From contig BJGT01000006.1 of assembly GCA_014190675.1 (NCBI GenBank), forward strand, positions 1 through 60,525: a stretch of DNA of 60,525 nt, given 5' to 3'. Each line of letters starts with the position of its first letter. Within the stretch, counting starts at the first letter, position 1. Source of the stretch: Comamonadaceae bacterium. Its GTDB lineage: Bacteria; Pseudomonadota; Gammaproteobacteria; Burkholderiales; Burkholderiaceae_C. The translations under genes were made by a program, and so were the position numbers. Positions 1 to 60,525 of the stretch are shown one piece after another. A model generated the notes under the pieces. It was not told the origin of the DNA. It searched no databases and was given only the letters and a program-made list of their open reading frames with translations.

Positions 1-88
1 TTAAGCAATTTACGCGGAAATAGCTTGATTAAATCAGTGGCAATTCTTGGTATCTTGCTCCTAATGCGACAGCGCCGTTAAAAAGCAG

Positions 89-113
89 AAAACCCCGATC
101 TTTTGGACCGAGG
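89..113 (-). terminator. Rho-independent terminator after tRNA-Lys
   Basis: On the minus strand an 8-bp stem (93-100 pairing with 106-113, two G-U pairs) encloses a 5-base loop and is followed by four T. It lies about 27 bases beyond the 3' end of tRNA-Lys and is read in the same direction, so it probably ends that transcript. The remaining bases 1-88 show no gene. Confidence 0.6.
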
Positions 114-139
114 CTAAGTGTTTTTCTGATGAGGAATTT

Positions 140-215
140 TGGTGGGATGTGCGGGGGTCGAACCCACGACAAACGGATTAAAAGTCCGCTGCTCTACCAA
201 CTGAGCTAACATCCC
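140..215 (-). tRNA. tRNA-Lys (anticodon TTT)
   Basis: The minus strand reads as a complete 76-nt cloverleaf. The acceptor stem GGGATGT (209-215) pairs with ACATCCC (144-150), and there are a D-loop AGCTCAGTTGGTAGAGC, the anticodon loop CTTTTAA with anticodon TTT, and the T-arm GGGTTCGACCC. The 3' CCA is encoded in the DNA (140-142). This is the standard Lys tRNA decoding AAA and AAG. It lies downstream of tcdA, whose product modifies A37 of ANN-decoding tRNAs, including this one. Confidence 0.97.
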
Positions 216-260
216 TTTAGGCTGTTCAGAGATGCTTCTCTTTACTTTTCCTAGGCGGTA

Positions 261-289
261 AGTATAGCGTTTTTTTTATGGAATTCACC
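261..289 (-). promoter_or_regulatory. Likely promoter of tRNA-Lys
   Basis: The minus strand has a good -10 hexamer TATACT (261-266) about 45 bases before the tRNA 5' end. A poor -35 candidate, GTGAAT, lies 16 bases upstream at the 3' end of tcdA. The -10 is visible; the promoter call is an inference. Confidence 0.4.
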
Positions 290-1061
290 CCCTTGTAGCC
301 TGCGACAACTGATCAATCACCCAGCCTGCTGCGCAGTGTCCGAAGGTTGCCGTGACGCTCACTACGGAACCGTAGCCGTGACAATTCAAGCTGTTGTCTA
401 GCTGTGCTGCAGACGAGGGGTCAGCAGGGGCTACGGCCTCCCGGCTGAACACCACAGGCAGTCCGATTTTTTTTCCCTCGCGCGCCGCGCCATGATGTTT
501 ACGCAACTGGTAGCGCAGCTGTGCCAGCAGAGGGTCATGGCTGGAATTGGCAAGGTCGTCGATGTCAACGCGATGGGCCATGCGTTTTCCACCTGCCGCA
601 CCCACAGAGATGAATAATTTTTTGCTTTGCAGGGCCCAAACTGCCATGGCAATTTTCGCTTTGACTTGATCGCAGGCGTCAATCACCGCCGTGACTCCGG
701 CGGGCAACAGACCCGGCCAGTTTTCGGGTTCAACAAAAGCCTCGATGCAGCTGACTTGACAAGCCGGATTGAAGGACTGAATACGTTCGCGCATAGCGAT
801 CACTTTGGCTTGGCCCAGGGTGGCGTCGAGTGCGTGAATCTGTCGGTTGATATTTGACTCGCTGACATGGTCAAGGTCGATCAGTGTGATGGCCTCAAGC
901 CCACAGCGGGCCAGCGCTTCAGCTGCCCAGGAACCGACACCGCCAACACCCACCACAGCCACATGGGACTGCCTGATACGCAAGGCGCCAGCCTGCCCGT
1001 ACAAACGGGCCAAACCGGCAAAGCGCCTCTCGGTGTCTAAGTCTGCCGGTCGAGCCGCCAT
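285..1061 (-). CDS. tcdA: tRNA threonylcarbamoyladenosine dehydratase TcdA (CsdL)
   Basis: This is a 258-residue ThiF/E1-like ATP-dependent enzyme. The family cyclises t6A37 to ct6A37 in ANN-decoding tRNAs in the cytoplasm. The nucleotide-binding loop GVGGVGS is at residues 38-44, followed by the acidic pair IDLD (61-64), the family motif SNINRQ (69-74) and IDACD (127-131). The ATG at 1061 is chosen because the fold begins right after it; the open frame upstream is not related sequence. The start lies 25 bases inside the 3' end of the YeeE gene, so the two are probably translationally coupled. The length is normal for TcdA (about 260). Confidence 0.9.
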   Translation of the reverse strand: MAARPADLDTERRFAGLARLYGQAGALRIRQSHVAVVGVGGVGSWAAEALARCGLEAITLIDLDHVSESNINRQIHALDATLGQAKVIAMRERIQSFNPACQVSCIEAFVEPENWPGLLPAGVTAVIDACDQVKAKIAMAVWALQSKKLFISVGAAGGKRMAHRVDIDDLANSSHDPLLAQLRYQLRKHHGAAREGKKIGLPVVFSREAVAPADPSSAAQLDNSLNCHGYGSVVSVTATFGHCAAGWVIDQLSQATRG

Positions 1062-2152
1062 ACCTGGTAACGCAAGCCTGCCACAGCACCCGCCATGATG
1101 GCGGCCAGCGCGACGAATGAATTGAGGTTTAAGGTAGACAAGCCGCTGAGGCCCTGCCCAATCGTGCACCCCATGGCGGTGACACCGCCCACACCCATCA
1201 GCAGGGCGCCAAGCAAGTGGTTGGCCAAATCTTCGGTGCCAGCAAAGCCCTCCCAACGAAAATTTTTCATCGCCAGGGCGCACAGGCAGGAGCCCAGCAC
1301 CACACCCAACACGGCCACCACCCCCACGCTGAGCTGCTTGTTTTTATCACTAAAGAACAGCAGCCAGTCAAGGGTGTGGGCGACCGGCGCCACAAAACTC
1401 AGGGCCTCAATACGACCGGAATTGGTGGCTAAAAAAGTCTCCTGCAGGGTTTCGGGGTGCTCGGCCACAAAGCCTAGGCTGCCTGTGACCCACCACATGG
1501 CGGTCACGATCAACCCCAGGCCCAGGCCGGCCAGCAGGTTGTCGGCTTGTAAAAAGCCACGCCCACTAAGCGCCCAAAGAATTAGTATGACGCCAGTGCT
1601 AGCGCCCAGCACCAAGCCGGTCAGGGGGAGCGGCAAGCCCCAGGTGGCGGATAGCCAATCAGGCAGGCTGCTGCCGCTTGGCATGGCCAACACCACGCTG
1701 TCTACCGTGGCCACCCGAAGCACCGCGGTCAAGCCTTTGAGCGTGGCAAATGCGGCCAGTCCCATCACCAACAAAACAACCATCGCCTTGAGGCTGCCGC
1801 CCCCCAGCCGAACCAGTGTTTTGCTGCCACAACCCGAAGACAGCACCATACCCAGGCCAAACATGAGGCCTCCCAAGGCCGCCGACAACCAGACCAGGCG
1901 CTTGGAAGCATAAATGACTTTGCCAGGATCGATGGTGCCAAAAAAAACCAGCAAGCCAAAGCCAACCATGGCCACGCCAGCTGCCAAGCCCCATTGGCGC
2001 ATGCGGGTCCAGTCTTGCATGTTGACGATGTCACTGACGGCACCCATGGTGCAGAAATGGGTTCGCTGGGCGATGGCACCAAACAGCAGCGCTGCTGAAA
2101 AAGTGGCCCACAGCACCAGTGTGTAGAGGGCGGAAATGTCAGCGCTTTGCAT
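1037..2152 (-). CDS. YeeE/YedE family sulfur-compound transporter
   Basis: This 371-residue polytopic inner-membrane protein has around nine hydrophobic segments. The three family cysteines are visible: C34 in HFCTMGA, C108 in SSGCGSK and C329 in MGCTIGQG. In characterised YeeE proteins such cysteines relay thiosulfate through the membrane, so uptake of thiosulfate or a similar sulfur ion is the likely role. There is no adjacent TusA/YeeD, which often partners it. It lies 25 bases after cpoB and overlaps tcdA, so it may be read with the Tol-Pal transcript. The substrate is inferred from the family only. Confidence 0.85.
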   Translation of the reverse strand: MQSADISALYTLVLWATFSAALLFGAIAQRTHFCTMGAVSDIVNMQDWTRMRQWGLAAGVAMVGFGLLVFFGTIDPGKVIYASKRLVWLSAALGGLMFGLGMVLSSGCGSKTLVRLGGGSLKAMVVLLVMGLAAFATLKGLTAVLRVATVDSVVLAMPSGSSLPDWLSATWGLPLPLTGLVLGASTGVILILWALSGRGFLQADNLLAGLGLGLIVTAMWWVTGSLGFVAEHPETLQETFLATNSGRIEALSFVAPVAHTLDWLLFFSDKNKQLSVGVVAVLGVVLGSCLCALAMKNFRWEGFAGTEDLANHLLGALLMGVGGVTAMGCTIGQGLSGLSTLNLNSFVALAAIMAGAVAGLRYQVWRLDRQT

Positions 2153-2177
2153 GCCCGTATTTTAAGGGCCGGTGCAA

Positions 2178-3539
2178 TTATTTCAGCAATTTGAGGCGGT
2201 CTTTGGCTGCGCCAGCAGCCTCTGAGGCCGGGTAGGCTTTGATCAAGTCATCCAGTGTTTTTCGGGCTGCGCGGGTGTCTTTGAGTTCGGACTGGCAATT
2301 TGCGACTGACAGCGCCGCTTCGGGTGCGCGCAGGTGATCAGGCGCAGTGCTGAGCATTTGGCGAAAATTAAGGATGGCTTCCTTGTAGTCACGCGTTTGG
2401 TACTGGGCATTTGCCAGCCAGAACAGGCCAGAGGGGGCATAACCACTTTTCGGATACCTGATCAAAAAATCAAAGAAGGCTTTTTGAGCCGCAGCAAAAT
2501 CGCTTTTCCGAATCAGGACCATGGCCAATTCAAAGTCGCGCTTTTCGAGCAATTCTGCGGCAAACTCCCGCCCCTCGAAGAGCACCCTCACAGTATCAGG
2601 CACAGGCAACGATTTTTCTGGCTCGGCAGGTCTGGGCTCAGAAGCCTTTGCTTTGGCTTCAGGTGCTGTTGCTTGATCGGCAAGCATGGCTTGCAAGCGC
2701 TTTTCAGTGGCCCGCGCGCTGTCTTCGATCACTTGCAGGCGCTTTTCTGAAGCTTGGGATTGTTCGCTTAGCCCGCGAGCGATTTTGTCTAGGGCCAGCA
2801 CCCGCTCTTCCAACTGGGCTTGGTGAAGTTTCTCTGAGGCTGCCAGAGCCGATTGCAAGCGCTTCTCTGAAATTTGAATCTGCTCATCAAGCAAGCCTTG
2901 AAAACGTTTGTTCAACGCGTTTCTTTGGTCTTCCAAGGCCTTGATTTGCGCCTGGTCCAGCTGCTGCATCTGATTTTTTTGCCGGATCTGGTCGTCTGAC
3001 ATTTGACGCAGCAACAACTGATTGGCCTCGCGCAGTTTGGCCATCTCATCGCGCGACTTCTGTATCTGGCTGTCGAGCTCTATCAAATTTTGGGTGATAC
3101 GCGCTGACTGATCTTCCAGAAGTTGTTGCGACTGCGCATGCCTTGCCTCTGTGCTGCTGCGCAAGCCCTCTAAGTTCGCCCGAAGTACATCGCTCACCTT
3201 GAGTAAATTCTTGGTACTTTCTTCCAAGGAGTTCGCTGTGGATTCCAAAGCCCGATCATTTGCAGCAACACTCGCGCCCAAGCCAGTCAGGCTGTCCCGC
3301 ATGAGTTTGAGGTCTTGCGCCAAGTCTTGGATTGATTTTTCAATTCTTTGGCGGCCGGCCTCCTGGTCCGACTGGGTTTTTTGCCTCAGACCGTCGAGAT
3401 CCTGACGCAGCTTGATGATGGCCCTTCGCGACTCATCGATATCATCCAAAAACCCTGCTGTACTCAGCCCACTCGCCAGCACAAGCAGCAGGGTCAGCCA
3501 AAACTGACGAAGCGAATTGGCTCGCATAACCGCAGGCAT
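2178..3539 (-). CDS. cpoB: Cell division coordinator CpoB (YbgF), long coiled-coil form
   Basis: CpoB is periplasmic and links Tol-Pal constriction with septal peptidoglycan synthesis. A signal peptide covers about residues 1-29 (hydrophobic WLTLLLVLASG, cleavage near STA/GF). A very long Glu/Gln/Lys-rich coiled coil follows (about 35-300), then a Pro/Glu/Ala linker, then a C-terminal TPR domain (about 320-453) with typical SGLFWLANAQY and YPKS-type repeats. At 453 residues it is much longer than the usual 250-270, the extra length being coiled coil. The ATG at 3539 shares one base with the pal stop; a TTG one codon upstream and an ATG at 3524 are alternatives. Confidence 0.88.
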   Translation of the reverse strand: MPAVMRANSLRQFWLTLLLVLASGLSTAGFLDDIDESRRAIIKLRQDLDGLRQKTQSDQEAGRQRIEKSIQDLAQDLKLMRDSLTGLGASVAANDRALESTANSLEESTKNLLKVSDVLRANLEGLRSSTEARHAQSQQLLEDQSARITQNLIELDSQIQKSRDEMAKLREANQLLLRQMSDDQIRQKNQMQQLDQAQIKALEDQRNALNKRFQGLLDEQIQISEKRLQSALAASEKLHQAQLEERVLALDKIARGLSEQSQASEKRLQVIEDSARATEKRLQAMLADQATAPEAKAKASEPRPAEPEKSLPVPDTVRVLFEGREFAAELLEKRDFELAMVLIRKSDFAAAQKAFFDFLIRYPKSGYAPSGLFWLANAQYQTRDYKEAILNFRQMLSTAPDHLRAPEAALSVANCQSELKDTRAARKTLDDLIKAYPASEAAGAAKDRLKLLK

Positions 3540-4300
3540 CAACGGGCGTAGTTGATTTCTGCGCGGCGATTCTGCGCATGTGCGGCATCGTCGTTACCAG
3601 CAGCCGCAGGCTTTTCTTTGCCGAAGCTCACCGCCTCCATCTGAATGTCTGTCACACCCTGCAGGCGCATTCTGGTGCGCACGGCCTCTGCTCGTTTTTG
3701 CCCTAAAGCCAGATTGAACTCCCGACCGCCGCGTTCGTCCGTGTGTCCTTCCAAGGAAACTTGACGGGTTTTATTAGCGATCAAAAAGCGCGCGTGGGCA
3801 TCGATCAGTTCCACACCTTCAGGCTTAATCTCGCTGCTGTTGTAGTCAAAATAAATCACTTTGGGGCTGGTTCTGGGGTCAGCAATTGGCCCCGAACGCG
3901 CAGTTGCGGCAGCAGCAGAATCGCTTTTACTCGCACCAGCAGCGCCCGCACCAGCAGCGCCCGCACCAGCAGCGCCCGCACCAGCAGCGGCAGCACGGGC
4001 GGCCGCAGCGCTACGGTTAGCGGCATCAGCTGCAGAACTGCTACCCGTGCCTGCAGCGGCCATGCTGGTACCCGTACCAGCAGCAGAGCCTGATCCAGCA
4101 CCTACACCTGTGCCAGACGATGGAACCGCAGTCATCACCGAGGGCGGGGTGGCCAGGTTTTCTTTGAGCGCAGTCAGCGTAGAGCCCTTGGGCACGCCCT
4201 TGGCATTTTTGTCCTCAACCGAAGCTGGATCAAGCTTGACCGAAGACCCGCAGGCAGTCAACAAAGCCAGCATGCAGCCAACTATCAAAAAATGTCTCAT
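3539..4300 (-). CDS. pal: Peptidoglycan-associated lipoprotein Pal
   Basis: Pal is an outer-membrane lipoprotein that binds peptidoglycan and TolB. The lipobox LTAC places the lipidated Cys at residue 17. A long Ala/Gly/Ser-rich linker with a five-residue repeat (GAAGA) spans about 60-135. The C-terminal OmpA-like domain (about 145-253) contains YFDYNSSEI, GHTDERGG and NRRAEI, the peptidoglycan-binding signatures. The length is 253 residues; most Pal proteins are 160-180, and the linker explains the difference. A strong ribosome site (AGGAGT) lies 7 bases before the ATG. The gene sits 21 bases after tolB in one operon. Confidence 0.95.
   Translation of the reverse strand: MRHFLIVGCMLALLTACGSSVKLDPASVEDKNAKGVPKGSTLTALKENLATPPSVMTAVPSSGTGVGAGSGSAAGTGTSMAAAGTGSSSAADAANRSAAAARAAAAGAGAAGAGAAGAGAAGASKSDSAAAATARSGPIADPRTSPKVIYFDYNSSEIKPEGVELIDAHARFLIANKTRQVSLEGHTDERGGREFNLALGQKRAEAVRTRMRLQGVTDIQMEAVSFGKEKPAAAGNDDAAHAQNRRAEINYAR
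3933..3990. repeat. 15-bp tandem repeat inside pal
   Basis: The unit GCACCAGCAGCGCCC is repeated in three perfect copies plus a partial fourth (3933-3947, 3948-3962, 3963-3977, 3978-3990). Because 15 is a multiple of three, each copy adds five residues (Gly/Ala) to the linker of Pal without changing frame. Copy number could vary between strains. Confidence 0.95.
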
Positions 4301-4321
4301 TTCAGTACTCCTGGTAAAAAA

Positions 4322-5629
4322 CTATTGTTTTAAAAAGGGTCCCCACGCTGGCTCACGGATATCGCCGCTTTTGCCAGCCAAGGGGCTTTGTATCTTGCCA
4401 TCCACGGTGGTCGTCATCAAGGCTTCTTGTCCTTTGGCTTGGGTGGCGTAAATAATCATTCGGCTGTTGGGCGAAAAACTGGGGCTTTCATCGGCTGTGG
4501 TTTGCGTCAGGGCTAGGGGGCTGGCGTTGGCCACTGTCAAGTCTAAAACATGCAGCCGAAATGAGCCGTCAAGGTCGGACGAGACATATGCCAGCCAGCG
4601 CCCATCTGCGCTGACCGACGGCGATATATTGTATTTGCCGGCAAAGGTTACCCGCTCGGCTGTTCCGCCATTGGCCGGCATCTTGTAAATTTGCGGCGAT
4701 CCGCTGGCATCACTGACAAAGTAGATGTGCCGCCCATCGGCGGTGTAAACCGGTTCGGTGTCAATATTGCCGGTTCTTCCCAAGCGGCGCGGCTCGCCAC
4801 CCGCCGCATCAATGACGTTGAGCTGCGAGCCGCCGTCTCTGCTCAGCGTCAGCGCCAGGCTGCGTCCGTCGGCAGACCAGGCGGGCGCGCTGTTATTGCC
4901 ACGAAAATTAGCCACCAGGCGCTTTTTACCAGAGCCGACGTCATGCACATAAACCACCGGCTTGCGCGTTTCAAATGACACATAAGCCAGTTGCGCGCCG
5001 TCGGGCGACCACGCGGGCGAAATAATCGGTTCGGTGCTGCTGAATGCGGACTTGGCGTTTTCGCCGTCGGCCTCCGCCACCCACAGGTCGTAACCTTTGA
5101 CGCTGCGAGTTACGTAGGCAATTCTGGTCGAGAACGCGCCACGGTCGCCCGTGAGTTTTTCGAAAATGTAATCAGCCATGCGGTGCGAGGCCCAGCGTAG
5201 GTTGTCAGGGGTCACGGCGTACTGTTCGCCACCCAAGTCTTGGTTCTGGACCACATCCCACAAGCGAAATCGGAGGTCGTAGCGGCCATCGGCAAGCCGC
5301 GTCACACTGCCGGTAACCAGCGAATCTGCGCCCTGCTGGCGCCAGCCCGAGAGGTTGGGGCGCGAGAGCTCGTCCAAGACGGCGCCATCTGTGCCGAGCG
5401 CCACAAACTGGCCGCTGCGCTCGAGGTCTGCGCGGGCGATCAAACTGGGCTTTTGAACCGCTGCATCTTCGCCCCGGAAGGGTGCGATCGCGATTGGCAA
5501 CTGCTTCATACCAACACCAGATACATCAACCCGGAACTGGGCCTGCGCGGGGGCTCCAAACAGCATCGCCGCGACAAAAGACAAAAAGCCCAACAGGTCA
5601 AGCGGGTGGCAACGGGATCTTGGATTCAT
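4322..5629 (-). CDS. tolB: Tol-Pal system beta-propeller protein TolB
   Basis: TolB is periplasmic; it binds Pal and transmits TolA/colicin-type signals. The 435-residue protein has a signal peptide ending near PAQA/QF, an N-terminal domain (about 30-165) and a six-bladed propeller with repeated SPAWSPDG, APAWSADGR, EPVYTADGRH, SPSVSADGRW and SPSFSPN motifs. The ATG at 5629 is preferred; a GTG two codons upstream (5635) is possible. The 5' end overlaps the preceding glycosyltransferase by 32 bases. tolQ, tolR and tolA, which normally precede tolB, are not in this window. Confidence 0.95.
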   Translation of the reverse strand: MNPRSRCHPLDLLGFLSFVAAMLFGAPAQAQFRVDVSGVGMKQLPIAIAPFRGEDAAVQKPSLIARADLERSGQFVALGTDGAVLDELSRPNLSGWRQQGADSLVTGSVTRLADGRYDLRFRLWDVVQNQDLGGEQYAVTPDNLRWASHRMADYIFEKLTGDRGAFSTRIAYVTRSVKGYDLWVAEADGENAKSAFSSTEPIISPAWSPDGAQLAYVSFETRKPVVYVHDVGSGKKRLVANFRGNNSAPAWSADGRSLALTLSRDGGSQLNVIDAAGGEPRRLGRTGNIDTEPVYTADGRHIYFVSDASGSPQIYKMPANGGTAERVTFAGKYNISPSVSADGRWLAYVSSDLDGSFRLHVLDLTVANASPLALTQTTADESPSFSPNSRMIIYATQAKGQEALMTTTVDGKIQSPLAGKSGDIREPAWGPFLKQ

Positions 5630-6485
5630 CAGCACGGTTCAAGCAATAGAGTACAAAATATTTCCCAAAAGCGCCTTGGGCCTGCATAGCACACACAGCA
5701 AACCCCATGGCACCATCCAAAACTCCCAGCTGGAAAAAATAACTCCTAATAAATGCTACCACGCCGGCAAGGCAGGCCCGCAGCATCGATGTGCGTTGGC
5801 CTTGGGCATGGCGCTGCTGCGCCCAAGCTCGGCTGTAGTGCTCAAGCTTGCGCCAGTAGTGGCCTGGCGTTGGGTAGCTGTAGTGCAACAGCGGCGTCTT
5901 TAGCGCTGTTGCTGTCGCGTGGGTAAGCAGTACCCGCTCGTGTACCAGGTCGGCGCTGAAGCGGGCCGAGTCTCGCCTGAACAGGCGCAGCACATGGTCG
6001 GGGGTCCAGCCACAGTGGCGAATCCAGCGACCGCAAAATTGGGTCAGTCGAGGGATTTCATAAGCACCCTGCCCGCCCCGGCTTATCGCCTGGCGAATCT
6101 CGAGTGCCAGCGCATCCGATACCCGCTCGTCGGCGTCGATTGACAGCACCCAGTCGTGGCGGGCCAGTTGTAATGCGCGGTTTTTTTGCGGCCCAAACCC
6201 GGGCCAGTCATCCGAGACATGAACCTGCGCGCCAAGCGAACGGGCCAACTCCACCGTGGCGTCTGTGCTGCCCGAGTCAAGCAGAACAACCTCGTCAGCG
6301 AAGGCCACGCTGGCCAAACAGGCCGCAATGTTGTCGGCCTCGTTGCGGGTAATGATGATGACGCTGAGTGCCAATGGTGAGGAAACTGGGTGGTTTGCCA
6401 ATTCAGAAAGCTTGGAGCATAGCCGAGCCCAGCCCTGGCCCAAGTGTGGACCAAAGCCAGCCCCGAGACACGGGTCCCGAGACAC
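5598..6485 (-). CDS. GT2 glycosyltransferase, WaaE/KdtX-like (LPS core)
   Basis: This is a cytoplasmic GT-A glycosyltransferase, probably adding a hexose to the LPS inner core. LSVIIITRNEADNI (from residue 40) is the nucleotide-sugar fold start, DSGSTDAT follows at about 70, and LSIDADE is the metal-binding DXD-type motif. The C-terminal half contains HYSYPTPGHYWRKLEHY, typical of the WaaE/KdtX group. The start is uncertain: no ATG exists in frame before residue 230. The GTG at 6485 lies inside a heptanucleotide repeat, while a TTG at 6374 would give the usual N-terminus. It diverges from msbA. Confidence 0.8.
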   Translation of the reverse strand: MSRDPCLGAGFGPHLGQGWARLCSKLSELANHPVSSPLALSVIIITRNEADNIAACLASVAFADEVVLLDSGSTDATVELARSLGAQVHVSDDWPGFGPQKNRALQLARHDWVLSIDADERVSDALALEIRQAISRGGQGAYEIPRLTQFCGRWIRHCGWTPDHVLRLFRRDSARFSADLVHERVLLTHATATALKTPLLHYSYPTPGHYWRKLEHYSRAWAQQRHAQGQRTSMLRACLAGVVAFIRSYFFQLGVLDGAMGFAVCAMQAQGAFGKYFVLYCLNRADESKIPLPPA

Positions 6486-6499
6486 GAGACACGAGACAC
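6465..6499. repeat. Heptanucleotide repeat at the glycosyltransferase 5' end
   Basis: GAGACAC is present in three perfect tandem copies (6479-6485, 6486-6492, 6493-6499), with an isolated fourth at 6465-6471. Each copy read on the minus strand begins with GTG. The unit is not a multiple of three, so copy-number changes shift frame for any start upstream of the array. Confidence 0.85.
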
Positions 6500-6534
6500 G
6501 ATAATGCTAGGGTGAACCCGCCTCAGACAGCACC

Positions 6535-8307
6535 ATGATCGCAAGCCAGCCTGGCCACCCCGGCGGCCTGTTGAAGCGATTGGGCCGGATTGGGCGCCAT
6601 TTCAGCCGACCCCGAGCAGCCTGGGTGGTGGCGATGTTGGCAACCATCACGATGTCACTCACCGAGCCGCTGATTCCGGCCCTGTTGCAGCCGCTGCTGG
6701 ACCACGGATTTCAGCAGCGCAGCTTGCCGGTCTGGCTGGTGCCTGCCGCCCTGCTGGGTTTGTTCGGCGTTCGCGGTCTGGCCGGCTTCATCGCTCAAAT
6801 GGCCCTGGCCAAGTTGACAACCCAGGGACTGCTGAGGCTGCGAACCGCCATGTTCGACCGCTTGCAGCAGGCCAAGCTGTCACTGTTTAGCCAACAATCC
6901 TCGAGCGCTTTGGCCAACACCATTGTTTATGAAGTGCAAACCGGCTCAAGCCTGCTGGTGAGCGCCCTGATGACGCTCACACGAGACAGCGTCACCCTGC
7001 TGGCTCTGCTGTCTTACCTGATGTACATCAACTGGAAGCTCACGCTGATCGTGGCAGGACTGTTTCCGGCGGTCGCCTTTGTCATGCGCACACTGTCGCG
7101 GCGGCTCTACCGCCTGACCAAAACCAGTCAGACCGCCACCGATGAGCTGGCCTATGTGGTCGAAGAAAACGTGTTGGCCAATCGAGATATTCGGGTGCAG
7201 GGCGCGCAACGGGTGCAGTCTGAGCGGTTTTTTTTGCTGGCTGATGGCCTGCGCCGACTGTCCATGAAAGCCACCGCAGCCGGCTCGGCCATGACGCCGC
7301 TGACCCAGCTCTTGGCCGCAGTAGCCCTGTCCTGCGTGATCAGTGTGGCCCTGCTGCAAAGCGCAGACCAAAGCACCACGGTGGGGAGTTTTGTCGCCTT
7401 TGTCACAGCCATGCTGATGCTGGTCGCCCCACTCAAACACCTCTCCGAGCTGGCCAGCCCCATCACCCGCGGCCTGGCGGCGCTGGAACGCGGGCTGGAT
7501 CTGATCGACAACATAGAGATTGAAACCGGCGGCAATTTTTCGACCGAGCGCGCCACCGGCCTGATCCGCTTCGAGCGCCTGCGCGTCGAATTCAATGACA
7601 GCAGCCCGCCCGCTGTAGATGACTTCAGCCTGACCATCGAACCCGGTGAAACCGTGGCGCTGGTGGGGGCATCGGGCGCAGGTAAAACCACGCTGGCCAA
7701 CCTGCTGCCGCGCTTCGTGGAGCCAAGTGCAGGGGCTGTGCTGTTGGACGGCCATGATGTGCGGGACTGGAAGCTCGGCGCCCTGCGCCAGCAGTTCGCC
7801 CTGGTCAGCCAGCATGTCGTGATGCTCAGTGGCAGCTTGGCCAGCAATGTGACACTCGGTCAGCACCTGGACCGGCAACGGGTGCGCGACTGTCTGGTTT
7901 CGGCCAACCTCGAGGGTTTTCTGGCCGAATTGCCAGCCGGCATTGACACCGAGGTCGGCCATAACGCCATGCAGTTGTCGGGCGGCCAACGGCAGCGCCT
8001 GGCCATCGCCCGCGCCCTGTACAAGGACGCGCCGATCCTGATTCTGGACGAGGCCACCTCAGCGCTGGACGCCGAGTCCGAGCGGGCGGTGCAAGAGGCC
8101 CTGGAGCGGCTCATGCAAAACCGCACCACACTGGTCATCGCCCACCGCCTGTCTACGGTGCAGCACGCAGACCGAATCGTCGTCATGGCGGGCGGGCGCA
8201 TTGTCGAATCCGGCCGGCCGAGCGAACTGCTGCGCACCGATGGCCACTATGCGCGCATGTTTCGCGCCGGCTTTGAGCACCCAAACCCAACACCAAGCCA
8301 TGTCTGA
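6535..8307 (+). CDS. msbA: Lipid A export ABC transporter MsbA
   Basis: This is a 590-residue half-transporter that flips lipid A-core across the inner membrane. The membrane domain (about 25-320) contains six helices. The ATPase domain follows with Walker A GASGAGKTT (about 379-387), a Q-loop, signature LSGGQRQR (about 481-488), Walker B ILILDEATSALD (about 500) and the switch His in IAHRLST. The neighbours are galE and glycosyltransferases, which supports a role in LPS rather than drug export, although lipid-linked drug exporters share the fold. The galE start overlaps its stop by 8 bases. Confidence 0.88.
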   Translation: MIASQPGHPGGLLKRLGRIGRHFSRPRAAWVVAMLATITMSLTEPLIPALLQPLLDHGFQQRSLPVWLVPAALLGLFGVRGLAGFIAQMALAKLTTQGLLRLRTAMFDRLQQAKLSLFSQQSSSALANTIVYEVQTGSSLLVSALMTLTRDSVTLLALLSYLMYINWKLTLIVAGLFPAVAFVMRTLSRRLYRLTKTSQTATDELAYVVEENVLANRDIRVQGAQRVQSERFFLLADGLRRLSMKATAAGSAMTPLTQLLAAVALSCVISVALLQSADQSTTVGSFVAFVTAMLMLVAPLKHLSELASPITRGLAALERGLDLIDNIEIETGGNFSTERATGLIRFERLRVEFNDSSPPAVDDFSLTIEPGETVALVGASGAGKTTLANLLPRFVEPSAGAVLLDGHDVRDWKLGALRQQFALVSQHVVMLSGSLASNVTLGQHLDRQRVRDCLVSANLEGFLAELPAGIDTEVGHNAMQLSGGQRQRLAIARALYKDAPILILDEATSALDAESERAVQEALERLMQNRTTLVIAHRLSTVQHADRIVVMAGGRIVESGRPSELLRTDGHYARMFRAGFEHPNPTPSHV

Positions 8308-9337
8308 GAGCAACCCGGCTGGCGCCACAGGCCGAGCCAACATCTTGTTGACCGGTGGCGCCGGTTACCTGGGCAGCCACACCTATGTTGCCCTGTGGCA
8401 GGCCGGTTTCCAACCGGTCATCCTGGATGATTTCTCAAACAGCGACCCGGCGACCCTCAAGCGGCTGCAGCAGATCACTGGCACGCCTACCCGCTGCGAG
8501 CGCGGCAGCGTGGCCGATACCGGTCTGGTGGCCGAGTTAATCAAGCTACAGCGCATCCAGGCGGTGATGCACTTTGCCGGTTTCAAAGCAGTGGGCGAAA
8601 GCGTAGCGCAACCGCTGAAGTATTACCGTAACAACCTCGGCGGCATGCTCAGTCTGCTTCAAGCCATGGGTGACAGCGCTTGCCAGACCCTGGTTTTTTC
8701 GAGCAGCGCAACCGTCTACGGCGACCCTAGCCAATTGCCAATCACAGAAGATTGCCCGCGCAGCCACACCAGTCCCTACGGTCACACCAAATTGATCTGC
8801 GAAGACATGATTGCCGCAGTGCAGCAGGCCTCGGGCGCTTGGCGAACCGCTGTGCTGCGATATTTCAACCCCGTGGGTGCGCACCCCAGTGGCTTGATTG
8901 GCGAAGCGCCGCTGGGAACGCCCAACAACCTGCTGCCCTTGGTGGCCCAGGTGGCAGCCGGTCTGCGTCCGGCTTTGAAGGTGTACGGCCAGGATTTCGC
9001 CACGCCAGACGGCACCGGCGTGCGCGATTACATCCATGTGCAAGACCTGGCCCAGGGACATGTTGCGGCCTTGGCAGCACTGCTGCGCGGCCAGGCCAGC
9101 TTCACGGTTAACCTGGGTACCGGGCGCGGCCACAGCGTGCTCGAAGTGGTGCGGGCTTTCGAGTTGGCCAGCGGTCGCCCCGTGCCCTGGCAGTTTGCGC
9201 CGCGCCGCTCGGGCGACGTGGCGAGTTGCTATGCTGACCCGGGCTTGGCAGAACACCTGCTAGGTTGGCGCGCCGAGCGCACCCTCGCTCAGATGTGCGC
9301 AGACACCTGGCGCTGGCAAGCAGGCTTGTTGACTTGA
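8300..9337 (+). CDS. galE: UDP-glucose 4-epimerase GalE
   Basis: GalE interconverts UDP-glucose and UDP-galactose (NAD bound) and supplies galactose residues for surface polysaccharide. The 345-residue protein has the Rossmann motif GGAGYLG (about 19-25), the catalytic SSSATVYGD segment and Y160-x-x-x-K164 in SPYGHTK. RYFNPVGAHPSG and GVRDYIHVQDLA are GalE hallmarks. The ATG at 8300 is chosen because the conserved fold starts shortly afterwards; it overlaps the msbA stop. Confidence 0.93.
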   Translation: MSESNPAGATGRANILLTGGAGYLGSHTYVALWQAGFQPVILDDFSNSDPATLKRLQQITGTPTRCERGSVADTGLVAELIKLQRIQAVMHFAGFKAVGESVAQPLKYYRNNLGGMLSLLQAMGDSACQTLVFSSSATVYGDPSQLPITEDCPRSHTSPYGHTKLICEDMIAAVQQASGAWRTAVLRYFNPVGAHPSGLIGEAPLGTPNNLLPLVAQVAAGLRPALKVYGQDFATPDGTGVRDYIHVQDLAQGHVAALAALLRGQASFTVNLGTGRGHSVLEVVRAFELASGRPVPWQFAPRRSGDVASCYADPGLAEHLLGWRAERTLAQMCADTWRWQAGLLT

Positions 9338-9347
9338 AGGCAGCAGC

Positions 9348-10505
9348 ATGAAAACCAAACTCGCGATCTTGACCCGTAACTTTTCGAAAATAGGCGGTGG
9401 CGCTGAAAGTTTGGCGGTTTCCTTGGCCACTGCAATGCTGGAAGAATGCGACATCACGGTCATCTCGCAGGGCTTTGACCAGTCGCCCACACTTTTTAAG
9501 CACATCCAGGTGCCACGGCTGGCGCTGCGCACGCGCTGGATCAACCAACTCTGGTTCAGCTGGTACACCAAGCGCATCACCCGGCAGGGTTTCGATATCG
9601 TCCACTCCTACGAAAACCTGACCCACGGCCAGGTGCAAACCGTGAGCGTTAAAACTGTGCATGCCAGTTTGCAGCAGCGGCGCATGAGCGCCTTGCGCAT
9701 CGCTTTGAGCCCACGGCTTCTGGCCTACCTGTGGCTGGAAAAAAAACGCCTGTGCAGTGCCGGACACCACAGTGTTTTTGTGTCGCAGTTTGTGCATGAC
9801 GAAACCCTGGCAATCCTGCCCAACATCCCGGCGAGCAGCGTGGTGCCACCCGGCGTGGATATACCCTTGCGCGAATTTTCCAGCCAAGAAAAATCAGCTG
9901 CGCGCGATGCACTTGGCTTGCAGGCCGGCATCATGACTGTGGGCTTTGTCGGTCATGATTTCAAAAAAAAGGGCCTGGGCACGCTGCTCAAAGCAGCCGC
10001 CCTGCTGGACTTTGACCTGCAAATCATGGTCATTGGCAAACCCGCGCAAGCCAGCCAGTACAGTGATTTGGTGGCCGCGCTGGGCCCGGGTAAAAGCTGC
10101 CGTTTCATGGGCGTATTGAGCGATATGCCAAGCGCTTATGCAGCCATGGACTGCCTGGCCCATCCGACCACGCAGGATGTGTTCCCCATGGTGCTGCTCG
10201 AAGCCATGGCAAAACATGTCCCGGTGATCACCACGGCTGAGCCCTATAACAACATGGCCAGCTTGCTGCAGGACCGCAGTGATGCGGTTTTGCTGCCCTC
10301 CCCGGACGATGTCACCGGCATGGCCGCCGCTCTGGGTCAAGTCCATCGCGACCCGGATTTTCGGAAAAAACTTGCCACCCAGGGCTTTGCCTTTGCGCAG
10401 CAGTACAGCTGGGACGTGGCCAAAGCCAAGTACTACCAGGTGTACCGCAGCGTGACGAACCGTCCGCCCGGTCAGTGCCCGCCTGAGTCTGCCGTACCAG
10501 TCTGA
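9348..10505 (+). CDS. GT4-family (GT-B) glycosyltransferase
   Basis: This 385-residue retaining glycosyltransferase is probably involved in LPS core or capsule assembly at the inner membrane. The N-terminal domain begins LAILTRNFSKIGGGAESLA. The C-terminal donor-binding domain has VGFVGHDFKKKGLGTLLKA (about 200-220) and the family EX7E-like segment HPTTQDVFPMVLLEAMA (about 280-296), which matches the heptosyl/glucosyltransferase WaaG style. A ribosome site (GAAGG) precedes the ATG. It follows galE by 10 bases. Its last 34 bases overlap the 3' end of the convergent SDR gene. Confidence 0.83.
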   Translation: MKTKLAILTRNFSKIGGGAESLAVSLATAMLEECDITVISQGFDQSPTLFKHIQVPRLALRTRWINQLWFSWYTKRITRQGFDIVHSYENLTHGQVQTVSVKTVHASLQQRRMSALRIALSPRLLAYLWLEKKRLCSAGHHSVFVSQFVHDETLAILPNIPASSVVPPGVDIPLREFSSQEKSAARDALGLQAGIMTVGFVGHDFKKKGLGTLLKAAALLDFDLQIMVIGKPAQASQYSDLVAALGPGKSCRFMGVLSDMPSAYAAMDCLAHPTTQDVFPMVLLEAMAKHVPVITTAEPYNNMASLLQDRSDAVLLPSPDDVTGMAAALGQVHRDPDFRKKLATQGFAFAQQYSWDVAKAKYYQVYRSVTNRPPGQCPPESAVPV

Positions 10506-11347
10506 TCTGGCCCGGCCGATCGCTCGGCTGCGACTTCATTTGCGAAAGTGCCGCGGACATAGTCTTCCACGCCAATAAAGCGTCCGCTCCACAACTCGCC
10601 CAGTCGACTGGTATCGGCCCGAGAATACTCGGCCTCCTGAGCCACACCAGGCTGTATCACCAGGCCAGGAAACTGCTCTGCCACCATGGCTACCAGTTTG
10701 GATACCTTTGTCGCAATCCCGGTGCCAATGTTCAGATGGCGGTGTCGGGTAGTGCCCATCGCGAGGCTGAGGACCACGGCGGCAACATCACTGACATGGA
10801 TAAAGTCCCGCTGCATTCGGCCTTGGTTATTCAGCGTGAACGGAGTGCCACGGACCAAGGCATTTTTCAGCTTGCTAAAAATCGAAAAACGATCGCGCCC
10901 GCCATAGGTGTTGAACACCCGCAAAATCTGGTACTCAATGCCATTGGCGGTGCAAAACTCGGCCACCAATTTTTCATTCAAGTGCTTGGAAATACCGTTG
11001 ATCGTGATCGGGCAGCACAGGCTGTCCTCGCCGGTACGCATGTCCTCGCCATAGACTGCACAACTGCTCATCAGCACAAAGCGTTTCACCCCGTGCCGGC
11101 GGCTCGCCTCTAGCAGAGTGGCGGTTGACATCAGGTTCGAGTCGAGCAGCCGGTGGGGCTCCAAACTCGCAGAGGTCCGCAGGTCGCTGGCCGCGTGCAC
11201 CACCAGCTCCGCTGCTGCTATTTTTTCATCGATGGCGCCCCAGTCTTGCCGACCTACAGCAATCACGGCGGCAGCGTTTGTTGCCGCCGCCTGTTTGCGC
11301 AATTCCGAACCAAAGTTGCCCTCAGCGCCTGTCAGCAATAGCCTCAT
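10472..11347 (-). CDS. Extended SDR (NAD-dependent epimerase-like) lacking the catalytic Tyr
   Basis: This 291-residue Rossmann protein has TGAEGNFG at 6-13, SSCAVYGED at 94-102, NTYGGRDRFSIF and RDFIHVSDVA, and is related to nucleotide-sugar epimerases/dehydratases. The expected Y-x-x-x-K is N117-G-I-S-K121: Lys is present but Tyr is Asn (codon at 10997-10999). It may therefore be catalytically altered, structural, or inactive. It overlaps the upstream deacetylase by 4 bases, and both follow rng on the minus strand. The sugar substrate cannot be told. Confidence 0.8.
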   Translation of the reverse strand: MRLLLTGAEGNFGSELRKQAAATNAAAVIAVGRQDWGAIDEKIAAAELVVHAASDLRTSASLEPHRLLDSNLMSTATLLEASRRHGVKRFVLMSSCAVYGEDMRTGEDSLCCPITINGISKHLNEKLVAEFCTANGIEYQILRVFNTYGGRDRFSIFSKLKNALVRGTPFTLNNQGRMQRDFIHVSDVAAVVLSLAMGTTRHRHLNIGTGIATKVSKLVAMVAEQFPGLVIQPGVAQEAEYSRADTSRLGELWSGRFIGVEDYVRGTFANEVAAERSAGPDQTGTADSGGH

Positions 11348-12132
11348 AGGTGAGCCTGCGGTTCGCTCAGGCCTGCATTCACAACCCGCCTGCCGCGCCG
11401 ATCCTCATAGCCGGTCATGCACTTGAGCAGCAGATGCAGGCAGGTGGTCGTGCGACTGACCAGCACCCGCGGCAGGGTCAGCGGGTTCAGGCCCAGCTGC
11501 CTGTGAACCCGCCCGCGCACCGTGGTGGTGGCGGTGTCGTAGCCGGCCTCCCCGGCGCAGCGGATGGCACCTTGGTCAAAGCTGCCATAGGGATAACAAA
11601 AATTTCGTATGCCGCCGGGCTGTTGCACCAAGGCTTCGAGCGTCACCCGGGCCTGGGCAATCTCCTGCCGCTGCTGGGCTAACTCAAGGCTGCAGAGGTC
11701 TGGATGAGTCAAGGTGTGAGAGCCAATCTCCTGACCAGCGTCGACCCAGGCCTGCATCTGCTGCGCTGTCATCAAAGGCACCTGAGGTACGCCGCGTTCA
11801 AGGTCCCATTGGTTGCGCTGCCCAACCCGCTGCGCCACCACATAACAGGTGGCACTGAAACCAAAACGCTGCAACACCGGCAGAGCACAGCGCAGGTTGT
11901 TTTCATAACCGTCGTCAAAGGTGATGCCAAAAACCCGCCCTGCCCTCTGACCATTCAGGTAGGGCAGCAGATCTCGCATGCACAGGCCTTTGAAGCCCAT
12001 TGCCCACAAGGCTGCCATGTGTCTGCCAAACGCGCCTGGTGACACCACCAGCCCGCGCATAGGCGTGCCCCTGGGCGGGGCTGCATCAACCTGGTGGTAC
12101 ATCAAAATGGGAATTGGGGCCGCCGGCTTCAT
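11344..12132 (-). CDS. Polysaccharide deacetylase (NodB/CE4 family)
   Basis: This 262-residue CE4 hydrolase begins with the motif PILMYHQV. TFDDGYE at 71-77 contains the catalytic base and metal Asp. SHTLTHPDL (138-146) supplies the two metal His (139 and 143), and FCYPYGSFDQ (about 178-187) is motif 3. No signal peptide is seen, so it may act in the cytoplasm on a lipid- or nucleotide-linked sugar, as in cell-surface polysaccharide pathways. It starts 11 bases after the rng stop on the same strand. Confidence 0.87.
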   Translation of the reverse strand: MKPAAPIPILMYHQVDAAPPRGTPMRGLVVSPGAFGRHMAALWAMGFKGLCMRDLLPYLNGQRAGRVFGITFDDGYENNLRCALPVLQRFGFSATCYVVAQRVGQRNQWDLERGVPQVPLMTAQQMQAWVDAGQEIGSHTLTHPDLCSLELAQQRQEIAQARVTLEALVQQPGGIRNFCYPYGSFDQGAIRCAGEAGYDTATTTVRGRVHRQLGLNPLTLPRVLVSRTTTCLHLLLKCMTGYEDRRGRRVVNAGLSEPQAHL

Positions 12133-12143
12133 TGTTGCGCCTG

Positions 12144-13619
12144 TTAAATCAACACAATATCGTAGTCTTCCTGGCCCATTGCAGCCTCGCTTTGCAAGGA
12201 GACCGCCTTGCCAATGAATTCGCTCAGGCCTGCCAGATGCTGGCTCTCCTCATCCAAAAACAAGTCGATCACCTTGGGCGAAGCCACCACCCGGAACTCG
12301 CGCGGGTTGAACTGCCGGGCCTCGCGCAGGATCTCACGCAAAATATCGTAGACCACGCTGCGCGCAGTTTTCAGACTGCCCCTGCCCTGACAGCTCGCAC
12401 AGGGCTCGCACAGCATGTGTGCCAAGGATTCGCGCGTGCGCTTGCGCGTCATCTCCACCAGCCCGAGTTGAGAAAACCCGGCGGCCATGGTCTTGACGCG
12501 ATCGCGCAGCAACTGCTTGCGAAACTCGGCCAGCACGGCGTCCCGATGGTCCTCGCGAACCATGTCGATGAAGTCGGCAATGATGATTCCGCCCAGGTTG
12601 CGCAAACGCAGTTGCCGAGCAATTGCCTGCGCGGCCTCCAGGTTGGTCTTGAAGATGGTGTCGTCAAAATTGCGCGCGCCCACAAAACCGCCGGTGTTCA
12701 CATCCACGGTGGTGAGAGCCTCGGTTTGGTCGATGATCAAATAGCCGCCCGACTTGAGCTCCACGCGGCGCCCAAGCGCTTTGGCGATTTCTTCATCAAT
12801 CGAAAAAAGGTCAAAAATCGGTCGCTCGCCTTGGTAGTGCGCGAGTTTGGCGGCCGCCGCTGGCATGAATTCCAGGCCAAAGGTTTGCAAGGCCTCAAAT
12901 TGTTCGCGCGAGTCAACGCGTATGCTCTGGGTGCTGTCGCCCACCAGGTCACGCAAAACCCGTTGCAGCAGGTTGAGGTCTTGATGTAACAAAGACAGGG
13001 TCGGCAAACGCACCGATGCGTCTTTGATGCGAGCCCATGATTTGCGCAGATAGGCAATGTCTTCTGACAACTCGCGATCGCTGGCCTCCTCGCCATTGGT
13101 GCGCAAAATAAAGCCTCCGCCACTCGAGCCCACCAGGCTGATCAGCCGGGCGCGCAGCTCATCGCGCTGCCCGGCTGATATTTTTTGCGAGACACCGACA
13201 TGGTCATCCTGCGGCAAAAATACCAACATGCGCCCGGCGATGCTGATCTGGGTGGACAGGCGTGCGCCTTTGCTGCCCATGGGGTCTTTGATGACCTGCA
13301 CCAACAGAGTTTGCCCTTCAAAAACCTGTTTTTCGATCGGGGCCTGGGGCTGGATGTTGCGGGCGATGCCGGGCGGCTCGCCGTCGGGCTGACGGTGCCA
13401 AACATCAGCCACATGCAAAAAAGCCGCCCGCTCAAGCCCGATGTCGACAAAGGCTGACTGCATACCAGGCAGCACCCGCGCGACTTTGCCAAGGTAGACA
13501 TTACCCACCAAACCACGCCCCAGCGTGCGCTCGACATGCAGCTCCTGCAGCACGCCGTTTTCAACAATAGCAACCCGAGTCTCCTGGGGCGCCCAATTGA
13601 TCAAAATATCTTCTTGCAT
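12144..13619 (-). CDS. rng: Ribonuclease G
   Basis: Rng is an endoribonuclease for 5' maturation of 16S rRNA and for mRNA decay. The S1 domain (about 38-128) starts with GNVYLGKVARVLPGMQSAFVDIG. The catalytic core (about 130-400) includes the DNase I-like metal site DVNTGGF. The Zn-link CEPCASCQGRG is near 403-413, and a short C-terminal domain follows. The length of 491 matches RNase G rather than the longer RNase E. In Burkholderiales rng usually follows maf directly; here 5.4 kb separates them. Confidence 0.94.
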   Translation of the reverse strand: MQEDILINWAPQETRVAIVENGVLQELHVERTLGRGLVGNVYLGKVARVLPGMQSAFVDIGLERAAFLHVADVWHRQPDGEPPGIARNIQPQAPIEKQVFEGQTLLVQVIKDPMGSKGARLSTQISIAGRMLVFLPQDDHVGVSQKISAGQRDELRARLISLVGSSGGGFILRTNGEEASDRELSEDIAYLRKSWARIKDASVRLPTLSLLHQDLNLLQRVLRDLVGDSTQSIRVDSREQFEALQTFGLEFMPAAAAKLAHYQGERPIFDLFSIDEEIAKALGRRVELKSGGYLIIDQTEALTTVDVNTGGFVGARNFDDTIFKTNLEAAQAIARQLRLRNLGGIIIADFIDMVREDHRDAVLAEFRKQLLRDRVKTMAAGFSQLGLVEMTRKRTRESLAHMLCEPCASCQGRGSLKTARSVVYDILREILREARQFNPREFRVVASPKVIDLFLDEESQHLAGLSEFIGKAVSLQSEAAMGQEDYDIVLI

Positions 13620-13660
13620 TGGGGCGTAGTCTAGGGCCTCAACGGTAACCCAACCCGGGC

Positions 13661-16084
13661 CTAGGCGCGCAGGCGTGCGTTGGTCGGGTCGTACAAAGGC
13701 TCGGCCTGCACCGTGGCGCTGCAGCGTTGCCCCAGCACATTGACCTCCAGCCGCGTGCCGGGCTGCGCCAAATCAGCCCGCACATAGGCCAGCGCCACGC
13801 TTTGCTTGAGCGTGTGGCTCCAAACGCCAGAGGTGGTCAGGCCCACGTTGTCGGCACCGTGGAACACCTGGGCACAGTAAGGAGCCTCAGCCTCGCCCGG
13901 CTGGTCGAACACCAAGGGCACCAAGCGCTGGGCGGCGCCGCGGCTGTGCTCGGCCAAAAGGGCATCGCGCCCGATAAACGCCGGCTTTTTGAGGTCGATG
14001 AAGCGGTCCAGGGACGCATCCAAGGGCGAGTAACCGCTCTCCAAATCGCTCTTCCAGCCGCGGTAGCATTTGTCAACGCGCAGGCTGTCCATGGCGTACA
14101 TACCAAAGTCGCGGATATCAAAAGCCTGGCCGGCCGCCCAGACCGCAGCGTACAAAGCCGACATCTGCGCGATCGGGGCGTGCAGTTCCCAGCCCAGTTC
14201 ACCCACATAGTTCACCCGCAATGCCAGCATGGCACCTGCCACGGTGCTGATCTCGCGCGCACTCAGCCAGGGAAAGCCGGCGTTCGACAGATCAGCATCG
14301 GTCACCTGCGCCAGCACCTCGCGGGCACGCGGGCCGGCAATGATGAGCGAGCCCAGTTCCGCCGACAGGTCACGCACCGTCACCGGGCTGCCGGCTGGCA
14401 GGCCGCGGGTCAGCAAATCCATGTCGTGCGTGGCGGCAATCGCGGCGCTGATGATGTAGAAGTGGTCGGGCCCCAGCCGGGTGATCGTGAACTCGCTCAG
14501 CAGCTTGCCGGTGGGCGTGAGCGCGTAGGCTAGCGACACCCGGCCCGGCCCGGGCAGCTTGGAGCAGGAGAGCTGGTCCAGGTGTTGGGCCGCACCCTCG
14601 CCTTTGAGCTCAAACTTGGTGAAGCCAGGCAAGTCCAGCACGCCGACCCGCTCGCGCACTGCCGCCACCTCTTGGGCAACGGCTGCATGCCAGACGCTCT
14701 CACGCCGGAAGGAGAGGTTTTCTGCCGGCACGGTGCCATCCAAGTCAAAGTACACCGCGCGCTCCCAGCCGCCACGGGCACCAAAGCGGGCGCCTTTGGC
14801 CTTGAGGGTTTCGTACAGGGGTGAGGGACGCAGCGGCCGGCCGGCCGGCCGCTCTTCATAGGGAAAGGATGACGCGTATTCGTTCTGATAGACCTCGATC
14901 GCCTTGGCCACGGTGTAGCCGGTGGTGGCGTAGTCGGTGTAACGGCGCCGGTCCAGCGACCACAGGTCCCACTCGGTCTGGCCATGAATCACCCACTCGG
15001 CCAACGCCTTGCCGGCCCCACCGCCCTGGGTGATGCCAAAGCTGAAGGTATTGCAGTGAAAGAAGTTGCGCAGCCCGGGCTCGGGGCCGATGTAGGGGTT
15101 GCCGTCGGGTGAGTAGGGAATGGGGCCATTGACGCCCCGCTTGATGCCTGCACGCGCCAAGGCAGGCACACGAGCCATCGCGTCTTCGATATAACCCTCC
15201 AGCCGGCCGAAATCGTCATTCCACAGTTGGTTAGCGAAGTCATCGGGCATGCCGTCGAGCCACATGGGCGTGGCTTTCCACTCGTAAGGCCCGAGGATGA
15301 AGCCGTCACGCTCCTGACGCAGGTAATACGAGGTGTCGGGATCGCGCAGCAGCGGCAGGTGCTCGCTGCGGTCTTTGAGTTCCGGCACGTCTTCGGTCAC
15401 CAGGTACTGGTGCGACATGACGGCAATCGGCAGATGCCGCCCGACCATGGCCATGATCTCACCGGCGCGGTAGCCGGCGGCATTGACCACCACCTCGGCC
15501 ACCAGATCGCCCTTGTCGGTGGTGACCAGCCACTCGCCATTGGGCTTTTGCGCCAAAGCCGTCACCCGGGTATGCCGGCGCACGCGGGCGCCAAGCTCAC
15601 GCGCGGCCCGCGCCAGCGCCTGGGTCAGCTGCGATGGATCGATATCGCCGTCGAGCGGGTCCCAAAGCGCACCCAGCAGGTCATGCGTCTCGATGAAGGG
15701 GTAGCGTTGCTTCAGGTCGCTGAGCGACAGAATGTCGTAATCCAGGCCGTTGGCCTTGGCCATGCTTTGTACATGGTGAAACTCATCCATGCGGTTGCGG
15801 GTATGCGCCAGCCGTACCGAGCCTGTCACGTGGTAGTTGATCGGGTTCTCGGCCGATGCGGCCAGTTGCCGGTAAAGAGAGGCCGAATACTTTTGCAGCT
15901 TCAGAATGCTCCAACTGGTGGAGAAGGTGGGCAGGTTGCCGGCCGCATGCCAGGTGGAGCCGGAGGTGAGCTCGTCTCGCTCCAGCAGCAAGGCGTCCGA
16001 CACACCCATCTTAGCCAAATGGTACAAACAACTGCAGCCGACGACACCGCCACCAATGACGACGACTTTTGCATACTCTGTCAT
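13661..16084 (-). CDS. Dimethylglycine/sarcosine dehydrogenase-like flavoprotein 1
   Basis: This 807-residue oxidoreductase is made of an N-terminal DAO-type FAD domain (GGGVVG at 11-16), a central FAO_M region (about 375-430) and a C-terminal GcvT-like tetrahydrofolate-binding domain (about 430-800). In the mitochondrial relatives the His of the TWHAAG motif (here H46) carries FAD covalently. The family removes N-methyl groups from dimethylglycine or sarcosine and can pass the one-carbon unit to folate; the exact substrate here is unknown. A ribosome site (GGAGAC) precedes the ATG at 16084. The gene diverges from a second paralogue across 156 bp. Confidence 0.87.
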   Translation of the reverse strand: MTEYAKVVVIGGGVVGCSCLYHLAKMGVSDALLLERDELTSGSTWHAAGNLPTFSTSWSILKLQKYSASLYRQLAASAENPINYHVTGSVRLAHTRNRMDEFHHVQSMAKANGLDYDILSLSDLKQRYPFIETHDLLGALWDPLDGDIDPSQLTQALARAARELGARVRRHTRVTALAQKPNGEWLVTTDKGDLVAEVVVNAAGYRAGEIMAMVGRHLPIAVMSHQYLVTEDVPELKDRSEHLPLLRDPDTSYYLRQERDGFILGPYEWKATPMWLDGMPDDFANQLWNDDFGRLEGYIEDAMARVPALARAGIKRGVNGPIPYSPDGNPYIGPEPGLRNFFHCNTFSFGITQGGGAGKALAEWVIHGQTEWDLWSLDRRRYTDYATTGYTVAKAIEVYQNEYASSFPYEERPAGRPLRPSPLYETLKAKGARFGARGGWERAVYFDLDGTVPAENLSFRRESVWHAAVAQEVAAVRERVGVLDLPGFTKFELKGEGAAQHLDQLSCSKLPGPGRVSLAYALTPTGKLLSEFTITRLGPDHFYIISAAIAATHDMDLLTRGLPAGSPVTVRDLSAELGSLIIAGPRAREVLAQVTDADLSNAGFPWLSAREISTVAGAMLALRVNYVGELGWELHAPIAQMSALYAAVWAAGQAFDIRDFGMYAMDSLRVDKCYRGWKSDLESGYSPLDASLDRFIDLKKPAFIGRDALLAEHSRGAAQRLVPLVFDQPGEAEAPYCAQVFHGADNVGLTTSGVWSHTLKQSVALAYVRADLAQPGTRLEVNVLGQRCSATVQAEPLYDPTNARLRA

Positions 16085-16240
16085 ATCCGTCTCCCTGAAG
16101 CTGTGGCCGAAGACACCCGTGGTGAGCACAGCACAAAGCGGCAAATTTTGCCCATAAATTATAAAAAACTGAGTGAAATTTTTGTCTTATATTTCACATT
16201 CGTGTAGTTCTATTGAGTTTTTTCATCAAGAGGCGATTCC
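16085..16240. promoter_or_regulatory. Divergent promoter with inverted repeat
   Basis: This AT-rich 156-bp gap lies between the two flavoprotein genes. A perfect inverted repeat GTGAAAT (16173-16179) / ATTTCAC (16191-16197) with an 11-bp spacer is centred in it. On the minus strand a perfect -10 TATAAT lies at 16158-16163. On the plus strand TATATT at 16188-16193 could be a -10 and is inside the repeat. The arrangement fits a shared operator; no -35 is clear. Confidence 0.5.
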
Positions 16241-18715
16241 ATGGACCTGCCAAATCGGGTGCAAGTGGTGATTGTGGGCGGCGGCATTGTGGGCTGCAGC
16301 ATCGCCTACCACCTCACGCTGAGGGGTTGCACCGACGTGGTGCTGCTCGAGCGCAAGCAGCTCACCTGTGGCACCACTTGGCATGCGGCGGGCTTGGTCG
16401 GGCAATTGCGTGCCACCTACAACCTGACGCGCCTGGCGCAGTACACAACCTCGCTCTATGCTTCACTCGAGCAAGAGACCGGGCAGGCCACCGGGTTTCG
16501 GCAGACCGGTTCCGTAGCCGTAGCTACCCATGCGGCCCGGATGGAAGAGTTGCTGCGCGGCGCGTCGATGGCCAAATGCTTCGGGCTTGAGGTGCAAACC
16601 CTGACCCCTGGTGAAATCGGTGAGCTCTGGCCTGGCGTGCACACCGGCGACCTGGTCGGCGGCGTGTTCCTGCCCAAGGACGGCCGCACCAACCCGATCG
16701 ACACCACCCAGGCCCTGGCCAAAGGGGCCAAGAGCCGCGGCGCACGCATTTTCGAGAACACCAAGGTCGAGGAGATCCTGGTTGAAAACGGCTGTGCCGT
16801 CGGCGTGCGCACGGCCCAAGGCCTGCTGCGCGCTGACACGGTGATCAACTGCGCCGGCATGTGGGCCCATGAGCTCGGCGCCAAAGCCGGCAGCACGGTG
16901 CCGCTGCACGCAGCCGAGCATTTCTACATCGTGACCGAACCCATGGAGGGGCTGTCGTCTGGCCTGCCGGTGTTGCGCGACCCCGATGGTTGCGCCTACT
17001 TCAAGGAAGACGCCGGCAAGTTGCTGGTGGGCTGGTTTGAACCGGTGGCCAAACCCTGGGGCATGAAAGGCATCCCTGAGAGCTTCAGTTTCGACCAGCT
17101 GCCCGACGACCTGGAGCACATTGAGCCCCTGCTGACGGCTGCCATGCACCGGACACCAGCCCTGGCCAAGACCGGCATTAACCTGTTTTTCAATGGCCCT
17201 GAAAGCTTCACGCCCGACGACCGCTACCTGCTTGGCGAGACACCCGAGGTGCGCAAGCTGTTTGTCGCGGCCGGCTTTAACTCGATCGGCATCCAGTCGG
17301 CCGGTGGTGCTGGCAAGGTGCTGGCCGACTGGGTTATTGACGGCCACCCGCCCATGGACCTGTGGGATGTGGACATTCGCCGCTGCATGCCATTTCAGCG
17401 CAACCGGCGCTACCTGAAAGACCGCACGGTGGAGACCCTGGGGCTGCTGTACGCCATGCACTGGCCCTTCCGGCAGCCCGAGACAGCACGCGGCGTGCGC
17501 CGCTCCATCCTGCACGACCGGCTGCTGGCGCATGGCGCCTGCTTTGGCGAGGTGGCGGGCTGGGAGCGGGCAAACTGGTTTGCACCCAAAGGCGTCAAAG
17601 CCGGGTACGCCTACAGTTACGGTCGGCAAAACTGGTTTGACTACTCGGCCCAGGAGCACATGGCGGTGCGCGAGGCAGTTGGGCTGTTTGACCAATCCTC
17701 ATTCGCCAAATTTCTGGTCCAAGGGCCGGATGCCGAGCGGGTGCTCAATCAAATCTGCTCCAACGATATCGCTGTGCCGGTGGGCAAGATCGTCTACACC
17801 CAGTGGCTCAATCCCCGCGGCGGTATCGAGGCAGACCTGACCGTGACGCGCGAGGCGCCAGACCGATTTCTGGTCGTGACCGCCGCCGCCACCCAGGTGC
17901 GCGACTTCGCCTGGCTGCAACGCCAGATTCCGCAGGACGCGCGGGCCACGGCGACAGATGTCAGCGCAGGCATGGCCGTGCTGAGCCTGATGGGGCCGCG
18001 CTCGCGCGAACTGCTGGCCACGCTGACCGATGCCGACCTGTCCAACAGCGCTTTTCCGTTCGGCACCTCGCAGACCATCGACCTGGCCTATGCCCGGGTG
18101 CGGGCCAGCCGTATCACCTATGTCGGCGAACTGGGCTGGGAACTGTACATCCCGACCGACTGTGCGCCGGCCGTGTTCGACGCGCTGATGGCCGCAGGCG
18201 AGCCCTTTGGCTTGCGGCTGGCCGGCTACCACGCCCTGAACTCGCTGCGCATGGAAAAAGGCTACCGACATTGGGGCCATGACATCAGCGACGAGGACAC
18301 ACCGGTGCAGTCAGGCCTGGGCTTTGCCGTAGCCTGGGACAAGCCGGGTGGCTTCATTGGCCGTGATGCACTGCTCAGCCAAAGGCAACAGGGCGTTAAC
18401 CGGCGCCTGGTGCAATTTGCGCTGAGCGACCCCACGCCGCTGCTGTACCACAACGAGCCGATCTGGCGCAACGGGGTGATCGTCGGCCGCATCTCATCTG
18501 GCATGTTCGGCCACGCCTTGGGCCAATCGCTGGGCATGGGCTATGTCGAAAATTCGACTGGGCTGGCCGACAAAGACTTTGTCATGGCGGGCCGCTACGA
18601 GATCGAAGTGGCTGGCGTCAAGGTTACCGCTACAGCGTCCCTGGTGCCTTTCTACGACCCGAGCAGCGCCCGCATCAAGGGGGCTGCCGACCGGGCCCCA
18701 GCCTCGGGCCAGTAA
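16241..18715 (+). CDS. Dimethylglycine/sarcosine dehydrogenase-like flavoprotein 2
   Basis: This 824-residue paralogue of the divergent gene has the same domain order: FAD domain (VGGGIVG at 12-18, TWHAAG with the presumed FAD-binding H48), FAO_M middle, then a GcvT-like domain with SLMGPRSRELLATLTDADLS and ITYVGELGWELYIP. Its N-terminal part differs clearly from paralogue 1, so the two probably act on different N-methyl amines or successive steps. A ribosome site AGAGG stands 8 bases before the ATG. No electron-transfer flavoprotein or folate gene is nearby; electrons presumably go to a distant ETF. Confidence 0.88.
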   Translation: MDLPNRVQVVIVGGGIVGCSIAYHLTLRGCTDVVLLERKQLTCGTTWHAAGLVGQLRATYNLTRLAQYTTSLYASLEQETGQATGFRQTGSVAVATHAARMEELLRGASMAKCFGLEVQTLTPGEIGELWPGVHTGDLVGGVFLPKDGRTNPIDTTQALAKGAKSRGARIFENTKVEEILVENGCAVGVRTAQGLLRADTVINCAGMWAHELGAKAGSTVPLHAAEHFYIVTEPMEGLSSGLPVLRDPDGCAYFKEDAGKLLVGWFEPVAKPWGMKGIPESFSFDQLPDDLEHIEPLLTAAMHRTPALAKTGINLFFNGPESFTPDDRYLLGETPEVRKLFVAAGFNSIGIQSAGGAGKVLADWVIDGHPPMDLWDVDIRRCMPFQRNRRYLKDRTVETLGLLYAMHWPFRQPETARGVRRSILHDRLLAHGACFGEVAGWERANWFAPKGVKAGYAYSYGRQNWFDYSAQEHMAVREAVGLFDQSSFAKFLVQGPDAERVLNQICSNDIAVPVGKIVYTQWLNPRGGIEADLTVTREAPDRFLVVTAAATQVRDFAWLQRQIPQDARATATDVSAGMAVLSLMGPRSRELLATLTDADLSNSAFPFGTSQTIDLAYARVRASRITYVGELGWELYIPTDCAPAVFDALMAAGEPFGLRLAGYHALNSLRMEKGYRHWGHDISDEDTPVQSGLGFAVAWDKPGGFIGRDALLSQRQQGVNRRLVQFALSDPTPLLYHNEPIWRNGVIVGRISSGMFGHALGQSLGMGYVENSTGLADKDFVMAGRYEIEVAGVKVTATASLVPFYDPSSARIKGAADRAPASGQ

Positions 18716-18716
18716 C

Positions 18717-18893
18717 ATGGCCATCCAAGCGCTGAGCCTGCCACTGCCCGACGAGTCAGCGCGGGTCGAGGCTAGCCCGGAGCAGCTTGACCCAGAGGCC
18801 GCCATCGGCGAACAGTTGCGTGAGCTGCGCCAACCCGGCCGACATCCCGACCCGGGTGCTATGGGTGATCACACCATCGCACTACTGAGATAA
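18717..18893 (+). pseudogene. Probable 5' stub of an XRE-family regulator gene
   Basis: A 58-codon frame starts 2 bases after the preceding stop. Residues about 24-39 (LDPEAAIGEQLRELRQ) resemble the segment just before the helix-turn-helix of XRE/cupin regulators, but the DNA-binding domain is absent. The text then becomes unrelated sequence, and the frame ends at the TAA that begins the palindromic repeat at 18893. I read this as a regulator gene truncated by a deletion or insertion at the repeat. A small unrelated protein is possible. Confidence 0.45.
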
Positions 18894-18948
18894 ATTGGAA
18901 TCTGACCCTAATTATTGCTAATTATTTAATTGGGGTCAGATTCCAATT
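18893..18948. repeat. Palindromic repeat element, copy A
   Basis: This is an inverted repeat of 22-base arms (18893-18914 and 18927-18948) around a 12-base AT-rich loop. The arms carry the core TTGGAATCTGACCC. One pair is T-G instead of C-G. The same arm sequence recurs at 43364-43434 in opposite arrangement. It could form a strong hairpin on either strand and end transcripts of both convergent genes. The remaining bases to 19032 show nothing recognisable. Confidence 0.9.
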
Positions 18949-19032
18949 AAATCAGCCTGCACCGGCCAGGCCATTGTCTGCATTTCTTCGTTTCCTAACC
19001 CGCTCATGTATGCATGCAAGGCATGGCCTGGG

Positions 19033-19641
19033 CTACTCTGAAAAGTGCAAGCCAAATTCGCCGAGCAGCTGCGCGGTTTCAAACAAGGGCAGGCCCATGA
19101 TGCCGGTGTAACTGCCTGAGATATGCGTGACAAAGGCCGCCGCCCTGCCCTGCACCGCATAGGCGCCGGCCTTGCCCATAGGCTCGCCGGTGCGCACATA
19201 GCGGCTGATGGCTTGGGCGTCGAGCTGGGCAAAGCGCACTTGTGAACGGCTCAGCGCCTGCGCCTGCTGCCGGCCCTGGCCCACCGCCACAGCGGTGAGA
19301 ACCCGGTGGGTGCGGCCAGCCAGTTGTGCCAGCATCGATGCGGCATGGGCAGCATCGGCGGGCTTGCCCAGGATGGTGCGGCCCAGTGCCACGGTGGTGT
19401 CGGCACATAAAACCGGCGCATCTGGCAAATTGCGCCGCTTCAAGCGCTGCTGAGCACTGGCCAGTTTGAGCTGCGTGACCCGCCGCACATAGGCCAACGG
19501 TGCCTCATTCGAACGAGCCTGCTCCAGCGCTTCAGCGTCTTCTGCGGGCTCTGGCAACAGGAGTTCGTAGGGCACGCCAAGTTGCTCGAGCAACTGTTGC
19601 CGGCGCGGGCTTTGTGAGGCGAGATAAATAAATTTATTCAC
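19033..19641 (-). CDS. maf: Maf-family nucleotide pyrophosphatase
   Basis: This is a house-cleaning hydrolase of non-canonical or dTTP/UTP nucleotides. The N-terminal signature [15 protein letters not shown] is at 4-18, CADTTVALG contains the catalytic Asp, and [13 protein letters not shown] and [11 protein letters not shown] follow as in YhdE-type Maf. The GTG at 19641 gives 202 residues and overlaps the rlmH stop by 8 bases; an ATG at 19662 would add seven residues. It is the last gene of the yebC-to-maf operon before the inserted region. Confidence 0.9.
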
Positions 19642-20101
19642 GGTGATAAGGGTGCTTGGCATTGATCGACCAAGCCCGGTACAACTGCTCAATCAGCAAC
19701 ACCCGAACCAAGGCATGGGGCAGCGTCAGGTCTGAGAGCCGAATGCGCTCATGCGCGGCCTGCCTGAAGGCCGGCTCAAGCCCGTCCGGGCCGCCGATCA
19801 CCAGCGCCACATCGTCGGCATCAAGCTGCCAGGCCCGCAACTTGTCTGCCAGCGCCACGGTGCTGAGCGCGGTGCCGCGCTCGTCAAGCGCCACCACACG
19901 GCAGCCCTTGGGCAGCGCAGCTTCGATGCGCTCCCGCTCTGCAGCCAGCAGGGAGGGCAGGCTGCGCGAGCCGCGCGGCTCGGTTTTGACGGCTTTGAGT
20001 TCGACCTTGAGCTCGGCTGGAAAGCGTTTGGCATAGTCAGCCCAGGCGCTTTGCGCCCAGTCGGGCAGACGCTGGCCGACCGCAACAATCAGCAGCCGCA
20101 C
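19634..20101 (-). CDS. rlmH: 23S rRNA pseudouridine-1915 N3-methyltransferase RlmH
   Basis: RlmH is a SPOUT-class methyltransferase acting on assembled 70S ribosomes at helix 69. The GTG start at 20101 gives 155 residues, exactly the usual size. It begins [17 protein letters not shown], has the SAM-knot motif [10 protein letters not shown] and ends with the typical HPYHRE, whose His/Tyr bind the substrate. Extension upstream of the GTG reads only antisense-like Arg-rich sequence and is rejected. It follows rsfS by 10 bases. Confidence 0.94.
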
Positions 20102-20111
20102 GGGCCCGCCC

Positions 20112-20735
20112 TCAGGCGCTGGACGCAGCAGCTTTTTTGGCCGCCGGCTTTTTAGCCACGGTCTTGACCGCTGTCTTGGCCGCCGTCTTGGCCGGGCGCT
20201 TGGCCGGAGTTTTCGCCTGGGCTTTGGCCGCGGCGGTCTTCTTGATCTGGGCCTTTGACGGGAAGGCCTGCGCGACCCCTTTTTTGGCCGCATTGGAGCG
20301 TTTCAGGCCAGTCACTGGCGGAACGACACTTTTGGGGGCGGCCTGAATTTTGAGCAGCGGCTTGGCCATGCCTAATTTCAGGCGTACCGCCTTGTCGCCC
20401 CACAACTCTTCGAGGTTGTAGTACAGCCGAATGTTGGGCTGCATCACATGCACCACCGCCTGCCCGCAGTCGACGATGATCCATTCTGCATTGGCCTCGC
20501 CCTCGAGGCGGGGCTTGGGGAAACCAGCCTCGCGTACCGCATCCGAAACGCTGCTGGCCAATGCCTTGGTCTGCCGGTTGGAACTGCCCGAGGCCACAAT
20601 GACCCGCTCAAACAGCGCCGACAGGTGTTCGGTATCAAACACCTTGATGTCCTGCGCTTTCACGTCTTCCAGGCCATCGACGATGGCCCGCTGGAGTTTT
20701 TGAATGTCTTTTTTGGCGGTGGTGGCAGTAGTCAT
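20112..20735 (-). CDS. rsfS: Ribosome silencing factor RsfS with basic Ala/Lys tail
   Basis: RsfS binds ribosomal protein uL14 and blocks subunit joining in starvation. Residues 10-125 are the normal domain, with [14 protein letters not shown] (21-34), [14 protein letters not shown] (47-60), [14 protein letters not shown] and [11 protein letters not shown]. Residues about 146-207 are an added Lys/Ala/Pro-rich tail with repeated AKKPAAK-like units, resembling histone H1-type or nucleic-acid-binding tails. Standard RsfS is 105-130 residues; this is 207. The ATG at 20735 overlaps the nadD stop. Confidence 0.93.
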
Positions 20736-21340
20736 CAAGTAGCTTGGTAGAGGTGATGGTCTTCAATATAACGGGCCACTGGCTCCGGGACCAGCGGGCT
20801 CACGTTTTGGTGTGCACCCAGGCGGGCGCGAAGCTCTGTGGCGCTAAGCGCCATGGGCGCCATAGGCAGGCGCAAAAATCGCTGCTTCCAGGCTTGCGGG
20901 ACCTGAAAATCGCCATCTGCCCCGCTGCTTGTCAGCCTCGCAGCGATGCAGATTGTAGCCAGGCCGGGGATTTTCGCGCCCTCGTGCCAGTGCTGCCAGG
21001 CCCGGGCCTGGTCTTCACCAATCAGCAAAAACAGATCTGCGCCCGGCCAATCGGCAGCAATCTCCCGCAGTGTGTCAATGGTGTAGCTCGGACCTGGTCG
21101 ATCAATTTCTCGGGCATCGATCGCCACCCGGGCCAAATCACCAAAGGCCAGCTTGGCCATCGCCAGGCGGTGGTGGGCCGGGCTCAGGATACGCTGTTTG
21201 TGCCAGGCCTGACCAGTGGGCAGGATGAGCAAGCGGTCGAGCGCCAGGTGCTGCAGCGCGCTGCGTGCCAAGGTCAGGTGGGCCGCATGCGGCGGGTCAA
21301 ACGAGCCGCCAAACACGCCAATTTTCGGGTTGCCAGTCAA
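20735..21340 (-). CDS. nadD: Nicotinate-nucleotide adenylyltransferase NadD
   Basis: NadD makes deamido-NAD from nicotinate mononucleotide and ATP in NAD synthesis. The 201-residue protein has the nucleotidyltransferase motif GGSFDPPHAAH (11-21), LLILPTGQAWHK, LIGEDQARAWQHW and the C-terminal ALSATELRARL, a variant of the ISSTxIR motif. The start appears to be TTG at 21340, with a GAGA ribosome site upstream. It sits 8 bases after hemF and overlaps rsfS. Confidence 0.93.
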   Translation of the reverse strand: MTGNPKIGVFGGSFDPPHAAHLTLARSALQHLALDRLLILPTGQAWHKQRILSPAHHRLAMAKLAFGDLARVAIDAREIDRPGPSYTIDTLREIAADWPGADLFLLIGEDQARAWQHWHEGAKIPGLATICIAARLTSSGADGDFQVPQAWKQRFLRLPMAPMALSATELRARLGAHQNVSPLVPEPVARYIEDHHLYQAT

Positions 21341-21348
21341 CGGGTTTC

Positions 21349-22305
21349 TCAGTCAGTGGCGCTGTGCTCAAGCCAATCACGGCGCACCAGAAAGTGGCTG
21401 TAGAGCCGGGCTTCGGGCGAACCCTCCTGGGGCTTGTTCTGGTAGGACCAACTCACCAGCGGCGGCATCGACAGCAAAATAGATTCGGTGCGCCCACCCG
21501 ATTGCAGACCAAAGTGGGTGCCCCGGTCCCAAACCAGATTGAACTCAACATAGCGGCCGCGGCGGTACAACTGGAAGGCCCGCTCGCGCTCGCCATAGGG
21601 GCTGTCCTTGCGCCGCTGCACGATCGGCAGGTAGGCCGGCAGCAGGCCGTCGCCCAGCGCCTGCATCATGGCCAGGCTGCGTTCGAAGCCAAGCTCGGAA
21701 AAATCATCAAAAAATACGCCCCCCACGCCGCGCTGCTCGGCCCGGTGTTTGAGCACGAAATACTCATCGCACCAGGTCTTGAAGCGGGGGTATTTGTCCG
21801 CCCCAAAGGGCTCGAGCGCCGCTTTGCAAGTGGCATGAAAGTGGCGGGCGTCTTCGTCAAAGCCGTAGTAGGGGGTCAGGTCCATGCCACCGCCAAACCA
21901 GCACACGCTGCTCCCGTCGCTGCCCTGTGCGGCCAGCATGCGCACATTCATGTGCACTGTGGGCACATAGGGGTTGCGGGGGTGAAACACCAGCGACACG
22001 CCCATGGCCTCGAAGGGCGCGCCGGCAAGCTCCGGGCGGTGCTGGGTGGCCGATGGCGGCAACCGGGGCCCGCGCACATGCGAGAAACCGCAACCGGCCC
22101 GCTCAAACACCGAGCCGGCTTCCAAAATTTGCGTCACGCCCGTGCCTTGCAACAGTTCGCCGGGGGCCTTCTCCCAGGCATCGACGACAAAGCTGCCGCC
22201 ATCCACAGCCACCACAGCCGCTGTAATGCGGGCCTGCAGGCCCAACAAGTAGTCCCGCACCCCCGCCACTTGGGTTTGCTCAAGCTTTGTTGCCGCCATG
22301 GTCAT
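21349..22305 (-). CDS. hemF: Aerobic coproporphyrinogen III oxidase HemF
   Basis: HemF is the oxygen-dependent step of haem synthesis: oxidative decarboxylation to protoporphyrinogen IX in the cytoplasm. The 318-residue protein contains [73 protein letters not shown]-type signatures and a C-terminal LVRRDWLE. The ATG at 22305 overlaps the purD stop (ATGA), so the operon is tightly coupled. The oxygen-dependent form shows the organism can live aerobically. Confidence 0.96.
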
Positions 22306-23618
22306 CCCGTGGGTTTGTCGTTTGTTCGCGGCTTGAGGGCCCGGTGGCCGATATCACGCCGGTACTGCATGCCATCGAGTTCAATACCCTGGATGACGCC
22401 GTAGACCCGTTTCTGGGCCTGACGCAGGTTGTCGGCCAGGCCGGTCACGCACAACACCCGCCCGCCGCTGCTCAGCAAGCGGCCCTGCTGAAGGGTGGTG
22501 CCGGCATGGAACACCATCGCCTCCTCGCTGCCCAGTTGGGGCAGGCCGCTGATCGGGTCGCCGTGGCGCGGCTGCAGCGGATAGCCCTGGGCAGCAAGCA
22601 CCACGCCCACGGCGGTTCGGCGGTCCCACTGCAGTTCGATTTGGTCGAGTTGCCCCTGCGCAGCGGGCTCTGTTGCAGCCAGCAAAAGCTCGAACAAGTC
22701 AGACTTCAGCCGCATCAAAATTGGCTGGGTTTCGGGGTCGCCAAGCCGGCAATTGAACTCCAGCGCCCTGGGCTGGCCGGCGCTGTCGATCATCAGGCCG
22801 GCATATAAAAAGCCGGTGTAGGGTATGCCCTCGGCTGCCATGCCGCGCAGTGTGGGCAATATGATTTCCCGCATCGCCCGGGCATGCACTGCCGGCGTGA
22901 CCACCGGCGCCGGCGAGTAGGCCCCCATGCCGCCGGTGTTGGGGCCCTTGTCGCCATCGAGCAGGCGTTTGTGGTCTTGGCTGGTGGCGAGTGCAAGCGC
23001 GCTCTTGCCGTCGCACATGACAATGAAACTGGCCTCTTCGCCGCTCAAAAACTCCTCAATCACCACCCGCGCACCGCCGCTCTGTACCCCGGAGCTCGGG
23101 CTGTCTTGCAGCATGGCAGACGCCGCCTGCTTTGCCTCGGCCAGGGTTTCGGCCACCACCACCCCCTTGCCCGCAGCCAGCCCGTCGGCCTTGACCACAA
23201 TCGGCGCACCACACAGGTCGATATAAGCATGGGCGGCCACAACATCGGTAAACACCTGGTACTTGGCAGTTGGAATACCGTGGCGCTGCATGAAAGCCTT
23301 GGAGAAGGCTTTGGAACTCTCGAGTTGAGCAGCCTGGCGGGTTGGGCCAAAGACCCGCAGATCCAACAGCCGGAATTCATCAACCAGGCCCGCTGCCAGC
23401 GGCGCTTCGGGCCCGACCACGGTCAGCCCGATCTGGTTGGCAACTGCCCAGGCTCCAAGCGCCTGAACATCTGTGATGGGCACATTTTCAAGGGCTGCAT
23501 CCAGCGCTGTGCCACCGTTGCCCGGCGCCAGATAAACTTTTTGCACCCGGGGAGATTGCGCCAGCTTCCAAGCCAGGGCATGCTCACGGCCACCGCCACC
23601 AACCACCAAAACCTTCAT
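22302..23618 (-). CDS. purD: Phosphoribosylamine-glycine ligase PurD
   Basis: PurD is the ATP-grasp enzyme of purine synthesis that makes GAR. The 438-residue protein starts [18 protein letters not shown]. It has [14 protein letters not shown], the ATP-grasp core [40 protein letters not shown] and [11 protein letters not shown]. The length and motif order are standard. It overlaps yebC and hemF by 4 bases each (ATGA junctions). Confidence 0.97.
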
Positions 23619-24349
23619 GCGGTCACGCTGTCAAATTGGGCGTTGTGGTAGACCTCTTGCACATCATCGAGTTCTTCGATGACATCGAGCAGTCTTTGCA
23701 TGCGCAGCGCATCCTCGCCGCCGAGCTCCACCAAGTTTTCTGCCCGCATGGTCACGCCCGCCACCGCTGGCACAAAACCTGCCGCTTCCAAGGCGTTGCG
23801 CACCGCCTCAAAATTCACCGGCTCGGTCAACACCTCAAGCGCACCATCATCACCCTTGATCAAATCCTCGGCGCCGGCCTCCAGGGCGATGTCCATCACC
23901 CGGTCTTCCGGCGTGCCAGGGGCAAAAATCAGCTGGCCGCAGTGCTTGAACTGGAAAGCCACCGAACCTTCAGTGCCCATGTTTCCGCCGTGCTTGCTGA
24001 AGGCGTGGCGCACCTCGGCCACAGTGCGTACCCGGTTGTCGGTCATGGTGTCGACAATGATGGCAGCACCGGCAATGCCATAGCCCTCGTAGCGGATTTC
24101 TTCATAGCTCACCCCCTCCTGGTTGCCGGTGGCCTTGTCGATGTTGTACTTGATGCGCTCAGCCGGCATGTTGGCGGCCTTGGCCTTGTCTACCGCCAAG
24201 CGCAGCCGCGGGTTGGCACTAAGCTCGCCGCCACCGGCACGGGCTGACACGGTGATCTCGCGAATGATGCGGGTCCAGATCTTGCCGCGCTTTTCGTCCT
24301 GTCGACCCTTGCGGTGCTGGATATTGGCCCATTTGCTGTGTCCTGCCAT
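23615..24349 (-). CDS. yebC: YebC/PmpR-family translational/transcriptional factor
   Basis: This 244-residue member of the YebC/TACO1 family begins [15 protein letters not shown]. It has [31 protein letters not shown] and [20 protein letters not shown]. Family members have been described as transcription regulators and, more recently, as factors easing ribosome stalling at proline-rich stretches. It is the first gene of the minus-strand operon yebC-purD-hemF-nadD-rsfS-rlmH-maf. A ribosome site (GGAT) precedes the ATG, and a 59-bp gap separates it from the divergent ATPase gene. Confidence 0.93.
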
Positions 24350-24408
24350 GGGGAATCCTTCAAAAAATTCGTTACGCTATCGACTGAATTGTACTTTTTG
24401 GGATTTTT

Positions 24409-25959
24409 ATGGGCTCCAACCAAGACAGCGGCATCCTGATCGCCCAGCGCAGCGCCGGCAAATCCCTGGTGCAAAGTTTTCTGCGCCCAGACAAGGCCAA
24501 CCGCCACGGCCTGATTTCTGGGGCCACCGGCACTGGGAAAACCATCACCCTGCAAACCCTGGCCGAGGGCTTTTCAGCGCGCGGGGTGCCGGTCTTCATG
24601 GCCGATGTCAAAGGCGATCTCAGTGGCCTGTCAGAAGCCGGTGCGCTGGGCGGTAAATTGGCGAAGGTGCTCAAAGAGCGGGGGCTTGATGTGCCTGAAT
24701 TTTCAGCCTGCCCGACCACCCTGTGGGATGTTTTTGGCGTGCTGGGCCACCCGGTGCGCGCCACCGTGAGCGATCTCGGGCCGTTGCTGCTGGCACGCAT
24801 GTTGAATCTCAACGACACCCAGGCCGGCGTGCTGCAACTGGTGTTCAAGATTGCCGATGACGACGGCCTGCTGCTGCTTGACATGAAAGACCTGCGGGCG
24901 ATGTGCCAGCATGTTGGTGACAACGCCAGTAGTTTCACCACCGAATACGGCAACATCAGCGCGGCGAGCATTGGCGCCATTCAGCGCGGTCTGATGCAAA
25001 TTGAAGCCCAGGGCGGCGAGAGTTTTTTTGGCGAGCCCATGCTCAACATTGCCGACTTCATGCAAACCGATGCACGTGGCCGGGGCCTGGTCAACATCCT
25101 GGCCGCTGACAAATTGATGAGCGCGCCGCGCCTGTACGCTACTTTTTTGCTGTGGTTGCTCAGCGAGTTGTTTGAAACCCTGCCCGAGGTGGGCGACCTC
25201 GACACGCCCAAGCTGGTGTTCTTTTTTGACGAAGCTCACCTCTTATTCAAAGACGCGCCCAAGGTGCTGGTCGAGCGCATCGAGCTGGTGGTCCGGCTGG
25301 TTCGATCCAAAGGCGTTGGGGTGTTTTTTGTCACCCAAAACCCGCTGGATATTCCGGATTCGGTGCTGGCCCAGTTGGGCAACCGGGTGCAACATGCGCT
25401 GCGCGCCTTCACACCGCGCGACCAAAAGGCGGTCAAAGCGGCGGCCGACACCATGCGCGCCAACCCCGGACTCGACCTAGCCGCAGCCATCACCGAGCTC
25501 GGCGTGGGCGAGGCACTGGTCAGCCTGCTGGACGATAAGGGCCGCCCAGTCCCCACCGAGCGGGTCTATGTGTTGCCGCCGGCCAGCCAGATCGGGCCGA
25601 TCAGCGCGGCCAAGCGGCAGGCTTTGAGGGACCAATCCCTGGTGGCCGGCGTCTATGAGACCACCGTAGACCGCGAGTCGGCGTTCGAGGCTTTAAAGGG
25701 CCGCACCCAGGCCCGCCTGGTTGCCGTGCCCGCTCAGGCCGCAGACCATGGGTCAGATCAGGGCGCTGCACCGGCGGCTGAGCCAGCCCGCGGCATGCTG
25801 GGAGGCCTGGGAGATTTATTGGGCGGCGGCGCTCGTCGCAGCCGTGCCAGCGTGGGCGAACAACTGATTAAAAGCGCTGCGAGTTCCATCGGCCGGGAAT
25901 TGGGCCGGCAGATCATTCGCGGGGTGCTGGGCGGCATTTTTGGCGGCTCAAGGCGCTAG
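24409..25959 (+). CDS. HerA-like ATPase, DUF853 family
   Basis: This 516-residue P-loop ATPase related to HerA/FtsK translocases belongs to the family often annotated as a DUF853 helicase. Walker [12 protein letters not shown] is at about 38-48, Walker B is [13 protein letters not shown] (about 265-277), and a sensor segment [30 protein letters not shown] follows. The C-terminus is Gly/Arg-rich ([17 protein letters not shown]) and ends GGIFGGSRR. The cellular role is unknown. It is transcribed alone, diverging from yebC. Confidence 0.88.
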
Positions 25960-25980
25960 TTGCCGGTCGCAATTTTTTTT
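25960..25980 (+). terminator. Weak Rho-independent terminator
   Basis: A 4-bp stem (TTGC 25960-25963 with GCAA 25969-25972) lies right after the stop of the HerA-like gene and is followed by eight T. The stem is short, so efficiency is doubtful. Further on, a 14-bp GC palindrome lies at 26007-26020 without a T run. Confidence 0.4.
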
Positions 25981-26106
25981 GACTAAACCCACTGCCCGAG
26001 CGCAGACCGCCGGCCGGCGGCGCCAATCCGGCATCCATCCTGCCGGCACCGCCCACAAAACGGATACGATAATTCAGATCATCCGAAACCAACCCAGGAG
26101 AACTGC

Positions 26107-27093
26107 ATGAACCGCATCACCTTGACCCTCACCGCCCTGCGCCAACTTGCCGGGTGGGGTGCCGCCGCAGCAGCGGCACTGGCCCTGTGTGTCCCAGCCC
26201 AGGCCCAGAACACCAAAGTAACCGTCGCTATCTCGGGCTGGACCGGCTTTGCGCCACTGGTCCTGGCTTATGAAGCCGGACTCTTCAAGCAGCAGGGCCT
26301 GGATGTCAGCATCAAAAAAATCCCGCAAAAAGACCGCCATCTGGCGATTGCCTCGGGCGACGTGCAGTGCGCCGCCACCACCGTGGAGACCTGGGTGGTC
26401 TGGAACGCCAACGGTGTTGCCACCACCCAAATCTTCCAGCTCGACAAGAGCTTTGGTGCCGACGGCATGGTGGTCAAACCCAGCATCAACAAAATAGCCG
26501 ACCTCAAGGGTAAGACCGTGGCGGCCAGCGCTCCGGGCACCGCCCCCCACTTCACGCTGGCCTGGATGCTCAAGAAAAACGGCCTGAGTCTCAAAGACGT
26601 GACCATCGTCAACCTCGAGCCACAGGCTGCCGCCAATGCCTTCATTGCGGGCAACACGCAAATCGACGCTGGCATGACCTACGAGCCCTACCTGGGTGCG
26701 GTGCGGGCCAAACCCGAGGCCGGCAAAATCCTGGCCACCACGCTCGACTACCCGATGGTGATGGACACCTTTGGCTGCACGCCAAAATTTCTGGCCGACA
26801 ACCCAAAGGCTGCACAAGGCCTGACCAACGGCTACTTCGCGGCGCTCGAGATGATTAAGGCCGAGCCCAAAAAGAGCTTTGAAATCATGGGTGCTGATGT
26901 CAAGCAAAGCGGCGAGCAGTTCGAGAGCTCGCAAAAATACCTGCGCTGGCAAGACAGGGCGGCCAACCAGAAGTTCTTCGCCGGTGAACACGCTGCCTTC
27001 ACCAAAGAGGCTGCGGAGTTGCTGCTCGAAGTCGGCATCATTCGCAACATGCCCGACCTGAGCCGCCTGGTTGACACCCGCTTCATCAACTAA
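26107..27093 (+). CDS. SsuA/TauA/NrtA-type periplasmic binding protein
   Basis: This is a solute-binding component of an ABC importer of the nitrate/sulfonate/taurine/pyrimidine-precursor superfamily (NMT1-like fold). The 328-residue protein has a signal peptide ending near PAQA/QN (about 1-34). The mature part starts KVTVAISGWTGFAPLVLAYEAGLFKQQGLDV, and GKTVAASAPGTAPHF is the ligand-binding loop. A good ribosome site (GGAG) precedes the ATG. Permease and ATPase genes follow. The ligand cannot be decided, as no sulfonate or taurine enzyme lies nearby. Confidence 0.85.
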   Translation: MNRITLTLTALRQLAGWGAAAAAALALCVPAQAQNTKVTVAISGWTGFAPLVLAYEAGLFKQQGLDVSIKKIPQKDRHLAIASGDVQCAATTVETWVVWNANGVATTQIFQLDKSFGADGMVVKPSINKIADLKGKTVAASAPGTAPHFTLAWMLKKNGLSLKDVTIVNLEPQAAANAFIAGNTQIDAGMTYEPYLGAVRAKPEAGKILATTLDYPMVMDTFGCTPKFLADNPKAAQGLTNGYFAALEMIKAEPKKSFEIMGADVKQSGEQFESSQKYLRWQDRAANQKFFAGEHAAFTKEAAELLLEVGIIRNMPDLSRLVDTRFIN

Positions 27094-27169
27094 ACCCTGC
27101 CCCTTCCGCCCACCGCTCTTCCCTGCGCCTGCCAAGCGATCCCCCTTGCCGGGGACAGAGCACGCCCCC

Positions 27170-27949
27170 ATGAAGCCACTCACACCCGTTGCGCCCGGCA
27201 CCCGAATAGTGCTGGGCCTGGCCTTCTTTGTGCTGTTCACGCTGCTCTGGTCGGCTGTGACCTTCAGCGGTTTTGTCAGCAAGACCTTTCTGGCCGACCC
27301 CTGGATGATGCTCACCAGCGGCTGGCGGCTGCTGACCGAATATGGCTTTGCCAAGGACATCGGCATGACGGTGTGGCGTGTGCTGGGCGGCTTCTTGATT
27401 GCCGCCGCCCTGGCCCTGCCACTGGGGGTGCTGATGGGTGCTTACAAGCCGGTCGAGGCTTTTTTTGAGCCCTTTGTCAGCTTTGCCCGTTACCTGCCAG
27501 CCAGCGCCTTTATTCCGTTGCTGATCCTGTGGGCCGGCATTGGTGAGGCGCAAAAACTTGCGCTGATTTTCATTGGCAGCTTTTTTCAGCTGGTGCTGAT
27601 GGTTGCTGTGGCGGTGGGTAACACCCGGCGCGACCTGGTGGAGGCAGCCTACACCCTGGGCAGCACCAACGCCAGCCTGGTCAAGCGGGTGCTGATACCT
27701 GGTGCCGCGCCCGGGATAGCCGAGATTCTGCGCATGGTACTGGGCTGGGCCTGGACCTATGTGATCGTGGCAGAGCTGATCGGTGCGAGCAGCGGCATTG
27801 GGCACATGATCACCGACAGCCAGTCCTTGCTGGCAACTGACCAGATCATCTTCGGCATCATCGTGATCGGCCTGATCGGCCTGTGCAGCGATTTGCTTTT
27901 CAAGTGGGCCAACCGCCGCCTGTTTCCCTGGGCGCTGCTGGATCGCTGA
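27170..27949 (+). CDS. ABC permease, SsuC/TauC type
   Basis: This 259-residue inner-membrane permease has about six helices. It contains a DPWMMLTSGWRL start, FLIAAALALPLGVLMGAYKPVEAFFEP, and the ATPase-coupling EAA loop around DLVEAAYTLGSTNASLVKRVLIPGAAPGI. The ATG at 27170 is preferred because upstream codons in this frame are Pro-rich and unrelated. It is the second gene of the three-gene importer operon. Confidence 0.86.
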   Translation: MKPLTPVAPGTRIVLGLAFFVLFTLLWSAVTFSGFVSKTFLADPWMMLTSGWRLLTEYGFAKDIGMTVWRVLGGFLIAAALALPLGVLMGAYKPVEAFFEPFVSFARYLPASAFIPLLILWAGIGEAQKLALIFIGSFFQLVLMVAVAVGNTRRDLVEAAYTLGSTNASLVKRVLIPGAAPGIAEILRMVLGWAWTYVIVAELIGASSGIGHMITDSQSLLATDQIIFGIIVIGLIGLCSDLLFKWANRRLFPWALLDR

Positions 27950-27975
27950 GCAGTGCCGCACCCGGGCCCCAAGCC

Positions 27976-28785
27976 ATGACCTCCCCCATACTCACGGTAC
28001 GCGGTGTCTCGCGCAGCTTTCCCTCTGCCAGCGGCAGCGCTCCCACGGCTGCGCTGCAGGCCACTGAGCTGATCGTGCAGGAAAACGATTTTCTGACCCT
28101 GCTTGGCCCCAGCGGCTGCGGCAAGAGCACCTTGCTGCGCATTGTTGCGGGCCTGGACACCCAGACCAGCGGCGAGGTGCTGCTTGACGGCCGGCCCATC
28201 CACGGCCCCGGTGCCGACCGTGGCATGGTGTTCCAAAGCTACACCCTGTTTCCCTGGCTAAGCGTGCAGGAGAATATTTGTTTTGGTCTGCGCGAGCGCG
28301 GCCTGCCCCGGGCTGTGCAGCTTGAAACCGCCGCCGCATTCATCGACAAAGTGGGTCTGAACGGCTTCGAGAACCATTTTCCCAAGCAGCTCTCGGGCGG
28401 CATGCAGCAGCGCGTGGCGATTGCCCGCGCCCTGGCCAACGGCCCGCGCATGCTCTTGATGGACGAGCCTTTTGGCGCCCTCGACCACCAAACCCGCGAG
28501 CTGATGCAGGAGCTGCTGCTGAGCATCTGGGAAGCCGAGAAAAAAACCGTGTTGTTTGTCACCCACGACATCGACGAGGCGGTGTTCATGGGCAGCCGGG
28601 TCGCCGTGATGAGCGCCCGCCCCGGGCGCATCAAACTCGACCAGGCCGTGCCGCTGCCGCACCCCCGCCATTACGCGGTCAAGACCAGCACCCCCTTCAT
28701 GCAACTCAAGGCCGAGTTGACCGAGCAGCTGAGGTCAGAGGTACGCGCCGCCCAAGACATGGATGTGCGGGCAAGCCGGGCATGA
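27976..28785 (+). CDS. ABC ATPase, SsuB/TauB type
   Basis: This 269-residue ATPase energises the adjacent permease. Walker A GPSGCGKST is at about 45-53, the Q-loop is FQSYTLFPWLSV, the signature is LSGGMQQRVAIARAL, Walker B is LLMDEPFGALD, and the switch His is in FVTHDIDEAVF. The ATG at 27976 begins 26 bases after the permease stop. The C-terminus resembles other nitrate/sulfonate-class ATPases (SARPGRI). Confidence 0.9.
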   Translation: MTSPILTVRGVSRSFPSASGSAPTAALQATELIVQENDFLTLLGPSGCGKSTLLRIVAGLDTQTSGEVLLDGRPIHGPGADRGMVFQSYTLFPWLSVQENICFGLRERGLPRAVQLETAAAFIDKVGLNGFENHFPKQLSGGMQQRVAIARALANGPRMLLMDEPFGALDHQTRELMQELLLSIWEAEKKTVLFVTHDIDEAVFMGSRVAVMSARPGRIKLDQAVPLPHPRHYAVKTSTPFMQLKAELTEQLRSEVRAAQDMDVRASRA

Positions 28786-28824
28786 CCGGCGGGCAACTCG
28801 CTGGTCGCTGGCGGCTGATCCGAC

Positions 28825-29259
28825 TCAGGCTTTGTTTTGGGGGGGCGGCGTGTCGATCGGGCTGCCGGCTTTGAGCAGGTCGTCAAGCAGGGCCATGGCG
28901 CCGCTGCTGCTGGCAGCGTAGGGGTCAAACTCAGGGTGATTCAGCAGCACCATGGGGTCTGAGGCGGACAACTCCACCAAGGCCATGGACCACGCACCAA
29001 ATCGCCTTTGGCTGATTTCCTCAAACGACAACAATTCCACATCCTGATGCCGTTTGTCTGAAATGATGCTGGCGTAAAGACGGTTGACCGCCGCGCGCTC
29101 GCCTTCAAGCACTTGCAGGTAAAGCCCGGAGCCCTGGCACAACACGCCGGTGATGCCCGCGGGAGAGTTGTGTCTGCGGGCACTGGCCAAAATAGCCGCT
29201 GTGACGGTGGTGGTCACCGGCCCGACTGCCCGGCTGACATAAAGCGCACGAACCAACAT
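28825..29259 (-). CDS. BLUF-domain blue-light sensor
   Basis: This 144-residue single-domain photoreceptor binds FAD non-covalently. The BLUF photochemical residues are present: Y7 (ALYVSRA), N31 (ARRHN), Q49 (YLQVLEG), and W90 and M92 (AWSMA). ITGVLCQGSGLYLQVLEGE is the family signature, and RRFGAWSMA closes the domain. About 45 residues after it (ending PPPQNKA) form a short C-terminal cap typical of PixD-like short BLUF proteins. No effector domain exists, so it must act through a partner, which is not obvious nearby. It is convergent with the ABC operon. Confidence 0.92.
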   Translation of the reverse strand: MLVRALYVSRAVGPVTTTVTAAILASARRHNSPAGITGVLCQGSGLYLQVLEGERAAVNRLYASIISDKRHQDVELLSFEEISQRRFGAWSMALVELSASDPMVLLNHPEFDPYAASSSGAMALLDDLLKAGSPIDTPPPQNKA

Positions 29260-29398
29260 GGGGAAGACCTTTCTAAGCAGGCGGCCAAGCTGCCCGGTAA
29301 GCGCAGTTTGGCCGAGGCACAGACCTTATCACAGCAGCACAGGCCGCAGGCTGCAAGCCCATGGGCAGATACGGCCAAGCGCCGACCAGCTAGGCGGT

Positions 29399-30667
29399 TT
29401 AAAAGCGCGGTCTTTGTTTGCTGAAACCGGGTTGGTGCTTGCGCATCTCGCTGGCATCATCGCGTTGGCGAATGCCGCAGTGCAAAAAATTGGTGTGCAG
29501 GCGGGCCAGGGCGCTCCGGTCAAGTTTGACCCCCAGGCCAGGGCCGGCGGGCGGGGCGAGTTGGCCCTTGATGATGTGCAGTTTGCCGCCCTCGATCACC
29601 TCGTCCTCCTGCCAGGGGTAGTGGGTGTCGCAGGCATAGGACAGGTTGGGCAGGGTCACGCCCAAATGCGTCATGGCCGCCAGGCTGATGCCCAGATGCG
29701 AGTTGGAATGCATGGAAATACCCAGACCAAACACCCGGCCGATGGCCGCGAGCTGCTGCGAGGCGCGCAGCCCGCCCCAGTAATGGTGGTCCGAGAGCAC
29801 CACCTGCACCGCGTTCAGGGCCACTGAGCGCGGCAGGTGGCCAAAGGCAATGGTGACCATGTTGGTGGCAAGCGGCATGGTGGCAAACCTGGCCACCTCG
29901 GCCATTTCTTCCAAACTGCCGACCGGGTCCTCGAGGTATTCGAGCAGCCCGGGCTCAGACAGCGCAGGCATCAGGCGGCGGGTGGTAGACACCGACCAGC
30001 CGCCATTCGGGTCGATGCGCAGCGGGTGCCGGGGAAAAGCCGCACGCAGGGCACGCAGCCCGGCGATTTCCAGCTCGGGCTCAAACACGCCCGCCTTGAG
30101 CTTGATCGAACCAAAGCCATAGTGGCCCACCATGCGCTGCGCCTGTGTCACCAGTTGCTCGGGCGTCAGGGCCTCGCCCCAGGGGTCTGTGGCATAGCCC
30201 GGATCAGCATGGTGCCTGGCGTATTTGTAGAACAGGTAGGCGCTGTAGCTGACATGGCTGCGCAGCGCACCGCCCAGCAAGTCATACACCGGCCGCCCGG
30301 TGATTTGCCCCTGCAAATCCCAGAAAGCCACCTCGAATGCGCCCAGCGCACTGGCCCGGGCCTTGTCGCCCTGGGGCGGATAGGCTGCGCCGATGTCTGG
30401 GTTGTCGCCCATGCAGCGGTAGACCACCTGGGTCAGGGCGTTGAGCGCAAAGGGATCGAGCCCGATGAGCTCAGGGGCAATGCGGTTCAGATCAGCCAGC
30501 GTATCGGCTTCGCCATAGCTTTCGCCCAGGCCGATACGGCCGCTCTCAGTTTCAACTTCGATGATGCTGCGCAGGGCCCAGGGCTGGTGCACGCCAGAGA
30601 CGTTGAGCAATGGCGGGTCGCGAAAAGCAATCGGGGTGATGCGAATCTCGGCAATGCGGTCAGACAT
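29399..30667 (-). CDS. Glucarate dehydratase-like enolase-superfamily enzyme
   Basis: This 422-residue member of the mandelate racemase/enolase superfamily is closest in motifs to D-glucarate dehydratase. The base K-L-K is at 189-191, metal ligands are in RIDPNGGW (D219), LEDP (E246) and TNMV (N269), and SDHHYWGG and MHSNSHLG (H320) complete the site. The reaction would dehydrate an aldarate to 5-keto-4-deoxyglucarate in the cytoplasm. It is the last gene of the nine-gene leftward operon. The 139 bases between its stop and the BLUF gene start show nothing recognisable. Confidence 0.87.
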   Translation of the reverse strand: MSDRIAEIRITPIAFRDPPLLNVSGVHQPWALRSIIEVETESGRIGLGESYGEADTLADLNRIAPELIGLDPFALNALTQVVYRCMGDNPDIGAAYPPQGDKARASALGAFEVAFWDLQGQITGRPVYDLLGGALRSHVSYSAYLFYKYARHHADPGYATDPWGEALTPEQLVTQAQRMVGHYGFGSIKLKAGVFEPELEIAGLRALRAAFPRHPLRIDPNGGWSVSTTRRLMPALSEPGLLEYLEDPVGSLEEMAEVARFATMPLATNMVTIAFGHLPRSVALNAVQVVLSDHHYWGGLRASQQLAAIGRVFGLGISMHSNSHLGISLAAMTHLGVTLPNLSYACDTHYPWQEDEVIEGGKLHIIKGQLAPPAGPGLGVKLDRSALARLHTNFLHCGIRQRDDASEMRKHQPGFSKQRPRF

Positions 30668-30688
30668 GAATCATGGCCTGTGAAAAAA

Positions 30689-31606
30689 TCAAAAAAGGCG
30701 GTCGCTGAGGCTCAAGCTCATCTGCCCGCGCAGCACGCCCCCTGAAGGCAACAACACAGCCCCAGTACCTGGCACACCCCGCGCGGCCAAATTGAAGCCA
30801 TCGGCAACATGGCTCACCGGCTCAAGGCAGAGGTAAATTGGCTGTGGCGGACGGTGCACCACCAGGTGAGACAGCACCGCGTCGGTCTGCAGACCCAACA
30901 CCTCGCCCTGGGGCAATTCCAGCTCCAACGCACCGTCCCATTCCGACAGGTAGTCTGTCAGCGTGCCAGGCGGCAAGGGCTTGGGCGCGTCATAAGCTTC
31001 AGGCTGAGGCAGCGGCTCTGAGCCAAGGGCTAGACAGTCGAGGTCTGTCGACCAACGGCGGCCGGCGTGGTAGCGCAGGCGCGCGTTCTCGTGGTGCAAA
31101 AAATAGGGATGAAAGCCGATGCCAGCCGGCATGTCACCGGCGCCCAAGTGGGTGAGGCTCAGATCAAGTTGCAGCGCGTGGGCTGTCAGGCGAAAGCGCA
31201 TATCAGCCTGCAAATGCCAGGGCCAGGCGGCACAGGCCAGGCTGTCCAGCCGCAGATGGGCGGAGGTATCGTCGTGTGACACCACAGCCCAGGGCAGGCC
31301 ATGGGCATGGCCGTGCAGGGTATGCGGTTGGGCGTTGGGGTGAGGTGGCAGCGCCACCGTGCCACTGGCCGTATGCAATTGGCCCTGGGCGATCCGGTTG
31401 GAATAGGGCACCAGCGGGTAAATGCCGCCCTTGGCCCAGTTCAGCGGGTCGACCCCGGCATCGGTGTACGGGTAAAGAACAGGTACAGCATGCCCGTCAG
31501 GGTGCACCAGGGCCAGGCTGCAGACCCTGCCGCCAGCCTGCGGCCGCAGCACGGCGCGGGCTGCGCCAACGCGCAACAGCACATCACCAGGCAGCAACTC
31601 AGGCAT
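30689..31606 (-). CDS. Aldose 1-epimerase (GalM-like mutarotase)
   Basis: This 305-residue beta-sandwich protein contains the catalytic segments YPLVPYSNRIAQG (about 65-77), HTLHGHAHGLPW (His of NPHxHGxxWxx type), GIGFHPYFL and the C-terminal YLCLEPVSHVADGFN with catalytic Glu. It interconverts anomers of free sugars; in this operon an acidic or oligomeric sugar is a likely substrate. The ATG at 31606 overlaps the upstream dehydratase stop by 8 bases, and upstream codons in the frame are unrelated. Confidence 0.85.
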   Translation of the reverse strand: MPELLPGDVLLRVGAARAVLRPQAGGRVCSLALVHPDGHAVPVLYPYTDAGVDPLNWAKGGIYPLVPYSNRIAQGQLHTASGTVALPPHPNAQPHTLHGHAHGLPWAVVSHDDTSAHLRLDSLACAAWPWHLQADMRFRLTAHALQLDLSLTHLGAGDMPAGIGFHPYFLHHENARLRYHAGRRWSTDLDCLALGSEPLPQPEAYDAPKPLPPGTLTDYLSEWDGALELELPQGEVLGLQTDAVLSHLVVHRPPQPIYLCLEPVSHVADGFNLAARGVPGTGAVLLPSGGVLRGQMSLSLSDRLF

Positions 31607-32795
31607 AGCCGCTGGAGCCGTCAGGCTTGGTCGGCACCTTGCGTTCCCAATGAATGTAGGCTTCGGTACCGAGCAGGGTCTCGTCCACCTCCACTCCCCA
31701 GCCTGGCCGGTTTGGCCGCAGTTCGAGGTGGCCATCTTTGGGCAGATAGGGGTCTTTCACGTACCAGGCGCCCTGTTCCCGCGCCTGCGGGCTCACTGTG
31801 GCGTCTGTGCCAAACACATAGCCTGGCCCCTGCGGCAGGCGGTACTCCAGGATGCGAAAGTTGGTCTGGCTGGCACAAAAATGCAAGTTGACTGCCGTGG
31901 CGAGCGGCCCCATGGGGTTGTGCGGGGCAATGCTCACAAAATGCGCCTGCGCCAGGGCATTGATTTGCAGCATCTCGGTGAGGCCACCCACCACGCAGAT
32001 GTCGGGCTGGATGATGTCGCAGCCGCGCGCCTGCAGCAGGCGCAAAAACTCGAATCTGCTGTAGAGCGACTCGCCCGTGGCCAGTGTGCACTGCAGGCCG
32101 CGCTTGAGTTCACCCCAAGCCTCAAAGTTCTCGGGCCGGATCGGCTCTTCAAAAAACAGCGGGTCATAGGGGGCCAGGGCGTTGCCGAGTTGCATCGCTT
32201 GCGCCGGCTCGAAGATTTTGGCATGGGCATCGAAAGCGATTTCGTACTCGCTGCGAACCGTCTCGCGCAGTTGCCGAAAGTACTCCGCCGAAGTCCGCAC
32301 CACCTCCCCCCAGCGATGCCGGTGCATGTCCAACCGGTAGGGGCTGAGCTTGAATGCCTGCAAGCCCCAGGCCTCGTACAAGGCGTCCATCTGGTCCCGC
32401 GCAATGGCCGGATCGGGTGCGGTGTACAGGCCGGCATACACCTTCACCCGGTCGCGCACATGCCCGCCCAACAGCCGGTACACCGGCACGCCCAGCGCCT
32501 TGGCCGAGATATCCCACAGGCAATGGTCCAGCACCGAGATAGCCGCCAGGCCCAGCGCCCCGGGGGGAAAGCGGGTCTGCTGCATGAGGTAGTGCGTCAG
32601 GTAGGTGATGCGCCGCGGGTCATGTCCCTTGAGGAAGATCAACAGGTAATCCAGCAAGGGGAACAACGCCAAGTCTGGCCCGTGGTTGTAGCACTCGCCC
32701 CAGCCTGTAATGCCGTCGTCGGTGTCCATGGCCACCACCACCCGAGGCCGGTCTTTGTCGCGCGACATGAACACCCGCAGGCGATCAATTTTCAT
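31599..32795 (-). CDS. Sugar-acid dehydratase, DgoD-like (enolase superfamily) 1
   Basis: The 398-residue protein has the galactonate-dehydratase-type active site: D189-x-H191 (FDAHAK), E216 (FFEEP), E242 (ATGES) and H292 (APHN). QPDICVVGGLTE and the Trp/Gly-rich LRPNRPGWGVEVDE C-terminus are also typical of the DgoD/RspA group. It would dehydrate an aldonate (for example galactonate, gluconate or mannonate) to a 2-keto-3-deoxy acid. The ATG at 32795 lies inside the 3' end of the RraA-like gene (11-base overlap). Confidence 0.86.
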   Translation of the reverse strand: MKIDRLRVFMSRDKDRPRVVVAMDTDDGITGWGECYNHGPDLALFPLLDYLLIFLKGHDPRRITYLTHYLMQQTRFPPGALGLAAISVLDHCLWDISAKALGVPVYRLLGGHVRDRVKVYAGLYTAPDPAIARDQMDALYEAWGLQAFKLSPYRLDMHRHRWGEVVRTSAEYFRQLRETVRSEYEIAFDAHAKIFEPAQAMQLGNALAPYDPLFFEEPIRPENFEAWGELKRGLQCTLATGESLYSRFEFLRLLQARGCDIIQPDICVVGGLTEMLQINALAQAHFVSIAPHNPMGPLATAVNLHFCASQTNFRILEYRLPQGPGYVFGTDATVSPQAREQGAWYVKDPYLPKDGHLELRPNRPGWGVEVDETLLGTEAYIHWERKVPTKPDGSSGYA

Positions 32796-33516
32796 GGTTG
32801 TTTTTTTCAAGACACCAGACCTTGAACTGCGCCTGGGTGGCCGGGTCCGTAGGCGGATAAAGGCCAAAAATACCTCGTCCAGCCAACACCTGTTCGGTCA
32901 CAAAATCTTCAAACAGGGTTTGCGCCCGCCCCTCATGGGCCACGGCTTCGGCGATGCCGAGGGGGATCACCACCACGCCTTCGGCGTCGCCCACCATGAT
33001 GTCGCCCGGATACACCGGAACCCCACCGCAGCCGATCGGCACATTCAGGTCCGCGGCGTGGTGCTTGATCAGGTTGGTTGGCGCCGAGGGGCCCTGGCAG
33101 TAGCTCGGGATCGCCAGTGCAGCAATCTCGTGGCTGTCGCGCAGGCCGCCGTCAGTGACGATGCCGGCCACGCCCCGCACCATCATGCGGGTGACCAGGA
33201 TCGACCCGGCCGAGGCGGCCGAGGCGTCACCCCGGCTGTCGATGACCAGCACATGGCCGGCCGGTATTTCTTCGACTGCTTTGCGCTGCGGATGGCTGTG
33301 GTCCTGGAACACGCCGATATGGTCCAGGTCTTCACGCGCCGGGATGTAGCGCAGGGTGTAGGCCGGGCCCACCATCTGCGCGCCACCAGAACCGAGCAGG
33401 CGAACGCCCTGCAAAAAGGTGTTGCGCAGGCCATGCTTGAAGAGCAGCGTGGTCAGAGTAGCCGTGGACGTGGTCCGCAAGGCCTGCACGGCAGCGTCGG
33501 TCAGGGTAGAGGTCAT
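32785..33516 (-). CDS. RraA-like / HMG aldolase family protein
   Basis: This 243-residue protein of the RraA fold includes 4-hydroxy-4-methyl-2-oxoglutarate/oxaloacetate lyases. GIVTDGGLRDSHEI (about 120-133) provides the Arg-Asp pair of the class, and GVPVYPGDIMVGDAEGVVVIP (about 165-185) is the second signature. In a dehydratase operon a retro-aldol or decarboxylation of a keto-acid is more likely than RNase E inhibition, but the specificity is unknown. It has a 3' overlap with the DgoD-like gene and a 2-base gap to the gene upstream. Confidence 0.84.
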   Translation of the reverse strand: MTSTLTDAAVQALRTTSTATLTTLLFKHGLRNTFLQGVRLLGSGGAQMVGPAYTLRYIPAREDLDHIGVFQDHSHPQRKAVEEIPAGHVLVIDSRGDASAASAGSILVTRMMVRGVAGIVTDGGLRDSHEIAALAIPSYCQGPSAPTNLIKHHAADLNVPIGCGGVPVYPGDIMVGDAEGVVVIPLGIAEAVAHEGRAQTLFEDFVTEQVLAGRGIFGLYPPTDPATQAQFKVWCLEKNNHEN

Positions 33517-33518
33517 GG

Positions 33519-34742
33519 TTAGTTTGGGCTGAAGTATTTGGCGCGCTGCAAGCGGGTCTGCACATAGACATTTTCGTCATGGGTGCCGGGCTCATAGGAG
33601 CCCGAACTAGCCGACACCTGTGAAGAAAGATTGGCCTGGCTCGGGTAACGCGCGACAAAGGCTTCATCAATGTCAACGCCCAGGCCGGGCGTATCGGGCA
33701 CCTTCAGAAAACCCTCCACCGACAGCGGATGCGGCAGCACCGTGTGCTGGCGGCCCTCCCAGTCGTCCTCGATCCGCTCCAAAAACAAGCCATTGGGAAT
33801 AGCGGCCAGCAGATGCAGGGCGGCGTATTCGGCCACCGGCCCGAGCGAGCCCGAATGCGGCGCCACCATGATGTGATGGGCTTCGGCCATGGCGGCAATC
33901 TTCTTCATCTGGGTGATGCCGCCAGCCCGTCCGGTGTCGGGCTGGATCACATCCACGAGTTCACGCTCGATCAGCTCCCGCGAGCCGTAAATGGTGCTCA
34001 TGCGCTCGCCGGCGGCCAGCGGCACCTGGGCGGCGTCGCGGATGCGCTTGTAGCCCTCGAGGTTGTCAGGGGCAATCGGGTCTTCAATGAACAGCAGGTG
34101 GTAGGGCTCCAGGGCCCGCGCCAGGCGCGCTGCGTCGCCGGGGGTCATCCAGGGTGGGCCATGCAGGTCGATCATGATGTCCATCTCATCCCCCACCGCC
34201 TCGCGCAGCGCCGCCACTTTTCGCACCGGGTCAGACACGCCGCCACACTTGATGGCAGTCACACCCCGGGCCTTCAGGCTCAGCGCCACTTCTGGTGTGT
34301 TGGCATGGGCATAGATGCGGATCTTGTCACGCACCTTGCCGCCTAGCAGGTTCCAGACCGGCACGCCCAGCGCCTTGCCTTTAATATCCCACAACGCCAT
34401 GTCGATGCCGGTCATGGCACCGGCACCCACAGTGCCGGTCAAACCATGGACCATGATGGCCGACATCATGCGTTGCCACAACCGCTCGATATGGGTCGGG
34501 TCCTCGCCGACCAGCAGACGTTTGAGGTCTTGTACTGCGGTCTCGATCACGCGGGGCCAGCCCGAACATTCGCCAATGCCCACCAGGCCTTCGTCGGTGT
34601 AGACCTTGACAAACAGCCAGTTGCGGGTGCCGGTGATGCCAGGCGAGTAGCTCTGGCTGCCAAAGGCATTGTCAGACGCCCAGGCCTTGGGAGCCGGTGC
34701 GCCCACATGCATCAGGAAGGTCTTGATGTCGGTGATTTTCAT
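33519..34742 (-). CDS. Sugar-acid dehydratase, DgoD-like (enolase superfamily) 2
   Basis: This 407-residue enolase-superfamily enzyme shares the D-x-H...E...E...H pattern with the operon's other DgoD-like protein: D192-x-H194 (IDLHG), E220 (FIEDP), E246 (AAGER) and H296 (APHSG). It also has QPDTGRAGGITQ and K165 in AIKCGG. The C-terminal 40 residues extend past the barrel. Sequence differs enough from paralogue 1 to suggest a different acid sugar. It lies 9 bases before the importer ATPase gene in transcription order, linking uptake and catabolism. Confidence 0.86.
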   Translation of the reverse strand: MKITDIKTFLMHVGAPAPKAWASDNAFGSQSYSPGITGTRNWLFVKVYTDEGLVGIGECSGWPRVIETAVQDLKRLLVGEDPTHIERLWQRMMSAIMVHGLTGTVGAGAMTGIDMALWDIKGKALGVPVWNLLGGKVRDKIRIYAHANTPEVALSLKARGVTAIKCGGVSDPVRKVAALREAVGDEMDIMIDLHGPPWMTPGDAARLARALEPYHLLFIEDPIAPDNLEGYKRIRDAAQVPLAAGERMSTIYGSRELIERELVDVIQPDTGRAGGITQMKKIAAMAEAHHIMVAPHSGSLGPVAEYAALHLLAAIPNGLFLERIEDDWEGRQHTVLPHPLSVEGFLKVPDTPGLGVDIDEAFVARYPSQANLSSQVSASSGSYEPGTHDENVYVQTRLQRAKYFSPN

Positions 34743-34751
34743 GACGGCAAC

Positions 34752-36478
<1,727 letters not shown>

Positions 36479-36482
<4 letters not shown>

Positions 36483-37627
36483 TTGTTGTAGGGGTCTGAA
36501 GCATCCCGCAGCCCGTCGCCCAGAAAATTGAGCGCCATCACCGCCAGCACCACGGCGGCACCAGGGGCAAACAGCCAGGGAGCGGTGGCAATCGAGCGGA
36601 TGTTCTGCGCCTCGCGCAGCAGCACGCCCCAGGAGATGGTGGGAGGCTGAAGGCCCAGGCCCAGAAAGCTCAACGATGTTTCAGCCAAAATCATGGCGGG
36701 TATGGCCAGCGAGATCGAGGCGATGATATGGCTGGAAAAACTGGGCAGCATGTGGCGGAAGATGATGCGGCCTTCGGAGGCGCCGTCCAGCCGCGCGGCG
36801 GTGACGAACTCTTCGGTGCGCAGACTCAAAAACCGGCCACGCACCACCCGCGCCAACTGGGCCCAGCCGGTCAGGGACAAGATCAGGGTGATCATGAAGT
36901 AGTTCAAAGTCGCTGGCCAGTTTTGTGGCACTGCGGCAGAAGCTGCCAGCCAGATCGGTATGGTAGGCAAGGACAGCACCAGCTCGATCACCCGCTGGAT
37001 GACAAAGTCAATACGCCCGCCGTAATAGCCAGAGATGCCGCCCAGCACAATGCCAATGGACAGGGCCAGGAGCACGCCCACCAGCCCGACCGAGAGCGAA
37101 ATCTGGGTGCCCAACATGATGCGGCTGAAGACGCAACGCCCCAGCCGGTCGGCGCCAAAAAAGAACAGGGGTTGGCGCGCCTCTTGAGAGGCGAACAGAT
37201 GCAGGCGCGAATTGAACAGGCCCAGCACCGAGTACTCGTAGCCCTGGCCGAACATCTGCAAATACACCTTGCGGCTCAGGTCTTCCTGGTAGACCGAGGC
37301 CAGGGTCTGTGGATCACGCTTGAGCACATAGGGGTGTATGTAGGGCTGCAGCGACCAAGCCCCTTCGGCCGAGGTGTCAATCAGGTGCAGCGCTTGGGGC
37401 GGATGAAAGGCGGTACGCACATTTTGTTGAGACGGGTCGTTCACAGCAAAAAAACCTGGCACTACCGCCACCAGGTACAGCGCCAGGGTCACCACCAGGC
37501 CCGCCATGGCCAAGCGATGGCGCTTGAAGGCCCACCACACCAACTGCCATTGGGAGGCCACAGCCAGGCGGCTTGCCCCCTCGCTCAGGCTCTGCGGCTC
37601 CGGCTTGAGCAGGCTTGCGCTATTCAA
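36479..37627 (-). CDS. DppC-type permease with large periplasmic insert
   Basis: This inner-membrane permease has a first helix around MAGLVVTLALYLVAVVPGFF, then about 90 extra periplasmic residues (including QPYIHPYVLKRDPQTLASVY), then FGADRLGRCVFSRIM and the normal five-helix core with the coupling loop GASEGRIIFRHMLPS. Ordinary DppC has only about 25 residues in that first loop; the long form occurs in transporters of oligosaccharides or other bulky ligands. The start is uncertain: TTG at 37627 (382 residues) or GTG at 37666, both overlapping dppB. Confidence 0.85.
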
Positions 37628-38606
37628 GGCGAATACGCGGATCAACCAGCGCCAACAAAATATCACTCACCAGGGAACCGAGCACGGTCAGCAGGCAGAT
37701 CAGCAAAATAAAGGCGCCGGCCAGGTACATGTCCTGGCTCATCAAGGACTGCAGCAGCAGCGGCCCTGCCGTGGGCAGACTCAGCACAATAGCCACGATG
37801 ATGGAGCCCGAGACCAGGTTGGGCAGCAACCAGGCGATGGTCGATATAAAGGGGTTGAGCGCCAGGCGCAAGGGGTACTTGACCAGCAACGCAAACTCGG
37901 ACAAACCCTTGGCCCTGGCGGTGGTGACATAGGCCTTGGGCAGCTCGTCGAGCATGTTGGCGCGCATCACCCGGATCAGGCTGGCGGTGCCGGAGACCGC
38001 GAGAATCACCACTGGAATCCACAAATGGGCCAGCAGGTCCAGGGTTTTGGCCACACTCCAGGGTGCGGTCAGGTATTCCTCAGAAAACAGGCCGCCCACG
38101 TTTTGGCCAAACTTCACAGCGGCGATGTACATCAGCACCAAGGCCAGCAAAAAACTCGGTACAGCCAGCCCAATGAACGACAGACCGGTCACGACATAGT
38201 CTGCGATCGAGTATTTTTTAACCGCCGAAAACACCCCCACCGGCAAGGCAATGCCCCAGGTGAGCAGCAGCGCCGAGAGCGTGAGCAGCAGGGTCAGGGC
38301 CATGCGCTCCCAAATCAGGTCGCCAACTGGCTGCTGCCATTCAAAGCTCAGCCCAAAGTCACCATGCAAGACGATGTTGGAGATCCACTTCCAGTACTGA
38401 ACCACCATCGGCTGGTCCAGACCAAATCGGTTGCGCAAATCGGCTGCGGTGTTTTGATCGATGACCTCGTTGGACGCCGCCAGTGTGGCGATGTAGGTGG
38501 TGACATAGTCGCCGGGCGGCAGCTGAATCAACACAAAGGACAAAAAGCTGATGGCCAGCAGGAAGGGCACCATCCACAGGAGTCGCTTGACAATAAAAAT
38601 CAACAT
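37620..38606 (-). CDS. DppB-type permease
   Basis: This 328-residue permease has the N-terminal helix LIFIVKRLLWMVPFLLAISFLSFVLIQLPPGD typical of DppB/OppB. The conserved RFGLDQPMVVQYWKWISNIVLHGDFGLSF segment and the coupling loop TARAKGLSEFALLVKYPLR are present. About six transmembrane helices are visible. The gene lies 88 bases after the binding-protein gene, with a stable hairpin in between, and overlaps dppC. Confidence 0.92.
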   Translation of the reverse strand: MLIFIVKRLLWMVPFLLAISFLSFVLIQLPPGDYVTTYIATLAASNEVIDQNTAADLRNRFGLDQPMVVQYWKWISNIVLHGDFGLSFEWQQPVGDLIWERMALTLLLTLSALLLTWGIALPVGVFSAVKKYSIADYVVTGLSFIGLAVPSFLLALVLMYIAAVKFGQNVGGLFSEEYLTAPWSVAKTLDLLAHLWIPVVILAVSGTASLIRVMRANMLDELPKAYVTTARAKGLSEFALLVKYPLRLALNPFISTIAWLLPNLVSGSIIVAIVLSLPTAGPLLLQSLMSQDMYLAGAFILLICLLTVLGSLVSDILLALVDPRIRLE

Positions 38607-38653
38607 GCGGTGAATTTTCTGGAGAACTGGCGCCCGTTAGACAAGCGCGCTTT

Positions 38654-38679
38654 GGCAGGCGCCAAACTCGGCGCCTGCC
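38654..38679. other. Perfect intercistronic hairpin
   Basis: The arms GGCAGGCGCC (38654-38663) and GGCGCCTGCC (38670-38679) are perfect complements around a 6-base loop. It stands between the binding-protein gene and dppB and lacks a T run on either side. Such hairpins commonly protect the 3' end of abundant binding-protein mRNA, giving unequal expression along an ABC operon. That function is inferred. Confidence 0.7.
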
Positions 38680-38694
38680 ATCGCATGCGTGACT

Positions 38695-40650
38695 TTAAGT
38701 CCGGGTGAAGAAGAACTGCTGCGGCAAGGCTGGGGCAGGATTGGGCCAGGCCCAGGCATTGGGGTAGCTTTTGGGCACATTTTGCAAATTGTTCTTGACG
38801 ATGCCGAAGGTGTTGACTGCCAAGCACACGCCAATGGTCTCGAAGGCGTCAGCGCATAAATCGAACACCTGCTTCATCAACTCGCCACGCTTTTTCATGT
38901 CGGCCGTGGCACGGGCATCGTCATAGAGTTTCATGCGCTGCTTTTGGTTGGCCGGCGGCTCTTGGCCGTCCTTGCCACCTGACACATACCACTGGGTCCA
39001 GGGCAATGCATAGCGCGAGCCCTGGGTGTGCTGGGCAAAATAGTCTCGGGCATCGAGCATGGGGTCCAGCCCGCCCGGGCCTGGCCAGGTGGCAGCGTCA
39101 TGGTCGTTGCTGTCGCCACGGGTGTAGTAGAGCGCCCGCTCGATGGTGTTGACCTTCATGTCCACACCGATCTCGGCCCAGTGGCGCTTGACCAGCTCCA
39201 GGCTGTCCACCGCATCGGGGTAGAGGGTGGGAATCACATCGATGGAGAAAAACACCCTTTGGCCGTCCGGGCGCAGTCGGAACTTTTGTGCGTCCCGCTT
39301 GCTGTAGCCAATACGGTCGAGTATGTCGTTGGCCGACTTGGGGTCGTGTTTGGTGAATTGCGTGGCGAGTTTTTCATTGAACCAGGGGTGCCCCGGCCGC
39401 GGGCCGGTTTGAAAGGGCTCGGACTGCCCGAGGTAGACCAGGTCGATGATTTCCTTGCGGTTGATGCCCAAGGAGAGGGCCTGCCGGAACTCCTTGTTGG
39501 CAAACATGTCGCGCATCTTGGGGTCTTTATGGGTCATGTTCAGGTAAATCTGCACCTGCTGCGCGCCGGAAGCCACCAACTCAACCAGACGGTAGCCGCC
39601 TTTTTGCATGTTTTGCGACAAGGTAGGCTTGTTTTGCAAAGAGTCGATGTGACGCTCTTGAATATCGAGCTTGCCCGACAGGGCATCGAGCATCAGCGAC
39701 TCGACATCTTGGGCAATGCCGAAGTTCAGTCGGTCGATGTAGGGCAGTTGTTGACCGGTCTGGTCGACCTGCCAAAAATAAGCGTTGCGCTCCATCACCA
39801 CCCGGGTGACCCCGCCTGAATAGGCCTCGGTCACCACCCAGGGGTCCAGCGTGGGCTTGTCCACATTGCCCCAGCGCGACGGGATTTCGATGTCGCCGCA
39901 TTTGTTGCGAAACAGGGATGCCCAGTCGGACAGATTGGCCGCCTTGGCTTGTGCCGCCACGTTCGGGTTGTACTTGGGGTGAAACTGGCTGCAGTAGTGC
40001 TTGGGAAACAGTGTCGGGTACTGGCCCAGCGGTGTGGCGAGTTGCTCCAAAAACAAGGCATAGGGCGTGGCAAAGGTGAACTTCACGGTGGTGTCATTGA
40101 CCTTGGTCACCACCGCTGGCTTGTTGGCGATCACCAGGGTCGAGGGCACTGATTTGTACAACTCGGTGTTTTTGGCACAGTCCTCGATCGAAAAAACAAT
40201 GTCATCGGCACTGAATGGCTTGCCGTCCGACCACTTCATGCCGGGGCGCAGGGTGAAGGTGAACTCGGTGGAATTGGCGTTGACATCCCATTTGGATGCG
40301 ACACAGGGCAACACTTCGGTGAAGGCCAGATTCCAGCGCACCAGGCCCTGGTTGCCGACCATGCGCAAGATGCCGTTGTGGTCGGAGCTGCCGCGCAGGC
40401 CGCGCCGCAGGGCGCCGCCGTAGGTGCCCACTTTTTCAGCCTGAACCACCAGCGGGGCCGATGGCAAACGCTGCGCCAACGCCGGCAATTTGCCTTCGCT
40501 CACCAACTTGGCCAAAGCCGGCGCCTCTTTGCCGGCCTGCGCCCAGGCTGCGCTGCCTACGCCGGCCAGGGTGACGGCCCCGGCAAAGCCTTTGAGAACC
40601 TGCCGGCGACCGGGGCTGCGGGGGCTTGATGAACGAGGGGATGACTTCAT
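38695..40650 (-). CDS. Family-5 periplasmic solute-binding protein
   Basis: This 651-residue SBP_bac_5 protein begins with a twin-arginine signal (RRQVLKGFAGAVTLAGVGSAAWAQA), suggesting Tat export of a folded protein. Family segments include NSTEFTFTLRPGMKWSDGKPFSADDIVFS and LGINRKEIIDLVYLGQ. At over 600 residues it is longer than dipeptide-binding DppA (about 510) and closer to binding proteins for oligosaccharides or opine-like ligands. A ribosome site GGAG stands 8 bases before the ATG. It is the first gene of the nine-gene leftward operon, which implies the ligand is the operon's substrate. Confidence 0.9.
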   Translation of the reverse strand: MKSSPRSSSPRSPGRRQVLKGFAGAVTLAGVGSAAWAQAGKEAPALAKLVSEGKLPALAQRLPSAPLVVQAEKVGTYGGALRRGLRGSSDHNGILRMVGNQGLVRWNLAFTEVLPCVASKWDVNANSTEFTFTLRPGMKWSDGKPFSADDIVFSIEDCAKNTELYKSVPSTLVIANKPAVVTKVNDTTVKFTFATPYALFLEQLATPLGQYPTLFPKHYCSQFHPKYNPNVAAQAKAANLSDWASLFRNKCGDIEIPSRWGNVDKPTLDPWVVTEAYSGGVTRVVMERNAYFWQVDQTGQQLPYIDRLNFGIAQDVESLMLDALSGKLDIQERHIDSLQNKPTLSQNMQKGGYRLVELVASGAQQVQIYLNMTHKDPKMRDMFANKEFRQALSLGINRKEIIDLVYLGQSEPFQTGPRPGHPWFNEKLATQFTKHDPKSANDILDRIGYSKRDAQKFRLRPDGQRVFFSIDVIPTLYPDAVDSLELVKRHWAEIGVDMKVNTIERALYYTRGDSNDHDAATWPGPGGLDPMLDARDYFAQHTQGSRYALPWTQWYVSGGKDGQEPPANQKQRMKLYDDARATADMKKRGELMKQVFDLCADAFETIGVCLAVNTFGIVKNNLQNVPKSYPNAWAWPNPAPALPQQFFFTRT

Positions 40651-40710
40651 GTCTGTACTCCAACAAGGTTTGAAAAAATAACTGTCAGCCGGATCTGGCG
40701 GCTTGGCCAA

Positions 40711-40746
40711 CAGACAAACTTTGTCTGACAATTAACGGAGTGTCAA
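40711..40746 (-). promoter_or_regulatory. Operator palindromes and -35 of the leftward operon
   Basis: Two perfect palindromes overlap: CAGACAAA-C-TTTGTCTG (40711-40727) and TTGTC-T-GACAA (40721-40731). On the minus strand a consensus -35 TTGACA lies at 40741-40746, so the palindromes cover the spacer and -10 area. TTGTC-N-GACAA is the kind of site used by GntR/FCD repressors, and such a regulator is encoded 1.1 kb away. Binding is inferred. Confidence 0.65.
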
Positions 40747-40810
40747 GACTTTTTGACTCAGTAGAAACCCTAGATCAGCGAAATAAGTTTTAAAACCAAG
40801 CGCTAAGCAC

Positions 40811-40848
40811 TTGCAGGCAACAAATAATGGTGCTAAATTGTCAGGCAA
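40811..40848 (+). promoter_or_regulatory. Promoter and operator of the rightward operon
   Basis: On the plus strand TTGCAG (40811-40816) and an extended -10 TGCTAAATT (hexamer 40834-40839) are 17 bases apart. The near-palindrome TTGTC-A-GGCAA (40838-40848) lies over the end of the -10 and the expected start site, and TTGC-AG-GCAA (40811-40820) covers the -35. This geometry suits repression by the same protein as the leftward operator. Confidence 0.6.
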
Positions 40849-40893
40849 CTGTAAATTCGTCATACATCTTTGTGACCAAGGCTGCCGTTACCC

Positions 40894-41814
40894 ATGAAAA
40901 CTTCCCCGCTGCACCTCCATGAGCTTGCCGAATCGGTGCTGGCGGTGCCGCCGCTGGCCAGGCAGGAAGACCTGAGCATCGCAGAGGCGCCCAACCGGCG
41001 CTTGATCAAACACATCGAGGCCGGCGGCATCCGCACCCTGCTGTATGGCGGCAACGCCAACCTATACCACATGCCGCTGCGCGAATACCAGGCCCTGCTG
41101 GACCTGTTAGCTGATGCTGCCGGACCGCAAACCCGGGTCATACCTTCGGTGGGACCAGACTTTGGCAAGATGATCGAGCAGGCGCCCATGCTGCGCGATT
41201 CGGGCTACCAGACCGCCATGGTCCTGCCCATGCAGGGCCTGAGCACTTCCGAAGGCGTGGCCGAGGGCATCGCGCGCTTTGTCGACATCGCCGGCATACC
41301 TGTCACCCTGTACATCAAGAGCGAGCAGTACATCGACCTCGACCGACTCGAGCGCCTGGTGGCTGACGGCTTGGTGCTGTGCGTCAAATACGCCATCCTG
41401 CGCAGCGACCCTGATACCGACCCTTTTTTGCAGGCCCTGCTCGAGCGGATTTCAGCCCAGCGCATGGTCAGCGGCATGGGCGAGCGCCCGGTTTTATCGC
41501 ATGTGGGGCGGTTTGGCATGGCGTCTTTCACCACCGGCTCTGGCTGCATCGCGCCAAACTCCTGCAGCGCCCTGCTGCGCGCCCTGCAGGGCTCAGACAT
41601 GGCGAGCGCCCAGCCGCTGCACGCTCGCTTCTTGCCGCTGGAGACCCTGCGCGACTCGGTGTCGCTGATTCGCGTGCTGCATGACGCGGTCAGCCTGTGC
41701 GGGATTGCCGACATGGGGCCACAGCTGCCTCTGCTGAGCGCCTCGCCGGCAGAGATGACTGGGCAGATCGAAGCCACGGCCCGGCGCCTGCTGGCATCTG
41801 AGACTGCTGCCTGA
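40894..41814 (+). CDS. Dihydrodipicolinate-synthase-family lyase
   Basis: This 306-residue TIM-barrel lyase of the DapA/NanA/KdgA class has a presumed Schiff-base K165 (LCVKYAIL) and Y140 (VTLYIKSEQ) in the expected spacing. The phosphate/carboxylate loop that usually reads GTTGE is GGNAN here (52-56), so the substrate is probably not pyruvate-plus-aldehyde of lysine synthesis. In this operon it likely cleaves or dehydrates a 2-keto-3-deoxy sugar acid. It is the first gene of the rightward operon, with its promoter and operators immediately upstream. The exact reaction is unknown. Confidence 0.82.
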   Translation: MKTSPLHLHELAESVLAVPPLARQEDLSIAEAPNRRLIKHIEAGGIRTLLYGGNANLYHMPLREYQALLDLLADAAGPQTRVIPSVGPDFGKMIEQAPMLRDSGYQTAMVLPMQGLSTSEGVAEGIARFVDIAGIPVTLYIKSEQYIDLDRLERLVADGLVLCVKYAILRSDPDTDPFLQALLERISAQRMVSGMGERPVLSHVGRFGMASFTTGSGCIAPNSCSALLRALQGSDMASAQPLHARFLPLETLRDSVSLIRVLHDAVSLCGIADMGPQLPLLSASPAEMTGQIEATARRLLASETAA

Positions 41815-41829
41815 CAAGCGCGCGATGCC

Positions 41830-42522
41830 ATGACGCAGCTCCGCGCCACCGAAGGACTGGCAGACCGGGTTTACCGGGAACTGCTGGCGCTGATCATCCA
41901 GGGTGATCTGCAAGAGGGCGACAGGCTGTCGACCGAACAGGCAATTGCAGACCAGTTCAAGACCTCCCGGCCAACCGTGCGCGAAGCCCTGTCGCGTCTG
42001 CGGGCCGACGGCATCATCGCCAGCCGCCAAGGCGCAGGCACCTTTGTCACGCGCCGGCCAGACCCCGATTTGCCCCGCTTCATGCCACTTGAGTCACTCT
42101 CCGATGTACGGCGTTGCCTGGAATTTCGCATCGTCATCGAGGGTGGGGCGGCGGCTTTGGCAGCACAAATGGCCGATGAGGCAGACCTGACGCAGATTCA
42201 GGCTGAACTCGCCCTGCTGCAGACCGCTGTGAGCCAAAACAGCCTTGGCGTGCAGGAGGATTTCGGCTTTCACATGGCCATCGCCCGGGCCAGCAAAAAC
42301 CAATTTTTTGTTTCTGTGATTGCCAGTATCGAGTCCCATGTGGTGTTTGGCATGGACCTGCTGCGACGTTTCTCGCTCAGCAAAAGCCATGAGCGCCTGA
42401 TCGGCGTTCAGGCCGAACATGTGGCGGTGGTTGAGGCCATCCTGCAGCACGACAGCACAGCGGCTGAGGCAGCCATGCGGCGACACCTGCAAAATACCCG
42501 TCGGCGCATGTTTGGCAGCTGA
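41830..42522 (+). CDS. GntR-family (FadR/FCD) transcriptional repressor
   Basis: This 230-residue regulator has an N-terminal winged helix (about 8-75, with SRPTVREALSRLRADGIIASRQGAGTFV) and a C-terminal FCD ligand domain (about 95-225). The FCD domain shows metal-site residues typical of the family, in DFGFHMAIARAS and HVAVVEAILQHD. Such regulators usually sense the sugar acid their operon degrades. The gene is second in the rightward operon, so it would repress itself, and palindromes fitting its class lie in the shared control region. Confidence 0.9.
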   Translation: MTQLRATEGLADRVYRELLALIIQGDLQEGDRLSTEQAIADQFKTSRPTVREALSRLRADGIIASRQGAGTFVTRRPDPDLPRFMPLESLSDVRRCLEFRIVIEGGAAALAAQMADEADLTQIQAELALLQTAVSQNSLGVQEDFGFHMAIARASKNQFFVSVIASIESHVVFGMDLLRRFSLSKSHERLIGVQAEHVAVVEAILQHDSTAAEAAMRRHLQNTRRRMFGS

Positions 42523-42559
42523 CTCGGCTTTTTTCTGACCATCCCATCAAGGTGCATTT

Positions 42560-43351
42560 ATGATTCCCCGCCTGTTACTCACCGGTGCCGCCGGCAACCT
42601 CGGCCGCCACCTGCGCGGCAGTCTGCGCCCCTATGCCCAGAACATCCGCTTGTCTGACATTTCGGCCATGGCGCCCGCCGCGGCCGGTGAGGAGCTTGAG
42701 GTCTGCGATCTGGCCAACAAACAGGCGGTTGACCGCTTGACCCAAGGCTGCCAGGCCATCGTCCACCTCGGCGGCTTGGCCAACGAGCATTCTTTTGAGG
42801 CCATCGTCGAAGCCAACATCAAAGGCGTGTTGCATGTCTACGAAGGGGCGCGCCGCCACGGCGTCGAGCGGGTGGTGTTTGCCAGCTCAAACCATGTGGT
42901 GGGCTTTCATCGGCAGGACGAGTTTTTGGCCACCGATTGCAGCCGCCGGCCAGACACCTATTACGGCCTGTCCAAGTCGTTTGGCGAAGATGTAGCCCAG
43001 TTTTATTGGGACCGCTACGGCATACAGAGCGCCAGTCTGCGGATTGGCTCGGCCTTTCCCGAACCCAAAGACCGGCGCATGCTGCACACCTGGATGAGCT
43101 ACCGCGACCTGACCGAATTGATTCGCTGCTGCCTGTTCGCGCCACAACTGGCGCACACCATCGTCTACGGCATGTCAGACAACCGCGACCCCTGGTGGAC
43201 CAATGCCCGCGCCGCCCACCTCGGCTTCAAACCCCAAGACAGCTCCGAACCCTTCCGCGCCGTACGCGAACAGCAAAGCCCGCTGCCGCCAGACGACCCC
43301 GCCCGCATCTACCAAGGCGGCGCCTTCGTCAAACTCGGTCCCTTCAACTGA
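42560..43351 (+). CDS. udh: Uronate dehydrogenase
   Basis: Udh oxidises D-galacturonate or D-glucuronate with NAD+ to the aldarolactone, the first step of oxidative hexuronate catabolism. The 263-residue SDR has GAAGNLG at 9-15, the Udh-specific [28 protein letters not shown] (about 107-121), Y135-x-x-x-K139 in [35 protein letters not shown] and the C-terminal [13 protein letters not shown]. These match the known Pseudomonas/Agrobacterium enzymes throughout. A ribosome site AAGGTG precedes the ATG. It identifies the operon's substrate class. Confidence 0.92.
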
Positions 43352-43363
43352 ACTAATTGGAAC

Positions 43364-43434
43364 TAATTGGGGTCAGATTCCAATTAAATTCACATTTCAA
43401 ACATGGAGAAATAATTGGAATCTGACCCCAATTA
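43364..43434. repeat. Palindromic repeat element, copy B
   Basis: Perfect 22-base inverted arms (43364-43385 and 43413-43434) enclose a 27-base loop. The arm sequence is that of copy A at 18893-18948, but the arms are in reversed order. It fills the 88-bp space between udh and the IlvD-type gene and stops 5 bases before the latter's ATG. Just before it the 10-mer AACTAATTGG occurs twice in tandem (43351-43370). Confidence 0.92.
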
Positions 43435-43439
43435 AATTT

Positions 43440-45185
43440 ATGACACGAAAAAAACCTGAGGAATTGCGCAGCCACCGGTGGTACGGGGTGAAAGATTTGC
43501 GGTCGTTTGGGCACCGCTCGCGTACCGCGCAAATGGGCTACCACCGCAGCGACTATGCGGGCAAGCCGGTGATTGCCATCATCAACACCTGGAGCGATAT
43601 CAACCCCTGCCACAGCCACTTCAAGCAGCGGGTAGAGGAAGTCAAGCGGGGGGTGTGGCAGGCAGGGGGCTTCCCGGTGGAGATGCCGGCGATGTCGCTG
43701 TCTGAGCCGTTTCAAAAACCCACCACCATGCTCTACCGCAACCTGCTGGCGATGGAGACCGAAGAATTGCTCCGCTCTTACCCCGCCGATGGCTGCGTGC
43801 TGATGGGTGGCTGCGACAAGACCACACCAGCCTTGGTGATGGGCGCCTTGTCGATGAACCTGCCGAGCATTTTTGTGCCGGCCGGTCCGATGCTGCGTGG
43901 CGACTACAAGGGTGCAGCTTTGGGCAGCGGCAGCGACACCTGGAAATACTGGGCCGAGCTGCGTGCCGGCAATATCAGCGAGCAGGATTGGCAGGATGTC
44001 GAGGACGGTATTGCCCGCAGCCCCGGCCACTGCATGACCATGGGCACTGCCAGCACCATGACCAGCGCGGTGGAAGTGCTGGGCTTGACCCTGCCCGGAG
44101 CTGCTTCGATACCAGCGCCCGACTCACGCCATGCCCAAATGGCCAGCCTGAGCGGCAAGCATGCGGTCGAGATGGTCTGGCAGGACATCAAGCCGCTTGA
44201 TTTTTTGACCCCTGCATCGTTTGACAACGCGGTCACCACGGTGCTGGCTCTGGGCGGCTCCACCAACGCCATCGTGCACCTGATTGCCATGGCCAAGCGG
44301 GCCGGCATTGGTTTGACACTGGACCGCTTTGACCAACTCGCGCGCCGTACGCCGGTGCTGGCCAACCTGCGCCCGGGTGGCAAGTTTTTGATGGAAGATT
44401 TTTTTTACGCAGGGGGCCTGCGGGCCTTTCTGACCCGCCTGACAGACCTGCTGGATTTGACCCAAAACACCTGCGTTGGCAAGACCTTGGGCGACAACAT
44501 CGCGGGTGCCGTGGTGCACAACGACGAGGTCATCCTGCCGCGCGACAAGCCCCTGCTGCCGAACGACGGGCTGGCCATTTTGCACGGCAACCTGGCACCC
44601 GATGGTGCGGTCATCAAACCCGCTGCCATGGAGGCGCATTTACGCCAGCACACGGGGCCTGCGCTGGTGTTCAAAGACTACCAAGACATGGCCGAGCGTA
44701 TCGACGATCCGGACTTGGATGTCGATAAAAACAGCGTCTTGGTACTTCAAAGCGCCGGGCCCCAGGGCGCGCCTGGCATGCCCGAATGGGGTCAGTTACC
44801 GATCCCGCAAAAACTGCTCAAACAGGGGGTGCGCGACATGCTGCGCATCAGTGATGCCCGCATGAGCGGCACCAGCTATGGCGCCTGTGTTTTGCATGTC
44901 ACACCGGAATCCCATATTGGCGGCCCGCTGGCCCTGGTGCGCGATGGCGACATGATCCAGATCGATGTCCAGGCCCGCCGGCTTGATCTGCTGATCGGTG
45001 ATGCCGAGCTGGCACAGCGCCGCGCCGCCTGGCAGGCGCCAAGCGTCAAGTTCACGCGGGGCTATGGCAAGCTCTACCTCAAGCATATCCAGCAGGCGGA
45101 CAAGGGCTGCGATTTTGATTTTTTGGAGCCCGATGTTGAATCTGCCAGACAGCAACTGCCGCCGGGCGAGCCTGAGATACATTGA
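43440..45185 (+). CDS. IlvD/Edd-family sugar-acid dehydratase
   Basis: This 581-residue Fe-S dehydratase is close in motifs to L-arabonate/D-xylonate dehydratases rather than to IlvD of branched-chain synthesis. Cluster ligands are C57 (INPCHSHF), C125 (GGCDKTTP) and C198 ([11 protein letters not shown]). The C-terminal catalytic region has [12 protein letters not shown] and [15 protein letters not shown]. The family dehydrates aldonates to 2-keto-3-deoxy acids. The ATG at 43440 fits family N-termini, but no Shine-Dalgarno is visible because the palindromic repeat ends 5 bases upstream. Confidence 0.87.
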
Positions 45186-45217
45186 GACCCTCTCTGTTCT
45201 CTGGCAAGGAGCCAAAC

Positions 45218-45613
45218 ATGCATCCTGATGTGTCCTACCCGCGCGAGCCCGATACGCCAGTCTCGCACCTGCCCTTCAGCCCAGCAGTGCGCGTGGGGCA
45301 GTTGGTTTTTGTTTCGGGGCAGGCCTCGGTTGACCCTGCGGGGGCCATCGTCTCGGACACCTTTGAAGGCGAGTTCAGGCGCTCTGTGGAGAACCTGAGC
45401 AAGGTGCTGCAATCTGCCGGTTGCACGCTCAAACAGGTGGTACAGACCCGCAACTATGTGCGCGATGTTGCCGACTTGCCCGAGTTCAACCGGCTCTACC
45501 GCGAGTATTTTCAGGCGCCCTACCCGGCCCGTACCACCATCACGGGCTGCCTGTCGCCGGCGCTGCGCTTCGAACTGGAGTGCATCGCTGTAGCCGACCC
45601 CACCAAGCCATGA
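45218..45613 (+). CDS. RidA/YjgF-family enamine/imine deaminase
   Basis: The 131-residue protein belongs to the RidA superfamily. Key residues are R105 in PARTTITG and E121 in FELECIA; both are used by active RidA to hydrolyse 2-aminoacrylate-type intermediates. VFVSGQASVDPAG is the N-terminal signature. A strong ribosome site (AAGGAG) is 7 bases before the ATG. It overlaps the following hydrolase gene by 4 bases (ATGA). A detoxifying role towards a reactive intermediate of the pathway is plausible but not shown. Confidence 0.88.
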   Translation: MHPDVSYPREPDTPVSHLPFSPAVRVGQLVFVSGQASVDPAGAIVSDTFEGEFRRSVENLSKVLQSAGCTLKQVVQTRNYVRDVADLPEFNRLYREYFQAPYPARTTITGCLSPALRFELECIAVADPTKP

Positions 45614-47172
45614 GCCGCCCGAGAAAAGTTCTTTTCATTTCGGCAGATCAATGGCGCGGCGAGTGCCTCTCGGCGCTGGGGCATGGCGTGCTCAAAACCC
45701 CGCACCTGGACGCGTTGGCAGCCGAAGGGGTGCTGTTCAAGCAGCATTTTTCGGTCACCTCGCCTTGTGGTCCGGCGCGCTCGAGCCTGCATACTGGCCT
45801 CTACCTGATGAACCACCGGGTCGGGCGCAACGGCACACCGCTGGACCAGCGCCATACGAATTTGGCCAAGGAGGTGCGCAAACTGGGGTTTGACCCGGTG
45901 CTTTTTGGTTATACCGACACCAGCGCCGACCCGCGTGGGCGCGATCCGGGTGACGCCGCCCTGCGCACCTATGAGGGCCCGCTGACAGGCTACCAGGTTG
46001 GCCTGTTGTTTCCCGACTTCATGACGGCCTGGATGAAAGACCTGCATGCCAAGGGCTATGTCTTCGAGGGTCGGCAGGATATCTACCAGCCCATGCCCGG
46101 TGTACTGCCGCCTGCCGGTCGCGGCCACCGGTTCATACCGGCACGGTTCAAGGCGCCGGACAGCGACACCAATTTCATGGCCGACCAGGTGCTGTCCTGG
46201 CTGGGCCAGCACCGCGAAGAAGACTGGTTCATGCACTGCGTGTTTCTGCGACCGCACCCGCCGGTGATCACCCCCTACCCCTACAACGAGCGCTATGACC
46301 CGGCCGACATACCACTGCCCCAGCGCCAGCCGACGCAGCAGCAGGAGGCAGCCCAACATCCCCACCTGGCGCAATGGCTGGCCTGCCTGGAGCGCCCCAA
46401 CCGCTACGACGAGCACAACCCGAACAATTTACTGCACATGCCCGAGCTCGAGTTGCGGCAGATGCGGGCCTGCTACTACGGCATGATGAACGAGGTCGAT
46501 GACGCAGTGGGGCGTATCGTGTCCTACCTCAAGGCGAGCGGCGAGTACGACAACACCTTGATCGTTTTTACCTGCGACCATGGCGAGATGGGCGGCGACC
46601 ATCACGCCTGGGGCAAAGAGCTTTACTTTGATGCCAGCTTTTATATTCCCCTGATCATTCGCGACCCGCTGAGCTCAGCCGACATTGCGCGCGGCCGCCA
46701 GGTTGACGCCTTCACTGAATCGGTAGACCTGATGCCCACCCTGCTCAACTGGCTGGGTGCCGACATACCAGCCCAATGCGATGGGCGCTCCCTGCTGCCG
46801 TTTCTGCAGGGCCAAACACCGCCCCAGTGGCGCCAAGAGGCGCACATGGAGCTCGACTTTCGCGACAGCCCCTGGAGCATTTTCAATGCCCAAAGCGCGC
46901 TGCAACTCAGTCCGGACGAATGCCAGTTGGCCATCTTGCGCGGACGACGCTGGAAGTACATCCACTTTGCCGCCCTGCCACCGCTGTTGTTTGACCTGGC
47001 GGCCGACCCGCATGAAATGCGTAATCTTGCGCAAGACCCCGCCTGCCAGGCTGTGATGCTGGAGATGGCCCAAAAGCTGCTGTCATGGCGCCTGGTTCAG
47101 CAGGAGCATGTACTGAGCAATTTGCATGCTGGCCCGCAAGGGCTTGAAGACCGCAGCCGACGCCCGGGCTAG
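45610..47172 (+). CDS. Sulfatase-superfamily hydrolase, phosphonate monoester hydrolase type
   Basis: This 520-residue alkaline-phosphatase-fold enzyme carries the formylglycine motif C53-G-P-A-R57, where C53 is expected to be oxidised to formylglycine. D13-Q14 and CDHGEMGGDHH (about 321-331) form the metal site. FGYTDTSADPR, LRQMRACYYGMMNEVDDAVGRI and the C-terminal QKLLSWRLVQQEH/GPQGL resemble the promiscuous phosphonate monoester hydrolases more than arylsulfatases. It has no signal peptide, so it acts in the cytoplasm. It overlaps RidA by 4 bases and ends the sugar-acid operon, facing the NMO-like gene. Confidence 0.85.
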   Translation: MSRPRKVLFISADQWRGECLSALGHGVLKTPHLDALAAEGVLFKQHFSVTSPCGPARSSLHTGLYLMNHRVGRNGTPLDQRHTNLAKEVRKLGFDPVLFGYTDTSADPRGRDPGDAALRTYEGPLTGYQVGLLFPDFMTAWMKDLHAKGYVFEGRQDIYQPMPGVLPPAGRGHRFIPARFKAPDSDTNFMADQVLSWLGQHREEDWFMHCVFLRPHPPVITPYPYNERYDPADIPLPQRQPTQQQEAAQHPHLAQWLACLERPNRYDEHNPNNLLHMPELELRQMRACYYGMMNEVDDAVGRIVSYLKASGEYDNTLIVFTCDHGEMGGDHHAWGKELYFDASFYIPLIIRDPLSSADIARGRQVDAFTESVDLMPTLLNWLGADIPAQCDGRSLLPFLQGQTPPQWRQEAHMELDFRDSPWSIFNAQSALQLSPDECQLAILRGRRWKYIHFAALPPLLFDLAADPHEMRNLAQDPACQAVMLEMAQKLLSWRLVQQEHVLSNLHAGPQGLEDRSRRPG

Positions 47173-48458
47173 GCGAGTGCGATTTGAGCCGCGCTGACGC
47201 CGGCCTGCGACTCTGGGGCCGGCAAGGCGATTTGGTGGTCGGTGCTGAACTGATAGTCGCGAAAAATATGCTCTGCGCTGAGCGTCTGGTAACTGCCATC
47301 GGGCAGCCGGTGCGAGGTGTCTTTAAGCCGGTAGGTGTAGTGCCCACAGGTCCAGCAGTTGAAATTGCGCATGTGGGTGCACAGACAGGTTTTGTCTTTC
47401 ACCGAGATTGTCTTGACGCCCGGGTTCAGGGCGACCTCACGGTTGTAGGCCGTGATGTAGGCACAGCCTCCTGCGCCGTCGAGTAAATAGCCGTAGGCCT
47501 CGCAGTTGGGCCGGATGCCAGCGCCTATGGCCGGCGTGCTCTTGAGCATGCGCATGGGGTAGCCGGTCGGCGAAATGGTATTGACCTCGATGTCTTCCTC
47601 GCCCGCCATGAAATAGTCTTGTTTGACCTTGGTCGGCAAACCACACTCGTCTGAAATGGTGAACCGTGTGGCCACCTGTACAGCCGCTGCGCCCAACTCC
47701 AAAAACGACACCGCGTCGCTGCCTGTGAACACGCCGCCCGCGGCGATCAGGGGAATCTCAAGTTGCTCGGTCTTGAGGTAGAGCAAAATCTCGGCTGCGA
47801 TGGTGGCGAGGTCGTACTGCGCCCAGTCCATACCAAAACCCAGGTGCCCGCCAGCCAGCGGCCCTTCGACGATCACGTAATCGGGCAGGCGGTTTAGCCT
47901 TGAGTTCTTGCGCAAGAAAAGCTGCAAAGCTCGCACCGAGGACACAATAATACCCAGCTTGGCATCGCGAAAGCGGGGGTGCTCGGCGAGCAGAGCAAAG
48001 GAGCCCAGGTGCAGGCCAGCGCTCAGGGTGATGCCGTCAATGCCGGCGTCCAGCGCCGAGGCCATGCGCACCTGCAGCGTCTCGCGCGGGGCGTTCATGG
48101 TCAGCTTCTCCATGCAATTAACAAACACCAAGCCCTCTCCGCGCTTGGCCTGCATGGTGGACTCGACATGCCTGCGGGTGGCCTCGGCCAGCATACCGAG
48201 ATCGAACTTGACGATGGATTTATCCGAATTGTCGATGTTGTGCTTGTAGAACCGGGTCTTGTCTTTGACAAAGCTGGTGTCAAAACGCCGGTCCGAGACA
48301 TCGGGCACCATGGCATCCGAAATATGCCCAATGCCGCCAAGCCTGGCTGCCTCAAGCGCCAACTCGGCGGTGGAAATATCCACGCCCATCCCGCCCACCA
48401 TGATGGGCACCAATTCTTTTCGTCCAAACTTCAGGCGGAAATCGTCAACACGCTTCAT
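47169..48458 (-). CDS. Nitronate monooxygenase-like flavoprotein with Cys cluster
   Basis: This 429-residue TIM-barrel FMN protein of the 2-nitropropane dioxygenase family has VPIMVGGMGVDIS (17-29), VEGPLAGGHLGFG, IPLIAAGGVFTGSDAVSFLELGAAAVQVATRF and the substrate loop NTISPTGYPMRML. After the barrel a C-terminal part carries C358-x-C360-x7-C368-x2-C371, a layout able to bind Zn or an Fe-S centre and not usual in nitronate monooxygenases. The substrate is unknown. It is convergent with the hydrolase gene, overlapping by 4 bases. Confidence 0.82.
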   Translation of the reverse strand: MKRVDDFRLKFGRKELVPIMVGGMGVDISTAELALEAARLGGIGHISDAMVPDVSDRRFDTSFVKDKTRFYKHNIDNSDKSIVKFDLGMLAEATRRHVESTMQAKRGEGLVFVNCMEKLTMNAPRETLQVRMASALDAGIDGITLSAGLHLGSFALLAEHPRFRDAKLGIIVSSVRALQLFLRKNSRLNRLPDYVIVEGPLAGGHLGFGMDWAQYDLATIAAEILLYLKTEQLEIPLIAAGGVFTGSDAVSFLELGAAAVQVATRFTISDECGLPTKVKQDYFMAGEEDIEVNTISPTGYPMRMLKSTPAIGAGIRPNCEAYGYLLDGAGGCAYITAYNREVALNPGVKTISVKDKTCLCTHMRNFNCWTCGHYTYRLKDTSHRLPDGSYQTLSAEHIFRDYQFSTDHQIALPAPESQAGVSAAQIALA

Positions 48459-48528
48459 TCAAATCCTCTGCAGCCTGCTGTGGCTGTGTGGCCTGCCCTG
48501 GCGGGTTTAATTCTACCCGTCAGCTTGG

Positions 48529-49572
48529 CTAGAGCTGCCGCTCGGACAATGCCCCCGGGCGGCCCGAGTACTTCAGCCTAGCGTCGAGCTTTTCCAAGTT
48601 GACGCGGGCCTGTTTGCCGGCAAAAACATGGGCTTTGAGCCATGCGCATTCCGCCTCGAGTTGCGCCTGATCGCTCAGTCGGGTGTGCCAGACCCGGCGC
48701 TCGGTGTCCCAGCGGTAGCCGCGGGCTTTGAGTGCATCTTTGGCTTCAAACGGCGCCTGTGTGGCCAGCAAGCGGTAGCTGGGTGTCGCTCCTGCAGCCA
48801 ACAAACGGGCCAGGCCAGTTTGGCCGTCGCTGGCCAAGGTCGCACACAACACCGCGAGCAGGGCGTGGCAGTCGATCTCGGCCCGATGGGCTTGATAAAA
48901 AACACCCTGGTGCAAGGCCAGGTGTTCGAGCTTGCCTGAGCCCCTGCCCTCTTTTTTCCAGTCAATGTCGCTCAAGGAGCAAGCCCAATCGATGGCGGCA
49001 AAGCCGGGGTAGCGGGCCTCGCAAAACGGCCGGTCAAAAGCGGCGTTGTGAGCCAGCACCAGGTCGGCGCCGGCCAGCAGACCGGCAACCCTGGCATCGT
49101 CCAGGCGCTGCCCCTGGAGTTTGTCGTCGCTCAGGCCGGTGATCAGGCGTACCTCCTCGGACAGCGGCCGTCCCGGGTCTTCGAGGCCGTCATAAACCGA
49201 CACCGCCCCCACCGGCAGACCACTGGCCAGGTCGACCTCCAGGCACAAGATCGCCAGCTCAATGATTTTGTCCTGCCTGTGGTCCAGGCCGGTGGTCTCG
49301 GTGTCTAGCACCAGCACCCGCCGGGTCTCGCCCGAGGGGGTGCCCGGGTAGTGAAGCAGGGGCTGCAAGCGCCGCAGCACCCGGTAATCGGGGTGTTGCT
49401 CGAGCAAGCGGGCTATGGCCGGCAGATCTGGCGCGGGACCCGTGACGGGCGCAGGACGCCGCGCCTTGCCCACCGACGGCTTGCGCGCAGGCGGCCTGGT
49501 CAGGGCCCTGGCCGGGGCAGGCAGACTGGTGTCAGTGTCGCTAAAGGCCAAGGGCAGTTGGGTATCAGGCAC
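48529..49572 (-). CDS. DnaQ-like 3'-5' exonuclease with C-terminal extension
   Basis: This 347-residue DEDDh exonuclease has D90-x-E92 (LDTETTGLD), D180 (HNAAFDRPF), and H229 and D234 (HRAEIDCHAL). Residues 1-85 are a Pro/Ala-rich lead plus a small helical stretch. After the nuclease a segment with FEAKDALKARGYRWDTERRVWHT suggests a small nucleic-acid-binding module of unknown type. It resembles stand-alone epsilon-like proofreading or RNase T-type proteins. The start is GTG at 49572 with a GGAA ribosome-site candidate. Confidence 0.85.
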   Translation of the reverse strand: MPDTQLPLAFSDTDTSLPAPARALTRPPARKPSVGKARRPAPVTGPAPDLPAIARLLEQHPDYRVLRRLQPLLHYPGTPSGETRRVLVLDTETTGLDHRQDKIIELAILCLEVDLASGLPVGAVSVYDGLEDPGRPLSEEVRLITGLSDDKLQGQRLDDARVAGLLAGADLVLAHNAAFDRPFCEARYPGFAAIDWACSLSDIDWKKEGRGSGKLEHLALHQGVFYQAHRAEIDCHALLAVLCATLASDGQTGLARLLAAGATPSYRLLATQAPFEAKDALKARGYRWDTERRVWHTRLSDQAQLEAECAWLKAHVFAGKQARVNLEKLDARLKYSGRPGALSERQL

Positions 49573-49643
49573 GGGCTTGGTTCCAGATCGGGGGCTGGCT
49601 CAGGCTGACAGCCAAATTGCTCGAGGCCCAAACATCCATGGGC

Positions 49644-50303
49644 TTACCAACGCGCGCCAAAGTTCTGGCGCAGTTCGTCGATCTGCGCCACAGACAGCGC
49701 CTGGGTGTCGGGCGCCAGCAGCATCAGGCGGGCGGTTTCTTCGAGTTCTTCCAGCAGCGCCATGGCCGAGGCGGGACTGTCATGCCACACATTGGGGCCA
49801 AGGCGGGGCAGCATCACGGCCCTGATCGGCGTGCCTTGCGCAGCATACTGGTGAATCAAGGCCGCCACCTGTGCGCCAACGCTCGTACTGCCCGGGCGCT
49901 GGTAGCTTGCCATTGGCACATGGCCGACCTTCATCACAAAATAAGGCGTGATCGGGGGCAGCAATTCGGCCTCGCCCTGCCACAGGCTCAGGGCCACGCA
50001 ATGGGTGCTGTGGGTGTGGATGATGCAACGGGTCGCCGCATCATGGGCGCAGGCGGCCTGGTAAATCTGGCGGTGCAGGGCCAGGGTTTTGCTGGCCCGC
50101 TCACCACTGATCTGCATGCCTTGCAAATCAATCTTGGCCAGTTGGGCTGGCTCGAGCAGGCCCAGGCAGGCGTCGGTTGGCGTGATCAAGAAGGCGTCTT
50201 CCAGGCGAACACTGATGTTGCCCGCCGTGGCATGCACGTAGCCGCGCTCAAACAAGCTGCGGCCAACCTGGCAAATCGCCACACGGGCCTGGGCCTCGTT
50301 CAT
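49644..50303 (-). CDS. otnC: 3-oxo-tetronate 4-phosphate decarboxylase OtnC-like
   Basis: This 219-residue class II aldolase/fuculose-aldolase-fold protein has metal His H96 and H98 in IIHTHSTH, GNISVRLEDAFLITPT for phosphate binding, and a third His near VWHD. In the four-carbon acid-sugar pathway OtnC decarboxylates 3-oxo-tetronate 4-phosphate to dihydroxyacetone phosphate. Its overlap (ATGA) with the otnK-like gene supports that role rather than aldolase activity. The ATG at 50303 is chosen; the upstream extension is unrelated. Confidence 0.85.
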   Translation of the reverse strand: MNEAQARVAICQVGRSLFERGYVHATAGNISVRLEDAFLITPTDACLGLLEPAQLAKIDLQGMQISGERASKTLALHRQIYQAACAHDAATRCIIHTHSTHCVALSLWQGEAELLPPITPYFVMKVGHVPMASYQRPGSTSVGAQVAALIHQYAAQGTPIRAVMLPRLGPNVWHDSPASAMALLEELEETARLMLLAPDTQALSVAQIDELRQNFGARW

Positions 50304-51568
50304 GCCAGCACCGCAAAGGCCTTGGTGAAGAAATCGACAGCACCAAAATTGCCCGATTTCAGCGCCAGATGCAAATCCCCGCCTGCCGCCTGGGGCGCGG
50401 CGTAGCACCAGGGCACGCCGGGATCAATCTGCGGGCCGATTTGGAGTTGGCTGATACCCAGCGCCTGCACACAGGCGCCCGAGGTTTCCCCGCCTGCCAC
50501 CACCAGGCGCTGCACCCCGAGCGCCACCAGACCCTGGGCGATGCTAGCCAGAGCCTGCTCCACCAAGCTACCCGCGGCAGCCGCGCCCAACCTGCGCTGC
50601 ACCTGGGCCACTGCATCTGCTGGTGCGCTGGAGTACACCAGCACCGGGCCCTGCGGCAAGCGCGGCGCAGCCCAGGCCAGCACATGCTGCACCAGGCCGG
50701 CCTGGTCGTCGAGTAATCGCAAGGGGTCGAGCTCAAAGGCCGGCAGGCCGGCGGCTTTGAAACAGGCCACCTGCTGGTTGGTCGCCACAGAACAGCTGCC
50801 TGACACCACCGCCGCCCAACCCCGGGCCACAGGCAGCTGGCTGGCACCTTGCGAGGGCTTGATCCCAAAATTGGCTGGCAGGCCGATGGCCACGCCCGAA
50901 CCCGCTGTGACGAGCGCCATACCCTGCAGCGCCGGCCCCAGGCGCAGCAAATCGTCGTTGCTGGTGGCATCCACCACCGCCACGCCCACACCTTCCTGCC
51001 GCAGCGCCAGCATCTGCTCCCTGATGGCGCCAGGCCCGCGGGCCACCACCGTGTGGTCAATCAGTCCGACCTTGTGAGTGGTTTGCACCTGCAGAACCCG
51101 CACCAGATTGGCGTCGGTCATGGGGGTGAGTGGATGGTTTTGCATGCCGCTTTCATTGAGCAGCACCTGGCCGACAAACAAATAGCCCTTGAACACGGTG
51201 CGCCCGTTGTCGGGGAAAGCCGGCGTGGCCACCGTGAAATCGCAGCCCAGCGCCGCCATCAGCGCATCTGTCACCGGACCAATATTGCCCCGGGGCGAGC
51301 TGTCAAAGGTGGAGCAGTATTTAAAGTAAATCTGTTGCGCCCCTTGAGCCTGTAGCCACTGCAGGGCGGCCAGAGACTGGGCCACTGCCTCGGCAGCATC
51401 AATCGTGCGAGATTTAAGCGCCACCACCACCGCGTCGACCTCGCCAGCCAAGGCCGATGACGGCACACCCATGGTTTGTACCACCCGCATACCGGCGCGA
51501 ACCAGGTTGTTGGCCAGGTCGGTGGCCCCGGTGAAATCATCGGCAATACAACCCAGCAAAACAGGCAT
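50300..51568 (-). CDS. otnK: 3-oxo-tetronate kinase OtnK-like (four-carbon acid sugar kinase)
   Basis: The 422-residue protein has the DUF1537 kinase fold: N-terminal IADDFTGATDLANNLVRAG (about 7-25), KYCSTFDSSPRGNIGPVTDAL, and a C-terminal nucleotide-binding domain with VVAGGETSGACVQAL. It phosphorylates 3-oxo-tetronate at C4. The AGGAGT ribosome site 5 bases before the ATG at 51568 decides the start. It lies between ltnD (14-base gap) and otnC. Confidence 0.88.
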   Translation of the reverse strand: MPVLLGCIADDFTGATDLANNLVRAGMRVVQTMGVPSSALAGEVDAVVVALKSRTIDAAEAVAQSLAALQWLQAQGAQQIYFKYCSTFDSSPRGNIGPVTDALMAALGCDFTVATPAFPDNGRTVFKGYLFVGQVLLNESGMQNHPLTPMTDANLVRVLQVQTTHKVGLIDHTVVARGPGAIREQMLALRQEGVGVAVVDATSNDDLLRLGPALQGMALVTAGSGVAIGLPANFGIKPSQGASQLPVARGWAAVVSGSCSVATNQQVACFKAAGLPAFELDPLRLLDDQAGLVQHVLAWAAPRLPQGPVLVYSSAPADAVAQVQRRLGAAAAGSLVEQALASIAQGLVALGVQRLVVAGGETSGACVQALGISQLQIGPQIDPGVPWCYAAPQAAGGDLHLALKSGNFGAVDFFTKAFAVLA

Positions 51569-51582
51569 GGTGACTCCTGGGC

Positions 51583-52479
51583 TCAAGCCTTGACGGGCAA
51601 CGTGATGCCCGGAAATATCTTGATCACCGCGCTGTCGTCTTCCTTGGCAAAACCTGCTGTGCTGGCTTGCATGAACATCTGGTGGGCGGTACTTGACAGG
51701 GGCAGGGGAAATTTGCTGGCTCGTGCCATATCGAGCACCAGGCCGAGGTCTTTGACAAAAATGTCCACCGCCGACAAGGGCGTGTAATCGGCCGCCAGCA
51801 CATGGGCCATGCGGTTCTCAAACATCCAGCTGTTGCCCGCACTGTGGGTAATGACCTCGTACAGGGCTTGCGGCGCCACGCCCTCGCGCAAGCCCAGCGC
51901 CATGGCCTCGGCGGCAGCGGCAATGTGCACGCCGGCGAGCAGCTGGTTGATGATCTTGACCTTGCTGCCAGCGCCCGCGCTGGTGCCGAGCCGGTACACC
52001 TTGCCCGCCATGGCGTCCAGGAAGGGACCGGCCAGGGCATACGCGGCGGGGCGGGCCGCGGTCATCATGGTCATCTGGCCGCTGGCAGCTTTGGCGGCCC
52101 CGCCAGAAATTGGGGCATCCACATACAGCAGGCCCAGGGCTTCGAGCCGCGCCTCCATGGCCACCGACCAATTCGGGTCCACCGTGGAGCACATCACAAA
52201 CACACTACCTGGCTTCATGGCGGCCGCACAGCCTTCGGCTGCATCTTCGCCAAACAGCAGCGCCTCGGTTTGGGCGGCATTCACCACCACCGAAATCACC
52301 ACATCGCAATTGCCCGCAAGTGCGGCGGCTGAGGCATGGGCCTGTCCGCCAAGCGCAGCAAAGGACTGGGCCACCTCCGAGCGAATATCGAACACATGCA
52401 CCAAATGGCCGGCGCGCCGCAGCGACTGCGCCATGCCCGAGCCCATCGCCCCCAAACCAATCAAGCCAACGCTGGGCAT
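51583..52479 (-). CDS. ltnD: L-threonate dehydrogenase LtnD-like
   Basis: This 298-residue beta-hydroxyacid dehydrogenase has the NAD motif GLIGLGAMGSGMAQ (5-18), substrate loop DAPISGGAAKAASGQMTMM (121-139) and catalytic K175 with N178 in GSKVKIINQ. With otnK and otnC adjacent, oxidation of L-threonate to 2-oxo-tetronate is likely. A 3-hydroxyisobutyrate or tartronate semialdehyde reductase role is less supported. It starts 2 bases after the Bug gene stop, in one operon. Confidence 0.86.
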   Translation of the reverse strand: MPSVGLIGLGAMGSGMAQSLRRAGHLVHVFDIRSEVAQSFAALGGQAHASAAALAGNCDVVISVVVNAAQTEALLFGEDAAEGCAAAMKPGSVFVMCSTVDPNWSVAMEARLEALGLLYVDAPISGGAAKAASGQMTMMTAARPAAYALAGPFLDAMAGKVYRLGTSAGAGSKVKIINQLLAGVHIAAAAEAMALGLREGVAPQALYEVITHSAGNSWMFENRMAHVLAADYTPLSAVDIFVKDLGLVLDMARASKFPLPLSSTAHQMFMQASTAGFAKEDDSAVIKIFPGITLPVKA

Positions 52480-52481
52480 AC

Positions 52482-53456
52482 TCAGTCCAGGGTGATCTTG
52501 GCGACATCCGCCAGTTTTTTCCACTGCGCCGCATCTGCTTGCATGAAGCTGGCCAAGCCCTGGGCGTTGGCCCAGGTCGGCTCGGCGCCCTGCTTTTGCA
52601 TGGCCGCTTTCACCTCAGCCTGTTGCGACACCCGCTCCAGTGCCTGCTCCAAGCGCTGTTGCACTGCCAGGGGCAGGCCGGCTGGCGCAGCCAAACCGAA
52701 CCAGGCACTCACCTGAAAGCCTTTGAGGCCGGCCTCCTCCATGGTTGGCACATCGGGCAGCACGCTGCTGCGCTGGGCTGTGGTTACCGCCAACGGTTTG
52801 AGCTTGCCGCCCTGGACCAGGCCCAGCGCCGAGGGCAGGTTGTCAAACATCATGTCGACCTCGTTGGCCATCAAGGCGGTCAGGCCGGCCGCAGCACCGC
52901 GGTAGGGGATATGGGTCACGGCGGTGCCAGTCTGGCTTTTATACAGCTCAGCACTCAGGTGCAGCGATGTGCCCTGGCCATTCGAGCCGTAATTCAGCTG
53001 GCCCGGTTTGGCCTGCGCCCGCTGGGTCAGGTCAGCCACCGTGTTGATGCCCGAGGCCGGGTTGACCAGCAACACATTGGGCACTCGGCCCAGCAGGCCC
53101 ACTGGGGCAATCTGCTCGGGCTTGTAGGGCAGGCTTTTGTACAGGGCCGGGCTGATGGTCAGGGGCGCAGAGGCCATCAGCAGGGTGTAGCCGTCTGGCG
53201 TGGCCCGGGCTGCTTCGGCCGCGCCCAGATTGCCACCGGCACCGGGTTTGTTGTCAATCACCACTGCCTGGCCCAGTTCCTGCGCCAGGCGCGGCGCCAC
53301 CATGCGGGCCATGATGTCAATCAATCCACCCGGCGGAAAAGGCACGATCAGCTTGATCGGGCGGCTCGGCCAGGTTTGCCCATACAAGCTGGGTAGGCTG
53401 CAGACCAGCAGGGTAGCGGCCAAGGCCAATCGTGCGAGGAAAGTCAAGCGTAGCAT
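52482..53456 (-). CDS. Bug-family (TctC-like) periplasmic binding protein
   Basis: The 324-residue protein has a signal peptide (1-26, ending near LYG/QTWPS), the Bug signature WPSRPIKLIVPFPPGGLIDIMARMVAP and the carboxylate-binding loop KPGAGGNLGAAEAA. It would bind a small carboxylate in the periplasm; heading the threonate genes, threonate or a related acid is the natural guess. No TctA/TctB membrane partners are nearby, as is common for Bug proteins in Burkholderiales. A GGGAG ribosome site precedes the ATG. Confidence 0.9.
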   Translation of the reverse strand: MLRLTFLARLALAATLLVCSLPSLYGQTWPSRPIKLIVPFPPGGLIDIMARMVAPRLAQELGQAVVIDNKPGAGGNLGAAEAARATPDGYTLLMASAPLTISPALYKSLPYKPEQIAPVGLLGRVPNVLLVNPASGINTVADLTQRAQAKPGQLNYGSNGQGTSLHLSAELYKSQTGTAVTHIPYRGAAAGLTALMANEVDMMFDNLPSALGLVQGGKLKPLAVTTAQRSSVLPDVPTMEEAGLKGFQVSAWFGLAAPAGLPLAVQQRLEQALERVSQQAEVKAAMQKQGAEPTWANAQGLASFMQADAAQWKKLADVAKITLD

Positions 53457-54913
<1,457 letters not shown>

Positions 54914-54920
54914 GCCTGCC

Positions 54921-55826
54921 ATGTCCACTATTTCCAAAGCACCAGCGGTGCTCAAAGGTGTGCGCATACTGAGTTTGTGCCTCAACCTGCCAGGCCCGGC
55001 CGCCCTGATGCGCTGCCGCCAGATGGGCGCGCGCTGCGTCAAGCTCGAACCTCCCGGCCCGCCGGGCCGGCCGGCAGGCGCCACGGGCGACCCGATGGGC
55101 CTGTACAACCCGGCCACTTATGCCCTGATGCACCAGGGCGTGCGGGTGCGGGTGGCTGACCTCAAAACCAAGCAGGGACAGGCCAGCCTGCACCGCGAGC
55201 TTGCCAAGACGGATGTGCTGCTGACCTCATTTCGGCCCTCTGCCCTGATCAAACTGGGCCTGGACTGGAAGCTGCTGCGCCGCCAGTACCCCGGCCTGTC
55301 GCAGGTGGCCATTGTGGGAGCGCCCGGCCAACGTGCCGAAGAGCCAGGTCACGACCTCACCTACCTGGCCGAGCACGCTTTGGTCAGCGGCCTTGAACTG
55401 CCACCCACCCTGTACGCCGACATGGGCGGCTCCTTGGCGGCGTCGGAGGCCGTACTCAAGGCGGTGCTGCTGCAACAGACCAGCGACCGCGGCTCATACT
55501 TTGAGGTGGCGCTGTCAGATGCAGCAGCCTACCTGGCGCTGCCAAGGTCCTGGGGCCTCACTGTCCCTGGTGCAGCGCTTGGTGGCGGCCATGCCGGCTA
55601 CCGGGTCTACCGCTGCCACGACGGCCGAGTGGCGGTGGCCGCGCTGGAGCCACACTTTGCCCGGGCGCTGTGTCAGGCTGCTGGCCTGGCCTTTGACAGC
55701 GTTGCCACCCTGCAGCAGCCCGCCAGCCATGCGGCGATCGCGGCTTTTTTTCTCAGCCAGTCGCGCCAGGCGCTGGACCGTCTGGCTGTAGAGAAAGACA
55801 TTCCGCTGCTCACCCTGCCGGCCTGA
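54921..55826 (+). CDS. Short CaiB/BaiF (family III) CoA-transferase-like protein
   Basis: The 301-residue protein has the family III fold with the putative catalytic D145 in EPGHDLTYLAEHALVSG, as in alpha-methylacyl-CoA racemase. It starts VLKGVRILSLCLNLPGPAALM, TSFRPSALIKLGL follows, and LYADMGGSLAASEAVLKAVL is also typical. Most relatives have 360-400 residues; the loss is mainly in the C-terminal third. It is 7 bases after pobA and 37 before the acyl-CoA ligase, so CoA chemistry on a shared substrate is possible. The reaction is unknown. Confidence 0.8.
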   Translation: MSTISKAPAVLKGVRILSLCLNLPGPAALMRCRQMGARCVKLEPPGPPGRPAGATGDPMGLYNPATYALMHQGVRVRVADLKTKQGQASLHRELAKTDVLLTSFRPSALIKLGLDWKLLRRQYPGLSQVAIVGAPGQRAEEPGHDLTYLAEHALVSGLELPPTLYADMGGSLAASEAVLKAVLLQQTSDRGSYFEVALSDAAAYLALPRSWGLTVPGAALGGGHAGYRVYRCHDGRVAVAALEPHFARALCQAAGLAFDSVATLQQPASHAAIAAFFLSQSRQALDRLAVEKDIPLLTLPA

Positions 55827-55863
55827 GCGGGCCAGCCACAGTGCAAACCCAGGAGACGCACCC

Positions 55864-57507
55864 ATGCCCAGCGACATCTACAACCAGGCGCTGGAGCGCA
55901 ATCAGGCTAACCATACGGCCCTGTCGCCCTTGAGCTTTTTGGCCCGCGCGGCCAGCGTCTATCCGCAACGCCCATCGGTGCTGCATGGCGAAAGCCGCTA
56001 CACCTGGGCCCAAACTTACCAGCGCTGCCGGCAACTTGCCAGCGCCCTGGCGCAACGCGGTATTGGCGTGGGCGACACCGTGGCCGCCATGCTGCCCAAC
56101 ACGCCGCCAATGTTCGAGGCCCACTTTGGCGTACCGATGCTGGGCGCCGTGCTGAACGCTCTGAACACCCGGCTGGATGCAGCCGCAATTGCTTTTATGC
56201 TGGAACACGGTGAGGCACGGGTGCTGATCACCGACCGGGAGTTCTCTGCCACGATTGCCAAGGCGCTGGCCTTGATGACCAGCCCCAGGCCCCTGGTGAT
56301 TGATGTTGACGACCCGATGCATGTGGGGGGCGACTTGATTGGCGAGCTTGGCTACGAGGCATTTTTGGCCCAGGGTGATCCGCAATTCGACTGGCGCCTG
56401 CCCGGCGACGAATGGGACGCGATTGCGCTGAACTACACCTCGGGCACCACCGGCAACCCCAAGGGGGTGGTCACGCACCACCGGGGCGCCTACCTCAATG
56501 CGGTCTCCAACGTCATCACCTGGACCTTGCCGCAGCACCCGGTCTACCTGTGGACGCTGCCCATGTTCCACTGCAACGGCTGGTGCTTTCCTTGGACCCT
56601 GGCGCTGCAGGCCGGCGTGAGCGTGTGCCTTCGCCGGGTCGACCCAGCGTTGATTTTTCCGCTGATCCGCGAGCACCGGGTCAGCCATCTGTGCGGCGCG
56701 CCCATCGTCTACGGCCTGCTGATCAACGCGCCCGAAGCGCTGCGCTCGGGCATCAACCACCCGGTGTCAGGCCTGATCGCAGGGGCGGCGCCACCGGCGG
56801 CCATCATCGAGGGCTGCGAGCGCATCGGTATCGACATCACGCATGTGTACGGACTCACCGAGGTGTATGGCCCAGCTGCGGTGTGCGCCAAGCAGCCCGA
56901 ATGGGCTGGGCTACCTATCAGCGAACGCGCCACCCTGAACGCCCGACAGGGTGTGGCTTACCCCTTGCAGGAGGCCATTGCCGTGTTCGACCCGCTCACC
57001 CTGGAGGAGGTACCGGCTGACGGACAGAGCCTGGGCGAAATATTCTTTCGCGGCAACCTGGTGATGAAGGGCTATCTAAAAAACCCGCAGGCCACGCAAG
57101 AAGCCTTTGCCGCAGGCTGGTTCCACACCGGCGACCTGGCGGTGGTTTACCCGGACGGCTACATCAAGATTCGAGACCGCAGCAAGGACGTGATCATCTC
57201 CGGCGGCGAAAACATCTCCAGTCTGGAGGTCGAAGACGTTCTTTACCGCCACCCCAGCGTCCTGGTGGCCGCGGTGGTGGCACGGCCGGATGCCACTTGG
57301 GGCGAGGTGCCCTGCGCCTTTGTCGAGGTGCGCGACTCCGACAGCGTGAGCGAAGCCGACATCATCGCGCACTGCCGCGCCAGCCTGGCCCGCTTCAAAG
57401 TACCCAAGCAGGTTGTGTTTGGCCCACTGCCCAAGACCTCCACCGGAAAAATCCAGAAATTTGCACTGCGTGAGCAACTGCGCTCGGCCTCGGCAATCGA
57501 CGAATAA
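55864..57507 (+). CDS. AMP-forming acyl-CoA synthetase
   Basis: This 547-residue adenylate-forming ligase has the P-loop LNYTSGTTGNPKGVV (about 189-203), HVYGLTEVYGP (A5-type motif), WFHTGDLAVVYPDGYIKIRDRSKDVIISGGENIS, and the C-terminal catalytic Lys in LPKTSTGKIQKF. It resembles medium-chain/methylmercaptopropionate-type CoA ligases, but the acid substrate is not readable. A ribosome site AGGAG precedes the ATG. It is the third gene of the pobA group. Confidence 0.9.
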   Translation: MPSDIYNQALERNQANHTALSPLSFLARAASVYPQRPSVLHGESRYTWAQTYQRCRQLASALAQRGIGVGDTVAAMLPNTPPMFEAHFGVPMLGAVLNALNTRLDAAAIAFMLEHGEARVLITDREFSATIAKALALMTSPRPLVIDVDDPMHVGGDLIGELGYEAFLAQGDPQFDWRLPGDEWDAIALNYTSGTTGNPKGVVTHHRGAYLNAVSNVITWTLPQHPVYLWTLPMFHCNGWCFPWTLALQAGVSVCLRRVDPALIFPLIREHRVSHLCGAPIVYGLLINAPEALRSGINHPVSGLIAGAAPPAAIIEGCERIGIDITHVYGLTEVYGPAAVCAKQPEWAGLPISERATLNARQGVAYPLQEAIAVFDPLTLEEVPADGQSLGEIFFRGNLVMKGYLKNPQATQEAFAAGWFHTGDLAVVYPDGYIKIRDRSKDVIISGGENISSLEVEDVLYRHPSVLVAAVVARPDATWGEVPCAFVEVRDSDSVSEADIIAHCRASLARFKVPKQVVFGPLPKTSTGKIQKFALREQLRSASAIDE

Positions 57508-57648
57508 GGACCAAGCCGCACCAATCGGTCAAGGGGCCCAGCGGCCCCGTGCGAATCGGCTGCCAGCGAGACCAGCCACCAAGCGCCGGGTCTGCAAGGG
57601 GTGACAAGGGGGTAGCATGGACGCTGCTCTAACCCGAGACCTTATCGC

Positions 57649-58470
57649 ATGGAACAAGTCACTTTCATCAACGGCCAGACCCGGCTTTACGCCATCATCG
57701 GCGACCCGATCGAGCAGGTGCGCTCGCCCGAGATGATCACCTGGGAACTGCAGCAACGCGGCATCAATGGGGTTTTGTGCCCGGTGCACATCGCCGAGCC
57801 TGACTTTGACCGGGTGCTGCCCGAACTGCTCAAAATCAGGAATCTGGACGGCCTGATCTTCACCATTCCCTACAAAGCCCGGGCACTGGCCCATGCACAG
57901 TACATTGGCCCACAGGCCCGGGTGATTGGTGCTTTCAATGCCATGGTGCGCCAAGCCGATGGGGCCTGGGCCGGGGAGATGTTTGACGGGCTGGGCTGCT
58001 TGGAGGCCTTTCGCCGGCGTGGCTTCAAGCTCAACGGACAGCGCCTGATGCTGATGGGTCTGGGCGGCGCCGGCATGGCGATTGGCGCAGCCATGGCCGC
58101 AGAGCAGCCCCGGCTGATGCGAATTTTTGACCTCGATGCGGCCCGCTGCGAGCGCATGGCGCAGACGATTGCGCGCATCAGCCCAAACACCGAGGTGCAG
58201 ATTGGCAAGCCCGATACCCAGGGTATGGATGTGTTGCTCAATGCGACGCCGTTGGGCATGCTTGGCGACACCCGCATGGCCATCGATACCAGCAGCCTGC
58301 CCGCGCAGCTGATTGTTTTTGATGCCATCGTGAAGCCCGAACTCACGCCGCTGCTGCGCCTGGCCGAGGCATCGGGCTGCCGCACCGTCACAGGCAGGGA
58401 GATGATGGGGGGTCAAATTTCCCGGCTCGTGGACTTCTTCACCGCCAGGGGCGCTGCGCTTTTGAGTTAG
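57649..58470 (+). CDS. Shikimate dehydrogenase-like oxidoreductase
   Basis: The 273-residue AroE-superfamily protein has YAIIGDPIEQVRSPEM (14-29), catalytic K76 (FTIPYK), N97 (GAFNAMV), D113 (FDGLG) and the NAD(P) loop GLGGAG (137-142). Compared with AroE, the substrate SxS motif reads R-S-P and the GxNTD region reads GEMFDG, so it is probably not the biosynthetic shikimate enzyme but a quinate/shikimate-like or aminoshikimate paralogue. The gap of 141 bases before it, with no recognisable element, suggests its own promoter. Confidence 0.82.
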   Translation: MEQVTFINGQTRLYAIIGDPIEQVRSPEMITWELQQRGINGVLCPVHIAEPDFDRVLPELLKIRNLDGLIFTIPYKARALAHAQYIGPQARVIGAFNAMVRQADGAWAGEMFDGLGCLEAFRRRGFKLNGQRLMLMGLGGAGMAIGAAMAAEQPRLMRIFDLDAARCERMAQTIARISPNTEVQIGKPDTQGMDVLLNATPLGMLGDTRMAIDTSSLPAQLIVFDAIVKPELTPLLRLAEASGCRTVTGREMMGGQISRLVDFFTARGAALLS

Positions 58471-58530
58471 AGTTTGGTTGCACCAAACCGGTCTTGTCAC
58501 AGCCCCCCCGGCCAGCACCCCCGAAAAATC

Positions 58531-59184
58531 ATGATCACCATTGACCCCGCCGCCCGCGCAACACTCACCCTCATCGAACACCCCCTGGTGCAGCACAAGC
58601 TCACCTTGATGCGCAACAAAGAGGCCAGCACCAACAGCTTTCGCCGGCTGCTGGGCGAGCTCTCCAGCCTGATGGCCTATGAGGTCTGCCGCGATATGGC
58701 GCTGCAAGACGTGCAGATCGAAACCCCGCTCGAGACCATGACCGGCAAACAAATTGACGGCAAAAAACTGGTGTTTGTGTCGATTCTGCGGGCGGGCAAC
58801 GGCATTCTCGACGGCGTGCTGTCAGTGGTGCCGGGTGCGCGCGTGGGGCATATCGGGCTGTATCGCGACCCAGCCACGCTGCAGGCGGTGGAGTATTACT
58901 TCAAGATGCCACAACACATGCAGGAGCGCGATATTGTGGTGGTTGACCCGATGCTTGCAACCGGTAACTCGGCGGTGGCCGCGGTCACCCGGCTGAAGGC
59001 CTGCAAGCCAAAGTCAATCAAATTTTTATGCCTGCTGACCTGCCCTGAGGGTATCAACGCCTTGCACCGGGCACACCCCGATGTGGCGGTGTACACCGCC
59101 GCCATCGACCGACAACTCAACAGCCACGGCTATATCCTGCCCGGCCTGGGTGACGCCGGAGACCGTATTTTTGGCACCCAATAA
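58531..59184 (+). CDS. upp: Uracil phosphoribosyltransferase
   Basis: Upp salvages uracil with PRPP to give UMP. The 217-residue protein contains [14 protein letters not shown] at the N-terminus, [16 protein letters not shown], the PRPP loop [13 protein letters not shown] (about 140-152) and the uracil-binding C-terminus [16 protein letters not shown]. The ATG at 58531 is chosen because the family begins about here. No uracil permease is adjacent. Confidence 0.96.
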
Positions 59185-59197
59185 GCGGCCCTGCTAC

Positions 59198-59236
59198 CCG
59201 AGCCAGCTAACCGAGCCAGCTAACCGGCTCAGCTAA
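59198..59236. repeat. 13-bp tandem repeat between upp and relA
   Basis: CCGAGCCAGCTAA occurs twice exactly (59198-59210, 59211-59223), followed by a third, diverged copy CCGGCTCAGCTAA (59224-59236). GAGCC and GGCTC in neighbouring copies can pair, so a small hairpin between the two convergent genes is possible. There is no T run. Confidence 0.85.
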
Positions 59237-59241
59237 GCGGA

Positions 59242-60525
59242 TCAGCGCCGCCGGGCCGTGCGTACGCCGGGCAGGTCGGCGACGATGCCCAGCACCCGGG
59301 CCAGCCGGGCAGCGTCGGACACCTCGACTGTGAAGGTCATCCAGGCGATGCCCTTGATGGACTGGGTTTGCACCGCAATCACATTGGTTTTTTCTTTGGT
59401 GAAGACCTCTGAAATATCGCGCAACAGACCCTGCCGGTCGGTCGCTTGTACCGCCACATCAACCGGATAAACCGCTGGAACAGCACCCTGGGGCAGACCC
59501 CACGCGACCTCGATCACCCGTTCGCCATTACGCGCCAACATCTCGCGCAAATTCGAGCAATCAGCGCGGTGCACGCTGACGCCCTTGCCGCGCGTGACAA
59601 AACCACAGATGGCATCGGGTGGCGCCGGCTTGCAGCACTTGGCCAACTGGGTCATCAGCGAGTCAACCCCCACCACCAGCAGGCCACCCTTGGCCGGCTG
59701 ATCTGTGCTGCGCGGCTTGCGCAGCAGCGGCAGGTCGGCCTCAGTGACGGTTTTGTCAGGCGGTCGCAGCAGCAGCTCGATGTTGCGCAAAGAAAACTCA
59801 TCCTTGCCCACCACCTCGAACAAATCGTCGGCTGCATTGAAGCCCAGCTGGGCCGCCAGGTCGTCCTGCTTGAGGGCGGTGCGGCCCTCGCGTTGCAGCA
59901 GTTTTTCGACTGCCTCGCGGCCCTTGGCAATCGTCTCGTGCAGCGCTTGGGCATTGAACCAGGCCCGCACCTTGGCCCTGGCCCGGTGGCTGACCAGGTA
60001 GCCGATCTCAGCGTTGAGCCAATCGCGCGAGGGGCCGCCCTCCTTGGCCACGGTCACCTCCACGGTCTGGCCATTTTTCAGCGGCGTGTTCAGCGGCACC
60101 ATGACGCCGTCGAGCCGGGCGCCACGGCAGCGGTGGCCCAGGTCGGTGTGCAGGCTGTAGGCAAAATCGACCGCAGTAGCCCCCTGCGGCAGCTCCACAA
60201 TGGCAGCCTCCGGTGTCAGCACATAAATGCGGTCGTCAAACACGCCGGGGCCCTGCGTGCCAGCGAGCTCGCGCTCCCAGGCCAGCAGCTGGCGCAGCAC
60301 CGCGATCTTGGCGTCATAGGCGCCGGTAGCGGACACCCCGGCGTAGCCCTTGACGCCAGCCTCCTTGTAGGCCCAGTGGGCAGCCACACCGTGCTCGGCG
60401 TGCTCGTGCATGGCCTGGGTGCGGATCTGGATTTCTATCGGCTGGCCACGCGCGTCGCGCACGATGGTGTGCAGCGAACGGTAGCCATTGGCCTTGGGCC
60501 GGGCGATGTAGTCGTCAAACTCTTC
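59242..60525 (-). CDS. relA: (p)ppGpp synthetase RelA, C-terminal part (5' end outside window)
   Basis: This is the stringent-response alarmone synthase. The visible 427 residues open inside the synthetase domain ([47 protein letters not shown]). The TGS domain follows ([30 protein letters not shown]), then a helical region, a CC-type zinc/His segment ([25 protein letters not shown]) and an ACT domain ending in GVRTARRR. Motifs fit RelA better than SpoT. The frame stays open to the window edge, so the N-terminal pseudo-hydrolase half is missing here. Confidence 0.93.

What the first reader, a model, noticed from the sequence alone, without database searches (positions are those of the whole stretch)
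29399..47172. Fifteen-gene divergent cluster for hexuronate/acid-sugar catabolism with four dehydratases
Seen: two tightly packed divergent operons around 40.65-40.89 kb. They hold a Dpp-type importer, three enolase-superfamily dehydratases (one GudD-like, two DgoD-like), an IlvD/Edd-type dehydratase, RraA-like and DHDPS-like lyases, mutarotase, Udh, RidA, a sulfatase-fold hydrolase and a GntR/FCD regulator. Known: Udh makes aldarolactones from galacturonate/glucuronate, and GudD dehydrates aldarates. Inference: a broad acid-sugar scavenging system, perhaps for uronate-containing oligosaccharides or glycosides, that degrades several epimers in parallel. The lactone-opening enzyme is not recognisable here, so one of the odd members may supply it.
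Basis: partly seen in the sequence, partly recalled or inferred. Interest (0 to 1): 0.7.

Follow-up and report, generated by a model that had tools for sequence, protein, structure and literature searches.

The report
Uronate uptake and breakdown gene cluster
A Rhodoferax-like bacterium carries a 15-gene cluster that most likely imports a sugar acid of the kind found in plant and algal cell walls and oxidises it for food; the route is known in outline, but this set of parts, including an uncharacterised enzyme family and a changed importer pocket, looks new.

Summary

The strongest new evidence is the importer's binding protein. Its best solved match is SPH1118, a pectin-binding protein. At one constant register it keeps all five residues that hold a single galacturonate and lacks most of those that hold only the second and third sugars.

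Best reading: uptake and oxidative (Udh-type) breakdown of a uronate or uronate conjugate. The DHDPS-like enzyme is a deep-branching, uncharacterised family member; elsewhere its genes often sit near IlvD and aldehyde dehydrogenase genes. I infer that it makes alpha-ketoglutarate semialdehyde.

The idea that an odd member opens the lactone is not supported: most distant relatives carry a beta-propeller lactonase, and this genome has a related one elsewhere, beside glucarate genes. IlvD (window and L023) and RraA (window) are not shared with the other sisters; five of those carry a PhyH dioxygenase.

The substrate is unproven. Verdict: new variant of a known kind.

The parts
29399..30667 (-). 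E1: GudD-like enolase-superfamily dehydratase, nearest solved 4IT1/3VDG
   Evidence: (TIGR03247 237 bits, cut-off 829); motifs KLKAG, RIDPNG, DHHYWGG, MHSNSH
30689..31606 (-). Aldose-1-epimerase-like mutarotase (start inferred; ORF opens at 31735)
   Evidence: start inferred from the overlap with E2
31599..32795 (-). E2: DgoD-like dehydratase, nearest solved 4JN7/4JN8; Agrobacterium relatives labelled galactarate dehydratase in plasmid records
32785..33516 (-). RraA-like lyase (PRK08245 family, 322 bits against cut-off 208)
33519..34742 (-). E3: second DgoD-like enolase-superfamily dehydratase
   Evidence: NF010624 278 bits against cut-off 311
34752..36482 (-). Fused Dpp/Opp-type ATPase (two ABC domains)
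36479..37666 (-). Permease, DppC/OppC type (start uncertain)
37620..38606 (-). Permease, DppB/OppB type
38695..40650 (-). SBP_bac_5 binding protein, SPH1118 (pectin-binding) type, TAT-like signal by eye
   Evidence: 597 bits to 7VER; ligand residues
40721..40731 (.). Operator-like palindrome TTGTCTGACAA on the SBP side
   Evidence: only exact match in the window; conserved in relatives
40838..40848 (.). Second operator-like site TTGTCAGGCAA on the DHDPS side
40894..41814 (+). Deep-branching DHDPS/NAL-superfamily enzyme (GGNANLYH, LYIKS, K165)
41830..42522 (+). GntR/FCD regulator
42560..43351 (+). Udh: uronate dehydrogenase
   Evidence: 6MFH 276, 3AY3 267, 3RFT 255 bits; SSNH, YGLSK, RIGS
43364..43434 (.). 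REP-like inverted repeat forming a 23-bp hairpin just before IlvD
43440..45185 (+). IlvD/EDD dehydratase, L-arabinonate dehydratase type (974 bits against cut-off 882)
   Evidence: three Cys motifs
45182..45613 (+). RidA-family protein
45610..47172 (+). PehA/PMH-type phosphoric or sulfuric ester hydrolase, CGPAR motif (formylglycine site, recalled)

Best explanation
A regulated cluster for uptake and oxidative breakdown of a hexuronate (galacturonate/glucuronate type), or of a small conjugate that presents one such residue. The exported binding protein holds the uronate in a site like subsite 1 of SPH1118; the Dpp-type ABC importer brings it in; the mutarotase supplies the right anomer; Udh makes the aldarolactone; a lactonase encoded elsewhere (C17) or spontaneous hydrolysis opens it; E1, E2 and E3 dehydrate the resulting aldarates to keto-deoxy hexarate; the DHDPS-like enzyme dehydrates and decarboxylates that to alpha-ketoglutarate semialdehyde. 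The FCD regulator controls both operons from TTGTCNGACAA sites. IlvD and RraA form a second branch for an aldonate in the window's lineage; PehA removes a phosphate or sulfate ester from part of the substrate pool. Shown by computation: families, register-matched ligand residues, recurrence, conservation of the operator-like site. Inferred: every reaction, every substrate, regulator binding and the use of C17.
For: SBP: best solved match SPH1118 (597 bits), whose contacts with GalUA and unsaturated triGalUA are tabulated in PMC9314435 section 8. At one constant offset (+39) 9 of 16 contact residues are identical, next best offset 4; all 5 contacts of the single-GalUA complex (N53, R57, E216, R496, W594) plus R466 are kept and are invariant in every ortholog row that covers them. 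Udh matches solved uronate dehydrogenases. Among 398 phylum genomes sampled, 6 (own included) have an E2 ortholog at 1e-120; in the 5 others, from 3 genera, it lies in the same 20 kb as the importer, a GntR and a Udh-like gene. In L017, L022 and L122 a KdgD-like gene (L017: PRK03620 157 bits, below its 278 cut-off) stands in the divergent operon where the window has the DHDPS-like gene. In 71 other loci of the DHDPS-like family without this SBP, IlvD is nearby in 55, an aldehyde dehydrogenase in 36 and an SMP-30 lactonase in 22. A pentose-pathway paper places L-KDP dehydratase in the same Schiff-base superfamily (PMC6336799 passage). Operator: at least 9 of 10 fixed bases on the SBP side in 10 of 11 loci, window included. 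Own genome C17 has GudD, GarL and a lactonase 48-49% identical to in-cluster lactonases of L035 and Bosea.
Against: No lactonase and no aldehyde dehydrogenase in the cluster; the Paraburkholderia-type aldehyde dehydrogenase gave no match in this genome at 1e-40 (a search without its own positive control) and no gene passes the one KGSADH model used (best 430 of 770 bits). The DHDPS-like protein scores only 29 bits to PRK03620 and 25 to KdgD, and its fold search ranks sialic acid aldolase chains above KdgD (rank 38; TM-scores alike), so an aldolase is not excluded. The C17 lactonase scores best to the 6-phosphogluconolactonase model (314 of 370 bits), so its use here is a guess from relatives. 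E505, which also touches GalUA1 in the trisaccharide complex, is not kept. The residue comparison rests on a constant-offset register, not a printed alignment. The operator count in the window (4 with up to 1 mismatch) is reached by 6 of 100 shuffles, so only position and conservation speak for it. SPH1118 itself binds polymer and oligomers, so preference for a monomer is inferred.
Confidence: 0.7

Rival explanations
1. Importer for pectin or longer oligogalacturonides, as in Sphingomonas A1, with cytoplasmic cleavage by enzymes encoded elsewhere.
For: Nearest solved homologue SPH1118 binds pectin, polygalacturonan and unsaturated trigalacturonate.
Against: Of seven residues that contact only sugars 2 and 3 (L295, S298, N324, R438, D483, V484, F592) only S298 is kept in the window, and position 438 is Arg in none of 16 ortholog rows. 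No glycosidase or lyase recognised in the cluster; no GH28 in the genome. GH105 and pectate lyase families were not searched.
Confidence: 0.15
2. A Weimberg-type aldonate pathway (L-arabinonate or another pentonate/hexonate) in which IlvD, the DHDPS-like enzyme and RraA are the core and Udh and the enolases are extras.
For: The DHDPS-like family is near IlvD in 55 of 71 other loci and near an aldehyde dehydrogenase in 36 of 71; IlvD passes the L-arabinonate dehydratase cut-off. S. meliloti L019 and G064 (L012, L013) also have DHDPS-like, IlvD and RraA genes together.
Against: Among 10 sister loci with the importer, IlvD is found in 1 (L023) and RraA in 0, while Udh and the DHDPS-like gene stay where the locus is long enough, L031 excepted, which has no Udh. 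The in-cluster oxidoreductase is Udh, not a known arabinose dehydrogenase.
Confidence: 0.1
3. The DHDPS-like enzyme is an aldolase giving pyruvate plus an aldehyde, not a dehydratase.
For: Schiff-base Lys and Tyr are present; aldolases are common in this superfamily and top the fold search; the genome encodes GarL at C17, so aldol cleavage of a keto-deoxy hexarate is available.
Against: Its place is taken by a KdgD-like gene in L017, L022 and L122 and it is often near an aldehyde dehydrogenase elsewhere.
Confidence: 0.3
4. The substrate is a phosphate or sulfate ester (or diester) of a uronate; PehA is a central first step after import.
For: PehA overlaps RidA in the operon and is kept in L023-L026 and L028; PehA lies beside another Dpp-type importer in 4 of 8 other contexts examined (L118, L119, L130, L131; not in L120, L127-L129); R294, invariant in 17 of 17 rows, is the SPH1118 residue that binds a sulfonate of MES.
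Against: No PehA hit in L035, L031 or L096, nor in L017, L018, L022, L121-L125; PMH enzymes are promiscuous (recalled), so activity alone would not prove the role.
Confidence: 0.25

Closest known systems
Oxidative uronate pathway of Agrobacterium tumefaciens and Pseudomonas (Udh, Gli, Gci, KdgD, KGSADH; also UxuL/UxuF lactonases)
   Same: Udh first step, enolase-superfamily enzymes, DHDPS-superfamily enzyme downstream (review PMC6353982, passages seen; enzyme superfamilies partly recalled)
   Different: No lactonase or KGSADH recognised in the cluster, neither E2 nor E3 closest to Gci; different DHDPS subfamily; Dpp-type importer instead of a TRAP system; three enolase-superfamily members plus IlvD
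SPH1114-SPH1118 pectin importer of Sphingomonas sp. A1
   Same: SBP, permease and ATPase families; conserved site for one galacturonate
   Different: Residues for the second and third sugar are changed; here it is coupled to an oxidative catabolic operon
pAt-plasmid clusters of Agrobacterium (pAt15955, pAspH13-3a) and Bosea pNBC550
   Same: Importer, E2 and mutarotase-like gene, FCD or IclR-type regulator; Bosea also E1, E3 and a Udh-like gene
   Different: They have an SMP-30 or 7-bladed lactonase and (Agrobacterium) a KdgD-like enzyme; no PehA, RidA or IlvD hit in the stretches fetched
Weimberg-type IlvD + DHDPS-superfamily + aldehyde dehydrogenase pathway
   Same: IlvD type and the DHDPS-like subfamily as in Paraburkholderia loci
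   Different: No sugar dehydrogenase of that pathway or aldehyde dehydrogenase in the cluster; IlvD absent from most sister loci

Membership tests
Oxidative uronate pathway (Udh type) | Udh homologous to solved uronate dehydrogenases with catalytic motifs | tested here: met
   motifs (their roles recalled)
Oxidative uronate pathway (Udh type) | Lactone-processing enzyme in the cluster | tested here: not met
   no PF08450 or PF10282 match on the window's contig and no tblastn hit in the window; the genome has three SGL and two full-length PF10282 genes elsewhere
Oxidative uronate pathway (Udh type) | KGSADH | tested here: not met
   none in cluster; genome best 430 bits against a 770 cut-off for one model; other KGSADH types not tested
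KdgD (TIGR03249 / PRK03620) | curated cut-off | tested here: not met
   DHDPS-like protein 25.5 of 373.95 and 29 of 278 bits
DHDPS/NAL superfamily | TIM-barrel fold with Schiff-base Lys and Tyr | tested here: met
   model pLDDT 86.7, TM about 0.8 to NAL/DHDPS/KdgD chains; Tyr in 30 of 30 and Lys in 29 of 30 rows
SPH1118-type uronate-binding SBP | residues of the single-GalUA complex | tested here: met
   5 of 5 by constant-offset register
SPH1118-type uronate-binding SBP | residues for GalUA2 and unsaturated GalUA only | tested here: not met
   1 of 7 kept
Glucarate dehydratase GudD (TIGR03247) | curated cut-off | tested here: not met
   E1 237.3 of 828.7 bits; the C17 gene of the same genome scores 819.9
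Galactonate dehydratase DgoD (NF010624) | curated cut-off | tested here: not met
   E2 239.5 and E3 278 of 311 bits
L-arabinonate dehydratase (NF009559) | curated cut-off and three cluster Cys | tested here: met
   973.9 of 882 bits; [23 protein letters not shown]; role of these Cys recalled
PehA (NF045661) | curated cut-off | tested here: not met
   559.2 of 900 bits; CxPxR motif present
Galactarolactone cycloisomerase Gci | closest relationship of E2 or E3 to 4GGB/4HPN (that these are Gci is recalled) | tested here: not met
   4GGB ranks 12th for E2 and 32nd for E3; activity not testable

The most novel reading that the evidence does not exclude
The cluster is built for O-substituted uronates (methyl ethers or sulfate/phosphate esters from algal or plant walls), not plain galacturonate. 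The importer keeps the pocket for one uronate but has rebuilt the side where a second sugar would sit, so it accepts a small substituent; PehA removes an ester; in five sister loci a PhyH dioxygenase between the regulator and Udh removes or oxidises the substituent; in the window's lineage IlvD and RraA serve a different branch. The DHDPS-like GGNANLYH family would then be a separate solution to making alpha-ketoglutarate semialdehyde from sugar acids.
Probability: 0.22. Interest if true: 0.7.

Novelty: new variant of a known kind. Interest (0 to 1): 0.45.

Why it matters
It joins an SPH1118-type importer, which I know only from pectin chemotaxis and uptake, to the Udh pathway, and it gives a residue-level prediction of what that importer family selects. 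It gives a testable function to an uncharacterised branch of the DHDPS superfamily (the capped scan kept 80 of 516 relatives). And it shows a divergent catabolic cluster exchanging single enzymes (PhyH, IlvD, RraA, lactonase, KdgD-like) while the importer and regulator, and mostly Udh, stay.

Tried and rejected
Lactonase among the odd members: SMP-30 and 7-bladed lactonase queries gave no hit in the window; the L035 and Bosea lactonases and the C17 homologue explain the gap better. Gci role for E2 or E3: not the closest solved relative. SMP-30 genes at C36, C13 and C161: by sequence look only, C36 lies beside genes that I read as a galactonate-type set, C13 beside a mutarotase-like gene, C161 in a setting that I could not relate; I prefer C17. 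Polymer import: weak, see rivals. Literature: searches for Udh with galactarolactone/cycloisomerase, Agrobacterium galactarate dehydratase/pAt, PMH natural substrate, SPH1118 (52), Sphingomonas pectin SBP, PhyH with uronate demethylation, Udh cluster with peptide ABC and mandelate racemase and UxuL/UxuF (103) listed no paper that I recognised as describing this cluster; I judged by titles and starts of abstracts, and most subscription papers are not in that library. Fold search did not separate dehydratase from aldolase. A PHROGs scan of the BLUF protein gave only a family of unknown function.
Full report
Observation. The 15 genes are real, tightly packed and divergent around 40.65-40.89 kb. 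Left operon (minus strand, 40650 to 29399): SBP, two permeases, fused ATPase, E3, RraA-like, E2, mutarotase, E1. Right operon (plus strand, 40894 to 47172): DHDPS-like, GntR/FCD, Udh, IlvD, RidA, PehA. The window lies in a 3.69 Mb genome of 275 contigs. By the DHDPS-like gene the nearest named record is a Rhodoferax MAG, isolate Baikal-deep-G92 (L023; its genes in common are 96-99% identical).

The importer. The SBP's best solved match is SPH1118 of Sphingomonas A1 (597 bits; next 5IPW 359 bits; DppA 73 bits). SPH1118 is a pectin-binding protein needed for pectin chemotaxis and assimilation (PMC7055323 passages; PMC9314435 abstract, passages and section 8). The 16 residues that contact a ligand in the paper's tables were mapped with a constant offset. 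At +39, 9 of 16 are identical; over offsets -40 to +56 the next best gives 4. The single-galacturonate complex uses N53, R57, E216, R496 and W594: all five are kept, as is R466. E505, which also touches the first sugar in the trisaccharide complex, is not. Of seven residues touching only the second and third sugar, one (S298) is kept. In orthologs (18 rows, some partial, some near-identical) N53, R57 and E216 are invariant in 18 of 18, R294 in 17 of 17, R466 and R496 in 16 of 16, W594 in 15 of 15; position 438 is Arg in 0 of 16 and position 483 is Trp in 16 of 16. Against a background of 211 invariant columns of 639, this looks like selective retention of one uronate site. The mapping assumes no local indels.

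Recurrence. Beside the window, SBP and DHDPS-like genes are adjacent and divergent in 10 betaproteobacterial loci (by record title or kinship): L014, L023-L028, L031, L035, L096. L023, L024, L027, L028 and L096 are cut on the left, so missing left-operon genes there say nothing; L014 and L027 are cut on the right. E2 and E3 lie next to each other in L014, L025, L026, L031 and L035, all five that cover the place; E1 is seen in L014, L026 and L035. Udh is seen in L023-L026, L028, L035 and L096, not in L031. Among 398 genomes sampled across the phylum, 6 including the own have an E2 ortholog at 1e-120; in all 5 others, from 3 genera, the importer, a GntR and a Udh-like gene (37-51% identical) lie within the fetched 20 kb; E3 at 71-73% is in L121 and L123, a 29-32% hit in L124 and L125, none in L122. 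Agrobacterium pAt plasmids have importer, E2 and a mutarotase-like gene but no Udh hit in the stretch; Bosea pNBC550 has these with E1, E3 and a Udh-like gene. The DHDPS-like gene is found in 7 of 200 family genomes (own included) at 1e-15; the one listed congener has none.

Regulation. TTGTCTGACAA at 40721 is the only exact TTGTCNGACAA in the window; 40838 has one mismatch. Four sites with up to one mismatch were found; 6 of 100 shuffles reach four, so number alone is weak. Conservation is stronger: on the SBP side at least 9 of 10 fixed bases match in 10 of 11 regions including the window; in L027 the best site lies on the DHDPS side; L124 and L125 reach 9, while L017, L018 and L121-L123 reach only 7-8. 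That the FCD protein binds there is inferred.

The DHDPS-like enzyme. It is far from curated KdgD (25-29 bits) and from any solved structure by sequence (best 53 bits with a profile). Its AlphaFold model (pLDDT 86.7) has the NAL/DHDPS fold: the 50 chains listed have TM about 0.8 at 16-22% identity, KdgD 4UR7 at rank 38. Tyr140 is in 30 of 30 rows and Lys165 in 29 of 30, the exception being L028. Function is inferred from place. A KdgD-like gene holds the same divergent operon in L017, L022 and L122. Among 71 family loci without this SBP, IlvD is near in 55, an aldehyde dehydrogenase in 36, an SMP-30 lactonase in 22 with the Paraburkholderia query and in 12 with the Agrobacterium query, overlap not counted. 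The scan reported 516 relatives and kept the best 80, so these counts describe the nearest members, largely Paraburkholderia and Caballeronia, many closely related and some cut short.

The lactone step. No SMP-30 or PF10282 relative lies in the window. Among the eight distant loci, SMP-30 is found in L017, L022, L121, L122, L124 and L125 (Pfam run on the L017 protein only; the others by annotation or tblastn, 32-59%) and a 7-bladed lactonase in L018, that is 7 of 8; L123 is cut on that side. In L035 a PF10282 lactonase follows Udh; the other nine sister loci show none. The own genome has three SMP-30 genes and two full-length PF10282 genes plus two partial matches. The one at C17 is 48-49% identical to the L035 and Bosea enzymes, scores 314 of 370 bits to the 6-phosphogluconolactonase model, and lies near GarL (over its cut-off), an FCD regulator and a GudD scoring 819.9 against 828.7. 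It is my best candidate in trans, untested. Because C17 already has a typical GudD, E1 (237 bits to that model) is probably not simply another one.

Lineage-specific parts. In L024, L025, L026, L028 and L035 a PhyH dioxygenase (PF05721, 130 and 128 bits for the two scanned) sits between GntR and Udh. Of the 10 sister loci IlvD is found only in L023 and RraA in none; five of them (L014, L025, L026, L031, L035) cover the RraA place. RraA does occur in more distant clusters, for example L121 (63%), L013 (60%) and S. meliloti L019 (58%). A REP-like hairpin (23 bp, -38 kcal/mol, z -8.0) lies immediately before IlvD; the element has 19 exact copies in the genome and none in the reversed control. PehA is kept in L023-L026 and L028. 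Elsewhere it lies beside a different Dpp-type importer in 4 of 8 contexts examined: three of 33 plasmid records and the five non-self hits among 369 class genomes.

Mechanism and limits. I favour uptake of a uronate or small conjugate and Udh-type oxidation, confidence 0.7. All reaction assignments are inferred. Weak points are the missing KGSADH, the undecided dehydratase-or-aldolase question, and the unproven substrate. Novelty: the pathway type is known (PMC6353982 passages); the combination was not recognised in the eight searches listed under Tried and rejected, in a library that lacks most subscription journals.

Noticed in passing
window 43364-43434; also 18892-18949: REP-like palindromic element built on TGGGGTCAGATTCCAATTA; 19 exact copies in the genome, none in the reversed control. 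One pair sits just before IlvD.
   Followed up: partly
own genome, e.g. G000 C31, C70, C11, C66, C200: 14 PhyH matches in a 3.7 Mb genome; on C70, C31 and C11 a PhyH gene lies within about 10 kb of a DHDPS-family gene.
   Followed up: no
L137 (G000 C17:1-12000): Separate glucarate gene set: GudD, GarL, FCD regulator and a 7-bladed lactonase 48-49% identical to in-cluster lactonases of relatives.
   Followed up: partly
L028:2992-3909: DHDPS-like gene of this MAG has Asn in place of the Schiff-base Lys165: a real change or a sequencing error.
   Followed up: no
L118, L119, L130, L131: PehA-type hydrolase genes beside Dpp-type importers whose binding proteins differ from the window's (28-30% identical in L130 and L131, no hit in L118 and L119), suggesting that PehA substrates are often imported conjugates.
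   Followed up: partly
window 26107-28785 and 28825-29259: NMT1/TauT-type ABC importer (binding protein, permease, ATPase) and a BLUF blue-light sensor directly beyond the cluster.
   Followed up: no
L124:6626-7864: 3-oxo-tetronate kinase (over its cut-off) beside the Udh-like gene, hinting that some Udh-like genes serve tetronate catabolism.
   Followed up: no
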